Shown here: piece after piece, positions 1-64,000 of the stretch
How positions within the stretch are numbered: the stretch's first letter is position 1
How the letters are laid out: every line of letters starts with the position of its first letter
Source of the DNA: Diadema setosum
Lineage: Eukaryota > Echinodermata > Echinoidea > Diadematoida > Diadematidae
NCBI RefSeq assembly: GCF_964275005.1
Contig: NC_092704.1
Span: 5,600,048 to 5,664,047, forward strand
DNA length: 64,000 nucleotides
Direction: 5' to 3'
Position numbers and translations under genes: made by a program
The notes under the pieces: model-generated
The model's database searches: none
Told to the model about the DNA's origin: nothing
What the model saw: only the letters and a program-made list of their open reading frames with translations

Positions 1-320
1 ACCGGCCACGACCAGTGCATCCTGATCCTGGGCATAGCAGCAGTCGCATCGCATCGAGTCGTGCTCTCTACACATGCTTTCCACCTGACACAGCACGAGT
101 GTACACCAACATCCAACAACGGCACTCGACACTCCAAACACAAAAGTCATCGCCCTACCCAGCGCGTGCCTGGGTGGCGCAGTGTAGCACAGCCGGGCCT
201 GCTGCTACAGCAGTGATCGCTCGATAATCGCAATGTGTGCTGTGATACAAGGCAGCAATGTTTTGATTGTTAACGGCAAAATCGAGTCATAAACAGAACT
301 GTAAATATCCAGATCATTAC

Positions 321-435
321 CTAAAACTGTTTTAATTTCGTAGCTTTCCCTAGTATTCGGCCATTGCTGGGCAGTTGGAGGTTCCGAGGCGGGAGCAGCA
401 GGGGCTCCTGGGGTAGTTCCTGTGGAGCTCGCCAT
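321..435 (-). CDS. Probable first coding exon of a SPAK/OSR1-like (STE20) protein kinase, partial
   Basis: An ATG at 435 (reading left) opens 38 codons and one extra base, then a good AG|GTAATG donor follows at 321/320. The peptide has an Ala/Pro-rich start followed by WPNTRESYEIKTVLG. That closely resembles the start of SPAK/STK39 and OSR1, where an Ala/Pro-rich lead is followed by a W-P/S-x-x-R-D-x-Y-E-L-x-x-V-I-G stretch that begins the kinase glycine loop. The donor would split the glycine codon, consistent with the loop continuing in the next exon. SPAK/OSR1 kinases act downstream of WNK kinases and phosphorylate cation-chloride cotransporters. All further exons would lie left of the window, so the kinase domain itself cannot be seen. 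The call rests on about 15 residues; another kinase or a chance open frame is possible. Confidence 0.4.
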
Positions 436-718
436 GATTTCAGTTGGATGGAGATCAATTTTGCGTGTGTATAGTTTCTGTACGTACGTACGTGTGCAAT
501 GCGCATGTAAAATGCGGTAGGTATGTAGTGCACAGTGTGTGCACGTTAGCGTTGTGTGTGTGTTGCAGATGGGAAGCGCAATTTCTGTTGGTTTTTGTGC
601 AGCAACGAAGTGAAAATGCAAAGATTGTAAGAGCGAGTGCAAATACTAAAAGTGCTAACAATACACTGTCGGTCGCTCATTGTGCACGACACAAAGTTGC
701 AAGATTGTGTGTGGGTGT
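436..718. other. Probable 5' flank/leader of the kinase-like gene
   Basis: This stretch lies upstream (minus strand) of the candidate kinase ATG and carries a TACG run at 479-492 and GT-rich sequence. No TATA box or other core promoter element is convincing. It ends exactly at the transposon that starts at 719. Confidence 0.3.
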
Positions 719-1841
719 CAGTGGCGCGGCGTATCTAGGGGGGGGGGGGGGGCAAGGGGGGCACGTGCCCCGGGCGCCATTCCTTGGGGGCGCAAAAAAA
801 ACGAAAAAAAAAAACGAAGAAGAAGAAAAGAAAAGAAAAGAAGAAGAAGAAGAAGAAGAAGAAGAAGAAGAAAAAAAAAAAAAACTCGCCCGGAAGGGGG
901 AGGGAGAATGGTGGGGGGGGGGGGGGGGGACAGAAAACCAAATCAAACAAGATATAAACAAAACATGATGATGACGCGAAAAAAAATGACAATGTTTATT
1001 GTGTTCACAAAAAATTCCATGTTCTGTGAGCTGAAATACAAAAAAAAATTTCGGCTCGCTCGCTGCGCTCGCTCGCCAAAATTTATATAAAAAAGAAGGT
1101 AAGAACAAAACGTGATGATGACAAAATGACAGTGTCTATTGTGTTCACACATGTCATTTTATATTTAGCAGGCAAAATGTTTCACGGAGCAGCGGCTGCA
1201 ATTTCATTAAGCGATCGCCAATTGGATCAAAAGAGGGCGTCAACGGTTTCGAACATACGGGGGGGGGGGGCGCAAAAAAACAACAACAAATCAAACAAGA
1301 TAAGAACAAAACGTAATGATGACGCGGAAATATACAAATTTCGGCTCACTCGCTCGTAGAGTATATTTTCAAGTCCTCAGTTTGTTGGTATAAATCGTTT
1401 ATATATATATAAAAAAAAGATAAGAACAATACGTGATGATGACGAGGACATTTACAAATTTCAGCTCACTCGCGCGCACTAATTTAGAGTATTTTTTAAA
1501 GTCCTCAGTTTTTTGGTATAAATCGATAGGCTGTCACTATATCTTGATTAGAATTGTAAGATTTGGTAAGCAAAAAATGACAAGAATTCCACGTTTTGTA
1601 AGCTGAAATACAAAAATTTTCGGCTCGCTCGCTGCGCTCGCTGGCCAAAATCTATCAAAATTCATTACATTTAAATCACCCTCAAAAGATATCCCTTTTA
1701 AGTGCTTGAAAAAGCATCATGTGGACTTTGTTTACAATAAATTCCCTACCGGGATGGGGTTGGGGTTGAACACTTTTTCAGAAATTAGGGGCGCAATTTT
1801 CGTGCTTGCCCCGGGCGCCGTTTTCCCTAGATACGCCACTG
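719..1841. mobile_element. hAT-like non-autonomous DNA transposon, about 1.1 kb
   Basis: The ends are inverted: CAGTGGCG...TATCTAGGG at the left (with a 5-base duplication inside the repeat) and CCCTAGATACGCCACTG at the right. Further in, GGGCGC/GCCCCGGGCGCC blocks also mirror each other. TGGGTGT directly flanks both ends, matching a hAT-sized target duplication. The body holds poly-G runs (738-752, 914-929), a (GAA)n purine tract at about 815-885, four copies of a motif like AACAAAACGTGATGATGACG, and two copies of a CGCTCGCTGCGCTCGCT segment. No transposase is visible. Confidence 0.75.
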
Positions 1842-2021
1842 TGGGTGTGGATGTGTGTTCTCTATGGAAGTGTGAGTTATCAAAACACATACAGTGTAAT
1901 GAGAAGTCACACAAATTAAGTCTGTTTCTCTCATATTTACCCATTAATATTTTTACTCCAAAAGATGAACATCAATACATGAGTTCAGCTATAGCCATAA
2001 GGATATCGCTTGTCTGCGATG

Positions 2022-2049
2022 GGAAGGAAGGAAGGAAGGAAGAAAGAAA

Positions 2050-2098
<49 letters not shown>
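2022..2098. repeat. (GGAA)n/(GAAA)n microsatellite
   Basis: GGAA units grade into about 13 GAAA units. It is a plain purine microsatellite. Confidence 0.95.
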
Positions 2099-2100
<2 letters not shown>

Positions 2101-2319
2101 TATTGTTCCGATTATTATCGTCCATGCCTTCATTTGCACGTGATATCAATATTCTTGATTAAATGACCAGACTACTGTGCATTTTTGTTTATTATCACAT
2201 GGATGGTCTTTGCCGAGATAAATTAAGTTAAGAAATGAAGAGGAAAAGCAGACATAACCATTTTTATCGAGATATCTGAGATTTGGCTCCTAATTATACA
2301 TATATACATGTATATTGAT

Positions 2320-2359
2320 ATATGAAGAGTTTGTTCGCAAAAACAAGCATGAACAAACT

Positions 2360-2434
<75 letters not shown>

Positions 2435-2745
2435 TAAGTATAATAATTATATATAAATTTGGAGAACTTCACAATATCTTTCAAAATCTCTTGTTAAAGA
2501 GTGCGATAGTTGAAGAGTTTGTTTGCAAAAACCGATAAGTCCATATTTGCCAAATGGAGATATTTGCGATTAAAGGTCAAGAAAAATAGAGAGAATAATA
2601 AGAAAATTGTTGCTTCTTTTGACCATAACTTCAAAAATATACCTTTATATGTAGTGAACAATATGTCATTTAAAAAGTATTATTTTGTACTTTATGATGA
2701 TCAGAAAATACAAGATTTTTTTATTATAACCTCTAGAATATTCCT
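2320..2745. mobile_element. MITE family 'GAAGAGTTTGTTCGCAAAAA', two fragments around a (TA)n run
   Basis: A short inverted pair (2322-2365) carries GAAGAGTTTGTTCGCAAAAA. A (TA)n run follows at 2362-2427. A longer copy at 2510-2745 begins GAAGAGTTTGTTTGCAAAAA and continues into CCGATAAGTCCA. The same sequence occurs in reverse at 35435-35693, where both ends are intact. The open frame over 2510-2809 is carried by this repeat and is not a gene. Confidence 0.6.
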
Positions 2746-4216
2746 TGTTAATTATATCACAAGTGAGGTATACACTAGTACTGGAAAGGTTTGGTTTTGC
2801 TCTATCTGATGATAGAATCACTTTGAAATGTTTAAAAATGCATGATGGCGCTTAGCTCATTTTGCAATAAAACTCTTTGACTGTTTTCAAATACAATCTC
2901 TTTATATTATATGCTAACGAGCTCAATGAGTTTGACGTCATGTCAATTGTTAATTGTTGTATTGTTACATTCACTTATTGGCAATCGTCGTTGTGAAAGA
3001 TTTTATTCAACACCTTAAACGCTTGGATTCATTAAACAAATTTTCATCTGCGCTGATAGAAAGCTGGGGGCAGAAACTGTTGTTTACATACCACCGTAAC
3101 AAACATCGACAAGGTTAAAAGTGACCATGATCTTTGCGGAAGGTGAACATTCCCCTAAGCGGTGTAAAATAAACAAAATATACTTATGCACATTATTCAG
3201 CCAAAGAATGAAAGCGAACGCCCCCCCCCTCCCTTTGTCGATCCTCAGTTTTGTTCATAATATTACCGAGGGATTGAACTAGCCATTTAGACAACAATCA
3301 ATGTCCACAACTTCTTATTTGACCTGATTTTTTTTTTCTGAGTTTCGTTTTCCTTTTGTGTTTGCAACTTTTCTTTTCATTTCAAATTTTTTTCTTCCTA
3401 CATGCTATGCTTCTGCATGTTTATCCATCTTGGCTATACTCCTAATTCATTTGCACCCAGTGTTTTAGTTTGCTGATTTCGTTTTCCCTTATAGGGGAAA
3501 TGTTTGATCCGTCATTTCACCTCTTTTTCCATCATTTTATATTCGATAAATATATACTTTTTACGCAAGGATGTAATGTCACGAAGAGAATATAATTATA
3601 AAAATGATAGTCTAAAAAGAAACACACACACAGACACGCACGATATGAATGGAATGCGATTCTGGCACCCCCCCCCCCCCCCCATTAGCATTGCGATGGC
3701 GGTCTCCTGTATTTCTAAACTCTTTAAAAGAGATTAACAACAAGTATGATAACGTTATCAGTAAACCCCAGGGCAGATTGTAGTATACATATATATATAT
3801 ATATATATATTGGTTTAGTATTTCTTTGAATGAATGTAATTGTACCTTGTCTTCATCACACTTCAATCCAGCATCCAATTTGCGTCTTGTAAAACAGAGT
3901 GTCACGTTAGTTTTGTGTATGTTTGGAAAATGCAGAAATAAAAAAACCAACAAATCAAACCAAACCGAACCATTCATTGACTATATACGGAATTAAGGCG
4001 CACGCCATTTCACTGCAGCTCGAGACAAACTAATTGTTTAGTCCGTGATTCATGATGCTGTCGTAACGAAGCACATACACATTGTCATTTCCGCGAGGTT
4101 TTCGATCGCTTTTCGTCAGAAGAGACTAAAATACCTGCATCTTTCGTTGACATTAATTTTGATATCCAATGCTTCCCTGGTATTTCATAACACTCTCCAA
4201 GTATTTTGAGACATCT
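2746..4216. other. Intergenic, no gene seen
   Basis: AT-rich sequence with poly-C runs near 3224 and 3669-3683, a short (CA)n at 3623-3635 and a (TA)n at 3787-3810. No splice-bounded coding segment or recognisable element was found. Confidence 0.6.
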
Positions 4217-4375
4217 GGGCCCCATTTCATAAAAGATGTTAGGATAGCAACTCTTGCTGGAGTGGCAACTTCCCGTAGCAACAGCCAATCAGGAAGCTGG
4301 ATTCTTGTCATTACCATGACCATTGCCATTCCAGCAAGAGTTGCTATCATATCACATTTTTATGAAATGGGGCCC
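4217..4375. mobile_element. Palindromic MITE, GGGCCCCATTTCATAAAA ends
   Basis: The 159-bp unit begins GGGCCCCATTTCATAAAA and ends in the mirror TTTTTATGAAATGGGGCCC. A second mirrored block (AGCAACTCTTGCTGGAGTGG against CCATTCCAGCAAGAGTTGCT) continues the arms, so nearly the whole unit can fold into one hairpin. Confidence 0.8.
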
Positions 4376-5268
4376 GTCTGTACATCTCAGCCTATCTTTG
4401 CATGGTTATAACTAATATACGCTCTATATAAAACTACCAGCGAACCTTTGTGGTGACGCACATATTGATGCATTGCTTAGCTGATCTGCTGCAGCAGATC
4501 AGCTGATACTATATTCGAATAAACTTCCATTGATTCCAGTTGTATTAGTCAGTCACAAACTTCCAATCTTAATTTCTGATATGGAGTTTGCATTGTATGG
4601 CCGCCAAACAAGGACTTTGCTATTCCTGCGTGACAGATCACGCATGAATAAACATCATCATCCAAGCACGGGAACCATATCACGGGATCGTTTGGGTCCG
4701 ACGAATTTACTTCGTCATAACCGGACCCTCGTTTTATATGACACTGAAAACACACTCATGAATGTATACACTGATAGATTATAATATGACGCCACATTGT
4801 AGTGAATAGTAAAGCATGAAATGAGACAGGAATTAAATGTGCTGTGTGAGTTCATGTAGTCTCGCGAAAACGAAAGAAAAATAATCTGTTCTTAAAAGCG
4901 CTTGTGGTAAAAATTGGTTAACCTATCAAGTTCGACAGTCTCAGATCATATTCGAACGTATAGTCAGATTTTCCTCAAATTTTACTATTCAATGTATTCT
5001 GATATTATTGTTATCAGTCAATCCACTATGCAAATATATTTGGAATTCATACCCCTTAGTAACGAAATACTACGCAGGTGAAAAGTCTACTTTGTGGGAC
5101 GGAGAGAATAATGCTATATACAGGTATACTAACTTTATTCTCCATCTCAAACCTATCTATTTATTAAAAAGATAATGCACTTAAAACGATTTTAGAGGAT
5201 CATGGATGATGGGAACTCTTGAATGTATGTGTGAGTGCATATCTGTATTGCTCGAGTCAGGGAAAGTA

Positions 5269-5428
5269 TATATAGCCTTTTGCCAAGGCCCTCTCGCTGC
5301 TGTATGGTATAATGGTGATCGAATGGGGGTGAACGAAGCGAGCTCAGCTGAGTAGTCGCGCTCGGCTGGGCGCGCTTCGCTCGTCCGTAATAGTCATTAC
5401 AGCGAGAGGGCTTTGCCAAAAGCCTATA
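5269..5428. mobile_element. MULE-like MITE in the promoter region of the first VWA paralogue
   Basis: A 160-bp unit with mirrored ends, TATAGCCTTTTGCCAAGGCC on the left and GGCTTTGCCAAAAGCCTATA on the right, both followed inwards by a CCTCTCGCTG block. GGGAAAGTA (5260-5268) and GGGAAAGCA (5429-5437) flank it, a 9-base near-identical pair typical of Mutator-like insertion. The matching place upstream of the second paralogue (near 21211-21220, GGGGAAGTA) carries a single copy and no element, so the insertion likely followed the tandem duplication. Confidence 0.75.
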
Positions 5429-5459
5429 GGGAAAGCATAGTGATTCATTGGTATACTAT

Positions 5460-5575
5460 ATTTAGAACATTACATCGCTTCGAGCAGCCGATCAAATACA
5501 GTGTGTATGGTAATCACAGTCGCTTGATGGTACAGTAAGCTATACTGTAGTACATGTAGTAGAAAAACACACCCG
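5460..5575 (+). promoter_or_regulatory. Conserved upstream block of the first VWA/UBL paralogue
   Basis: TTTAGAACATTACATCGCTTCGAGC-type sequence (from about 5461) and AAAACACACCC (about 5563-5574) match the flank of the second paralogue at 21232-21300. In the second copy the two blocks are close together with a TATAAAA box. Here they are separated by roughly 50 extra bases and no perfect TATA box precedes AAAACACACCC. This is a probable promoter; no start site can be read from sequence. Confidence 0.45.
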
Positions 5576-5762
5576 GTGAAGGCACGGTTTCAAAAGGGAG
5601 GCACTATGTACTGTTTGTATAGGCTCCTATAGCAGGTAACTGCATGTGAAAAGTAAATTCACCCGTGACCATCTGTAATCTAACCAACAATATTAGCTTC
5701 ACATGTAAGATTCGAACTCATAGGAGTCAACAAATCTTGCTGTGAAGCCATCGGCTCCGACA

Positions 5763-6460
5763 ATGTCGACACAAACAGTGGACGTTCATATCAAGCTGAC
5801 CAGCGGTCGCACCGTTCACTTTCCCGTACCTCAGGAGACAACCATCGCAGAGCTGTGCCAGAAAGCAGCTGCTGAGGAGAAGACTCCAGCAGAAGAAGTG
5901 ACGCTGAAATTTGATGGCAAAACACTGAAGAGAAGCAAAACCGTCCGAGATTATGGAATCCGGGAGGAAACAGTACTTAAAGTCAAGGTATAAAAATTGC
6001 TGTAGGACCTGTATTGATACTTTAAGAACACTTGACTTCTTTTGAAGTTTTGTAAATACAGCATATCGTTCAATATACTATCTCCTGCTTGAGTTTTTGT
6101 TTGATGATTTCATTAGCTAGCCACACACAGATTAAAGTTCGTCAACCCTTGGAGGTATACTCCCGAGAAAGAAAGACACTCCCAGTTTCTTCGTTATGGC
6201 GCCCTTTATGGAGCGTCCGGGCCCACAAGATTATCCGCAGGGGTTGATTGCACATGAGTATAATGAGTTATGCCATTTCGGCATTTTTTTCCGCGAGGGA
6301 TGGGGAGGGGGGAGGGGGTGCAAATCATCGTTTTCTTGGACCACAGAGCTACATATTGTAGATACATGATTGGAAATTACTTTGAATTTCTGTAGGCCTA
6401 TTTTGACTGCAGACATACCTGGGAGTATTTGGAATCCAGTATTAGTCAGAAATTAGTCAG

Positions 6461-6531
<71 letters not shown>

Positions 6532-9037
6532 TGAATTGATCAGTGTTCTATAGTAGAAGCCATGATAAAAATAATAGAAACTATAGAACACTGATCAATT
6601 CAGTGCTTATTTACGTCGATGTAGGGCAATTTGTCAATCAGTTGCAATGAAAACATCTCGACGGAAGAATTTCATGAATTTGAATAATTACGCAGTATAC
6701 CCGCTGCATGCTATAAGGATTAGAACCAACACTTGTTGTCAGGTGAAAGCTCGGTGGTCTAGTGGAGATGACGCCTGTCCGGTGATCAGGAGGTCGTAGG
6801 TTCGAATCCTGCTCGAGTATGTACGTCCATTATTTTTATCATGGCTACTACTATAGAACACTGATCAATTCAGCTGTGCTTATTTACGTGAGGGCAATTT
6901 GTCAATTAGTTGCAATGAAAACATCTCGACGGAAGAATTTCATGAATTTGAAATCTTTTTTACCTGAAAAAAAAAGGGTACTATGATTCCACCATTGACA
7001 GAAAACAAAAATACTCTTTTAAAAATAACCCGAGTTTTCTCAGGCAAAAGAGACAGCTTCGATAGATCATACATTCCGCGCTCTACGTTGTTTACTATTT
7101 TTTATGTTTCTTACTGCAATATCGTTTGGGCTTGTCAGAAGACTAAACTCAACTCACTGCTTCTCCTTCAGAAAAAAGTGGTCCGTATTTGCACGAACTC
7201 GGACTACAGGTCTCATGCAAACCCATTTTTTTTTTCAATTGCGTACACATTCTATATACGACATTAATTATCTCCAAAGTGCTGTGTTTACTGCACAGAT
7301 TCCATTCCCACGCACCCACATGTTCCGCTTTAACTGAGCTATTATACGTAGTGATCCAACTTCAACCTCGACAAACGTGCGCCTATACGTATATAGAAAA
7401 TCCAAGAATTGCCCTTGCCCACCGATCCGTATACGACATGCTGGTCCTGACATCTGGAATTCTCTTTCTCATGAAACGACGGTGCCAAACAAAACATACT
7501 TTTAGAGGACGAGTAAAGAATACCATTCTTTGCAAATATGTTTAAGCAATACCAGTTGCATATTATGGTTCTTGCCTGCACTCCCGGGTTCACAGGTTTA
7601 TCTTGTCATCACGTACATTTATTTAGTAACAAGTCATTCCATGTTACCAGAATCATCAATTTTGTACAACTTTCACCATAAGCACCATGATGTAAAGTAA
7701 CCCTCTTATTTTCCTCTCTATATTTCTTCCTTTCTCTGTTCTTCTCTCATTTCCCTATCTATGAATCTATTGAACGTGCATAATACATTGTTTTTTTTTT
7801 GTTGTTTTTTTTACTGATGTTTATGTACATGATACTGTGTAATTTATCCACTTGACGTCCCAGTCAAGCTTTTCATAGCTTATGACGATCTACACAAAAA
7901 TATAATAACATATCATGTGCAAACTGTATATATATAACTGTTTGTGTATAATGTATCTATAGATATTATGCATTTTGTGAATCAAATCAAATCAAATCAA
8001 ATCAAATCAAATCAAATCAAATCAAATCAAAAGGTTATCAGGCCAGTGGTAAAGTTCTCGACTTGGACGATCGATCAGGATTTTTTTTTGTGTGTTTTTT
8101 TTTTTCGACAACCATGCGGACAATATTATGACGAAACGATGAGAGGTTATTATTCGGAGCCGACTTTGGGGTTTTCTCTATGCCTGCTAGCCGTCACGTA
8201 CATGGTTCGTCTTCCTCCTCGTCCTTCCTTCGTTCCTTCAGGACACGGGCACTGCTACCATGTACCAGTCTCGGATGAATCAGATATTGGACATCCGTCA
8301 CTTCGACGGAACCGCCTTGTCCAAAGTCAATGTTGCTGGTTGTTGTGTCTCAGTATGACTGTAGATATCGATTATAGTACATTAATCATCATTTTTATTT
8401 TTAAAGCAAATCAATGTAACGAATTAGGCCTAAACCATTTCAATATGATGCATACGTAATTTAATATTAACATTCCTGAATTAAAAAGAATTCTCTTAAA
8501 GAATGAAATAATCATTCTCTTTTTCTTTCTTTCTTTTTTTTTGGAAGAATGAGAGCAAAACAAAAAAGAAACACTTAGGAGCTGAAGTGGTCGCATGCTT
8601 ACGCTTCCATGACAATGTGGAAACTGTGGACAAAGACTCTCATACAGCTCTCGCCTTACCTCCTTTCTATACGGGGACCTGCTGCTGAATGCTGACATTC
8701 ATGGGTTCAACATCAAAGGAACACCTGCACAGGATAAAGTGTCCGGCTGCTCCGTGGGGGCTTCTTTTGACTTCTTGTATTGCTATAATTCTGAATGAAA
8801 GTGGGACTAAAGGCGAAGACGCTCAGGAGCGCTTAAATACGGAGGAGACTGTACATACAGGCTGGATGTCTTGACGAAGTTCGCATGACAACGCAGACAA
8901 ATTACAGAGGGTGTCACTCAGGAGGTTTACTTCAGTCTCCAAATTTGTGGTCTCGAAAATTTGGACGCATAAAGTTTTCCCTCACCCAAGAGAATGTGGC
9001 ATCGCCGGCATGTGTCTAGGAATAGAGACAGAGAGCG

Positions 9038-9129
<92 letters not shown>

Positions 9130-10387
9130 GCATATATATATATATATATAATTCCTTTTCATATATACTGCATTCCGCGTCTTGTCAGTGCCCACGCGGG
9201 CGTGTGTATAGTATCTGGGCCCTGTCTTAGATCTGCATCGGACATTTGAAACCCAGATTACATTTTCCATGCCTCTGGTGATTTTGCTTCTTTGATGTGC
9301 AAAGACCGTTCACATACCAATAAATCCAGCCCACCAATCAATCACAATCATATAATTATTGTCCTTCCTTAATTGCCAAGTTTAAATAAGTGATGTACAT
9401 TCGCTGTGAAATAGAAATTTAATGTCATCATGCCATAGTAAACGCTTTTTCATAATCATTATCTCCCTTCATGTTATAGTACCATTATCTAATGTGAGGC
9501 TGTTTACACTATCCACTGCTTTTTCCTACAATAATGGAATCTTGGAATCGTTATTAATTGATCTATTTTGTTTTGCAGAGAACAGAGCATATTTAGTTCT
9601 TATCTAAATGAATGTGCATGACGGAAAGTGTTCAATGGGAATGATTTCATCTTTTCCCCCCAACATCCTTGCAGATGATCGCTAAGCAGACGTTACAGGT
9701 CCACTTGAAACTGCCAGACAATGAAGTCGTGTCCTTTGCGATCGACAACACATCCCTCCTGTCCGAGATCAAGGACAAACTTGTGCAAGAAAAGCCTGAT
9801 GTGCAGCAAAAACTAATAACATTTAAGGTAAGGTATATATCTTTATCTTCTAAGAATTTACTTACGAATATTTGTAAATGTTTGAAATATTCTGCATTCA
9901 CTTGAAATCCGTATTTTATGATTGTATTATTATATGTTTTTGTTGGAATGAAAGACAAATGGAATGAAAATGCAGTCTACCTATTGGCAGTAACTTGGGA
10001 TAAGATGGTCAGTCATGAACAGAATTCATGGAGACAGATTTATTGTAAGTTCATAAATAGACTTCATGTGACAGGAATACTTGCTAAAACGTATTATTAA
10101 AAATGGCAGTTCAATTTCCCTATGCCACCATTAATGTGATGACAAATTTGTGAAATTATAACGTGTCGGCTGTATCTATCTTTAAGATGGGTGACATGGA
10201 GCTGAATCTGTCAAACTACGCCTATGAAGATTGTCTCGAAGATGGAGAAAAAATTGATGTGATCGTCAAGGATCCACCCGGAGAAGATGGGGAGGAGGAG
10301 GAAGATGGAATGGCTGAGGAGAAAAAGCAGGTGGGCGATGTGTGAAACTAGATTTTCTTTGCAGTTTGTTTCTTGTGCTGGTTTTCT

Positions 10388-10434
<47 letters not shown>

Positions 10435-12089
10435 CAGATTTTTACATAACTTTTCAGGTAGTTTGGAAGTCTATTCATGAGTGATAGGCGGGAAGTAATG
10501 TATCTAGAGACAGCTATAGGGGTAATAATAGGTACGCACTTTGAGCACCTTACAGAGTGGATCTAGCGCAATATAAATTCATATTATTGTCATTATTATC
10601 ATAATATAGGTCGGGTGGATGATGGGGATATCTTCTTCAAGGAGATATGACAGGAACTTCTTGTGAATTGTGCACATGAGTCGGTACAACGTTCTATCAA
10701 GCCAATGCTAGCCTGTAATAAATAATGCTCATGAGGATTGGCTGTTCCTCTTGCGAAGTTTGAAATTAAAAACAATCACCTGGTTTGATAGGATCTTTTC
10801 ATAACTCCAAATACATCCCAATCCAACTGGACGCAAGATGCTATACCATTATTTCCCGAAGACTAAATTCTGTGAAGAATTAGATGCTAAGTTGAAATCA
10901 ATTAATGGTAATGGTAATGGTAATGATAATGGTAATGGTAATGGTAATGGTAATGGTAATGGTAATGGTAATAGTAAAGCTTTATCAAAAATTAATTTGC
11001 AGCCGTGGAGATGACTGAATTGCAGAATTTTGTGCATTTTCATTTCGTAATCACATACATAAACAATAACTCTTCAAATGTAATACAAAACTACACTATG
11101 TCATCATTCAAAAAACAAGAATGACATCTGATAAACAAAATTTTGAAATTAACCAAATACACTTGTGCATACACATTGGAAGAACTATTAAAAAAGATGA
11201 AACATATTGATAATCAATTCACAATTATATATATATATATAAACATATATATACACTGCATAATCATGAACAATTACCTAAACTGTTACAAAGTAAAATG
11301 TTTATTTTGTTTCCCTGCATACAGGAAGTTTTGAACAGCTTTGCTGCTAACATGACATCGCAGCGTAAAGTCGACGTAGTATTCTCCTTCGACACGACCT
11401 GTAGCATGTACTTTTTGTTCTCGACGGTAGGTTGGTCAAGGACGACCTCCGGGACGACCCAGCTTGCTATTACTTCCTGTCGTTTATTGACCTCTACCAT
11501 GATATAGCTGCAAGTGCTTAATATTCATACTTCAGGGATGACTATTTACTTGTAGGGATCCACTGCATTAACGACTTATAATGTATTAATTTTTACTAGC
11601 GACTATATTTATCAGAGCAGTCAGAATCATCATAATTTTAGGCTTGGATTCTGATGTTATGTTAACTGTGATGTTGCAGTATTTTTGTTGATATACGTGA
11701 GCAATAAACGTTGGTATAATTGTACATCAACGAGACAAATGTCCACACGTGGTATATATCTGAATTAAATCACTGATAATCAATACAATACAATACGTAT
11801 ACATAATAATTATATATATATATCGTTGCTCCGCGTATTGGCAGTACTAGAAATAGCAATAATAATGTCACAATAGACAGATAGAGGAATGCATTAAATG
11901 CCAATTGCGCAATCTCTTCGAGATTGCGCGTGCTAGTATGGATAGGATATTAACACCTCATTAATATCACTGTGGAAATTCATTCGCACTATCATCCCTG
12001 ACGAAGGGGGAGGCCCCCGAAAATTCGGATTTTGAATTAAAATCAAGGCAATTGGCATTTAATGCATTCCTCTATTGTGACATTATATA

Positions 12090-12129
<40 letters not shown>

Positions 12130-12418
12130 CATATATATATATATATATCATACTTGTAGTCCGCGTGTTAGTACCAGTACAGAAAAGATGACGAAGTAGG
12201 GTGGCAATGCATTCAGTACAACAGTGATATTTATTCAGACCAAATTTTCGACGAATACACTCGTCTTCCTCAGGGTCGACAATGACTTTCAGAATTGTCA
12301 TTGTCGACCCTGAGGAAGACGAATGTATTCGTCGAAAATTTGGTCTGAATAAATATCACTGTTGGACTGAAATGCATTACCACCGGCCCTACTTCGTCAT
12401 CCTTTCTTATTATATATG

Positions 12419-12450
<32 letters not shown>

Positions 12451-13456
12451 TATATATAATTCTATAATATAATTATACATACATACATACACATTGTGTA
12501 TATTGTCACGATAATCCACCCAAGGAAAAAAAAAAAAGAAAGAAAAGAAAAGAAGGTGACTTCGTACCTTTGCATTGTCTTATAAAAGACCACATATATC
12601 TTTGGAAAGTCGTACTTATCATATAGCTCTCAAATCTACAATAAGACATAATTAATATGTATTCAAATTTTATGTGCATGTGAAAATATATGTTTCATAT
12701 GTACATATACCGATGTGTTGGCTCAGTGAGTAGAGCGGCTGCCCTCACAATCGGGAGGTCGTGGGTTCAAACCCCGGCCGCGTCATACCAAAAGACGTTA
12801 AAAGATGGGAGTTGCTGCTACCTTGTTTGCCGTTCAACAGTTGAAAAGGTTAGAGCAACGTCGATCTGGCGCTGCTCAGTGGCTGCCGGGCCCACGATCA
12901 ATTGGGCAAAAAGAATTTTCATTCTTGGACAATAAAATTTTGAATAAAAATATTATTATGAATGCATATATTCATGTAGTATGCGTCTATGTTACTTTAT
13001 CTATCATCTATACCATATTATATGTTTTATGTTTTCAGGTCAAGGAACGAATCCGTCAGTCAGTCACCAAACTCCTGGCAGATATTCCCAACATCCAGAT
13101 TGGAATCATGGCTCATGGAGACTACTGTGACCAGAAGTTGTACGTCCTGAGGAAGCATGATCTCTCCTCCAATGTCAGCGACCTCGTGAATTTTGTCACG
13201 GAAACGGACCGCACTGTAGGAGAAGGATATCATGCGGTGAGTTTCAGTGGTAGGATAGTTTTTTTTCCCCTTCAATAAAAAAAAAGAGAATACAGAACAT
13301 TAGAATAATAGAGTATTTTCAAGTCAAATAAAACCCCACCATTGTCTCTGCTTTTGGAGATAATCTTTTGCCCAATCCCCCCAAAGAAAAAAGAAGAGAG
13401 AGAGAGAGAGAGAGAGAGGGAGAAATAGAGAAATAAATTATCTCCCTCTCTCTTTG

Positions 13457-13508
<52 letters not shown>

Positions 13509-15867
13509 TGTATGATAATGTATGTTTGTATGCAACAGTGATATGATACTTTATTACCCCATATACCACAAACATCTGAATAATAAAAAAGAAAAAGAAA
13601 AAGGAGCGAAAAAAAAAACAGAAAAATAAACTCTCTCTCTCTTTGCATGATATATATTTATACGTGTGTGTGTATGTGCAACATGACAATGTGTGTAGCT
13701 ATAGTAGTATACATTATTATAATAAATATTAGAATTGTATCCTGTGCAATTGCATGTAGTGTGATAGTATAATAATATCTAATGTGATAATCCACATGAC
13801 ATGTTTGTGTCATATATAATAATTTTGATATAAAACATTATCAATGGCGCAAGCATGAGTACCTAATTACAGCTGTATTGGCAATTCATCTCGTCAAACC
13901 TGCGATGATTTACTTAACTTTGTAATGTAAATGTATATGCTTATGATGGATTTTCTGATTTACCTTGTGTTATGTTTTGTTGGAAGAAAAATGAGAAAGA
14001 AATAAATGAATTGGAAAAAAAAATGAATTGAACTTCCCATGCCCCCTTTTTTCGATGGTGTCAGCACAATAATCCACTTTCATTTGTTATAGTGTTACGA
14101 GTGGGTCTTGAGACATGCGAACAATCTGTCCTGGCGAGAGGACGCAGCCAAAGCTCTGGTCATCATCGGTGATGTCGTCCCACACGAGAAGTCTTACACC
14201 ACTGAACAGGTGGACTGGAGGGCAGAACTTGATGACTTGATTGCCAAGGAAGTCAAGGTACCCCCCCCCCCCCGGCCTACATCCTCCCTATCAACACCCC
14301 CCCCCCCCCACACACACACACACACGCACCACAATATGGATACCATGGGTATAAAGGAGAGTTCCAGTGTCGGCACATTATAAGTATCTTACAGAATATA
14401 AATGCACTTGATTTCCAATTCCTTTATGGTATATACTTTCAAAATTTGTACTTTGCATGAATTAGATAACTATGCTAGACTGCATGGTTCACTGCTTTTT
14501 CTTTAATGTCATGAGATTGTTTGAAGCTTTCATGCATGAGCGAGACATTGATGGTAATTATTCATGTATCAGGTAAACCTGATTTTTACAATCAAATCAA
14601 GTTTTGTTGTTTTATAGGTGTACGGAGTGCAGGTAAAAGACTATGGTCCAGGCGATTCTTTCTACGGGTACATGGCGCGCAAATCTGGAGGTGCTCATAT
14701 CACATTCCAGCACTTTGGGCTTATCACCGACATGTTTCTTGCAGGTAAGACCACCATTCTGTTAAACTTGTAACAATACATCGTTCCTTTGGATGTTTCT
14801 ATTTATTTTTTTTTCATTGCACATATCAGATCAAAAATAAATATGTACAATTAATTTTTTTTTGATGACAAACTAATGTTTATAATGTTTTATAATATTT
14901 ATGTTTATAATTTCTTTTATTTCAGAATATAAGCCTCAATATGATTTTCAACAATAATCATTTATAGACTTAATGAATCGTCAACAATATGCTTGAAACT
15001 TCTGCCAATGAAGGAATGTACAGTGACTCAAATCCCCATTCATAAATACACACACTCAAAACAATTAATCACCAACACACTGTCTTTTAAGCCATATACA
15101 CTCTTCAGATCCTCAAGAGACCATGCAAGTCCAACAGCCATTAAAGCAATTTCTGCAAACATATTATACAAAAGACCAACACTGATGTGAATGGATTCAT
15201 CAATGCAATTACATGTATAATAATCATAATGTTTTTACTTCTACCAGTGGTGGCGTTGGTTCAGCATAATGACTGTTTCCTAATACACAAAATAGAATGA
15301 TTACGTTACCCTTCGAAATTTGTATTTCGTTTACTCCTATATAGTGTGTTACAGGGAGTCCGGCGATGCCCAGCTCAAAGCTTATGTTGATGAGGTGAAA
15401 AGCGAGGGAAGGATGACAGAGGAAATGATGGATGTGATGCAGCAGTTAGAGAAGAAACCAGAGGAAGAGGAGGAAAAGAAGGGGGAGGAAAAGAAGGAAG
15501 AGGAGAAGAAGGAGGGGGAGAAGAAGGAGGGGGAGAAAAAAGTTGAAGAGGCAGCAGCTGAACCTGCGGGTGCAGCGGCTGAACCATCGCCACGGAAACC
15601 ACAGGTAAGAAATTCAAACATCCCGCGGGAAATATCCGGCATTTTCACAACAAACTCTCATTTGATACCCAAACCATTCCAGACAATGATATGCAGATCA
15701 ATTAAAGCCATTTCCTTTAGAAATTACATTATTTTGTTGGAAACCATATCTTTCGTTTCATGAATTATTAAGGTATACGGTCTGTACCAGGGCATGTGGC
15801 AAAATGCATGTAGACAGAAAACTGGCGCATTTACATCTAAAGGAAAGCACTAACCATCACAATCCAT

Positions 15868-15914
<47 letters not shown>

Positions 15915-16219
15915 CTTATACATTAAACCCCAACAAGCCCAACAAAAGACATTCATTCGCCATTCTTTTAAAGAAGGGAAATGATGGGCATGTTTGCAAT
16001 GCTGATGATGATTATAAAAATCTTCACCTTGTTTGTTTGTTTATCCAGGAGGAGGCTTACGTTAAAAAGCCATGGTGGGACGAGAGTCTGGATCAAGAGA
16101 CCCGCCCGCGATTCACCTACAACGCCAAGAGAGACGTCTGGCGCCGAATCCACGTGGGTAGAGGAGCAACGATCCGCAATAAATGTGGACAGTTGAAGGA
16201 GGAATGCACTCTAATGTAG
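5763..16219 (+). CDS. Ubiquitin-like/VWA domain protein with CaaX box, tandem paralogue 1 (9 exons, 514 aa)
   Basis: Exons: 5763-5987, 9675-9827, 10187-10330, 11325-11426, 13039-13236, 14093-14257, 14618-14744, 15345-15604, 16049-16219. All joins have GT/AG borders and keep frame. Residues 1-75 are a ubiquitin-like fold (FDGKTLKRSKTVRDYGI core). Residues 76-165 are a second ubiquitin-like fold, followed by an acidic patch. Residues about 190-390 are a VWA domain: VDVVFSFDTTCSM is the MIDAS loop, then HGDYCDQ, NNLSWREDAAKALVIIGD and a VYGVQ...GGAHITFQHFGL...CYRESG end typical of this VWA subclass. Residues about 400-440 are Glu/Lys-rich. The last four residues are CTLM, a CaaX box with Met in the last position that predicts farnesylation. 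Oddities: the MIDAS loop reads DTTCS where copy 2 has DTTGS, and the start codon lies downstream of the copy-2 start because one inserted base splits the ancestral ATG. Neither ubiquitin-like fold ends in Gly-Gly. Function is not known; membrane scaffolding is inference. Confidence 0.9.
6464..6530. repeat. (TA)n microsatellite in intron 1 of paralogue 1
   Basis: About 33 TA units abut the inverted-repeat SINE structure that starts at 6531. Confidence 0.95.
6531..6951 (+). mobile_element. Composite tRNA-derived SINE with inverted and direct repeat copies
   Basis: 6749-6818 is tRNA-like: a TGGTCTAGTGG A-box region, a GGTTCGAATCC B box at 6799-6809, a foldable T arm (GTAGG/CCTGC) and a partly paired acceptor stem. 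The following tail (6825-6951) contains CTATAGAACACTGATCAATT. The same tail occurs directly at 6581-6693 and, for its first 45 bases, inverted at 6531-6575. This looks like one SINE family with at least two truncated extra copies, not a functional tRNA gene. Confidence 0.7.
6983..8031 (+). mobile_element. LINE 3' end (CR1/L2-like) with (AAATC)n tail
   Basis: The reverse-transcriptase C-terminal 'thumb' signature is recognisable in pieces: FYVSYCNIVWACQKTKLNSL, LQKKVVRICTNSDYRSHANP, then YDINYLQ, and further on WNSL-like and RTSKEYH-like remnants up to about 7545. The reading frame shifts several times and stops are present, so the copy is dead. A non-coding 3' tail runs to an (AAATC)n repeat at about 7980-8031, the kind of short tandem 3' terminus used by CR1/L2-like LINEs. 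It lies in intron 1 of paralogue 1 and explains much of that intron's extra length (3.7 kb against 1.3 kb in copy 2). The 5' end is truncated. Confidence 0.8.
8242..8338 (+). other. Unassigned exon-like open segment
   Basis: A polypyrimidine/CAG acceptor-like site precedes an open frame that reads TATMYQSRMNQILDIRHFDG, then TALSKVNVAG, then a GT. The composition looks protein-like rather than repeat-like, but no family is recognised. It lies just after the LINE tail, is 97 bases long (not a multiple of three) and has no counterpart in intron 1 of paralogue 2. It could be a retrotransduced or retrocopied fragment, an exon of an unrelated gene, or chance. Confidence 0.2.
9041..9150. repeat. (TA)n-(GA)n-(TA)n compound microsatellite
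   Basis: About 32 TA units, then about 13 GA units, then a short TA run, all in intron 1 of paralogue 1. Confidence 0.95.
10390..10435. repeat. (TTG)n microsatellite in intron 3 of paralogue 1
   Basis: About 15 TTG units, beginning about 60 bases after the exon 3 donor. Confidence 0.95.
10905..10972. repeat. (GGTAAT)n hexamer repeat
   Basis: About 11 GGTAAT units with one GATAAT variant, in intron 3 of paralogue 1. Each unit contains a GGTAA string, so the array offers a row of cryptic donor-like sites. Confidence 0.9.
11864..12085. mobile_element. Inverted-repeat element with a Penelope/hammerhead-like hairpin module
   Basis: The ends mirror each other over about 38 bases: AATGTCACAATAGACAGATA then GAGGAATGCATTAAATGCC at the left, GGCATTTAATGCATTCC then TCTATTGTGACATT at the right. 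Inside, 11998-12022 reads CTGACGA, an A, a GGGGG/CCCCC hairpin, then GAAA. The same layout recurs at 12310-12337 with a different but still paired stem. The CTGANGA-stem-GAAA order is that of hammerhead ribozymes found in Penelope-like retroelements, but the extra A before the stem is not canonical. No open frame is present. Confidence 0.5.
12183..12405. mobile_element. Large palindrome: two head-to-head copies of a Penelope-like terminal segment
   Basis: The arms 12183-12284 and 12297-12405 are near-perfect reverse complements separated by about 12 bases. Each arm reads outwards as GTCGACCCTGAGGAAGACGA, a hairpin loop, then GTCGAAAATTTGGTCTGAAT and AAATATCACTGTTG. (TA)n runs flank both sides. 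The two short open frames over it are mirror images and are not genes. Confidence 0.65.
12711..12960 (+). mobile_element. tRNA-derived SINE in intron 4 of paralogue 1
   Basis: TTGGCTCAGTGAGTAGAGC is an A-box region and GGGTTCAAACCCC is a B box with a paired T arm (12762-12775). A tRNA-unrelated body follows (GTTGAAAAGGTTAGAGCAAC) and the copy ends in an AAATTTTGAATAAAAA tail near 12955. Confidence 0.8.
13396..13502. repeat. (GA)n and (TA)n microsatellites
   Basis: A GA run at 13396-13420 and a TA run at 13458-13502 in intron 5 of paralogue 1; a CTCTCTCT block between them mirrors the GA run. Confidence 0.9.
15870..15913. repeat. (CA)n microsatellite
   Basis: About 22 CA units in intron 8 of paralogue 1. 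Confidence 0.95.
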
Positions 16220-16268
16220 ATAGCCCTTGTAATCTCTCTGGTCAGGGGGACATTATAGGCCCTAAATG

Positions 16269-16803
16269 TACACTGTAAAAACATCGGTGTTAGATTTAAC
16301 ACCACGGGTGTTAAATCTAACACCGATCAAACTTCAATAAAGGACCACACCCACAGGTGTTAAAAATGCACTGTGATGGTGTTGAAAAGTGTTCACCTGA
16401 CACTTCGTGGTGTTAATTTGACACTGTACCTGGTGTTATTTTGACACTGTACTGGTGTTAATTCAAAAATGACACCACATGGTGTCGATTTGATATTTGC
16501 TGGTGTTAATATCAATGGTTTAACACCCGTCCAGCTTCAATAAGGGACCACACCAGCTGGTGTTACTTTGGTGTAAATTCATTTTCACATTTTTTCAAAA
16601 ATCTAGTATTTTAATGTAAAATTCTTGATCGTCTTGTTTAAATTAAAAATCAACAAGAAGTGCAGTTACTAAGAAACTCTTCAAAAAACAGTTTAAAATT
16701 TGGAAATAACACCCGTAGGTGTTAATTTAACACCATAAATGAGCACCGAAAATTTAACACCAGCTCGGTGTTCACTATTTAACACCGGACACTTTGCAGT
16801 GTA
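16269..16803. mobile_element. MITE with TACACTG ends and repeated GGTGTTAA/TTAACACC motifs
   Basis: The ends are TACACTGTAAAAA and TTTGCAGTGTA. The interior carries well over a dozen GGTGTTA or TAACACC motifs in both orientations, including the perfect inverted pair GGTGTTAGATTTAACACC / GGTGTTAAATCTAACACC near 16286-16324. Two copies of CTTCAATAA[AG]GGACCACACC (near 16333 and 16537) show internal duplication. It starts 50 bases after the stop codon of paralogue 1 and so probably lies in its 3' UTR. It may supply an AATAAA at 16336. Confidence 0.75.
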
Positions 16804-19491
16804 CAGTACATATATAGTATATACCTTGACTTAGATACCCCTGGTCAAGAAGAGTTTGACATGACAATACCTGTATATCTATTTCTGTTTGGGTTTTTTT
16901 TTTCAATGTGTACATCTATTTCTCGTATTTCACAACGAAATATAGAATGACATAAAATCATCACGGAACAAAACAACATAAAAAAATTATCAACATTATA
17001 TTCGAAACATACACACTAAGCAAATAACACAACGTTCACAATGTATCAAAATCATGCAAAAAATAGGGTGTAAAGTATAAATGTATTTTCAATATACGAA
17101 CCAAAAATGCAATGCTAATTCAAATAAGTTTCTTCGGTTAGGTGATTGATCTTCTTAGATTTCTCGAAAAATAAATTCATTGCATATATAAGGATTATAA
17201 TAGAAATGTTATTTATTGACATACATGTATATTATAAATGATAAACAATAAAAGAGGAAAAAGAGAAAAAATGCTCAAGATGTACTAAGTTTACTTTACT
17301 GTTGGATGTATAAGCACCTATTTCATTATGCGCTTCCATTCATTATGGTGTATGTTGATACATGTACCATCTAATCATGTACCGCTGTATTACCTCTATC
17401 ATCTATTCGTACCGGTCACTTGCGCTGAAGTGCATTGTGCACTGTACTCTCATAGTCTCAAAGGTTTTGCTCAGTGACATGTAGCAATCAAATTTACCCT
17501 GATAATTTCCTGCTAGCCTTAACAACACTTCCTGTAACTCATTCAGAGTTACCCTTTGTGAAGGCTAACCAGTCACATAATATAGAATCCAGATAAGGTT
17601 GTATGCAGGTAAAAGAATGACACAGCTAGGGCAATAGTTGACCATAGTGGATATATACAGATAAAAAGAATTGATTGATTGTGGACATTATACAGAAACA
17701 GTGCAAATTTCATCTTCCAGGTGTGGTCGTGTTACTATTTGTGATCAGATTAGATAGAAAATTCCGGAAAATTGTTCGACACGAAACGTCTTTTTTCTTT
17801 ACCATCAATGTGAATACTATTAATGCTGTTTCAGAAATCGGTTACACATGACAATCCTCATTTACTCCTGCGACAATGTTTCCATATGAAATATCTGCAC
17901 GATAAGCCAAACACAAATTCTACCCACAAACATAACCCTAACCCTATTTCATATCGTTGGAGAAAACAAGACCGGAGCAATTGTTGGTTGGTTGGTATGG
18001 TTTATTAGATAAAAATGTTCTCGCAGCTAAAAGGCTGAATTGCAACATTTGTTCACACAATACATACTTGATTAAAACAAGAAAGTATTTACAATTTTCA
18101 ATTCATTCATCACTATTTAAAAAAATAACAATTGACATCATTTACAACATTATTCATTATAAAATATATTACATTCACTCATTCAACACACTGTACGTGA
18201 CGAATAAACATAAACTGAATAAAAGGGACCCATGCGGTTACGTCCTTTTCTTACATTGTATTCACTGAATTCTTTTCCCTGCTCCCTCTCTCTCACAAAC
18301 ACACACGCACGCGCAAACACAGGTACATTCACAAACACATACAACCTTTGTACACACAATCATCTCTTCATCACATCCAGTAAGTGACTCTCACACACAT
18401 AAACACATACAGACACTACAAATTCTCATTCTCCCACCACACGGCATTACTGATTGTAACTGTATTCGTCACGAAACGTCTTTCGTCAATTGTCGCAGGA
18501 GCAACTGTCGTGTCAACCTATTACAAATCATCCTCCAATAATAAACTATATAAGCGCATGTTTGTGGTATGTGCTTGATGCTTATAAGTCAATCGATTGT
18601 ATACTTGGAATGCTTGGTTTGCTTTCATTTAAAGAGTACACATTCTCAATATAAGTCTTGCCATTTAATAAATCCTGCATTATGTTGTATCTTTAGTCTT
18701 TCATTTTTGTATATATATTGTATATAAATGTGTTTGCATATAGACTGTGTTAAAGTTACAATATACATTTTTATCGACTTAACAGTAACATGCCGTTTAT
18801 TATTGAGGTGGTTAATATTTTTAATACATACATGTATATGTATTTAATATGAAAGCGTTCTTCAGATGAGTGTCTGCTTTCTGTATAGCAGTAAGCCTTA
18901 TATTTATCATGATTTACATTGCTATGGTACACATCTTTTGCCGTTCTCATTTCTCTCCCAGAAAATGACTACATTGTATATGTATACCGTTTCATAATGT
19001 TCCAACTGAAAGCAATATTGTAATGTTTCATAATTTTTCGGGAAAGTATGATGTGGTCTATATTATTTATTTAATTTTTTTTTGCATTAAATAATGTGTA
19101 CCTCTATGCGATACTTTGCTAAAAAAAGCAAAACAAAAATATACTTGTATACAGAAATTACTTAAATGTCCTAATAAAGCATAAGTTGATATACAATAAC
19201 AGGGTCAAAGTCGTGTCTTGTTTTTTCTCAGGAGTCAGAACGGTGATTTATAGTCCTTATTTTTCTATTAAGAGTACCTATTAAAGGAGGAAAAAACAGA
19301 AGAAAGGAGATTTCACATGATCAAGATGGCAGAAGATTGTAGGCACTTAATTCTTAATTAATGGTGGGGAAGACTACTCATTGTTTATCATGTAATCACG
19401 TAATTCAAGCATATAAACACTTCATTGCTTTGGAATCGTCAAAAGCAGCTCTCAGGCAGCAAGCTACATCATGACTGTGAGTGCATATAAC
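16804..19491. other. Intergenic between the paralogues, no gene seen
   Basis: AT-rich sequence with no coding exon. It includes an inverted pair CTCCTGCGACAAT (about 17866) / ATTGTCGCAGGAG (about 18492), two telomere-like CCCTAA units near 17937, a GGTTGGTTGG run at 17985-17994 that may be a LINE tail in antisense, and a CA-rich stretch at 18292-18420. Confidence 0.5.
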
Positions 19492-19648
19492 CAGGGGCGG
19501 ATCCAGGAATTCTGTTAAAAAAAGGGGGCGCTTTACAAAGTTAACGGGAGAGGGGGGCGCACGCACCCCCTTTTTCTTGTTATTTCTTTTGTTTTAACAA
19601 AAATTAAAGGGGGCGCGCCCGGTGCGCCCCTGCCTGGATCCGCCACTG
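19492..19648. mobile_element. hAT-like MITE, CAGGGGCGGATCCAGG ends
   Basis: CAGGGGCGGATCCAGG at the left mirrors CCTGGATCCGCCACTG at the right. The arms continue as GGGGGCGC/GCGCGCCC blocks. Related copies lie at 23239-23394 (whole) and near 20443 (one end). Confidence 0.8.
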
Positions 19649-20442
19649 CGTAATAGGCAATGAAATATTCATGCCATCATTTTGCAAATGTCTGAAAAAA
19701 AAAAAGTATGCCTACAAAAGTTAGAGACATATTTTTGAACTCTTTCGCCCATGATCTTGTTTAGGAATAATATTTGTAGGCCTACTTGAAAATGCCTTTC
19801 AACATAAAAGACGTTTGAACTTATTCTATAGGTTTGTTTAGGGTCTTTATGACGAGCAAGTGCATAGAATCAACTCGTACCATTCGTGGTTCAGATTAAA
19901 GACTCATGTGATTGTCAATATTCCAACATCATTCTGACGATGGTCACAAAGTACCTCTTATAATGCAGATGATTTATGAGTGATTTGATCACCCACAAAA
20001 AGAAAAACAAATTTCAATGGAAAGGGAAACATTGATGAATAAAGCCAATGCTTGGATCTCCAGAATAATCTCCAGAAAGTCAAAGATTTTCACTGTTGTG
20101 ATTTTTCCCGATCTTTTATTTTTATTTTCATTTTTTAGAACAAAAAGTGTAAAAACTGCAGCTTTCCCAACCCCCTTCCTTCTGCAGCTCCCATAACAAA
20201 CCAAACAGCATATCAGTGGATGAGGCTCATCATCAACATGGGCTGCGAGGGATAACGGGCATTGATTACTGCATAATTATGGGTCCCGGTTGTGAGTCGA
20301 ATCAGGGAGGTGGCCATGTACATGGTCGAATTACGGGGTCTATATGCTGCCATATTTTGAAAGATGAAGAGTACAATGTTGGTTTCATTACAGCATGACC
20401 ACACATCTTTTTCAACATTGCAAGGCATCTACTTCACTTTTC

Positions 20443-20517
20443 AGGGGCTGATCCAGGAATTCCGAAAACTAGGGGGAGGGGCGCCCAAAATATTTCTAGT
20501 GCCGCTGACAAGCAAAC

Positions 20518-20549
<32 letters not shown>

Positions 20550-20580
20550 ACCAAAAACAAAACGCTTTGAACAGCAATTT
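20443..20580. mobile_element. Half copy of the GGGGC[GT]GATCCAGG MITE, followed by (AAAAC)n
   Basis: Begins CAGGGGCTGATCCAGGAATT like the element at 19492 but has no mirrored right end. It runs into an AAAAC-rich stretch at 20516-20562. Confidence 0.5.
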
Positions 20581-20724
20581 TTCGAAAGAACATGTCTTTA
20601 TACAGTTGATCCTTGCTCGTTCTATATAGGCCTAGCCTATGATGCAAACTTTAAGAGAACACCTGAAATCACTATTTTTCTTTTATTTGCATGATTGTAC
20701 AGTCAACTTTCAATGTAGCGACCA

Positions 20725-20892
20725 GGGGGGTGTTTCATCAATTTAGTCAGCGCTGACAAGTTGTCAGTCTCTGACAATTTCAGCAAAATCCTCGGTTTTG
20801 ATTGGCTGAGATGCTCTGGTCACTGACTGTTACCATGGTGATTGTCAGAGACTGACAACTTGTTAGCGCTGACAACTTTCATGAAACGGTCC
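20725..20892. mobile_element. Palindromic MITE, GTTTCATCAA...TTTCATGAAAC ends
   Basis: The mirrored arms contain AGTCAGCGCTGACAAGTTGT and ACAACTTGTTAGCGCTGAC, with GTCAGTCTCTGACA inside. A second copy of the same family is at 34560-34735 in opposite orientation. Confidence 0.8.
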
Positions 20893-21231
20893 AGTCTGAC
20901 ATAGTGCACAAAGACTAGTGCAGCTGACGCACCAATACCTTTGCATACTGTTGGAGCACAATAAAATGCCAGCTCTGGCAATCCCAGGTCTTCTCTTCGT
21001 CTTTCTCTTTTCTTACCCCTTCTCCTATTTTTCTTCTTCCTCATTTCTTCTACATCTTCATCTTTTTCTTCTTCTTCTCTCCCGTTTTCAATATTTCCTC
21101 TACACTTTGTCTCAAATTGTTCTAAATCTGAAACGAACAAGCAAGGGTGTGTTACCATTCCCTGGATCGTGTATGTGCATGCTCTCTGCTGCATCGTGCT
21201 GCTGGAGTCGGGGAAGTACGTGTGATACTAA

Positions 21232-21320
21232 TTTTAGAACATTACATCACTTCGAACGGCCGACCAAAATAGTCTCGTCTGACGAGTATAAAACACACCC
21301 ACAGTGCGGAAGTGAACGGT
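21232..21320 (+). promoter_or_regulatory. TATA-containing promoter of the second VWA/UBL paralogue
   Basis: TTTTAGAACATTACATCACTTCGAACGG-type sequence (21232 onward) and AAAACACACCC are shared with the first paralogue. TATAAAA lies at 21287-21293, about 190 bases upstream of the ATG, so a start near 21320 is plausible. Confidence 0.5.
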
Positions 21321-21480
21321 GTTGTTAAAAGCAAGCCACCGTAGCTGTGAACAGTGACAAGCTCCAAACTCTGGCCAGCGTAACCATCTAGGATCTTACC
21401 AAGCAGGAATATAAACCGCGATTCTAAACCCTTATCTCTTTACTAAGATTTGAAGAGTCAACAGATCTTGCCGTGAAACC

Positions 21481-24400
21481 ATGGCTCCGACAATGCCGTC
21501 TAGTACAGTCGACGTAAGCATCAAGCTGACCAGCGGTCGTACCGCTAAGTTCCCCGTGCCCTATGGCACGACCGTCGCTGAGCTGTGCCAGAAAGCAGCT
21601 GCGGAGGAGAAAGCACCCGCGGAAGAAGTAACGTTGAGGTTCGATGGCAAGACGCTGAAGAGAAGCAAAACCGTCCGAGATTATGGGATCCGGGTGGAAA
21701 CAGTACTAAAAGTCAAGGTAATTGTTGTCTTATTTGATACTTCAAGAATTTTGAAATGTTAATATTTCAATGCATGTCACTCTTGCAGCCAGTACTGTTG
21801 TGAGTGTTGTGTAATACAATCATATTATAAGCCATTTAGTGTAGGCATAGTGATTCTGTAAACATAATTGCTTCCTTGCAGATATTCCAATGTTCCTAGC
21901 TCTCCCTGTCTATATCTCTCACTATATCTCTACCTCTTTATCTCTCTCGATCTCTCACTTCTGTCTGTATAAGGCCCATGCATGCATGTCGTGCATTGCA
22001 CAGTTATTTACTCCATTAGAGTGGTTATTAATGTTGATATCTGAAAACTAATTGTTACTGTGTTCTCCAAAATTGAATTTATTTTCATATTTCCTCTGAT
22101 CCTCTTCTGTTCATTTCCCTTACTCCATCCTTTCTCTTTCTAAAGCGTATATGCATAGGAATAGCTACTTATACATGCAGTGACTGGGCTGTGTATACAG
22201 TTGAACCTCTCGTATCCGGACAAGTCGGGACCGGGGCTCGTCCGGATAAGGGATTTGGCCGGATACGGGAGACTCAATGCTTTATACATGTAGAGTCTAC
22301 ATATATACATACACATGTACATGTACTGATGTAGCCCATGGTAGTACCACATGTAGTAATGTTTATACTGCAACCTTTTCATTGTTACACTCAGTAACAG
22401 ACCCCAAAATAGAGGTTCGTGTTTGCAAGAATGAAATCATTTTCTTTTATAAATTCTTGGGATGATTTACCTAAATAATTATTAAGAAATGTATCCGTTG
22501 GGAATCCCCCTTTCCTCCCGTAATTATTACAAAAGATAAAAGAATCACGGCGAGATTGCGTCCGGATAATAGAGAGATCCGGATAAAGGGAGGCCGGATA
22601 ATAGAGGTTCAACTGTAGTTAGCATAGGGACTACATCTGGTGTGACATCCACTGTAGTAATGTACATGGTTCATTATTATCTTTGTGTTAGGGTTTGATC
22701 ATGAAATGATTTTTACAGAAGTGGCATCCAATCACAATCAAATGTTTATTCTCTTGAGTATCAAATCAATCAGGAATACCCGTAGGTGTAGTTGCTGCAC
22801 AAAATATAAATTTCATGTAATGCCATGCAGCATTATAGGAGATGTTTTACCATCCTGGTAGTGGCACCATTATTTGATAGGAGTCAGCATACAGGTGTCG
22901 TATTTTCTAAAATGTCTGCATTTTTTTTAAAGAACAGTGTGCATTTACTATCTTTTTGGATAAACATATTCAAAGAAGATGATATCATTTTGTTCATTTT
23001 CTTTTCTTGCAGATGATTGTCAAGCAGACATTGCAGATGAACTTGAAACTTCCAAAGGATGAGGTTGTTTCCTTTTCGATCTATAACACATCTCTCCTTT
23101 CTGAAATCAAGAACAAATTACTGCAGGAGAAACCTGACATGCACCAAAATCTGATTGTTTTCAAGGTAAGTCTCCTAATCACTTAAATTCATCGGATGTG
23201 GGGGATGTTGGCAGGAGTGGGATAGGGTTGGGTGGTAAGTAGTGGCGGACTCAGGGGGAGCGCACTGGCTGTGCGCCCCCTTCTACTTTATTCTAACAAC
23301 AAAATAAATTTAAAAAAAAATGGGGGAGGGGGCATGCGCCCCCTTTTATTTTTTAATGGCACCCCCTCTTTACGAAATTCTTGGATCCGCCCCTTGTAAG
23401 TCATGACAGGTAGCTGCATTGAATTAGGCAGGTGTGTTATCTTGTATGTTTAAGGTTATTTATTATATCTCAGCTTATACTAAATATTACATCAATGACA
23501 GACTTACCCACTGAGAATACCCGTTTGTACAAGTATGGATGTCTGCATTTTTTAAATCTGAAGATTGAATCTCCCTTGCTACGAAGTCTTGAATTAAATC
23601 TTTGAAATAATCTCTTGTCAATGCAATAAAAGCCAAGCAACAATTCCTTTGTGGTTTCTATGCATCCCGTCTTAATGATATTGTATCTGTGTCTCAATGA
23701 ATATTTTAAATTGTCTTAAGACAGTGATGTCAACCTTATAAGAGTAAGAATAGTATTGTGGCTGAAGACCGACTATTGCTCTCAATGACTGCATGCATGT
23801 TTGTGTATAGACAATAGGCATATCAGAATTTATAATTCATGTGAAATTTTAGTTGATGTTTTACAAGTGAAAGTGGCAACCATGAAGAGAGATATTTCAT
23901 TCTCTCCTCTCAAAACTGATCTCATTCATTTTTGATCGGACTATTTATTATAATAATGACTCCATTTGATTCTTTAGTTGCATGTCAAGAAGCTTTTGAA
24001 AGTAATACAAGTTTGGTAAAATGAGAGAATTTTGAAAACGGCATTCATATTGCACCAAGCATCTGTGGGTATGATAGCTACATTTAAAGGACCTACCCAT
24101 ACTCAAGTTGTAACATGTTGGCTGTATTGTATTACTTCAAGATTGGTCAAATGGAGCTGAATCTGTCAAACTATGCCTACGAGGACTGTCTCGAAGATGG
24201 AGAAAAGATTGATGTGATCGTCAAGCGTCCGCCTGGAGCAGATGGGGAAGAGGAGGAAGAGATGGCAGAGGAGGATAAGCAGGTAAGCAATATGTGAAAC
24301 CAGATTTTCTTTGCACAATTTTGTTTTTATTTTTTTTATTGTAATGATTTTTTTTTTTTTTTTGTTTATTATGGAAGGAGATGTATTAGGCACATAGTTT

Positions 24401-27400
24401 GGCAGTCTATTCTGGAGTGATGGTTCAGGGGTTGAGTTTACTGTAAAGCCAGAAATGTTCGCATGTACTCTGATTTCACAAATTTTGTGAGAGTCAAGAT
24501 TTGCAAAATTTAACTGCATGTGAAAGTTCTTGCCTACATTATTTTGTAATGCCAGTGACAATGGGCTCCAATTTGCAAAAATTTTATTCTGCAAATATTT
24601 CTGGTTGTACAGTTTAATATGTATCTACATAATGAAAGGCAGAACACACTGTAAACCTAGAAATTTTCGCATTCCCTGAAACTTTCGTAAATTCTTGAGG
24701 AGCCAAGTTTTGTGAAAGCGAAATGGACGCAAAAGCCAGTTGTCTGCACAGTGCATTGAATGGCAGTTGCAATTTATTGAAGTTTTATGCCATGAAAACA
24801 GCTGTTTGCTCCGCTTTGGGAAAGTTTCCTGCCATGACTATTTCTGGTTGTACAGTTGAATGACTGATGTGTCCTTTGTTGTCTGCATGTGATCGTGCTT
24901 TCCTATATTATCAGTTCCCATGCAAGTTCAACAGCCCTTACAATTAATGGCAGTCAGATGAGAAATCTAGTGAAGCAGGGCATACCAGTCTGACCCTGTC
25001 TATTCAAGTGTATTGATCATGACAAGCAAGGTTTTGTTATTACCTCTGGCAAGGTTGATTTTAGCATTGGTTTGTTTGTCTGACTGAATCCACAACTTTG
25101 TTAGATAATTTTGAAGGATTCTTTTTTTTTTATCAGTATCATTAGCAAATAGCACCAACAAACTAGAGAATTCAGGCTGCTTGTATTTGAGGTGGGCATA
25201 AGTGCATTGAGCATGTGCTCAAGGCACAGCAGGAATTTTGTTAAAGGGAACATAAACCCAAAGAGCAATGTGGATTGAGTAAAAGCAGTAACAGTAGTAG
25301 AACACATCAGTGAAAGTTTGAGGAAAATCGGACAATCGATGCAAAAGTTATGAATTTTTAAAGTTTTGGTGTTGGAACCGCTGGATGAGGAGACTACTAG
25401 AGGTTATGACGTATGAGAGGACCACAATATAAAGAAAAAATAAAAGGAATTCCACAAAAATTCACTTTTCTAGCAAAATGAAAGAGTTCTTGACTAACCG
25501 CTATCAGAAAGTAGGGGGAACAAGTGCTACCCCTAACATATGTCAGTATCAAGTTAATGGAATGTGTAATTTTCATGAAAAATGAATTTTTATTGAATTC
25601 CCTGTTTATTTTCTTTATATTGTAGTCCACTCATACGTCATAACCTCTAGTAGTCTCCTTACCCAGCAGTTGCAACACCAAAACTTTAAAAATTCATAAC
25701 TTTTGCATCGATTGCCCGATTTTCCTCAAATTTTCACTGATGTGTTCTACTAATATTACTGCTTTCACTCAATCCACATTGTTCTTAAGGAAGGATTTTT
25801 TATCATTAGAAAGCAGAGCCAGTTTCAGCATAAAATGCATGTATGGATTGAAATGAACTGCTTGGTGGAGGTCTGCGCTCTCTGAGTGCTTTTCTAGTTG
25901 TTGCTGTTACTGTTGATGATAATAATTAAAATTCAGTATTTATTTTCCGTTAAGAAAAATGGGAAAATGTTAAAAATGAGGGATGCATGAAGTTCCAAAA
26001 TCATATTTTGGAACTGAGCTCTCTGAGTGCTTTTCTAGTTGTTGCTGTTACTGTTGTTGAAGATAATAATTAAAATTCAGTATTTATTTTCCGTTAAGAA
26101 AAATGGGAAAATGTTAAAAATGAGGGATGCATGAAGTTCCAAAATCATATTTTGTAGACACCAGATACCAAGGTTTACCACTTGATTGCCTGAACCCCCA
26201 CAAAGTAAAATGTTTATTTTGTTTCCCTGCATACAGGAAGTCTTGAACAGCTTTGCTGCCAACATGACATCGCAGCGTAAAGTCGATGTGGTATTCTCCT
26301 TCGACACGACTGGCAGCATGTATTCTTTGTTATCAACGGTAGGTTTTATCATGGACGACCCACCTCGCTACTTCCTGGTGTGTGTTGATACAGCAGAGAA
26401 TCATTGACATGAAGTGCTTAGCTACTTCATTACCCACTGCATTAAAGGCCCTAGTGCAATTGATGTACAATTGCAGCAACTAACTTGACACAAGTCAAAC
26501 TGTTAATATATGCTGTTACTGCACTGTAATAATATTTCCCACAAAAAACCCAGACAAACAAACAACCTAAAAAATTGTGCATAATATATCACCACAAGGC
26601 ACATATCGAAACCCAGTTCCTCTTCAGAAAAACTTTGTCAATAAAAAAGAAAGTTATCATCGTCATAAAATGTATATTTTAGAGCATGTAACAGTGTCTT
26701 TCTTTCTATATAACCATACCGTATGCTTTATGTGATGACACTAGGTGAGGGCTTCAAAACTTGTACACAGAATTTTGACCTTTGACTTCTTTGACCTTGA
26801 TTTTTGACCTATATTGTACATTGGCTACAAAATGCTACTCCTTCGCCATTTCTAACCCGATTTCGATTCCGTTTGCTTTATGTGATGGCACTAGGTGAGG
26901 GCTTCAAAACTTCTACATAGAATTTTGACCTTTGACCTTGATCTTTTTACCTATATTGTACATTTTGCTACTAAATGCTACTTCCGGCGGGGACATATAT
27001 TACGCACCGCGTAATTTCTACTTTTCCTTGTTTGTTTTATAAAGTTATGCAGTGGTATGTTTATATATTTATATGTTTGCATATGCATATGTTTGCATAT
27101 TTATATGTTTGTTAGGTCCAGGCAAAACTCCGACACTCAGTCACCAAACTCCTGGCAGATATTCCCAACATCCAGATCGGTATCATGGCCCATGGAGACT
27201 ACTGTGACCAGCACATCTATGTCCTGAGAAAGCATGACCTCTCTTCAGAAGTTCTTGACCTTGTGAACTTTGTCACAGAAACGGACCGCAGTGGAGGGGA
27301 AGGAAACTTTGCTGTGAGTGTCATTGGTGGATATACATAATTTTTTGGTCAATTTTTTTTCTCCCATATTAGCTTGGAAATGAATCCACAAACTGTTTTC

Positions 27401-30400
27401 GAAATAAGTTTTATAGATGTATTTGCTGTACAATATAGCTTTTTAAAATAATTTCTATGGATGTATTTACTGTAACTGTCATTACTGAATAGAGGCATAG
27501 GAACTGTACTTCTGAAAGTGAAATTCAGTGTTGTAGGGTCAGCAGAAAATACGTTGTTTCCCAAAGACTTTGATTAAAAACAATGAATGCTGATGCATAT
27601 GTGACAGAAAACAGAAAACAAAACACACAAACAGACAAAAAACGAACAAATGTTCAAGTATTTCTGTCACATTAAACAAGATGTCTTGAAATCTCATGAT
27701 GTGTTTTGGTTCATAGGTCTTACTTTGACTATAAGCAAAACAAATTGATGTGTGCTATGTATATAATCATGTTTGTAATTGTACTGTTATTCCTTCCAAC
27801 AACTTGCGGGTACACACAGTACTTTTCATGTTTTTGACATAAGTTTGCACTATCCACTTTTTTTTTTCCAGTGTTACGAGTGGGTCTTGAGACATGCGAA
27901 CAATCTGTCCTGGCGAGAGGACGCAGCCAAAGCTCTGGTCATCATCGGTGATGTCGTCCCACACGAGAAGTCTTACACCACTGAACAGGTGGACTGGAGG
28001 GCAGAACTTGATGACTTAATCACCAAGGAAGTCAAGGTAATGTCCCCTCCCCTCAAAAAGATGAATAATTATAGTAATCATAAAATGTTGATAAAACAGA
28101 AGTCATAAGGTACATGCAGACACTATATATATACAGAATATGAATTAATTTTTTTTTTTCTGATACTTTTAATTGTAATATTTACACACTTTGTACTACA
28201 ACTGACTCATTGCTTTGATAATGCATATAGAATTAACATGTGCCACTTCCATCGCAATTATGTCCATGGAATGCATTTTCCATGAGTTTAGTACAGTTTC
28301 ATTTTGTTTATTTCTATTCTTGTTTTGTTTTTTGCTTATATTCTCTCTTGTTATTTTTGTCATGTTATGGTACATCACAGTCTAGCAATTAAAGACATTA
28401 TGTTTTGATGTTTTTTAGGTGTACGGAGTGCAGGCACGCAGCTATGAACCAGCCAACTCTTTCTACGGGTACATGGCACGCAAATCTGGAGGTGCTCATA
28501 TCAAATTCCAGCACTTTGGTCTTATCACCGACATGTTCCTTGCAGGTAGGACTGCCATTCTCTTCATGCTACCGTCTTGTGTACGTGGAACATTAATTTG
28601 GATGATGCCCTCATCTAGAGATTGAAGCAAAATATATATAACTATTGGTATTACTGATTCTAAGTATTGATAATATTTTGCTTTTAATTGTTCAAAGGTG
28701 CACAAGCAGAAAGTCAGCATCAATATGTAATTAGCAGTAGTTATCATAAAATGTAAAGAAATTTGGGGAATTGCTATAAGGAAGAAAGTTATCAAGTATC
28801 CCCCTTTAATCAAAGGAAAGGTCCTAAATAGACCGATTTATACAAATCAAACATCCGCATAGCGATTTTTACAACATTATTGTAACCACTGTGAAATATC
28901 AGAAGATATCTCTCACAAGCAGTAGTGTTATTTTCAATTTTGTGTATGTTCAGTAATATCAGATGAGCAGAGTAACCAGGAATATATTACGACCTTTTAA
29001 AATTATGATATCTCCTCATATTTACAGTGTGCTACCGAGAGTCCGGAGATGACCAGCTCAAGGCGTATGTAGATGAGATGAAGAACGAAGGAAGGATGAC
29101 AGAGGAAATGATGGATGTGATGCAGCAGTTAGAGAAGAAACCAGAGGAAGAGGAGGAAAAGAAAGAGGAGGAAAAGAAGGAGGAGGAGAAGAAAGAGGAA
29201 GGAGCAGCAGCTGAACCTGCGGGTGCAGCAGCAGCAGAGCCATCACCACAGAGACTGCAGGTGAGAAATCAGACAAGATGGAGAATTTTCAGACATTTTT
29301 ACAATAAATGTTTTTAACGCATCCATGACAAACTATCATATGTTGGTAACTTAATAACCATCACATGCAGGATTGACATTCATGGCAAACTACATCTTTC
29401 AATCAGTAAATCAAGGCCCTTTGGCAGGGACTTTAAAGGGATAGTACAGTTTTGGTGGAGATGAGAATTGGGTTTTTAACTTTTTGCGAGATACCAAGAA
29501 AACACTTATGATATAGTACAGAACATACCATTTTAAGAGGAATTCAAAGTTTATTTGACGAAAATCGGGTTTGGAATGACTGAAACATCAAAAAACAAAG
29601 TAAAACAAAGCGATCGTAATAAAGTGTGGGTCCCACACTTTATTAGAATCGCTCTTTTTTGATATCTCAGCCATTTCAAAACCAATTTTCATCAAATAAA
29701 CATTGAATTCCTCATAGAATTACATGCTCTTTCACATTTTATAAGAGGTTTCTCATTATCTCACCAAAAAATGTTAGAAACCTGAAATTAGGTCTCAACC
29801 ATAACTGTACAATCCCTTTAAAACGTTGAGGACGGTTTGATTTGGCTACAACACGCATTTCCCATATACGCTTGCCTGAGTATACTCTAGACTCGTCCTC
29901 AACGGGTTAAGCCATCAGTCCTGTAGTTGCTGGCTTACAAGCATCCATTGCTTTCCTAGCAGCAAAGTAAAATAAATCAGTAAAGATAACAGGGATATGT
30001 GCCAAAAACATTGATTAAAGAGACAAATAAAACAACAAAATGACAACAATGAAAAATGACCAAAACAAAGAGACAAAAAGGCATCTCATACTAAGCAAAT
30101 CTCGGACAAGGAAAGCTCACAACAAAAAGGGAAATGATTTGCCATTCTAATGAGCATGGGACCTTAACCTGTTGAGGATGGACTTATTTTGCTATAGCGC
30201 GCATTTCCCATAGACACCTGCCCGAGTATTCTAAGGACTCGTCTTCAAAGGGTTAGAAGGAGAGAGATGTTGGTAATACTGATGTTAACATTGCACTGGA
30301 AATTTCCATCACACAATGATTGTAAACATTGTCATCTCTTTTGTCTGCGCAGGAGGAGGTTTACATCGCTGAATCGTGGTGGGATGAGAGTTTGGACCAA

Positions 30401-30544
30401 CGAACGAGGGTGGCATTCAACTACGATGCCGACAACGACAGCTGGAGCCGAAACAGCATCGACCACAACTCCCCCAACCTAGATAGGTCATCGACGACTC
30501 GTAGAAAGTCCAAGAAAATGAAGAAGGGCTGCGCTCTGATGTAG
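21481..30544 (+). CDS. Ubiquitin-like/VWA domain protein with polybasic CaaX tail, tandem paralogue 2 (9 exons, 515 aa)
   Basis: Exons: 21481-21717, 23013-23165, 24142-24282, 26237-26338, 27116-27313, 27872-28036, 28419-28545, 29028-29260, 30353-30544. Intron phases match paralogue 1 at every position. The start is ACCATGG, a good initiation context. Residues 1-79 and 80-168 are two ubiquitin-like folds without terminal Gly-Gly. The VWA domain (about 193-395) has an intact MIDAS loop, DTTGSM at 200-205. The Glu/Lys-rich segment is nine codons shorter than in copy 1. The C terminus reads RRKSKKMKKGCALM: a CaaX box (CALM, Met favours farnesyltransferase) next to a polybasic stretch, the layout that anchors K-Ras-type proteins to the plasma membrane. 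Membrane attachment and metal/partner binding by the VWA domain are inferences from family knowledge. I know no named animal protein with this exact architecture. Confidence 0.92.
22196..22616. mobile_element. pogo/mariner-like MITE with CCGGATA repeats
   Basis: The ends are TACAGTTGAACCTCTCGTAT and the mirror ATAGAGGTTCAACTGTA, with TA at the outer edge. CCGGATA or TATCCGG occurs repeatedly in the terminal parts, as in Tigger/pogo-derived elements. It lies in intron 1 of paralogue 2. Confidence 0.8.
23239..23394. mobile_element. hAT-like MITE, AGTGGCGGA...GGATCCGCCCC ends
   Basis: Same family as 19492-19648. GTAAGT lies immediately outside both ends. The body has mirrored GCGCCCCC and GGGGGCATGCGCCCCC blocks. 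It lies in intron 2 of paralogue 2. Confidence 0.7.
24440..24613. mobile_element. MITE, ACTGTAAAGCCAGAAAT ends (copy a)
   Basis: ACTGTAAAGCCAGAAATGTTCGC-type left end mirrors ATATTTCTGGTTGTACAGT at the right. A second copy begins 35 bases later. Both are in intron 3 of paralogue 2. Confidence 0.65.
24648..24856. mobile_element. MITE, ACTGTAAACCTAGAAAT ends (copy b)
   Basis: Begins ACTGTAAACCTAGAAATTTT and ends TATTTCTGGTTGTACAGT, the same family as copy a, with diverged interior. Confidence 0.65.
25036..25902. repeat. Widespread invertebrate repeat (CTCTGGCAAGG...GGTGGAGGTCTGCG), split by a nested MITE
   Basis: The left part (25036-25125) reads TTACCTCTGGCAAGGTTGAT and then TTGGTTTGTTTGTCTG. 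The right part (25826-25902) reads CTTGGTGGAGGTCTGCGCTC and then TGAGTGCTTTTCTAGTT. From memory this is one repeat family common in marine invertebrate genomes. The TTAA element at 25241-25788 lies between the two parts. Confidence 0.55.
25241..25788. mobile_element. Long-arm MITE with TTAA borders, about 550 bp
   Basis: TTAAAGGGAACATAAACCC and AGCAATGTGGATTGAGT at the left are mirrored by ACTCAATCCACATTGTTCTTAA at the right. The arms extend about 200 bases on each side (AGAGGTTATGACGTATGAG against CTCATACGTCATAACCTCT). TTAA borders suggest a piggyBac-type target. Confidence 0.8.
25877..26158. repeat. Direct tandem duplication, period 141 bp
   Basis: Two adjacent, nearly identical units start at 25877 and 26018, each beginning GCTCTCTGAGTGCTTTTC and each containing TATTTATTTTCCGTTAAG. 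They differ by a few bases. The duplication starts inside the right end of the invertebrate repeat and ends about 80 bases before exon 4 of paralogue 2. Confidence 0.9.
26730..27035. repeat. Interspersed repeat with an internal duplicated unit
   Basis: CACTAGGTGAGGGCTTCAAA, TTTTGACCTTTGAC and CTATATTGTACATT each occur twice, about 140 bases apart. The end (CCGGCGGGGACATATATTAC, then GCACCGCGTAATTTCTA) resembles a repeat terminus. It lies in intron 4 of paralogue 2. Confidence 0.6.
29433..29821. mobile_element. TTAA MITE, AGGGATAGTACAG...CTGTACAATCCCT ends (copy a)
   Basis: TTAA borders lie at 29433-29436 and 29818-29821. Long mirrored arms contain AAAACAAAGTAAAACAAAGC and AACCAATTTTCATCAAATAA segments. 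It lies in intron 8 of paralogue 2. Confidence 0.85.
29818..29910. mobile_element. Short TTAA MITE, GTTGAGGACG...CGTCCTCAAC ends (copy a)
   Basis: Ends TTAAAACGTTGAGGACGG and CGTCCTCAACGGGTTAA. It shares its left TTAA (29818-29821) with the neighbouring element. Further copies lie at 30164-30256, 39013-39109 and about 42230-42332. Confidence 0.8.
30164..30256. mobile_element. Short TTAA MITE, GTTGAGGATG type (copy b)
   Basis: Ends TTAACCTGTTGAGGATGG and CGTCTTCAAAGGGTTA. The core ATTTCCCATAGACACCTGCC is shared with the other copies. It lies about 100 bases upstream of exon 9 of paralogue 2. Confidence 0.75.
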
Positions 30545-33515
30545 ACGACACTTCCATTCCCATATTGAAGGGAACAGACTTTGGCTTAAAAAAGCGTACC
30601 GCAATGGGTTGATGGATTCTTGTGTCTACTTTCCAAGACAACTCTCATGCAGGGCTTGTTGGATGTACCAGCTACTCTCAAGGACTGGTTTGCTAGGCTG
30701 GTTATATAGCCCATCCAAGGAAAATCTACCATCAGTGATGCCGTGTGAGTTTAATTGGTGGTGATTTGACAGTGTGAAGTTTGACGCATTGACGGTAATC
30801 ACATTTCACTGTGTTGGGATGTATAACTGCCAGTTTGGTTGGAGGAGCAACCTGACAAAACACAAACTTTATGTGCTTCCATTATCAGTTGAATGATTTT
30901 TGATTCCAGACATTTATCCTCAAGTTTTCCTCATATATGATATAAAAAAGCAGATGTATACTAACACACAAGAGGACCACTATGGCTGCTTTTGTTCAAG
31001 TCCTTTATGGGATAGATTTTAATCCTTAGTTTTGTATTTTTTCTACTGGGAATTAATGATATAAATGAAAAATAACTGAACCCTAATTGATTTTGAACCT
31101 TGATTAACAGTGAGTATGACAGCTTTTTGTTGCATTATGTGTTGTCACACAACAAGAGATTCCATGTCTTTGTCCTTGTTTGATTATGCAAACCTCAACC
31201 AAGCAAGCTAGGCATAATAATGGGCATTATATTCAAATATTAATGATGTTATATTCTGTTACTTTGTTATACATGTATTAGGATTAAATTTGCAGAAAAT
31301 GATAAGTCTTTCATAGAATTAGTGTTGGACTTCAGTGACAGGAAGTTACATTTATCCTCTGTTTTTTGTTTGTTTATTAAGATGTAAAGTGTGTGTGTAA
31401 AATGTGAGCCTGAAATCTCAAAGTCTGCTCTCTATACTGACATAAAAAGAAGCATTTTAGATAATAAAGAGTTTGAAATATGTCATGTGAGCTGAGCTTG
31501 GTACGTTCTGTGCTTAATATTTGTAAAACAATTTCTTTGAAATATTGGTGTACTGTCATGTTAACTGTGCACATTCTCATGGTCACTTTTGCCGATGTGG
31601 TCCTTTCCTACCTGCTTATCAGTCTTCCATTTCAGGAGACCTGTGCTACTTAAGACATAGGCCTATGTAAGTGAAATCATACATGTTTTCCATATACAAA
31701 TGTATCCTGACATTTTTTTTTTTGTTCATGTGGTATATATGCTGAAGGTTTTTTATGCTTATGTAAAGAGAAAAAGTGGCAAAATTTTACAAATTGATTT
31801 AACTGGGTACTGAAATACTGAGTCTACTAAACTTATCAAAACTGCCATGACTAGCATCTAGCTCAAAGTACCACTCACTTTGTGTGTGCAATTACTAGTA
31901 GGTTTTAAATTGCAGTGACATGGTAAAGAAACTGCGTATCGTACTGTTTCTCTAGTAGTAAAAGCTTCAGATTTAGCCAGATTACACCATGCTTGTCTGC
32001 ATTTTACTTCCTTGCAGACCTTTAAATCATTCAATTGTAAAGATGATTAAACAGATTCTTGGGTACTCTCCAAAGGACATAGCCTCAGGAATTTTCTTCT
32101 TTTACTGTGGAAATAAGCCATTAATTATAACATATAGAAAAAGCACATGAGTATACAAACACATAGTCATGATATTATATTCAAAGTCATGTGCTGAAGG
32201 GGGCAAATAAGAGCATTTGCCTCCCCCACCCCCAATATATTCAGAGGATCCCAGTTCATGGGACAACAATGCACACCACCAGGAAACAAAATGTAAATAT
32301 AACTTTTTTTATAACAAATTTATTATGTACAATTATGTAAACATAAGAAAATAGAATGTATAACATTTTTATAACAAACTTAGAATAATTTATGGGAAGA
32401 ATTTAAAAATGTAATACCTTAAAAAGTATCCTTGCCCCCTCTCCTATAGAAAATTTTATATCACATCAAATGAACTTCCATTGATAATGTTTCTTGTGTG
32501 TTGGATGAAATTGTGCACAGATTTTGTGTGAAGAGCCTGAAAATGCGCAAAGGCCTTTTGTAGGGAATACATTGTACAGTACCAATGTTTACCAGTCATT
32601 ACCTGTCATTGTCCCATGCTGTTGTGTAGACACACATAAATACTGAAAATCTAAGAAACATGGTTATTTTCTTCTTACGACTGTCTTTGTATCAAATTCT
32701 TCATCAAAAGGATTAACAGTTGAATGAATAACAGTTGAAGGTACATGTATATTGTAATATAGCATAAAATACATGTATTTGGTACTGATATACAGAAAGA
32801 TATATGATGTCTGCAGATATGGGTTATATTACATGAACTTGTAAATTTATGTGCAATTTCATTACGCATTACAGTAGCATGCCAGTTTGATATCAATTTG
32901 TTTGTTCTTTCTCTAGTACATCGATTTAGAAAGCATGATTTGGTGCATTTTACGTTTTACATCTCTTCTATGTGATAAATATGTAGTAAATAAAAGCTGT
33001 GTACTTGATTTTATCACTTTTTTCTAACAGGACCACTTTATAAATATTTATTACGAACCAATGCAATATTGGGTCTTACTTTTTTGTGATTTTTTTATGA
33101 GAGCATTTTGTTTACACATTTCATTTTACTGCATGAAATGCATATCTTTGTATATGAAATACATTGTATCTATCTTGTACATGCACCTTTTTGTGCTAAT
33201 AAAAGCATTTGTGTGTACAATGTAAGGATCAAATATGGTCTACTTTTACAATGTAAGGATCAAATATTGTCTACTTTTACGTTAGTCAAGCAACAGTAAC
33301 TAGTTCTTATTTATTAGTGAGTGCTGGTGGGAATGAGAATAAACAGGAAATTCTACATGTCCAACATGATTGAAGTGGGTGGATTGTGTTTGGATGAGAG
33401 GCATGTTAATTTATTCATTTATTCACACAACTTACTTCCCATCATGCAATAGGGTTTGTGACGTACCCCTCTATCATTCAAAGTCTCACAAATATCTGAC
33501 TTTGAGCTTTACACA
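30545..33515 (+). other. 3' UTR and flank of paralogue 2
   Basis: No further coding exon is seen. AATAAA signals lie at 31463-31468, 32989-32994 and 33198-33203. The last is followed by GTGTGTAC, a GT-rich element. A duplicated TACAATGTAAGGATCAAATA segment follows at 33217 and 33248. The true 3' end cannot be chosen from sequence. Confidence 0.4.
33198..33203 (+). terminator. Candidate polyadenylation signal, paralogue 2
   Basis: AATAAA followed about 8 bases later by a GT-rich stretch. Two upstream AATAAA sites compete. Confidence 0.3.
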
Positions 33516-33904
33516 TTAAAGGGTGTGTACAGTTCTGGTCGAGGTGAAGATTTAGCTTTTAACGTTTTGCGAGAAATTCAGAAATCACTCTATGAAATGT
33601 CAAAGAGCATGCAATTATAAGGGGTATCAAAAGTTTATCTGATGAAAATCGGTTTTGAAATGGCTGAGATATCCAAAAACAAGGTGAAACAAAGAGATCC
33701 TAATAAAAGGCATGGCCTGTAGTCTTTTAGTATCACTTTTTTGGATATCTCGGCCATTTGAAAACCAATTTTCATCAAATAAACGTTGAATCCTTCTTAA
33801 AATTACATGCTCTTTCATATTTCATAAGAGGCTTCTCATTATCTCACTAAGGAATGTTCAAAACATGAATCCCCACCTCAACCAGTACTGTACAGTCCCT
33901 TTAA
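33516..33904. mobile_element. TTAA MITE, AGGGTGTGTACAG...CTGTACAGTCCCT ends (copy b)
   Basis: Same family and length as 29433-29821. TTAA borders lie at 33516-33519 and 33901-33904. The arms include AAACCAATTTTCATCAAATA. Confidence 0.85.
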
Positions 33905-34559
33905 GTGTGGTGTAATGGCAGTTAAAGTGCAAATGATTTGGAGGTTCATTTATGGAAAGGAGAAGGTTGTACATAGGCATGTAAGGTTTGTAAATAAAAA
34001 TGACAATATGGGCAACAGTTCTGACAAGTACTGTAATACATGTATCATCTTATTTCAAAAGGAAATTAACACTTAGCTCCAGTGCATTAATTGATTCAAT
34101 TTTACATTTTTCAGTGTATGTTGTGTCCATCAAAGTTGGTAGACTTTTGCTTCCTTGTTTGTGGTTCACATGATCAAGGCTGTTTAGATATTTGCAAAAT
34201 CAATGATACAAACTGAAGTAAAATGATTTCCATTACATTTAAAAGAAAAGTAGTCAAAATTACATTGGAGCTCTAAGGCACAAATAACAAAATTTAGAAT
34301 GACGTAGATTTGCTTGTACACTGTGGTGTAATTTGATACATACCTCACATAATGTCAACACTATATATTTCAGTGTTTTATAATAATGCGCAAATCAACT
34401 TATATTTTTGAACGTATCTTGTAGAGTTATTGTCTCCCGTGACAGAAATGTAATGCGTATATCATCTCCAGGGTGTAGAGGGGCAATACTCATTTCTCAG
34501 TTATCACCATAATTTCGATGGTGAAATTACACACTAAAAATTGACGTTGATACAAGTCC

Positions 34560-34735
34560 TGGGCACCATTTCATAACAGTTGTCAACCCTGACTAGTTGT
34601 CAGTCACTTACAATTACCATAGTGACAGTCAGTGACCAGAGCTTCTCAGCCAATCAAAACCAAGGATTTAATTTACTTGAGTTGTAAGAGACTGACAACT
34701 CATCAGGGCTGACAACTTTCATGGAACAGTTCCCT
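34560..34735. mobile_element. Palindromic MITE related to 20725-20892
   Basis: Starts GGCACCATTTCATAACAGTT, ends GACAACTTTCATGGAACAG, and has mirrored GTTGTCAGTCACTTACAA / TTGTAAGAGACTGACAAC arms. Confidence 0.75.
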
Positions 34736-35434
34736 GGCTTTCGAAGTATATGTCACAAATTATGTATATTTCAACATTGCTTTCATGGGAAATTGGGGGG
34801 GGGGGGGGTGGGGTCAGTGTGACAAACAGCATTACCATAACCTCTTAGAAGAGTATCAGTGAACACATGAGTTACATCATCCCTGTTAGATTATATATTG
34901 CAAGTTCTTACTGCCACACAACAGCAGTAAGATCAACTAAAAGTTTTGAGGAGATGAACTATTGGAAATACCCTGTCAGCATGCAGTGCAATGTCATGTG
35001 ACATAATTCAGCCAATAACAGACTTGTGTACAGTACTATCTGGTCTATGTAGAGAATTACAGTCAACAAAATACTTAGTACACATATTTTTTTTTTTCTT
35101 GTGAGCCTATTTTTTAGGGCAAGTGGCAGCAAAATGTCCCGCCCCCCTCTCCATCGTCAAAAACAAATCAAAGTCCCTGCTCCAATAAAGTCGGCCACCT
35201 CACTTTGAGAAACGTAGAACGGCCCTGGTACTTATATAGATAACATAAAAAGAGCATTACACAACGTCAATTTTTTTCCAGATCTTAAGCACACATTACA
35301 TAGAAACTTCCAAGTTCAACACATCATTAGCATGTTAGCACACAAGATTTTTCATGTTGTATAGGTTGTTTGTTAAAATGATCAAGAGCCATAAAGAAAC
35401 AAATACGATTTTTGCAGGTTTCTCTCTGAATGGA

Positions 35435-35693
35435 TATATGGAGGGTTTGTTTGCAAAAACCGATAAGTCCATTTTTGAAGATTTTGAAGTACGGTCTCTG
35501 TCATAAAGTACAAAATAATACCTTTTAAATGATATATTGGTCACTACATATAAAGGTACATTTTTGAAGTTATGGCCAAAAGAAGCACAAATTTTCTTAT
35601 AATTCTCTTTGTTTTTCTTGACCTTTAATCGCAAATATCTCCATTTGGCAAATATGGACTTATCGGTTTTTTTGCGAACAAACTCTTCATATA
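35435..35693. mobile_element. MITE, TATGGAGGGTTTGTTTGC...GCGAACAAACTCTTCATA ends
   Basis: Both ends are present and continue into mirrored CCGATAAGTCCA / TGGACTTATCGG. The interior matches 2510-2745 in reverse. The minus-strand open frame here is part of the repeat. Confidence 0.75.
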
Positions 35694-36059
35694 CTACTTG
35701 GATATTTCTCAGATTTTATATGCATAAGAAAGAAGTGAGAAGGTATATTGATTTCTCCAACAGCCTATAAGAAAAAAATATACCGGTAATCATTAACATC
35801 ACAGGGGTCACATTGTATTCTACAACGGATATATATAGAGTGAAGACTGTGATGTCGATGGAGGTTGTGGTTCAGCAAAATAAGTTTTCAACATAAGGGA
35901 CAAATGGGCATAATGAATAAACGCAATTATCTTTCATAAAGTAGTCATGCAGTTCCAAGTTCTTGGACAGGTGGTTCAAATCAAAATACATAATACATCT
36001 GTACTGAAATACTCGAGTACTAGTATATATACTTCCATTTGAGTGTAATAGTGGAAAAG

Positions 36060-36660
36060 AAATGATCCGCTCTTGTTAGGTCCTGTTGCGTACAAGTTAT
36101 GTTTACAAAAGCCCCGCCCACAAACCGCGGTTTCGTGAGAGTGGCAAGGACGGCCACCACTCGCTATCTACACACATTACTGTTTGTAGGAATGTGTGCT
36201 ACGTGCGTCCACCAGTTAGCCAAGCAGCGATTCACCGGCATAGTGCAGTGGCGGTACACCGCGGCCGGCTGAGGATCGCTCCAAGAGTCAGCCAGCTCCA
36301 GCGACTTTGCTTCAAGTAAATGGATAGCTGCAGAAGATAACCCAACCCTGATCGATGAACAGGTCCTGACTTCAGCTACCCTACACCTTGTATACACCAT
36401 CGTTCCGGAAAAGTGAAGTAGGTCTAACAGTGCAGTGTTAGGCCCTAAAGTGCATTACCGTAACGCGGTTTATTACAAATACTACGCGGCCAGTCGCGGT
36501 CTGATTGCTTCATCACACACGGCCACCGTCGGCGAGGAAGTTGCCCACGCCAGCCAGGCCACGCTGCGTCCTGGGTCTTACGCACCTCTGTTCTCACAGG
36601 CGAATTTTTCTTTTCTTCTTTCAGCCACAATTATCAATTAACCCCTGTTTCCTTGTCTCT
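36060..36660 (+). promoter_or_regulatory. Candidate promoter/5' untranslated exon zone of the nucleotidyltransferase gene
   Basis: Two GC- and CpG-richer blocks (about 36105-36330 and 36470-36600) stand out in AT-rich surroundings. GCCCCGCCCAC at 36111-36121 is a GC-box-like site. The coding exon at 38143 starts directly after a CAG acceptor, so a 5' untranslated exon must exist upstream, and this zone is the best candidate. The donor cannot be fixed. The open frames here look like chance. Confidence 0.35.
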
Positions 36661-36864
36661 TCAAAGTTCAAGGATCTCATTGCAGCGTATAATTCACAAA
36701 ACCAACAGAAAGTGACCAGACATGGCTTTTTAGATACAATGAGAGGGCAGACTTCAACCATGTCAACGCAAGCCTTAATATGATGTAGATTCTAACGTTA
36801 GAGCCTATTTTAATTCAATTCAAATGGAATGTCCTGATCTAATTATTGGAAAGAGAACACAACA

Positions 36865-37495
36865 CTTTGGAAAAGTGTACCTTGTACCTTGTAGTAGTTA
36901 CCCTCGAAGACCTCCGCTAGGTCACCTAGGAAGGGTGACTCAGGGCTGTGACGAGAGTGGTACTGGTAGCACCAGTTTATTTTGCTTTATGAGAGCTTTG
37001 ATTTTTTAGTTTGATTCTGAAGACTTCTGTACTCTTGGATATATCATTTCTTTTGGGAGGTCATTCCAGAGGGAAATTACATCTGGGAAGAATGTGTTTG
37101 CTAGCTGGCTTGTGGAGTTGAAGATTGATACGGCGTCGTACTGCTTCGTCGCTTGTCCGTCGTAGTCTGGTTACTTTCTTTGAGGTGTATTTGTGGAGAT
37201 CTAGGTCAAGTTCACCATGAATGAGCTTGTAAAAGTTGATGAGGCGTAGATGTTGTCTTCTGTCCTCCAGGGGAATCCAGCCAAGTGTGTGAACCGAGAA
37301 AATTAGAAGAGGCTCCGAAGTACAAGGTCTATTCAATCTCTTGATATTTTCTTTACCAATTAGCTGTGCTATCTGTGCGATGAATGGGACAAAAAATGGG
37401 ATGTAAACCACCAAAGAAACAACAATGTGGTGAGGGGTCTCAATTAGATTACCCGGTATTGAAATTATTTTTCTTTCCTGTGGCTTGATTGACAT
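36865..37495 (-). mobile_element. LINE 3' end (CR1-like), antisense to the nucleotidyltransferase gene
   Basis: Reading leftwards, LGWIPLEDRRQHLRLINFYK then LIHGEL, KVTRLRRTSDEAVRRR, and in another frame FFPDVISLWNDLPKE form the classic C-terminal tail of a LINE reverse transcriptase. A 3' UTR then runs to a repeated GTACAAG unit (36878-36895). At least one frameshift (after LQLHKPASKHIL) and loss of the 5' end show it is dead. It lies between the candidate 5' exon and the first coding exon of the plus-strand gene. Confidence 0.75.
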
Positions 37496-38142
37496 TGTAG
37501 GTCAGTATCATTGAATAAAGCTAGTAGTAGATGCTGATTAATTCAATTTGTTTGATTGTGTTACATTTTGTATTCTGCATTAAAAAAAAAAAAAAAATCT
37601 TCTAATCTGAGACCGTCTTTACATAGTGACTATGGTTTAAGAAATTGTAGCCGCCTAACAAAAGGGAATAAATTGAAAAATATGGGAATTGATTTCAAGA
37701 CAGTTGTGATGTTGTGGCTAGTAGGTAAATGTCATCCTTTCAGTCTCCATATATGTTAAACTTCTGGATGATAGTTTGTGAGATGAATTCTATTTCTTAA
37801 AAGAGCTACAACTAAACAGACATCATCAACCATATGATTGTATATTATAAACTAATAGCATGAAATGATTACTAGGGTTTACCTGGTCAAAATGTACATG
37901 GTGAGCTATGAGCACTGTAATGTCTATCCAACAATGTTCTGCTATCCTGTAGAACATAGTTCGGAATGAATGGGAACTACTGAAAGCCTACACTGTCCAA
38001 ATATAATACCAGTACATGTACCAGATGATATGATAACTTTCTTTCATTCTAGTTGTCAAAATTTGAGTTTGCTCCTTTGATACAATGTAAATCACCTTAC
38101 ACTGATATTTTGTCATCCCTTTACTAGTTGACTGCTATCCAG

Positions 38143-41100
38143 ATGAAGGTGATTCTCTTGGCAGCTGGCTACGGCACTCGCCTCCAGCGGGACATATCCC
38201 AAGATGCGTCGGGCAAATACTCGCACCTCGCTGGTCTTCCAAAACCCCTGGTTCCCATAGCAACCAAGCCCTTGATTTCTCACTGGATGAAGAGCCTGGT
38301 GCTGCACAAAGCCACAGACAAGGTCTATCTTGTGGTGAGTGTGAGGGACGACCCCTGACCAACTCCATTAGAAACTTCACAAGCCAGCTTTTAAAACTAC
38401 ATAACAGGGCAGGAACTTTTCTCTTTTCTTTTTTTTTCACGAGGACCTAGAAATCAAAACAGTTTCGTTTTTACCTTTGGTCTGCATATTAGTTTCTCAC
38501 AAAGAAAAGAAGAGATGCAACCTGCAAAATCACCTTGTGAAGGTTTTTTTTTGTTTTTTTGTTTTTTGTTTTTTTACAGACCTCTTTGTTATAAGATTCC
38601 ACTGCACTACCATTCAACACTGTGTTCAGTCTGATGGAATTCTTTCTGGGAGAGAATCTGAAAGTTTGAACTTCCAAATGTTTTTCACAGACTTCTTTGA
38701 ATAAATCAGATGTGATGTACAGAGTTTCTTTAAGGAGGAGTTATTGAGGATGTTGACATTAACCAAATGCATGATTGTTTGCAAATATACAATATAAAGA
38801 AAGTATGAATGATAGATATTTGCAGATTAATGTGTGGTTTAGTGCGATTTCCTAGCTTTCATATCAATACTCCTTTATGTTTGCACTTGTAGATTTCAAA
38901 GCATGTATTTCTCAAAATTGAGTATGTTTGGTATTAATTACATGGTGCATTGATACCTAAATTGACTTGCGTGGATATCACTGAAAATTATATTCTGTTT
39001 TCTCTCCTTTTTTTAAAAACTCCTTGAGGACAAGTCCCGAGTATACTCAGGCAGGTGTCTATGGGTAATGCATGTTGTAACAAAATCAGCCCATCCTCAA
39101 TTGGTTTAAATAGGAGGACAGAGGGATGAGGTAGAAGGCTGGGTTAGGGTGAAGCAAGCTCTTCAGGAAAAAAGATCTTTCTTTCGCAAGTCTTCCAGGC
39201 ACGCTTAAAAGGAGAGATAGAGAAAACAAAACAGAACTTATCAAATCACTCAATAAGCATTAACCCACTATTAAATATGATTTGATGAATGGAAAGTGGG
39301 AGGAGGAGGAGGGCCAGAAAATGAGGGGGGGGGGGAGGCAAGGGAAAGAATTTTACATATTGTAGGCATATGAAAAGTAATTCTTGCATAGCAGACAGTC
39401 AAAAAGGGGATTAAATCTCTTTAAAATCACTTCTGTTTTGTCTGTATTCTCACACACAGACAAATGAACTGTACAGGAAACAGTTTGAGTCGTGGAGGCA
39501 GGACTGGCCCCAAGTGAGTCTTGTCAGTGATGGGACAACCTCCAATGAGGTGAGACTGGTTTAGTAAACCCTTTTTTTAGCACAGAAGACCCCATAGCAT
39601 TGTACACTTTGTTCAAAGTCCCTGGTACAGAAAGGGTTAAGCTCTTCTACCTGGGTCTCTTGATGTGTCCAGTTGAAACCGGTTCCTTACTATTAGAAGT
39701 CACCTCAATCCAAACCAGTAAGTTGAGCTCCCAAGTTTTCCTGATTCACAGGAGACTCCCTGAAGACTGAAGACTGTCTTGTTGTGTTCTTTCAAGATAA
39801 AACAGCCTCCCTGATCAGCCCCCCCCCCTCCCCCCCCCCCCCTGTTGATATTGTGATGGGAATCAGGATTCACATCATTTGTATGGTGCCATATATCTGT
39901 TAAAGAAACATTCAATGGTGCAGACTCAAGAGACTTAGTGATTGAATGTCTGGTGAAAAATGTGAATTTTGAGTGAGTCTTTGAAGTGTATGAGATACAC
40001 AAGTACACTATCTACCGCATGTTGATGGACTACCTGTATAGGATATATATCGGCATAATCAACAAGTTTGCACCCATAGACTACAATTGTATGTGTTTTA
40101 CTTTTTTGTTTCTAAAGATTTGTACTTTTTGATCAGTGTGTTCAATGAGATAACAATGTTGGGCTTCTGTCATTTTTCTTCTTTTTTTTTTGCATTATAT
40201 AAACAACAGATAAGCCACTTAGGATCTATCAAAGCCAAAACTACTGTATAGAGCTCACAGCTGATTCACTCTGACCTTGGAACTGTTGCCATGGTATTTA
40301 CAAATTTTGTGAATTACAGTCACCACAAGTACGTCATATGATATTTACGCCTTGTTTTCATCAGGACAGAATCGGAGCAGTAGGATGCATTCAGCTTGCA
40401 GTCAGAGAGGGAAGTATTGCTGATGACATTCTTGTCATCGGAGGGTAAGTGTTTCTATTTCTTTGTAGATGTCTGTCATAGATTGAGGTTTCCATGTCTC
40501 ATGTAGTTTTATTTGATGAGAAGGTGCTTGTTTGTTGAAATGTATAATTCAGGCAATCAATGAAATCTGAACTGTTAACTGTAACAGGTTGGGGCGGGGG
40601 AGGGGAGAAGCAACAAAACAAAAGTAGTGTCAGATACCTAGAACATTGTGCTATGTGGAGTTTGCACGTATAGTCAAACCTGTCTTAGCGATCACCTGTC
40701 TATAGCCATCTGCTGTATAATCACCTGCCATATAGGCCTGCAATCAGTAAAAACAATTTTCTCTAAGAGAAAAAGCATGTTATAGAACCTGTCTATTGCG
40801 GCCACCCGTCTATAGTGGCCACATTTTTTTCGTCTCACTTGGGTGGCTGCTATAAACAGGTTTGACTGGATATTGTAAATTCTCTTGTTATCGTCATGAT
40901 CCCTTGTTCTTGTTATTTTCAGTACCATTGTCATTATTCTTACCACTGTTTTCATTATGATTGATATCATTGTTACAGTGCCTCTAACCATGGACATACC
41001 GATTTGTATGTATCTCTTTCTCTCTTGCTGTTGGCCACAGTGACACTTTATTCTTCGATGATTTCTCACTGTCGGCTTTCCTCTCAGAGTATGAGAAGAG

Positions 41101-44075
41101 GAAGGAGGCGAGTCCGGCAGCTAGTTTGGTGGTCTCCAACCAGATCCCAGATGAAGGTAGTGTTCTATTTCTTTTTTGTTTATTTGTTTGTTATTTGTTC
41201 TAAATGTTTGTTATGTATTACTTCTTTCTTTCTTTCTTTTTTCAAGGGGGAGGGAGTATCACAAGGCATTTGCAAAACTTACAATTTTGCATACCTTGCT
41301 TTTTGTTGGAGGAAACTGTCTTGTCAACAGCCGTAAAACAGGGTATTTCTGAAGCATGTCATAAAAACTGAATTGTATTTAAGTAGCTTTAAGATAATGT
41401 TTTAAAGCAAAGCCTTGCAAGACTCACCTCAATTTGGGATAGGCATTAAAAAATAAAATCAAAAACATGAATGTTTTCCCTGCAGATTTTCTATCAAACA
41501 AATCTCACATGGTTTTTGATGTCAGTTGTTTCATATTGTCAAAATGGTCAAAATGGGGACCTATAATCAAGGGATAATTGTGCCTCTCGGTATTGTATGA
41601 ACACTTGGGGTTTTAATGAAATGCCATGATGTAGCATTTTAAAATTAAGCATGGAATGGAATAATGTATGAACACTTGTGTCTTATTCTTTTTAAATTTC
41701 ACTATATGTGAACACAAGTATTTTGTTTGTATAAAATTGTGCTTTATGGGCAATTGTGACTTTCATGGAATTAAGTATGTGATGTGTGAACACTCGTGCC
41801 TTTCTTGAACCCTGGTACTGTCTTACCATTCGTCTATATCACGAGTAAGCATTTATCCATTTAGGAATTTAGTTCCTGTTTGTATAATATGTATTATCTT
41901 CCCGTTGCTTGCAGAGACAATAAAGCGTGGCATCCTGGAGGTTAATGAAGACATGAGGGTGACAGCATTTTTAGAGAAACCCCGCCCACAAGAAACCTCC
42001 TCCAGACGAGCTGTGAGTGTCAAAGATTTGTTGTTATTGATATGGCTGACTGTATACTATGCTGCCTTATTCTGTTTCTTTTCTTTCTTTCTGATATTCA
42101 TAATGTGTCTTGGCTATACATTCTGCTGTAAGGCAGTGTAAAGGTTGCAGGTACGTTTGACAAAAGTGAAGGAAGTGAATATCAAGATAATAGATTCAGT
42201 TGTTTTTTTTATCTCTAACTACAATGCATATTTTATCTCTTGAGGTCGGGCTTATTTTGGTATAACACACATTTCCCACAGACACCTGCCCAAGTGTACT
42301 CGAGACTAGTATTCAACACTCCTCCAGGTTAATGTTTAAACCTACTGAAGTTTTGAATTAGGGACAAACAAAAATTTACTGTACTTTTGTCTTTGTCAAT
42401 TAATTTTGATGTAGTTTTATTGTTGTCTCACAGTTGAGTATTTACAAGGAAGATAGGATACTATGTTCTTTGTGGTAACTGCAAATTGCTTCTCCGTGAT
42501 GAAACTAACCACTGCATATAGTATAATAAATTTTGTTTTTTATTTGTATTTGTTTGCATTCCTGTGCAGTGCCCGTGCTTCTACCTCTTCTCCCAACAAA
42601 GCTTGCCTCATCTGGACAACTTTTTGCAGGAGGTAAACAACCTACCTATTAAGTTATATATGTTGTAGAGTTGGCTGAAATTTTTATTTAATTGATAGAT
42701 TTTAAAACAAAAATTACCTGTGTTTAAAATTTTTCTGATGCATTGTGTACATTTGTAATGATCAGTACAGAAAGATCTGTTTCCAGCCAGTTTATTTGCC
42801 TGAATGATTATGTGGTCCTGTCCAAAGACCATGTTCCACTGTTCAACACCTATCAGGTACTGTAGATGCTGTTATTTTCACGAGGGTGTAATTTTCTCGA
42901 ATTTGGCGAATCACAGTTGGATCGTGAAAACAACATCTTGCAAAAATGTCTATGACCTCCTCGTTCACGAAAATATCTGCAAAAACAACATCTTGCAAAA
43001 ATGTCTATGACCTTCTTATTCACGAAAATATCTGCACACAAAAATAACAGCATATTGTGAGGAGCCATATTCCATATGAATAGGGAAAGATAGAGGATGA
43101 GAGAGAACATTAGAACAGTGTGTAATAAAATTTTCCTTGATTTCTTTGTACGATTCCCTTGTATTCTCAATCTTAGTCTCAATCTTAACAACTTCATATT
43201 GTTACCTCTTTTGCAGAAATTCTGTTTTGAGCATGTGCATGTAATCTCTCTACTAGAACATACACATGCCTTGTTACTGTATATAGTTTTATAGAGAATG
43301 TACCGAACTAAACTGAATGTAATACATTATGTTTCATGCTACCAACACTGCATCACATTTGTTGAACAGTCCTTAAAATTCAACCAACCTTACTTGAGTC
43401 TGTAACTTCTTTTTCCCCTCTCATTTCAGGATAGACCAATGAAAGAGAAGGATGCCACTGGAAACTTTGTCAAATATCTACATTCAAGGTAAACCTTGAA
43501 TAGGTGATGTTTAATTAGGAAAGCACCACAGACCTTTTGCTACTGTCAGATATTAGGCCTTTTTGAGTCATCGGTCTCAGTTGCACTTTAACAAAAATTG
43601 ATGGTCACTCCTCAAAGTATATACTCATGAAAATGTTGAAGAGCATCAATTGTGTGTAGGATGCACCGTATAATGTGAAGGAATGTAGTGGTAAGGTGTT
43701 CATTCCAATTTGAATTATACTGTAACATTGATTTACATCACTAAAGATGTTTTTAGTGAAGGAGTTTCAGATTTTGTGTGGTCCATTGGTCCAAAGCACT
43801 GTGGGACCAAAAAAACTCTACTCCCCTTTGACCACTGTGGTAGATAAGACTCGGGGGGGGGGGGGGGGGGGAAATCATGCTGTTTTAACCAGCAAAATTT
43901 ATGATAAATCAGAAGTCATTGACCACCTAATTCTGTGACATGTTATAATATTATCCCCTCTAGGTTACCTGTATACGTGTACGACATCTCGGGTCGATAT
44001 GATGTGGGCTCCCTGGCAGACTACGAGGTGTGCAATCAACATTTTATGAACAAGGAGAAGAATGAGACAGCATGA
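38143..44075 (+). CDS. Sugar-phosphate nucleotidyltransferase-like protein (8 exons, 269 aa)
   Basis: Exons: 38143-38334, 39460-39549, 40365-40444, 41041-41156, 41915-42012, 42570-42632, 43430-43488, 43964-44075; all GT/AG borders keep frame. The ATG follows a CAG acceptor directly. Residues 3-13 (VILLAAGYGTRL) and LPKPLVPI at 32-39 are the nucleotide-binding signature of the NTP_transferase fold. GGDTLF (about 120-125) carries the metal-binding Asp, FLEKP is at 178-182, and GRYDVGSLADY near 243-253 is the end of the fold. Family members join NTP and a sugar-1-phosphate to give an NDP-sugar and pyrophosphate. The protein stops after the catalytic fold with no left-handed beta-helix, as in RmlA-type thymidylyltransferases. 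The sugar and nucleotide cannot be told from sequence. It probably acts in the cytosol, as no signal peptide is seen. Confidence 0.88.
39013..39109. mobile_element. Short TTAA MITE, TTGAGGAC type (copy c, inverted)
   Basis: TTAA-bordered unit with TTGAGGAC left and CATCCTCAATTGGTTTAA right. The core is in reverse relative to copies a and b. It lies in intron 1 of the coding part of the nucleotidyltransferase gene. Confidence 0.65.
40671..40870. mobile_element. pogo-like MITE, AGTCAAACCTGTC...GACAGGTTTGACT family
   Basis: Ends TAGTCAAACCTGTCTTAGCG and TATAAACAGGTTTGACTGG, with TCTATAGTGGCCAC inside. Same family as 49851-50419. It lies in intron 3 of the nucleotidyltransferase gene. Confidence 0.75.
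42230..42332. mobile_element. Short TTAA MITE, TTGAGGTCGG type (copy d)
   Basis: Shares ATTTCCCACAGACACCTGCC and a GGTTAA right end with the other copies; the left end is decayed. Confidence 0.55.
42858..43060. mobile_element. MITE of the GCTGTTATTTTCGCGA family with an internal 61-bp duplication
   Basis: Ends TACTGTAGATGCTGTTATTT and AAAATAACAGCATATTG. CAACATCTTGCAAAAATGTC and TTCACGAAAATATCTGCA occur twice in tandem (42930 and 42982). Related copies lie at 47195-47424 and 51548-52360. Confidence 0.75.
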
Positions 44076-44647
44076 CATTGGCTACAACTCAGGGATCAAA
44101 CCTGTCATCCAGATCTGACTATCAATGACCTCTTTAAATTTATACATTGTATGTCCCTGTATGTTAGCACTCTCATGTATCAGTAGTCTGTCAACAATTT
44201 TCTTAGACTTTGTTAACATCACACCTACAAATGTTTGCATGTTTGTAAAGATGTTTTCAAGAGTGTCCAGACTTTGGGATTTCTTTTATGCCATTAGTTC
44301 TCAATCAAATTCATATGCGCATGAATAGTTTACGGGTATTTGACAGAAACCAGAATTTGTTGTCAGTTTAGGGAGAAGCACTGAGAAAGAAGTTCAGTTG
44401 TCATTGAATTAACTTTTTCTTTTTCATCTAATCAATGAATTAATCAGGCAGTAATTCTGACCTATAGCATGACAATCTCCAAAGATTTTTTTTTTCTTAA
44501 GCATGAAGTTGTGCATGTCAGAGCCATGTAAGATAATCAAGTGTGTAACTAGTGTTACATCAGGCCATATATTGTCAAGTAAGTCAGAGTTTGTTGGAAT
44601 GAAAACAGTACAAATTATTTCAACAGCAAAATTAATAGTGTTTGATA

Positions 44648-44653
44648 AATAAA
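44648..44653 (+). terminator. Candidate polyadenylation signal, nucleotidyltransferase gene
   Basis: AATAAA about 570 bases after the stop codon. It is the first strong signal downstream; no cleavage site can be confirmed. Confidence 0.35.
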
Positions 44654-44759
44654 CAAATATTCAGACATTCCATATTTCATGATGATTGAATGCATTAGGG
44701 ACATCTGATCATAACCTTCCTAGATTATTGACTTCGTTGTTGTTGTTCATTTTTCCATC

Positions 44760-44962
44760 TGAGAAGATGGCGGGATAGCCCATATTCAACTATGCTAAGC
44801 TGGTCTTTCATGGGTCCAATTGGATGTGAGGCGGGACCACTTCACCGGGTTAAACACCCTGCTCTTTGCGATGAATGAATGAAGCGGGAGCTTTTACGTG
44901 CATTAGTTGTGACTCTCTCACACACAGGACCTCCATTTTATGTCCTATCCAAGCGACATCGT
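44760..44962 (-). mobile_element. 5'-truncated tRNA-SINE copy (same family as 53643 and 54338)
   Basis: On the minus strand it reads ATAAAATGGAGGTCCTGTGT, then CATTCATTCATCGCAAAGAG and CAGGGTGTTTAACCCGGTGA. These match the bodies of the plus-strand copies near 53770 and 54480. The tRNA head is missing. Confidence 0.7.
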
Positions 44963-45560
44963 TGACCAATTATTTGGCTGATTTTTTTGGTTTTGCCTCC
45001 ATGCCACTGGCTGTGATGGCATTCTAGTACGGGTAGACTGTCTGTTGAGAAGAGTAACAAGTAAGAGTTTGTTGAGACAAGTAAGAATATTTGTACAGCC
45101 AGTTTTCATGACTATTGAGTGTGCTAAGTGGTTAAGAGGCTTCCTCTGGCCGCATTTTTTCATACATGCATTGAATTTCATTCGTCGAGAACACTGAAGT
45201 TAATTTCATATTACCACTAGTGTTAGAGGTTGATGAGTGAAATACATGTACATGTATGTGCCATGGAAACCCATGGGTAGTCCCATTTACACTATGAAAA
45301 TAACATGCCCCAGAAAGTGCTGCCATCACTTCAAAGTCATATTTCCCATTTCCAGGGGCCTGACGGTGCTGGTGAGACTATGTTTAGTGTATCCATCTTG
45401 CATTCCATAAAGAGAGCATTACAGGGTGACCTCATTATGATAGGACCACTGAAGTTTCAAGTTAGTTTGGGTATCTTTTAATAACAGGGATTAAAACAAA
45501 CAAAAAATATTAGGAGAATGGGACATCTACCATTACCTCTTTATATTACATATTTTATGG

Positions 45561-45798
45561 TACTGTATTCACCAAATATTTCGCGAGGTTTTTATTTTCG
45601 CGAATTTCGCGAGTCCGGTGCTATTCGCGAAATTAAAGACACGCGACAGCATTGACTCTGATCCAAATGTGCATGTGAAGTATGCGTGTGCATTTCTCTG
45701 TTCAGTTACACAACTCCACAATCGCAAATTTAACCACTCGCGAAACCGTCGGGAATTCCCGATTCACGAAAATTTAGACTCGTGAAATATATTGTTGC
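45561..45798. mobile_element. MITE with TTCGCGA-rich arms
   Basis: TACTGTATTCACCAAATATT then TCGCGAGG at the left, CTCGTGAAATATATTG at the right. TTCGCGA and GAATTCCCGATTCACGAAAA segments are mirrored inside. Confidence 0.55.
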
Positions 45799-47194
45799 TG
45801 GGGTGACAAGACCTTGTATCTGCAGTTTTGGTGAAAATGACTTTTTTGGATTAATGGTCAGATAATCAGTTAAGTGATGTCCTTTCCAAATCCTAGATGT
45901 CTTACCCCAAAAATGAAGCCACCACAGCATGTCAAAGGAATGTCTATCTCATTGGGTACAGTGCTTTGGCTGCCATGTTTTTTTGCTCTCCTGAACATTT
46001 GTCATTTTGTAGATACGAGGATATGGCTTATACAGTATATCACCTCTTTATATAACACGTTTCTGCTGTATGTGGACCTGATGCAATCGTACATATATTT
46101 GTGTACCTACATTGTATTTTTCTTAATGAAGACAATAATTAAACTTAAATGAAGTACATGCAAAAGAAATTGCCAAAGAATAGCTGTGCATTGAATGACA
46201 AATATTTGCATAAGCTTGGGCTTTGAGGATGTTTAAATGTCTTAAAAGATGATAGATATTTGATGGTTTTCTTCGATAGGTTTCACACTGACATGGAGTG
46301 TTAGTGTAGAGGTCTACATATCCCTGTACATGTACGTAAGATGGAATAGAGTCCGCTCCTTGCATGTGAAGTCCATGTGAGCTGCAAAGTCAAGTCAAGA
46401 TATGCATGCCATCATGGAAGTGAAAGAAGAGTTCTGCTAGAGGCATTAACAACTACAATAGTTTTTGTATCATGTAGCAATAACATTTTTCCCCCTGTTG
46501 GACCACTGTAGATTTCTAACTTTAACTAACATGCATGTATATAGATTTCACTTTACATAGATATTCTATTTAGATATTTTGATAATTGACTATTTATTTT
46601 GATACCCTGCTCTACCATGACTAATATTTATCATTTTCCTCTATGACATCAGTGTATGATGTCTTTAATTCATATTATATTTGCAAATACATGTATGTCT
46701 GGAAAAATAAATTAGATTTCTATTATTCGAGTTGTTTGCTGAATGTACTTTGTGGTGACATGTAAGTAGAATGAGCTACATGATTATACAAAATGATTTG
46801 GCAACTATTCTCTTAGATGATATAATATTAATTTTTTGTCATGATGTATTACTAATATGAATGTGTGTTTTTACCATTACCTTGGCCATGGCATAAAACT
46901 ATGGTAGCAATTACAATTAATGGTAACTCTGCAGTCAGTGGTAACCATTATAGATTTCTTGACAATGATTGCCTGTGGAATAGTGCTGCTGTCGTAGTTA
47001 CTATTGATTTACACAGTTAGCATTAATTGAAAAGTTACCAAAGTTTTATGCAACTGTACCATGGTTGGAAGACATGTATTGCCAACAGCAAAATGAATGC
47101 ACCCCTGGTACTATTTATCAGTATTCTCTCTTCTGCCCTCCTCAGTCCCTCCCCCTCTCTCTCTTCTTCTCTCTCTCTCTCATATCTTACATCT
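45799..47194. other. Intergenic between convergent genes, no gene seen
   Basis: AT-rich sequence without supported exons or recognised elements. AATAAA at about 46705-46710 could serve a longer 3' UTR of the nucleotidyltransferase gene. Confidence 0.4.
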
Positions 47195-47424
47195 GCTGTA
47201 TACGCCGTTATTTTCGCGTACAGATATTTTCGCGAAGGAGGATGTCATAAACATTTTGGCGAGATGCTGTTTTCGCGAACAGACGCCAACGCTAACGTAA
47301 ATGCACTATATAATTACCCTAGCACATAAAGACATTTTTGCGTGTTGTTAAATTCGCGATCCAACTGTGATTCGCAAAATTCACGAAAATTAAATCCTCG
47401 CGAAAATAACAGCTTATACAGTAC
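47195..47424. mobile_element. MITE of the GCTGTTATTTTCGCGA family, uninterrupted copy
   Basis: Left CTGTATACGCCGTTATTTTC and right GAAAATAACAGCTTATACAG ends. The interior GTTGTTAAATTCGCGATCCA is the empty form of the site that carries an insertion in the 51548-52360 copy. Confidence 0.8.
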
Positions 47425-48485
47425 CTCACTAAACCAGACAAGAAAAGAACTTTCTGTGAGTCATAGCACACATTCAAACTGGTCAGAGCATACTTGCGTA
47501 TTGGTCATTCACACTCATAAACAGACAGAACACAACAAATCAGACACAAAGAAACAGCATACACTTATACATACACTAAAACATAGGAATGAGCCGTCAT
47601 TCTCTACCAGCACATTAATGAAATTGTCGCACTACAAGTGATGTATTGTCACATGTACATCTGTAACTTGGTGCTGATAAATATATTTAATTTCAACCTC
47701 CATAATATTGATTTGCTCAACTTTGGGTGACAATAGAAAATACTTCGGTCAAAGTACAGATACCTCATTCATGGACACCTCACATACTATCTGCTGTAAT
47801 AGAATAGAAATAATCCTTTGACAGGAATGCCCTGGGATTGCTTTTACTGATACACAATTTGTGCATGTGTGTATACAGACATGAACACAGTATCACCAGT
47901 ATATCAGACACACATCTGTCCCTCTGTTATAATCAAGTTACCTCAATGTAACACCAAGAGAATACCGAGTTGAATGTTCCATCTCATTGGGTGATGACTT
48001 GTGGAGAGTTGGGAAAAAGGTCCAAAGAGCAAATTGGGTGTTCTATGAAGAATTACAGGGAAACCCCATGATCACAAGGTCCAGGACCACTGATTTTACC
48101 GCCTTACAAACGGTACCTCATTATAAACATATAGAGACCATCCAAGTACAGTAATGGAAAGTCGGCACTGCTGAATTCAACCGGTTATTCCCCTGTATGC
48201 CACACTAATTCCTTGTCCATAGGTCTGTCTGTGAAATATGTGCACATTGGAGTCATTGGCGAAGAAAGGGTTACAGGTACCTTGTAAGCAAACTCATTGT
48301 AATGGGTTTTCCCAACAAGAAATTATCAGCCTTCTCACAGACCTCATAACAGATTTTCCCCTGGACTGTCCTTGTGACAATGACATAAATCAGAAATAGG
48401 CTAGATTTCTTCTGAACAAATTCTGGCCAAGAATTGTGGCTACGAAAGATGGCAGTCTCTGTCCGCAAAATTCATTTGAGAGAAA
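47425..48485. other. Region downstream of NOM1, no gene seen
   Basis: No exon or known repeat was identified. The NOM1 3' UTR (minus strand) must lie here, but no strong AATAAA is seen on that strand close to the stop. Confidence 0.4.
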
Positions 48486-51400
48486 TCACAATTTCACGGG
48501 ACCATCCTCTCCTTGCATTGCAGACTCGGCGAGTAAAACCCTCTTCCGCAGCGACTCCTCCGCTCCATCCCCTCGTCTCTGGAGGAGCAGCCGGATCTGT
48601 TTCTGGCCCATCTTCAGGAGGAAATGATGCATAAAGAGACCGAGCCCCTCCCGCAGGATGCGGAGCTTCGCTACCACGGCGACCGCTCCAAAGACTGCCG
48701 AGAGGGTGGCTTCGGGTTTCTCGAGGAGCAGGTCGAGGAGAAGGGTGCAGAGAAACCTGACGGTGTGCTTGCTGATGTCTGCAAACTCTATCACCTGAGG
48801 GAAAGAAAAAAGATATTCCACTGATGAAATCTAGATGAATATTGAATACCAGTCGACATGCTGAACATACATACATTAAACTGGAGTACAGATGGACTTC
48901 ATTTGTGATGCGTCGTCACAAAAGCCACAAAATGTCTTGAAAATATTTTTTTGGGATTTTTTTAGCATCATTTTAATTTGACTATCTCTGAGAAAAACTG
49001 AGAATGAAATATTCTGTCATTCACAATTGAGAATAATGATGTATCCAGTCATTCACAAAAAAAAATCCCTTATTTCAACATTTCACAGTCATTTCAACCA
49101 CATTTTTTTTTTCATAGCTTCCATTTCACACATACAGTTTATATGTACATGTGATTGAATGAAGTAACATGAAACTTACATTCTCCTCTACAATCACTGC
49201 CAACAAATGTCTTAAACTCTTAGTCTATTTCATCTACAGTGGACTCCTATTATAACAAAGTCCTTGGGACCGGCAGTTTCCTTTCGTAGTATCAAAATTT
49301 CGTTATAACCGAACAAATAAACAATAAAAATACTTTTAATAGTGTGGGTAACGTTGCAGCCTGAATTTTTATATTGTTGTAACCAGAATTTCGTCATAAC
49401 CGTGTTCATTATTACAGGCGTGCACTGTATTTTGTTGTTGTTGTGTGTTTGGTTTTTTGGGGGTTTGTTTCAAGTTTGAAGTTTTTGTTTTGTTGTTTGT
49501 TTGTTTGTTTGTTTTGAGGGTGGGAGCATGGGAGGGAGACCATTTAGTTGAGTGTCATGGGGGTTTCCCTCTTACCTTGAGCACTGAGAGGGGGAGATCC
49601 CTGGATCCCAAGAGATGGGAGAGGAGGAGAGCCAGGTTCCTGGAGCCTGACGGGGTCAGTTCTTCCAGGAGACGGATTTTGTCCCACAGTGCAAACTGGA
49701 ACGCCATCTACAACGAAGGGACAGAAGACTTTCATGAAAACCCCTAACTAAACGGCAGATGTATAATAAAAGAAATACACACTTGCACACAGTGGACTCC
49801 CGTTAAAACAAATTCCTTGGGACTGGCAGTTTTCTTTCGCTATATCAATACAGTCAAACCTGTCTATAGCGGCCACCCAAGGGATACAGGAAAAGTGGCC
49901 GTTATAGACAGGTGGCCGCTATAGACAGGTAACATGTATCATCGTTGTATACATCTATATATACTTACATGTACATGTATGTGTGTACGTATGCACATGT
50001 GTGTATCATACATAGAACAATGCCGGTGTTTATGAAATTGTTGCACAGTACATGTAGCATGAGCACAGACATGAAGAAAGCTTAACACTAGTGCATTATT
50101 GTGACTAGTGATGAATGCAACGGTGGCGATCACTGAACGTTGCCCAGGAATGACTGGCACGGCTAACAAGAAGAAAAACACGCTGAAATATCGGCTCGGC
50201 TACAGCTCCATCGAGTTTTTGGCCGCTATAGACAGGTTAAAATCTCCCACGGGAAACAAAATTTGTGGCCGCTGGCCGCGTTAGACAGGTGGCCGCTATA
50301 CACAGAGTCTTTAACATTGCTTTTCTCTCGGGGGGATTTTTCAGTGCCCGCTATAGACAGGTGGCCGCTATAGACAGGTGGCCGCTATAGAGAGGTGGCC
50401 GCTAAGGCAGGTTTGACTGTATTTTGTTATAACTGAACAAATAAACTATAAAAACACAAAGAGCTGATATTTTTGTAACCTGGACTTTGAATTCGTTGTA
50501 ACCAAAATGTTGTTGTAACCGTGTCAATTACACCAGGAGTGTGCTGTATTTTTACCTTTTTGGATGTGCATGACAAGATCTGAAAAGTACAGCTTTATCT
50601 ACAAGATATGTTGCCTTACCCTGAATTTCCTGTCATACTGGCAGAGGCTGGAAGCAAGAAAGGCATAGTAAGGGTTGTAGGATTTCTCCTGCTGGCAGCA
50701 GTCCAGAGTAATGTGCACCACCTCCCGGTCACGCCCTCCCTTCTGGCCCAGTCGCACCAGCTTCTCAAAGGCATCCTTGAAGTCCTAGAAATGTCCAAGA
50801 AAAAACAAATAAAACAATAATTACTCTGTTGTGTCCACTTGTAGCTGTTATACTGACTTGATCTGAATGGTTTGGAATTCAACTTATGCAAATCATACAA
50901 AGATCACTACTTTCTCAACTATGATGGGATACAAACTAACAAGCTTTGCTTTTGAGTAGGCACCCTACATGTTCTCTTTTCTCTTTCGCCCTTTCTCTCC
51001 CTCTAAAATATATAAATAGATACACGTGTAGATAGATAGATAGTAGAAAGATAGATAGATAAATAAAAAATAATAATTTGTCAATTAATAAACAAATAAA
51101 TGAATAAATAAATAGAAAAATAATGAAAATTGAATAACTCATGACATAATGAAAAAATATGTTTGATTTCTTTTCATTTTATAAATATTGTGTCATTACA
51201 TATCATCCAAATCATTGTAAAAACAAATAAAGCAGGGTTTTGTTTTGTTTTTTTACATATGTCACATATGAGTGTTGATGCAAGAAATGTTTGTGATCAA
51301 TATCAAATATGAATATGTCCATGGTGCTCACAAACCTCTGCAGTCATTATGATGCTGAAAATAGTCCTCCTGATGTCCGTGTTCATCCTCTGTTGCCGTG

Positions 51401-54400
51401 ACAACTCGACAATCTTCTTGCTGGTCTCATCATTGACACTGCTCACAGTGGGAAGCATCTCCACTCCAGACAGAGCACTAAAAATGACAGGCATAACAAA
51501 CAAATCAATTCAGCACTGTTACAAAAACGAAACCCCTTCGGAATACATACTGTATATAGAGCTGTTATTATTGCGTACAGGTATTTTCCTTAATGAGGAG
51601 GTCAGAGAAAATTTCGCGAGATGTTATTTTCGCAAGTTGACACCAATGGCATCGTAAATGCACAATTACCTTAGTGCAATGCGACATATTTGTGTATTGT
51701 TAACTCGTTCCTCTTGCAATTCTCTGAGTGCCTTTCATGCCCCCAAACGAGATTCTTTTTGCCCAGCGACAGAGAACGGACAGGTTGATAATCCAACCTG
51801 TGCAAGGCAGTCAAGCAGTATATGAATCCCTTTTCCACAGTCAACTACATGTACCATAGCCCTCGAACAATGAGAATATCTATCGGATATGAGGTGTGAA
51901 TAGAGCATGCACTGATGGGTTCACACACTCTTTTGCTCTACACAAAACCAGGCACCTGAATGGGGTCAGCAAACACAGAAATCTACTGAGCTCAGCCTTG
52001 ATTGCTATGTACATGTTCATACGATTCTTATAGCAAAAACAAATAAATAATACTGTGATATATGCAGTTTTCCTACAGAAGGAGAATAAATGCTGATAGA
52101 ACAAACTCTTATCGTTTTATCAAACCTATTTTTCTGGGCAGTACAACACAAATAAACATGAATTTAGGCCATGAATGTAGGCACTCTTGTCTTCATCTTG
52201 GGAACCTGGTATACCAGGTTCCTGTATATCAGTTGCTCCAATGGGAACCTGGTATACCAGGTTCCCATAAGGAAAGGGTTAAATTCCTGATCCAACTATG
52301 CTTTGCGAAATTCATGAAACTTAAACCCTTGTGAAAATAACAGCTTATATTATACAGTACTCAACATAATAGTACCTAACTTTTTACAAGTCTTTCTATC
52401 CATCACTGTTCATAAGAATGCAAAATCTCACAACTCTCGTCGCCAAAGGCTTTGAACAAACCCACAATATTTAGGCAACCGACATGCGTACCTGGGTTCT
52501 TGCTTTGGTCCGTGCCCGCTCCACGCCGAGCCCACGATCCACCAGCGCCCTCGCTCATCAGCCTTCAGCAGGTCTGCCAGCGAGATGCGCAGGGTGGAGT
52601 CTGTGTCACTGTGACCTATGAAGAAAATACATGTACATCAAAAAGATTACAAGACACCATCTTCACAAGCCTACCTGGCTATCTTTGATGCATTTGAGTT
52701 CTGCTTATTTGGTGTTGATATTCAATGACCAAAAAAAAAGAAAAAAAAGAGGCTTAACCCTAATCAGGCTGGGCTTTTTTGGCTATGCTATATCTGGGGG
52801 GGGGGGGGGGCAGATTCCGCCCCCCCCCCCCCCCCCTTCAGATCTCGCCTATGGAACGCGCGATTGCGCCGAAAATCGGCACACGCGACGCCCGCAACGT
52901 ATTTTATCAAAATGTATGGTTGCTTTCTCCGAAAAATTTTTCTTATATTTTATATTAATTAATCATTGTAATTTATGCATAAAATCAGTTTTGGGCTCTA
53001 AATCACTTATTAATGCTCGCAACGTATTTTATCAAAATGTATGGTTGCTTTCTCCGAAAAATTTTTCTTATATTTTATATTAATTAATTATTGTAATTTA
53101 TGCATAAAATCAGTTTTGGGCTCTAAATCACTTATTAAATGTTTCTTGTATCATTCTTCTGAGACATAGGATAAAAAAAAAATCTGTATCGAAATTAATT
53201 TCTTATGTATTTTATTGTTTTTTGAATTTCTTATGTATTTCCTTGTTTTTTGACCTTTTGTTTTTGTTTGTTTTTGGCCAAAATTTGTCACAGACATTTT
53301 TCGAAGCATTATTATGCTAAAATAAATGAATTTCGGCCATTCTAAGTGAAGATATGAATTTTTATGTGAATTAATTGAAAAAACACAATTTGCATTGGAT
53401 TTGTACACAAAATCACGTTTTGGAGCAATTTTGGGGTTGACAATTTTTTTTCGAACAGGCGCCGCGTCAAAACGGTACGCGCAGGCGCAACAATTTGGGT
53501 CTCAAAAGTTGCGCGATACTTGAAAGAAAAAAGTCATGAAACATCGCGGCGGGAGCTTATCGCGTTGCGAAGATATTACGCGAAACGTCAAGGGGGGGGG
53601 GGCGGATTCCGCCCCCCCCCCCCCCAGCCTGATTAGGGTTAATGTGGTTCAATTGGTAGTGCGTCTGCCTCAAAACCAACTGAGACTACATAGAGTCTAA
53701 CTGAGCAATGTTGTGTGTAATCATACCAGATGTCCTAGTTAGTGAGAGGCAAATACACTCTGTCCGTTGAATAGGACATTAAATGGAGGTCCCATGTGTG
53801 AGGGAATCTAAACTCGTGTACATGGAAGATCCCACTTCATTCATTCATAGCAAAGAGCAGAGTACTAACCAGGTGAAGTGGTCTTCCCACATGCCTTCAT
53901 CAGAAAACAAATGAAAACAAATGATGCCGACGTCTAGCCCCGTCATTGTACAGGCATGCTAGCCTGGAAACATTAAACTGCACATTACTTGAATATGAGA
54001 CCATTCTGAAGCAAATAATTTTCATACAACAATAGATATATAATGTACTCTTAAATGAATCCCACAAGAATTGGAACAATCATCCCCCAGCATTCCCACT
54101 GATTCCCACTGATCAGTTACTAGGCATCCCCTTTAAGATTTCAGATAGCATTCTCCCATCAAACTTTACTTTTGTCATGTATGTTTAAAACTGAGGCTAA
54201 GATAGCACGAGAGATAAAAATTACAACCCTTGAGCTTCCAGGGCCCTTATAAGCATGCCCTGGACCCTGGCTGCAAGGGACGGCCGGGAGTTGTGGCATG
54301 CGCCTGTAATCCATCTACTTTGAAGGCAAGGGTGGTGATTATGGCTCAGTCTGTAGCATGTCAACCTTCAGATCCAAGGATACCGGGTTCGATTTCCGGG

Positions 54401-57400
54401 TCTCACTGAGCGTTGTTGTGTGTAAGCATTCCGTCCCCTCTAGTAAGAGGCAAAACACTCTGTCCCTCAGATAGGACATTAAATGGAGGTCCCATGTGTG
54501 AGTTAGCCACGACTCATACACGCAAGAGATCCTACTTCATTCATTCATTGCAAAGAGCAGGGTGCTAACTCAGTGAAGTGGTCCCCTTACCCACCACCAC
54601 AAAAAACCGGGCGAATGATGCCAACCCCTCGTGGTTTGCTCCAAGTGACTAGCATTAGTCAGCAAACGGTATCAACCAGCACATTGTGCCATACACTTGA
54701 ATCACACTGCACACAATACGCTTTTTTGCACAATCAGACTCTTCAGTTTGCTAGAGGGTTAAGGCCACAAGAATCTCCCAATTACATGATGCTTTTTGGG
54801 TTGCAGTCTCTGCATTCATTCATTCATTGGACACTGACATTTTAAGATTGGATCTAATAAAACCCTGTAAATCTCAGCTGGTCTATTACCTCTCTCTTTG
54901 ATCAGGTGTCTGTGAAGCTTCCTGAGTCTCTCCATGTCCGACGGGTCGTAGTTTGGAATCTTTCTCAGGTTGTTGTTGCGCAAGGCGCTGATGGTCTCCA
55001 GCATGAATTTGACCCTTGACCTGTCCATGCAGAAAGAGAAGACAGAAACATTCATTTCCCACAAATCCACAGAAAGACTTGTTAAAAGTACAGTAATGAA
55101 TACAAATTAAACCCACATAAAGATTTATCTCATTTGATTTAATCTCTCAAAGTACCAGCTTTCTGCTACAGCACAGAATTGCTACAGCAGTCTCTTACAC
55201 TCTATGAGAACTCTTCCTGCATTTTTTTTTTTGTGTGTGTGAACAATAAAACACATACAGATGCATTTTTAGTATTGACAGGTTATTTTGTTGGCGTAGT
55301 GCTATAGTAACAACACATATTGACCTGCCTCAACAATTAGGACCAACCCATGGCTTCCCCTTCCTTTTGAGTTAACATAAATTGTGTATTATTTCAACAG
55401 CTTCTGATAAACTGAAGATACCTACTGCTTTGTTGATGGCAAAATTGAAGTTGTATACATTGTATGTACCAAGTATTTTGTTGGCATGATTTTCTTGAGT
55501 CAACTGATATTTGCAAAATATTGCCTCAACTGCAATGCTTATCTTTTACCATATACAACTTGTATGACAAAACTTCAGTTGGGCAGGACAAAGATAAATT
55601 TGAGTGGAAGAAATTACATCTTACGTGGCAGGCACACAACTATAGCAGCAGAAATAAAAAGTTTAAGAGAGAGAACTGGAGAGTTTGTGAAAGTGGTCTC
55701 AAAGCAGAAGATCTCCCATTGAAAGCAGGAGAGTTGGAGTCTCGATTGTGCAACTACTGGTATACTGGGACTGTCGGAGGTACTCACTGCTGTCGGAGCT
55801 CATCTGAACACTGACTCGCCTTGCCCTGGATGAGGAGGATGATGTCTTTCAGGGACGCTGGGTCGTCTTTCCTCAAGGTCGTACCAGCACCTTGTTGAAA
55901 AGGGAACACTGGAATTAGGTGACCAAACTCACCAAACTTTCTTTCGTATTGCTCTCCAGAAAAACACACATGCATGCCAGATAGACGTCATATCTGTCAT
56001 ATGCATGTCTAAGAGACAAACATGGTCCCATTTCTCTGTTCAACACGTGTCCATAATTTATTAAAACTCTGATTCCTATCAGCCAGCTGCATGCAGTAAA
56101 TATGACCCACTTGGCAATTCATTTTGCACTTTTTACCACTTTAATACAAAGACATCATGAACACAGAGTACTCAACCTTCAGTTCTCATTTATCTGACTA
56201 TTAATGGCAAGGAATTACTTAGCATGCTCAGTTAGCCATAAATTTCTAATTGTAACCAAATCAGGGCTGCACACTAACCCATTCATCGACTGGTCCGGCC
56301 TATTTTTTGGACCAGTAGGTATTCAGTTTTTCTATTCTTTATTGGTCCATTCCTGAAAATTGTACTGGTTTGACAGTGATTTTTACTGGTCCTGGACCGT
56401 CGGACCAGTGCCAGTGTGCAGCATTGAACAAATCTTTGAAATATGTCAAGCCGGGTAACTAGCAGATGTACAATGGTCCAATCACATGGAAATCAAAGCA
56501 GTAAGTCATGATAGGCATGTCTTGCACACTCACATTTCAGGATCTGAAGAAGAAGCTCGATGTCTCGCTCAGTGAACCTCTCTGCAAGCCTCCGTATCAA
56601 GTCGTAAATGAGTGTGCAGTGGACCAGCTGACATAAGAAAAAGCGGACTAGTCTGTTTATATAGTTTAATTACACTGTATTAGAGTGTAAGAGTATATTA
56701 AACAGCTGTTGCAGATGCCAGTGCTTTTGTTAAGCTGCCTTATTTAGTAAATCATATCCTTCAGTGTAACAACAATAACATAAAAGACAGATTTACCTGT
56801 ATTTTCATAAAGAGAAACGTTGGCATGCAGCTTTGAAGCCGACATTAACTTGTGAAAACAAATTACCTTTAATATACTGAAAACTCAAAATAGAGTTCTG
56901 CTATCAGACTACAACGTTAAGTGTGCTATCATCATTAAAAAAAAAGGAAAAAGGTGAATGAGTACAGATGAAATACCATCATATTTCAGATAACAAATCC
57001 ATCAGTCAATTTGCAATGCAAAACTCACCCTGAAATTGAAGAGGTGAACAATGAGCATGATGATGTTGTCTATCTCTTTCCCATTACCATAGTCACCATC
57101 GTCGCCATGGAGACCATCAAAACGCTTTGCTACTGACTGGAGAAGGTGAGCACCTGAAACAGACAAATTGATAGCTGGTCTTCAGGAAAAGGCTTTTTGT
57201 GCACACTTCTCTAAGGAAATAAAAATATACTTTCTACTGAATATGGCAAACTATAATATCAAGTCTATACATCAGATTTCAACCTAGCCTTCTAGGAAAA
57301 AGACCCTCTGTGTTGATAGCGCATATTTTGACTTCTGTGGGCCAATTCAAAGTGGCCTTTCCTTGCCTTTTCCCAGCCCAAGGTACAACATGACAATCCA

Positions 57401-60087
57401 ATGTTTGTCAAAGTAATTATGCTGTCTGTGTGGACTGTGTCGGAAAAAACACCACCAATAACAACAACAAAAATGTCAGGACAAACAAAATCAACATTTT
57501 GAAGTTAGATGTTTAACATGGGACAAGGTGTGATGCACAGATCCATGTGTTTCAGTCCAGGTTACCATGCTTCCGTATACATGGTCACTTCTTAAATGTG
57601 ACAGTCTCTACAGGGAAATGAAAGAGCACTTAAAGGCCATGGGACTTCATTTTAATAGGGACCAAGGCACTGGAATACCCCATAGGAGGTAGTCTTGGGA
57701 ATCAGACACCATGCATAAAAGTTACCACGATGCATTCACATGTTCATAAAGGCCCTTCAGTATGGGGCAGTCCCTACATCATAGGCTTGTATATACTGCA
57801 TAATTAAGACCAATGTCATCGTTTTGCAAGGACACCTCATACCTCAAAATTCCAATTTTTGCTTCTTTTTTACTTTGATTTCAAGAAATTTTAACAGTTA
57901 CAGTCGTTTGACTTTTTCTCTTCCTACTACAGCAGGGCTGCCAATCTCTGCAGATCGAAACACATACTTTACCAAGGCATACACTCTAAGAAATATTTTG
58001 AAGGCAATCAAGATACATGCAGTTTCAGAATAGATAGACTGTCGGATGAGCAACTTCAATTTCCTCAATCCGATTATCTTACCAACTTCGCTGCCCACGT
58101 TGGAATGCAAGACTGCCACAAGCAGGATATGTTCCATGGCCAGCCGTTCAGGCGTCAGGGCAGGGCTGATGCAGGCATCTTGGACCAAGGCACATAGTGT
58201 CTCATTCATGTCTGCAACGAGAGAATGAGTTATTGATCATTTGGATGAAAGCCTGAAATGCAATCACGAAATCTCTTAATTTTCGACAGAAAATCTGAAG
58301 TGAGATCAAGAAATGTCTACATGAAATCTTCAATGAACTCGTAAAATCTCTGAACCAGTCAATGTGACAATAGATCTCTTTGTCTGAGGATTTGGTACTG
58401 AAATCCAAATGAAACAAGAAAACCTTTCAGCTTTCTAAAACACACATGAAATCTCTGAAGATTTCACATAAACACTGACAAAGAAATTATGAAATCTATA
58501 TTTTCTAATTAAAAGATGCTTTCTCTACTTCTTTTTCATTGTTTCTTCCCTCTCAGTACTGTTTCTTCTCACAAAACTTGACATATAGCTACAAGGTAGA
58601 TGCATTTCCCCATCTATGAAATAAACCAACAAAACTGAAATAGGAAGGGCTTACCATTTCGACTATTACTCAGGTAGAGCTCCTCAATCTGATTGCATAT
58701 TGACTGGGCATTGCTTTCACTCAGTCTAAAGGAGAGAGAAGAAATCAGCTTTTATAATAGTTAATCATTCATTTGCCATTGTTTGCATTCATAAAAAATT
58801 TCAGAACAGAAGCAAAAAGACAGGTGTTTGTAATACCTTTCCAAATCTCTCAAATCATAATATGAAAATTGGTTTGATTAAAACATACTTAGATCTGATA
58901 TTCATGTCTATTTTGGCAGTTGTGCATTCAAAGAAAAAGAATAGATACTAATAGTAACATCACTACAAATGATTAGTATAAATCCTGTATTAACAGATGT
59001 GTCTAAATAATGTGTTGTCCTTACATTTCATTAAGATGACGTGCCATCCTTACATTTCAGTATCCACAAGCTGTAGGATATCATAATTTCTTACAACGGC
59101 ATGCATACTGCTTTTGATTTCAAAACCTCATGTACATTAAGATCAAATTTTATACAGTGTAATGGCTTTGTTTCTAATTAAAAACAGATTGTCGCTTGTG
59201 TCACAAACCGGTTTATGGCTCCTTTGAGTTGCTTTCTCAGTTTGTCCAGCTTGGCTTGCTTCTCGGCATCAAGAGATTGTCCCATCATCTCCGCCCTCTT
59301 GTGGGGCGGTATGTATGCCCCCGTCCTCTCTACTGGCTTCTCACCAATGATGTTACCATAAGGATCCATCTTTGGAGGCGGTGGCTTCTTTTCTTCCTCA
59401 GCATCATCATTATCATCATCATCATCACCGTCTGTGTTATTGCTATTCTCATCGCTACGGCCTCCACTGGAGTCATTTTCAGAGAGTTCATCACTCTCCA
59501 AAGATTTCTTGTCTACTCTTTGGGGAAAAGAAGTCCTCCGCTTCTTTGTCCTGTGTTCCCGTTCTTCCGACTCATCACTACCATCAAATCCTTTGCTATC
59601 GCAGTCGTCGTCGTCACCTCCGACAAATTTTGACTTTTCCCGCCGCTCCCTCCTAGCTGACCCTTCTTCTCTGCTCCTCTTGGTCAATCTACTGACACCG
59701 TCATCACTGTCATCATCCTCTTCAAAGGTCTCATCCTCACTGAATTCATCACTTGTGGCATCACCATCATCATCACCATCAGAAACCTTCCCAAAGCTCA
59801 TGAAACCCTCCATATCCTCTTCTGCTTCCTCAAGTTTTGCTGGATCAACGATGTCCAAGAGATCTTTGGTGATGCATCGGTTAAGACAAATAAGGTGTTC
59901 CCAGGCTTTGCATTACACAACACTGACATCTGCATTAATTCGTAACGTCGCAACACATGTTGTCTTAACAGATATAAAATGCATGGTGAAAATCATTTGA
60001 AGTGGGATATGACAATAAATACCTTGGATTTGCTATGTTAAAATCAATGAGTAAGAACTTGCACATGCAAAAATAGTTTTGGGAAAT

Positions 60088-60120
<33 letters not shown>

Positions 60121-62630
60121 AACACACAAACAAAACAAAAATTCTTTAGTGCCTACATTTCATAACCCCATGCCAAAACATTTAAAAGTAGTTCAATGCA
60201 GTTTGTTTCTTTTCCCCATCCCTTTCTTGAAGAGTACAGATATTTTGCCTTGTCCTCCTCAACTTGCACAATCATGTTGCAACAAATTTCTACATCCCAA
60301 ACATCTTTACTGCATCATCCTATTCCCCATAAGTTTACATGGAAGAAGTTTGCCCCGGAAACAAGGATACAGTCAAGGCCATCATCCCTGAACGCTGTTG
60401 GCGTGATCTTCTCTTTCGTCTTCTTCTTCTTGCGGAATCTCAGTTCCTTCTCCAGTCTGCGGATGCTTTTCTCTTCATCTTCGTTGGCTGCCAGAAGCTC
60501 GCGCTTCCGCTGCTCTTCTTTTTCCTGCTCGTAAAAGGAGCAGCATAGTGAATTAATTTTCAACACACTGGAGACTGCAAACGTATTTATTTACTGGCTT
60601 AAATGTGTACAATTTCTGTCCAGCCAGATTTACTTTCCTTTTTGTCTAACTCAACAAATTAGCCATGAAAGTGGATTATGGCAGCATATACCTCAGAATT
60701 GGTGAGAGATTTCTACAACTTTTTGCAGTTTACAACAACTCCTCTAACCCTCTAAATTTTTGGTCATGCAGATCTATATCATAAACGTAAGAACACTAAA
60801 AAGTTTAAAGAATATAACCTGCACTGGCCACAGCAGTAATCTATGAGAATAACTGTGAAGTTTATTGTCACTCAGAAATTTGTATCTTTTTTCACCTGAT
60901 GCGACAGACACTTTCAGTAATTTTTCTTTTTTTTTAAGTGTAGGACAGTGAACAGTGCAGCTTATCAAATACTTTGAAGATATATATTCATATACCCGCA
61001 AACATTTTTATCAGTATATATACCATTGTTTCATGGGCCTTTATTTTGCCGCTTTTCTCCAGAGAATACTCATCAAAAAGTGGAGTCATGAAAAGGACCA
61101 GCTCTTTTCTTTTGCATTTGTTCTGCAAATGGCTTATCCTTTTTTTCTTTTCTTTTTTAATTCATTCAGCTAGAAACTACTGATACTGCTCTCTGTAGTC
61201 AGTTTTATGTGATGAAAATCAATTGCACTTGAATACCATTGACCACAGATCAAGTGAACAAAGTTGAAGACACTTTTGCTCCACATTTAGATAACAGTAT
61301 ATTGTTTATTTTTCCTGTAACCAATTAGTAAAATGTTAATTCTCAGGGTGATATGTCTATATTACACTTGATAACATTCACCTTCTGTAACTTTTCCTCC
61401 CTTCTTTTCTTCTCAGCTGTGTTACTCTCGGTAACTGACTTTGTTTTAGGCTTGGCTTCAAGTTCTCCTTTCCTTGAGGATTTCTGCTTTTTGGTAACTT
61501 GCTCCAGCTCATCAAATTTCTGTAGGGACATAAAGAAAAGATATAACATCAATACCACAGCAGTGTTGTTGTCTTTTTTTCAATGATAAGTATGAAATTG
61601 TAAATTTTTAGAATGATATTCAAGTCTAAATGGTTTGAGTCTGGGTAATCGTTGAGTAACTCATAAGTTGCTGTTGTTGCAGTTACTTGATACAAACTTA
61701 TCATTTATTTTTGGGGAACTTCTTGTTACAGAAGATCCATTTTGATAAGTTCAGTCGGTGCCTGATCATTGATTTTGTTTGGCCTAAAACTTGGGATTCA
61801 CATGACATCATCCAGTTCTAAGACAGGCAGAGGTTACTTTCATACAATACCAGTGAACAATACACATACCAAAGAAGCATATAAAATTGCCATGTTGCAA
61901 AGTATTGATAACCATATCACTTTCATGATTTTAGGTTAATTATGATTTTGTGTTATTTTTGCTTCTGAGACATAAAGCAACATTGTCAAACTGTATGCCA
62001 ATGAGCATTTTTTTAACACTCACTCTAAAGGCTAAAGCATAGACCATTGATTTTCCCCTAGTCTTGTGTATGGATATTTTCTTTACTCAGAACAAATCAC
62101 TGCTAGTCATTTTTAACACAAATTCCTGGTGCCATAGCTATCCTTGAATTTTACAATTTGAAAGATGAAACTGTAGGAAAAAAAGATCAGAAATAATTTC
62201 CATCACTACAGCTTACACAAACTCTACCAGTATTCAATAGATCACTGATGACAAACTTTATAGTACACGACATTTGATTAAAAAAAAAAAAAGCATGCAG
62301 CTTAAGCAGTGTTGGGAAGATCAAGAATAACATCTTTAACTTTTCATAAGTTTAGGGTCTTTTATATTTTTCTAATTGATCAACTTATCTTACCACTCGG
62401 GATAAAAAGGCATGTTTCTTTGCTTTCTTCAACCGCCTCTCCTCCTTTCTCCTCTTTTTCCTTGGCAACTGCCCCCGCTGTCTCTTGAAGCGCCTATCTC
62501 CTCCTGCCATTCCACCCTCCTTCGCCTCTTCGGTGGTGACCTGCACCATCCTCTTCATGGCTTTCCTTGCTCTCCGCAGATTCTGCTGCATCGGCCTGCG
62601 TGGCCTCGACTGTCCCCCTCTGGCTTTCAT
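48486..62630 (-). CDS. NOM1: Nucleolar MIF4G domain-containing protein 1 (15 exons, 902 aa)
   Basis: Exons in coding order: 62630-62394, 61519-61382, 60524-60371, 59863-59209, 58725-58655, 58211-58083, 57153-57029, 56627-56534, 55890-55788, 55020-54890, 52615-52492, 51477-51336, 50784-50620, 49707-49576, 48794-48486. All joins keep frame; the donor of exon 4 is a weaker GTTTGT. An in-frame TGA lies 15 bases upstream of the ATG. Residues 1-170 are Lys/Arg-rich. AFRDDGLDYLL matches the human RDGLDYIL motif. An acidic Asp/Glu/Ser stretch precedes GAYIPPHKR. Residues about 395-610 are the MIF4G fold (DMNETL, MEHILLVAVLH, LRKDDPASLKD, VKFMLETISALRNNNLRKIP). GRWWIVGSAWSG follows, and residues about 700-810 are MA3 (DFKDAFEKLVRLG, YNPYYAFLAS). 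Human NOM1 is about 860 residues, so the model is complete. NOM1/Sgd1 works in the nucleolus in 18S rRNA and 40S subunit maturation with eIF4A-type helicases, and the human protein anchors PP1. I see no clear RVxF PP1 motif in the acidic region. Confidence 0.96.
49235..49429. mobile_element. pogo-like MITE, TACAGTGGACTCCTATTATAAC end (uninterrupted copy)
   Basis: TACAGTGGACTCCTATTATA at the left faces ATTATTACAGGCGTGCACTGTA-type sequence at the right. CAAAATTTCGTTATAAC and CAGAATTTCGTCATAAC are internal mirrored themes. It lies in intron 14 of NOM1. Confidence 0.7.
49789..50548. mobile_element. Second copy of the TACAGTGGACTCC MITE, split by a nested MITE
   Basis: The left part (49789-49850) has ACAGTGGACTCCCGTTAAAA. 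The right part (50420-50548) resumes at TTTTGTTATAACTGAACAAA and ends GTGTGCTGTA. The two halves line up with the uninterrupted copy at 49235-49429. It lies in intron 13 of NOM1. Confidence 0.8.
49851..50419. mobile_element. Nested pogo-like MITE, CAGTCAAACCTGTC...GTTTGACTG ends
   Basis: CAGTCAAACCTGTCTATAGC and the mirror GGTTTGACTG are bounded by TA on each side (49849-49850 and 50420-50421). GGCCGCTATAGACAGGT is repeated at least six times near the ends. An unrelated centre (about 49930-50210) carries no transposase. Confidence 0.85.
51548..52360. mobile_element. GCTGTTATTTTCGCGA-family MITE split by a TTAA element
   Basis: Left part 51548-51703 (TACTGTATATAGAGCTGTTA start, ATTTCGCGAGATGTTATTTT inside) and right part 52279-52360 (CTGATCCAACTATG then AATAACAGCTTATATTATAC end) match the uninterrupted copy at 47195-47424. 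It lies in intron 11 of NOM1. Confidence 0.75.
51704..52278. mobile_element. Nested TTAA (piggyBac-like) element, about 575 bp, with two perfect palindromes
   Basis: TTAA borders lie at 51700-51703 and 52279-52282. The ends are CTCGTTCCTCTT and AAGGAAAGGG, an imperfect mirror. Near the right end two 22-base perfect palindromes (52201-52222 and 52244-52265), each with a core of CCTGGTATACCAGG, lie 21 bases apart. No transposase is seen. Confidence 0.65.
52754..53642. mobile_element. piggyBac-like non-autonomous element with TTAA borders, 881 bp plus target sites
   Basis: TTAA|CCCTAATCAGGCTGGG at the left mirrors CCCAGCCTGATTAGGG|TTAA at the right; TTAA with CCCT ends is the piggyBac pattern. 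G-run/GATTCCG/C-run hairpins lie at both ends (52796-52836 and 53592-53625). The middle holds a 125-bp direct duplication (52893-53142, CGCAACGTATTTTATCAAAA units). It lies in intron 10 of NOM1 and abuts the head of a SINE at 53643. Confidence 0.85.
53643..53940 (+). mobile_element. tRNA-derived SINE, interrupted head
   Basis: The head TGTGGTTCAATTGGTAGTGC directly follows the TTAA border of the piggyBac-like element. The body AGGACATTAAATGGAGGTCC then CATTCATTCATAGCAAAGAG is shared with the copies at 54338 and 44760. Confidence 0.7.
54338..54640 (+). mobile_element. tRNA-derived SINE, full head
   Basis: ATGGCTCAGTCTGTAGCATG (A-box region) and CCGGGTTCGATTTCCGGG (B box, perfect T arm at 54383-54400) are followed by the shared body. 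It ends near 54640. Intron 10 of NOM1. Confidence 0.8.
60092..60118. repeat. (CA)n microsatellite in intron 3 of NOM1
   Basis: About 13 CA units followed by ACAAACAAACACACAAAC. Confidence 0.95.
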
Positions 62631-63208
62631 TCTGTCCTCGTTTCTTCACAACAAATTACAACATAAAACAGTCAAAACTTTCTTCAAGTCCTCTGCCATT
62701 CATTTAAACGCAACTTCGCAAAGCTGTACCTGCTTAGTTCTTATAGAACTTACCGGTACTTTTTTTTTGTAGGTAAAGCAAGCAAGACATAATTCAGTAA
62801 TTCAACCATAACGTCGTCCAAAATTTGACCGCCAACTACAATACAAGTAAAACCAATGCTTTTGCCCGCAGTCAAATTTTGGCATGGGTGGTCAAACCGT
62901 AACTGGAACAATTTCTTTTTTAGAAACATGTTGGCCTACACAAATTTTCTTTGGCATACTACTCAACTCTGTCACTGTTTCAATAGGATTGTATTAATCA
63001 ATCAAACTCGGAGTACATTGCTTGCAGTTTCCACATCATGGTGACATAAGATTTATGAATCAAGACATAAAATGACTGTTCTCTCCCTTCTTATCAATCA
63101 CTGCACTGACCCACTTGAACTGCCACGGCTAACATTAACATTAAATTGAATTTACACTATACACTATTATGGATTACAGATCTAAGATAAAGATCCTAAC
63201 GAATCAAT
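62631..63208 (-). promoter_or_regulatory. NOM1 5' flank
   Basis: This holds the presumed leader and promoter of NOM1. No TATA box or CpG island is evident, and the sequence is otherwise unremarkable. A transposon begins at 63209, so any compact promoter should lie within these 580 bases. Confidence 0.3.
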
Positions 63209-63701
63209 AGGCGTTTTCACATCAGCCCGATGTTTCGAAATAGCGCGCTATTTTTTGACTTGGGAAATTTTCCCGATAGCGAAATAGCACGCTATTTGAT
63301 AATGTGAACACAAATTAGTGCGCTAATTGTATCACTCTGATCGAGAAAATTTCTCGACTCCAACTCAGGAAATTTCTGAAATAGCGGGATAGTAGCGCGC
63401 TTATTGATAATGTAAAAACGACTTGAAAAATTAGCGCGATAAATTCCATCAGGCCTAGCGTGCGTGACCCGATCGATCGAGACACACTGCACACAAATCA
63501 TGAGGAATTTTTGAGAGGGCACACACATTACTGATGCTGTTTGCACATACTCAGTTGTCGAATTAGCTATTTCAAAATTTCTAACTATTCGGGCTACCAG
63601 TGCGGTTACCAGCTCTTCGGGCTGATGTGAATAAGAAATAATTCGCAATCGGGGAAAATATTTCGAGCTTGGATTTTTATCGGGCTGATGTGAAAACACC
63701 T
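63209..63701. mobile_element. MITE, GGCGTTTTCACATCAGCCCG ends, about 490 bp
   Basis: AGGCGTTTTCACATCAGCCC at the left mirrors GGGCTGATGTGAAAACACCT at the right. AATAGCGCGCTATTT palindromes and a second inner GGGCTGATGTGAATAA lie inside. The minus-strand open frame across it is repeat-derived. Confidence 0.85.
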
Positions 63702-64000
63702 GATAAACTAGGCTCGTCACTGATTTTTGTGTCAATCGAACATGCATCTGTCACTGAATCCCTTCAAAGCCTATCATGAATTTCTAGAATTCCTATTAGC
63801 AAGCACCACATTGCTACATGCATGTGCATGTGCATGTCATTGTCAATTGAATGCTTGTGGCATGGTGGTGGCTTTCATGACAAGAATACCGTAGTCCCAC
63901 CTATCTAAAACTATGTGAGTGTCCAGGCAAGTAAAACTCATCAAAAATGTAACTCAGGCAGTATTAAAAAGAACTATAAGGTGTCATTTGTTGGTGAACT

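Follow-up and report, generated by a model that had tools for sequence, protein, structure and literature searches.

A 64,000-nucleotide stretch of Diadema setosum DNA (the window, here always meant at its full length) contains two tandem genes on the + strand, each with nine coding exons, whose conceptual products of 514 and 515 aa join an N-terminal ubiquitin-like module (UBL1), a second, probable ubiquitin-like module (UBL2), a VWA domain and a C-terminal CaaX end. Sequence comparison confirms this gene pair and its order of parts as real, the gene models themselves being conceptual. By the same kind of comparison, the VWA is a member of a specific family seen in bacteria, in phages and in one probable giant virus. 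We did not find the UBL-UBL-VWA-CaaX combination in the open-licence papers searched, in keeping with the first-pass annotation, which gave no named protein of this make-up.

Two paralogous genes under constraint

Exon borders were picked at GT-AG sites that leave the frame open in both copies (Table 1). The resulting intron phases match between the copies at 8 of 8 introns, seven being phase 0 and intron 7 phase 1, so that the earlier description of two nine-exon genes with identical phases holds. The borders of UBL1, UBL2 and VWA coincide with phase 0 introns. The two proteins are identical at 411 of 526 alignment columns, and alignable DNA between the copies is limited to exons and exon edges, save for one 44-base upstream match. 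A comparison of 503 codons gives a dN of 0.113 and a dS of 0.571 (dN/dS ~0.20), indicating that both copies are under constraint and that the gene pair is not a chance observation; dN is smaller than dS in every part measured.

Table 1 Features of the two genes, in positions of the window.
Feature	Position	Strand	Evidence or remark
Copy 1, gene	5763..16219	+	nine coding exons, 514 aa, C-terminal CTLM
Copy 1, exons	5763-5987, 9675-9827, 10187-10330, 11325-11426, 13039-13236, 14093-14257, 14618-14744, 15345-15604, 16049-16219	+	
Copy 1, UBL1 (exon 1, whole module in one exon)	5763..5987	+	PF00240 E 1.9e-15
Copy 1, UBL2 (probable) and short acidic linker (exons 2-3)	9675..10330	+	PF11976 (SUMO-like)
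Copy 1, VWA (exons 4-7), metal motif DTTCS	11325..14744	+	PF00092 E 2.4e-5
Copy 1, helical tail (conserved in VWA family), then Glu/Lys-rich segment (exon 8)	15345..15604	+	alignments with relatives
Copy 1, exon 9, fast-evolving, ends CTLM	16049..16219	+	CaaX codons 16205-16216
Copy 2, gene	21481..30544	+	nine coding exons, 515 aa, C-terminal CALM
Copy 2, exons	21481-21717, 23013-23165, 24142-24282, 26237-26338, 27116-27313, 27872-28036, 28419-28545, 29028-29260, 30353-30544	+	
Copy 2, UBL1 (exon 1)	21481..21717	+	PF00240 E 1.6e-12
Copy 2, UBL2 (probable) and acidic linker (exons 2-3)	23013..24282	+	PF11976 below cut-off
Copy 2, VWA (exons 4-7), metal motif DTTGS	26237..28545	+	homology to cyanobacterial and phage proteins
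Copy 2, helical tail, then Glu/Lys-rich segment (exon 8)	29028..29260	+	alignments with relatives
Copy 2, exon 9, ends RRKSKKMKKG-CALM, polybasic and CaaX	30353..30544	+	CaaX codons 30530-30541

Ubiquitin-like modules and C-terminal ends

The order UBL-UBL-VWA proposed at first pass stands for UBL1 and the VWA, by profile or homology, and is probable for UBL2. The identity of UBL1 is secure at the level of sequence profiles (Table 1), and the module also matches ubiquitin and polyubiquitin chains in the PDB. At the position of ubiquitin I44, UBL1 has a Lys, so the earlier phrase "ubiquitin-like surfaces" is not to be taken as ubiquitin mimicry. A structure model of UBL1, made from the two sequences, had a pLDDT of 52.7 and was too weak for use.

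UBL2 is probably a ubiquitin-like module. Its best Pfam model is PF11976, which matches UBL1 too; with UBL2 scanned alone, copy 1 covers profile positions 2-72 of 72 at E 4.4e-5 and 23.7 bits, and copy 2 reaches E 2.8e-3 and 17.9 bits, against a cut-off of 23.8. UBL2 is 80% identical between the copies but bears little resemblance to UBL1 (hhalign probability 10.8), and no UBL was among the matches of the UBL2 profile in the PDB. As first noted, Gly-Gly is absent after both modules in both copies. The chain continues beyond them, so the UBLs would not be open to conjugation.

The conceptual proteins end in CTLM and CALM, as had been read at first pass. A CaaX box with Met as X is a farnesylation signal. 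Exon 9 of copy 1 encodes one additional Cys, which precedes that of the CaaX box by eight residues.

Bacterial, phage and viral relatives of the VWA

The VWA had been assigned to a type that occurs in diverse prokaryotic and eukaryotic proteins. Prokaryotic relatives were indeed found, but the type is not merely generic, since the relatives form a specific family with bacterial and phage members and one member from a probable giant virus. In the 15 best rows for each copy, the VWA and its helical tail share 42-48% identity with cyanobacterial proteins across some 220 residues (42-47% for copy 1, 44-48% for copy 2). These cyanobacterial relatives are free-standing proteins of about 354 aa; further relatives are Myxococcota, clostridial and tailed phage proteins and one protein of the probable giant virus. 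Copy 2 matches phage Rctr197k with a tblastn E of 7e-47, and each copy matches, at blastp E<=1e-3, 152 of the 152 rows of a similarity-gathered set (148 fetched relatives and four named proteins, one distant plasmid protein included).

With the two window VWAs as sole queries, 0 of 63 pattern matches were confirmed in genome contigs and 0 of 60 in viral contigs. After phage rows were added, the confirmed matches numbered 142 of 184 and 71 of 95, respectively, and the best 80 of the 142 were retained. L124, used as sole query, gave 1 confirmed match out of 7, its own contig. The fetched relatives number 151 (L006-L156), with L013 yielding no ORF under the FDTT[GC]SM rule.

The prokaryotic and phage relatives have neither UBL nor CaaX, whereas the window proteins have both. 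Most of the relatives' ORFs that were printed carry a C-terminal domain ending in ...QSTSxNRKLxxxTxFLYEV, which crAss001 gp52 and other shorter phage members lack; by inspection, the QSTSxNRKL...FLYEV motif is absent from both window proteins. In the two members tested, P0001 and L044, the C-terminal part matches phrog_26613. We found no family name for the free-standing relatives. PADLOC gave no match at E<=0.01 among the three relatives scanned, and for this reason no defence role is claimed.

Rough figures from the 30 largest clusters of neighbouring ORFs (at least 90 aa, overlapping false frames included) show the VWA cluster covering 69 of 80 bacterial loci and the next cluster 29. For the latter, 12 of the 12 loci printed are cyanobacterial; smaller clusters (at most 9 loci) span phyla and by eye are common types, e.g. 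ABC transporters. Passages of PMC7159879 describe vWA-MoxR ternary systems, with a prokaryotic VWA, as predominant in multicellular bacteria. Those systems are operons with a MoxR ATPase, whereas no neighbour cluster of the relatives studied here exceeds 29 of the 80 bacterial loci.

The host lineage could have acquired the VWA from bacteria or a virus and fused it to existing UBL and CaaX exons, an origin that is possible, if somewhat unlikely in our estimate, and compatible with the adaptor explanation given below. The identity to cyanobacterial proteins and the phase 0 introns at the domain borders speak for it, as does a quick tree in which the window copies and cyanobacteria fall together with an SH-aLRT of 93.9 (not starred) and which has eight fewer rows than the careful tree (L118, L121, L135, L141, L142, L144, L149 and L152). 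The careful tree, with 61 of the 151 relatives, Rctr197k, RHph_I1_18 and the two window copies, provides no firm placement: the window stem measures 1.64 changes per site and the bootstrap is not settled. With the quick tree, neither L124 (p-AU 0.75) nor the Rctr197k clade (p-AU 0.764) is rejected as an alternative partner of the window copies. Moreover, an old, vertically inherited eukaryotic family is equally possible, because all collections searched were non-eukaryotic.

Metal site of the VWA

The VWA is secure in both copies because of homology, although only copy 1 passes the Pfam cut-off. In scans of the whole proteins, PF00092 scores 25.1 bits in copy 1, above its cut-off of 23.8, and is missing from the matches of copy 2 at E<=1. 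No Pfam model matched a 153-aa piece taken from the VWA and tail of copy 1. Over 232 columns, VWA and tail are 88% identical between the copies, and the exons of the VWA show constraint (dN/dS 0.073/0.313). Profile A4 of the VWA family, made of 51 of 88 diverse rows chosen, found no sequence in the PDB at E<=1. In VIA-align 2, 50 of the 50 entries listed are integrin structures, a list that does not exclude other VWA families.

The metal-dependent site proposed at first pass is recognizable at the residue level. In an alignment with 63 non-window rows, the MIDAS-type residues D-x-T-x-S, T/S and D are present in both copies, each of which retains D13, T15, S17 and D118 (L044 numbering) and has Thr or Ser at position 84. 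Both copies keep 22 of 27 near-invariant family positions, a count in which positions 12-18 are imposed by selection, as only ORFs with FDTT[GC]SM (one optional residue) were retained; the patterns used for finding loci included FDTTGSM, IGD..PH or AHGDY[CQ]D. When positions 12-18 are excluded, 16 of 20 are kept, the exceptions being 84, 87, 88 and 91, which belong to none of the search patterns. These four of the five departures sit in one metal-site loop, in which both copies lack the Glu found in 63 of 63 rows and the Asp found in 60 of 63. With these widely conserved loop residues missing, the VWA of both copies may bind metal differently or not at all.

Proposed function

Our working explanation, held tentatively and with slightly less than even confidence, is that the two genes encode farnesylated cytosolic adaptors in which the VWA would grip an acidic ligand through a metal and the UBLs would be non-conjugable. 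The two in-chain UBLs would offer docking surfaces. By analogy with VWA biochemistry, the VWA and its helical tail would hold a divalent metal through D-x-T-x-S, Thr/Ser and Asp, and the metal would bind an acidic side chain of the partner. The CaaX end (CTLM or CALM) is predicted to be farnesylated and so to hold the protein at a membrane, with added support from the polybasic stretch in copy 2, and the Glu/Lys-rich segment may be a flexible arm from the membrane to the VWA. Counting against such an adaptor are the unlisted PF00092 in copy 2, the scores of UBL2 under the Pfam cut-offs, its faint resemblance to UBL1 and the lack of a UBL among its PDB matches, the poor UBL1 model, the loss of the loop Glu and Asp in both copies, and DTTCS in place of DTTGS in copy 1.

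The closest working analogy is the metal-dependent MIDAS of Rea1/Mdn1, which, according to passages of PMC6624252, binds the UBL of Rsa4 or Ytm1 via a Glu. Since this Glu coordinates the metal, one may speculate that the fused UBLs of the window proteins are ligands of the VWA, in the same or another molecule, and that they switch this VWA from closed to open or back. The Rea1 system differs in that MIDAS and UBL are on separate proteins, the MIDAS within a large AAA ATPase, whereas in the window both would be in one chain.

Alternatively, the VWA might no longer bind metal and be kept as a protein-protein platform, with the activity left to the UBLs and the lipid anchor, which might for instance recruit an E2 or E3 enzyme to a membrane in the manner of UBL3/MUB. 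The departures concentrated in the metal-site loop and the change from DTTGS to DTTCS in copy 1 are consistent with this, and UBL3/MUB is a known UBL and CaaX protein whose plant form, as parts of PMC10511055 describe, binds an E2 subgroup via an isoleucine-centred patch. UBL1, however, lacks the Ile-44 residue, the metal-site residues D13, T15, S17, D118 and Thr/Ser 84 are present in both copies, and constraint acts on the exons of the VWA, so that we regard this alternative as unlikely.

Comparison with known systems

Human UBL3 is described in passages of PMC10511055 as a protein of 117 aa with one ubiquitin-fold domain and a CVIL end that is probably geranylgeranylated. UBL3/MUB and the window proteins have in common a ubiquitin fold (from the UBL1 profile) and a C-terminal CaaX, but the former is small, with one domain and without VWA. 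PF13881, which we take to be the UBL3 model, stays below its cut-off of 23 on the window proteins: copy 1 scores 12.3 bits (E 0.19) and copy 2 scores 11.6 bits (E 0.31). RENi proteins (Rad60, Esc2, NIP45) have two fused ubiquitin/SUMO-like domains, as the window proteins probably do, and are not known to carry a VWA or a CaaX. The two SUMO-like domains of Rad60 are C-terminal and the RENi family is chromatin-associated, as stated in PMC549199 and PMC2946365, whereas the paired domains of the window proteins are N-terminal.

A more elaborate scenario is very doubtful when taken as a whole. In it, an animal lineage would have taken over a VWA protein from a cyanobacterium, a phage or a giant virus, lost that protein's C-terminal domain, reshaped the loop around the metal site and joined the remainder to two UBLs and a farnesyl anchor. 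The product would be a membrane switch whose UBLs open or close the VWA of the same molecule, much like the Rea1-Rsa4 grip but within one chain. Highly improbable, too, is a wrong gene model, with UBLs, VWA and CaaX exon on separate transcripts: the models are conceptual, the introns between exons 1 and 2 are long (3687 nt in copy 1, 1295 nt in copy 2) and exon 2 starts with ATG in both copies, but exon order, phases and open joins are repeated in two paralogues with DNA similarity nearly confined to exons, exon 1 runs into its donor without a stop codon, and dN is below dS in each part measured.

If the adaptor explanation is true, a VWA family of bacteria and viruses would be tied to eukaryotic ubiquitin-like biology, with a membrane address, and the gene pair would provide a simple test case for UBL-MIDAS recognition beyond ribosome assembly. 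HGDY-x-D, YE and GD-x-x-PH are conserved between the cyanobacterial and the window proteins, in part as an effect of the search patterns, and this points to an as yet unnamed function of the prokaryotic proteins.

Structure of the gene pair

The first-pass annotation had described two intact genes of nine exons with identical intron phases, and this reading is borne out: both copies have open spliced frames, and their intron phases agree at all 8 of 8 positions (seven introns in phase 0, intron 7 in phase 1). Aligned as proteins, the copies are identical in 411 of 526 columns and, over 503 codons, differ by dN = 0.113 and dS = 0.571; dN was below dS in each of the 6 gene parts measured separately. 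Because of these open spliced frames, the shared phases and the excess of dS over dN, both copies are most likely working genes. DNA identity between the copies is lowest in exon 9 (64.9%) and highest in exon 6, the other exons lying between 64.9 and 89.6%. Gene conversion has probably made about 150 bases of exon 6 alike in both copies.

Table. Features of the window and of the two encoded proteins.
Feature	Location	Strand	Description
Copy 1	5763-16219	+	nine coding exons, 514 aa, GT-AG splicing, no inner stop
Copy 2	21481-30544	+	nine coding exons, 515 aa, GT-AG splicing, no inner stop
UBL1	exon 1		module fills the exon; PF00240, E 1.9e-15 (copy 1), 1.6e-12 (copy 2)
UBL2 (probable)	exons 2-3		SUMO-like PF11976 over its length, 0.1 bit below cut-off (copy 1), E 2.8e-3 (copy 2)
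VWA domain	exons 4-7		PF00092 above cut-off in copy 1 only
Helical tail, then Glu/Lys-rich run	exon 8		both copies
CaaX letters	exon 9		C-terminal CTLM or CALM
Exon 6	14093-14257 (copy 1), 27872-28036 (copy 2)	+	98.2% DNA identity
GGTAAT microsatellite	10900-10975		copy 1, intron 3
ORF, LINE-like	7029-7337	+	
ORF, LINE-like	37061-37501	-	
ORF, NOM1-like	59178-59912	-	
ORF, NOM1-like	48486-48830	-	

Other features were observed within the window. The microsatellite creates a chance ORF of Asn-Gly repeats. We take the two LINE-like ORFs to resemble the ends of LINE reverse transcriptases; at E ≤ 0.1, Pfam gave no match for two frames overlapping the plus-strand ORF, nor for the minus-strand one. 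The NOM1-like pair, for which Pfam lists nothing at E ≤ 0.1, presumably resembles fragments of a NOM1-type nucleolar MIF4G protein.

Modules of the encoded proteins

Two ubiquitin-like modules without Gly-Gly had been proposed, and Gly-Gly is indeed absent after both UBL1 and UBL2 in either copy. UBL1 belongs to the ubiquitin family and aligns with PDB chains of ubiquitin and polyubiquitin. Residues L8, I44, H68 and V70 of ubiquitin form the patch by which it is usually read; in the alignment with the PDB match, UBL1 of copy 1 has Thr at L8 and Lys at I44, and it would have Lys at both H68 and V70 if the ungapped reading extends past the aligned end. The module of exons 2-3 is a probable UBL2, graded no higher because further tests of it gave weak or negative results.

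The VWA domain, the Glu/Lys-rich segment and the CTLM/CALM ends, also part of the earlier description, were located in exons 4-7, 8 and 9, respectively. We regard the VWA identity of copy 2 as secure, since its sequence is homologous to the VWA relatives described below. The 20 residues ahead of the CaaX cysteine include 8 basic and 1 acidic in copy 2, and 5 basic and 2 acidic in copy 1.

Metal site of the VWA domain

Among the 63 non-window rows of the alignment, 27 positions (numbered as in the relative L044) are identical in at least 60, and both window copies keep 22 of these 27; as 7 of them (positions 12-18) were imposed by the row-selection rule, the corresponding count without them is 16 of 20. 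The exceptions are Gly to Cys at position 16 in copy 1 only, Thr to Ser at position 84 in copy 2 only and, in both copies, Gly to Glu at position 87, Asp to Gly at position 88 and Glu to Ala at position 91. From general knowledge of the VWA fold, we take positions 84-91 to be the second metal-site loop. In the beta I domain of integrins, a loop with D-S-P-E carries additional metal ligands at what may be the equivalent place. What both copies retain is thus the plain set of D-x-T-x-S, T/S and D, and the extra acidic residues are lost. The border between exons 5 and 6 lies directly behind position 91; an unchanged loop length and the agreement of both paralogues nevertheless argue against a splicing error as the source of the loop changes.

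Relatives and origin of the VWA domain

The relatives (L001, L002, L004 and L006-L156) form a widespread VWA family for which we found no name. Its members are about 354 aa long, most of the rows printed have a conserved C-terminal domain, and the family is common to cyanobacteria, myxobacteria, clostridia, candidate-phylum bacteria and large phages; gp52 of crAss001 is a distant, shorter member. One relative with a Glu/Lys-rich tail (L124:4899-6038) adjoins RNA-polymerase-like ORFs on an IMG/VR contig, which presumably belongs to a giant virus.

In the careful tree, which included 61 of the 151 relatives, the window pair arises from a poorly resolved fork by a stem 1.64 changes per site long, and the bootstrap had not settled. 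The quick tree, with eight further rows dropped, grouped the pair with cyanobacteria (SH-aLRT 93.9, not starred). Trees constrained to group the pair with cyanobacteria, myxobacteria and a planctomycete (p-AU 0.882), with the clade of the phage Rctr197k (p-AU 0.764) or with L124 (p-AU 0.75) were not rejected, and these constrained trees out-scored the quick tree, so the quick-tree search was not exhaustive. The window VWA may come either from horizontal transfer or from old vertical descent, the rows compared being bacterial, phage and viral.

Comparison with known systems and proposed mechanism

Some known systems share single traits with the window proteins: a ubiquitin fold and a CaaX end in UBL3/MUB (PMC10511055), tandem SUMO-like domains in RENi, and prokaryotic VWA proteins in vWA-MoxR systems (PMC7159879), but the whole architecture occurs in none of them. 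The modules are known; for their combination in this order we found no description in the literature (open-licence full texts), and the prokaryote-type VWA domain in it is unexpected.

The domain architecture, the constraint on the sequence, the assignment of UBL1 and VWA to their families, the residues at the metal site and the CaaX letters are observed; beyond these we propose a mechanism. In Rea1, the MIDAS binds the UBLs of Rsa4 and Ytm1, and a Glu of the UBL is essential for this binding (PMC6624252). In the window proteins, the CaaX end would be farnesylated and place the protein on a membrane, the VWA domain would bind an acidic partner in a metal-dependent manner, and the UBLs would serve as fixed docking surfaces or, more speculatively and by analogy with Rea1, might themselves be ligands of the VWA domain.
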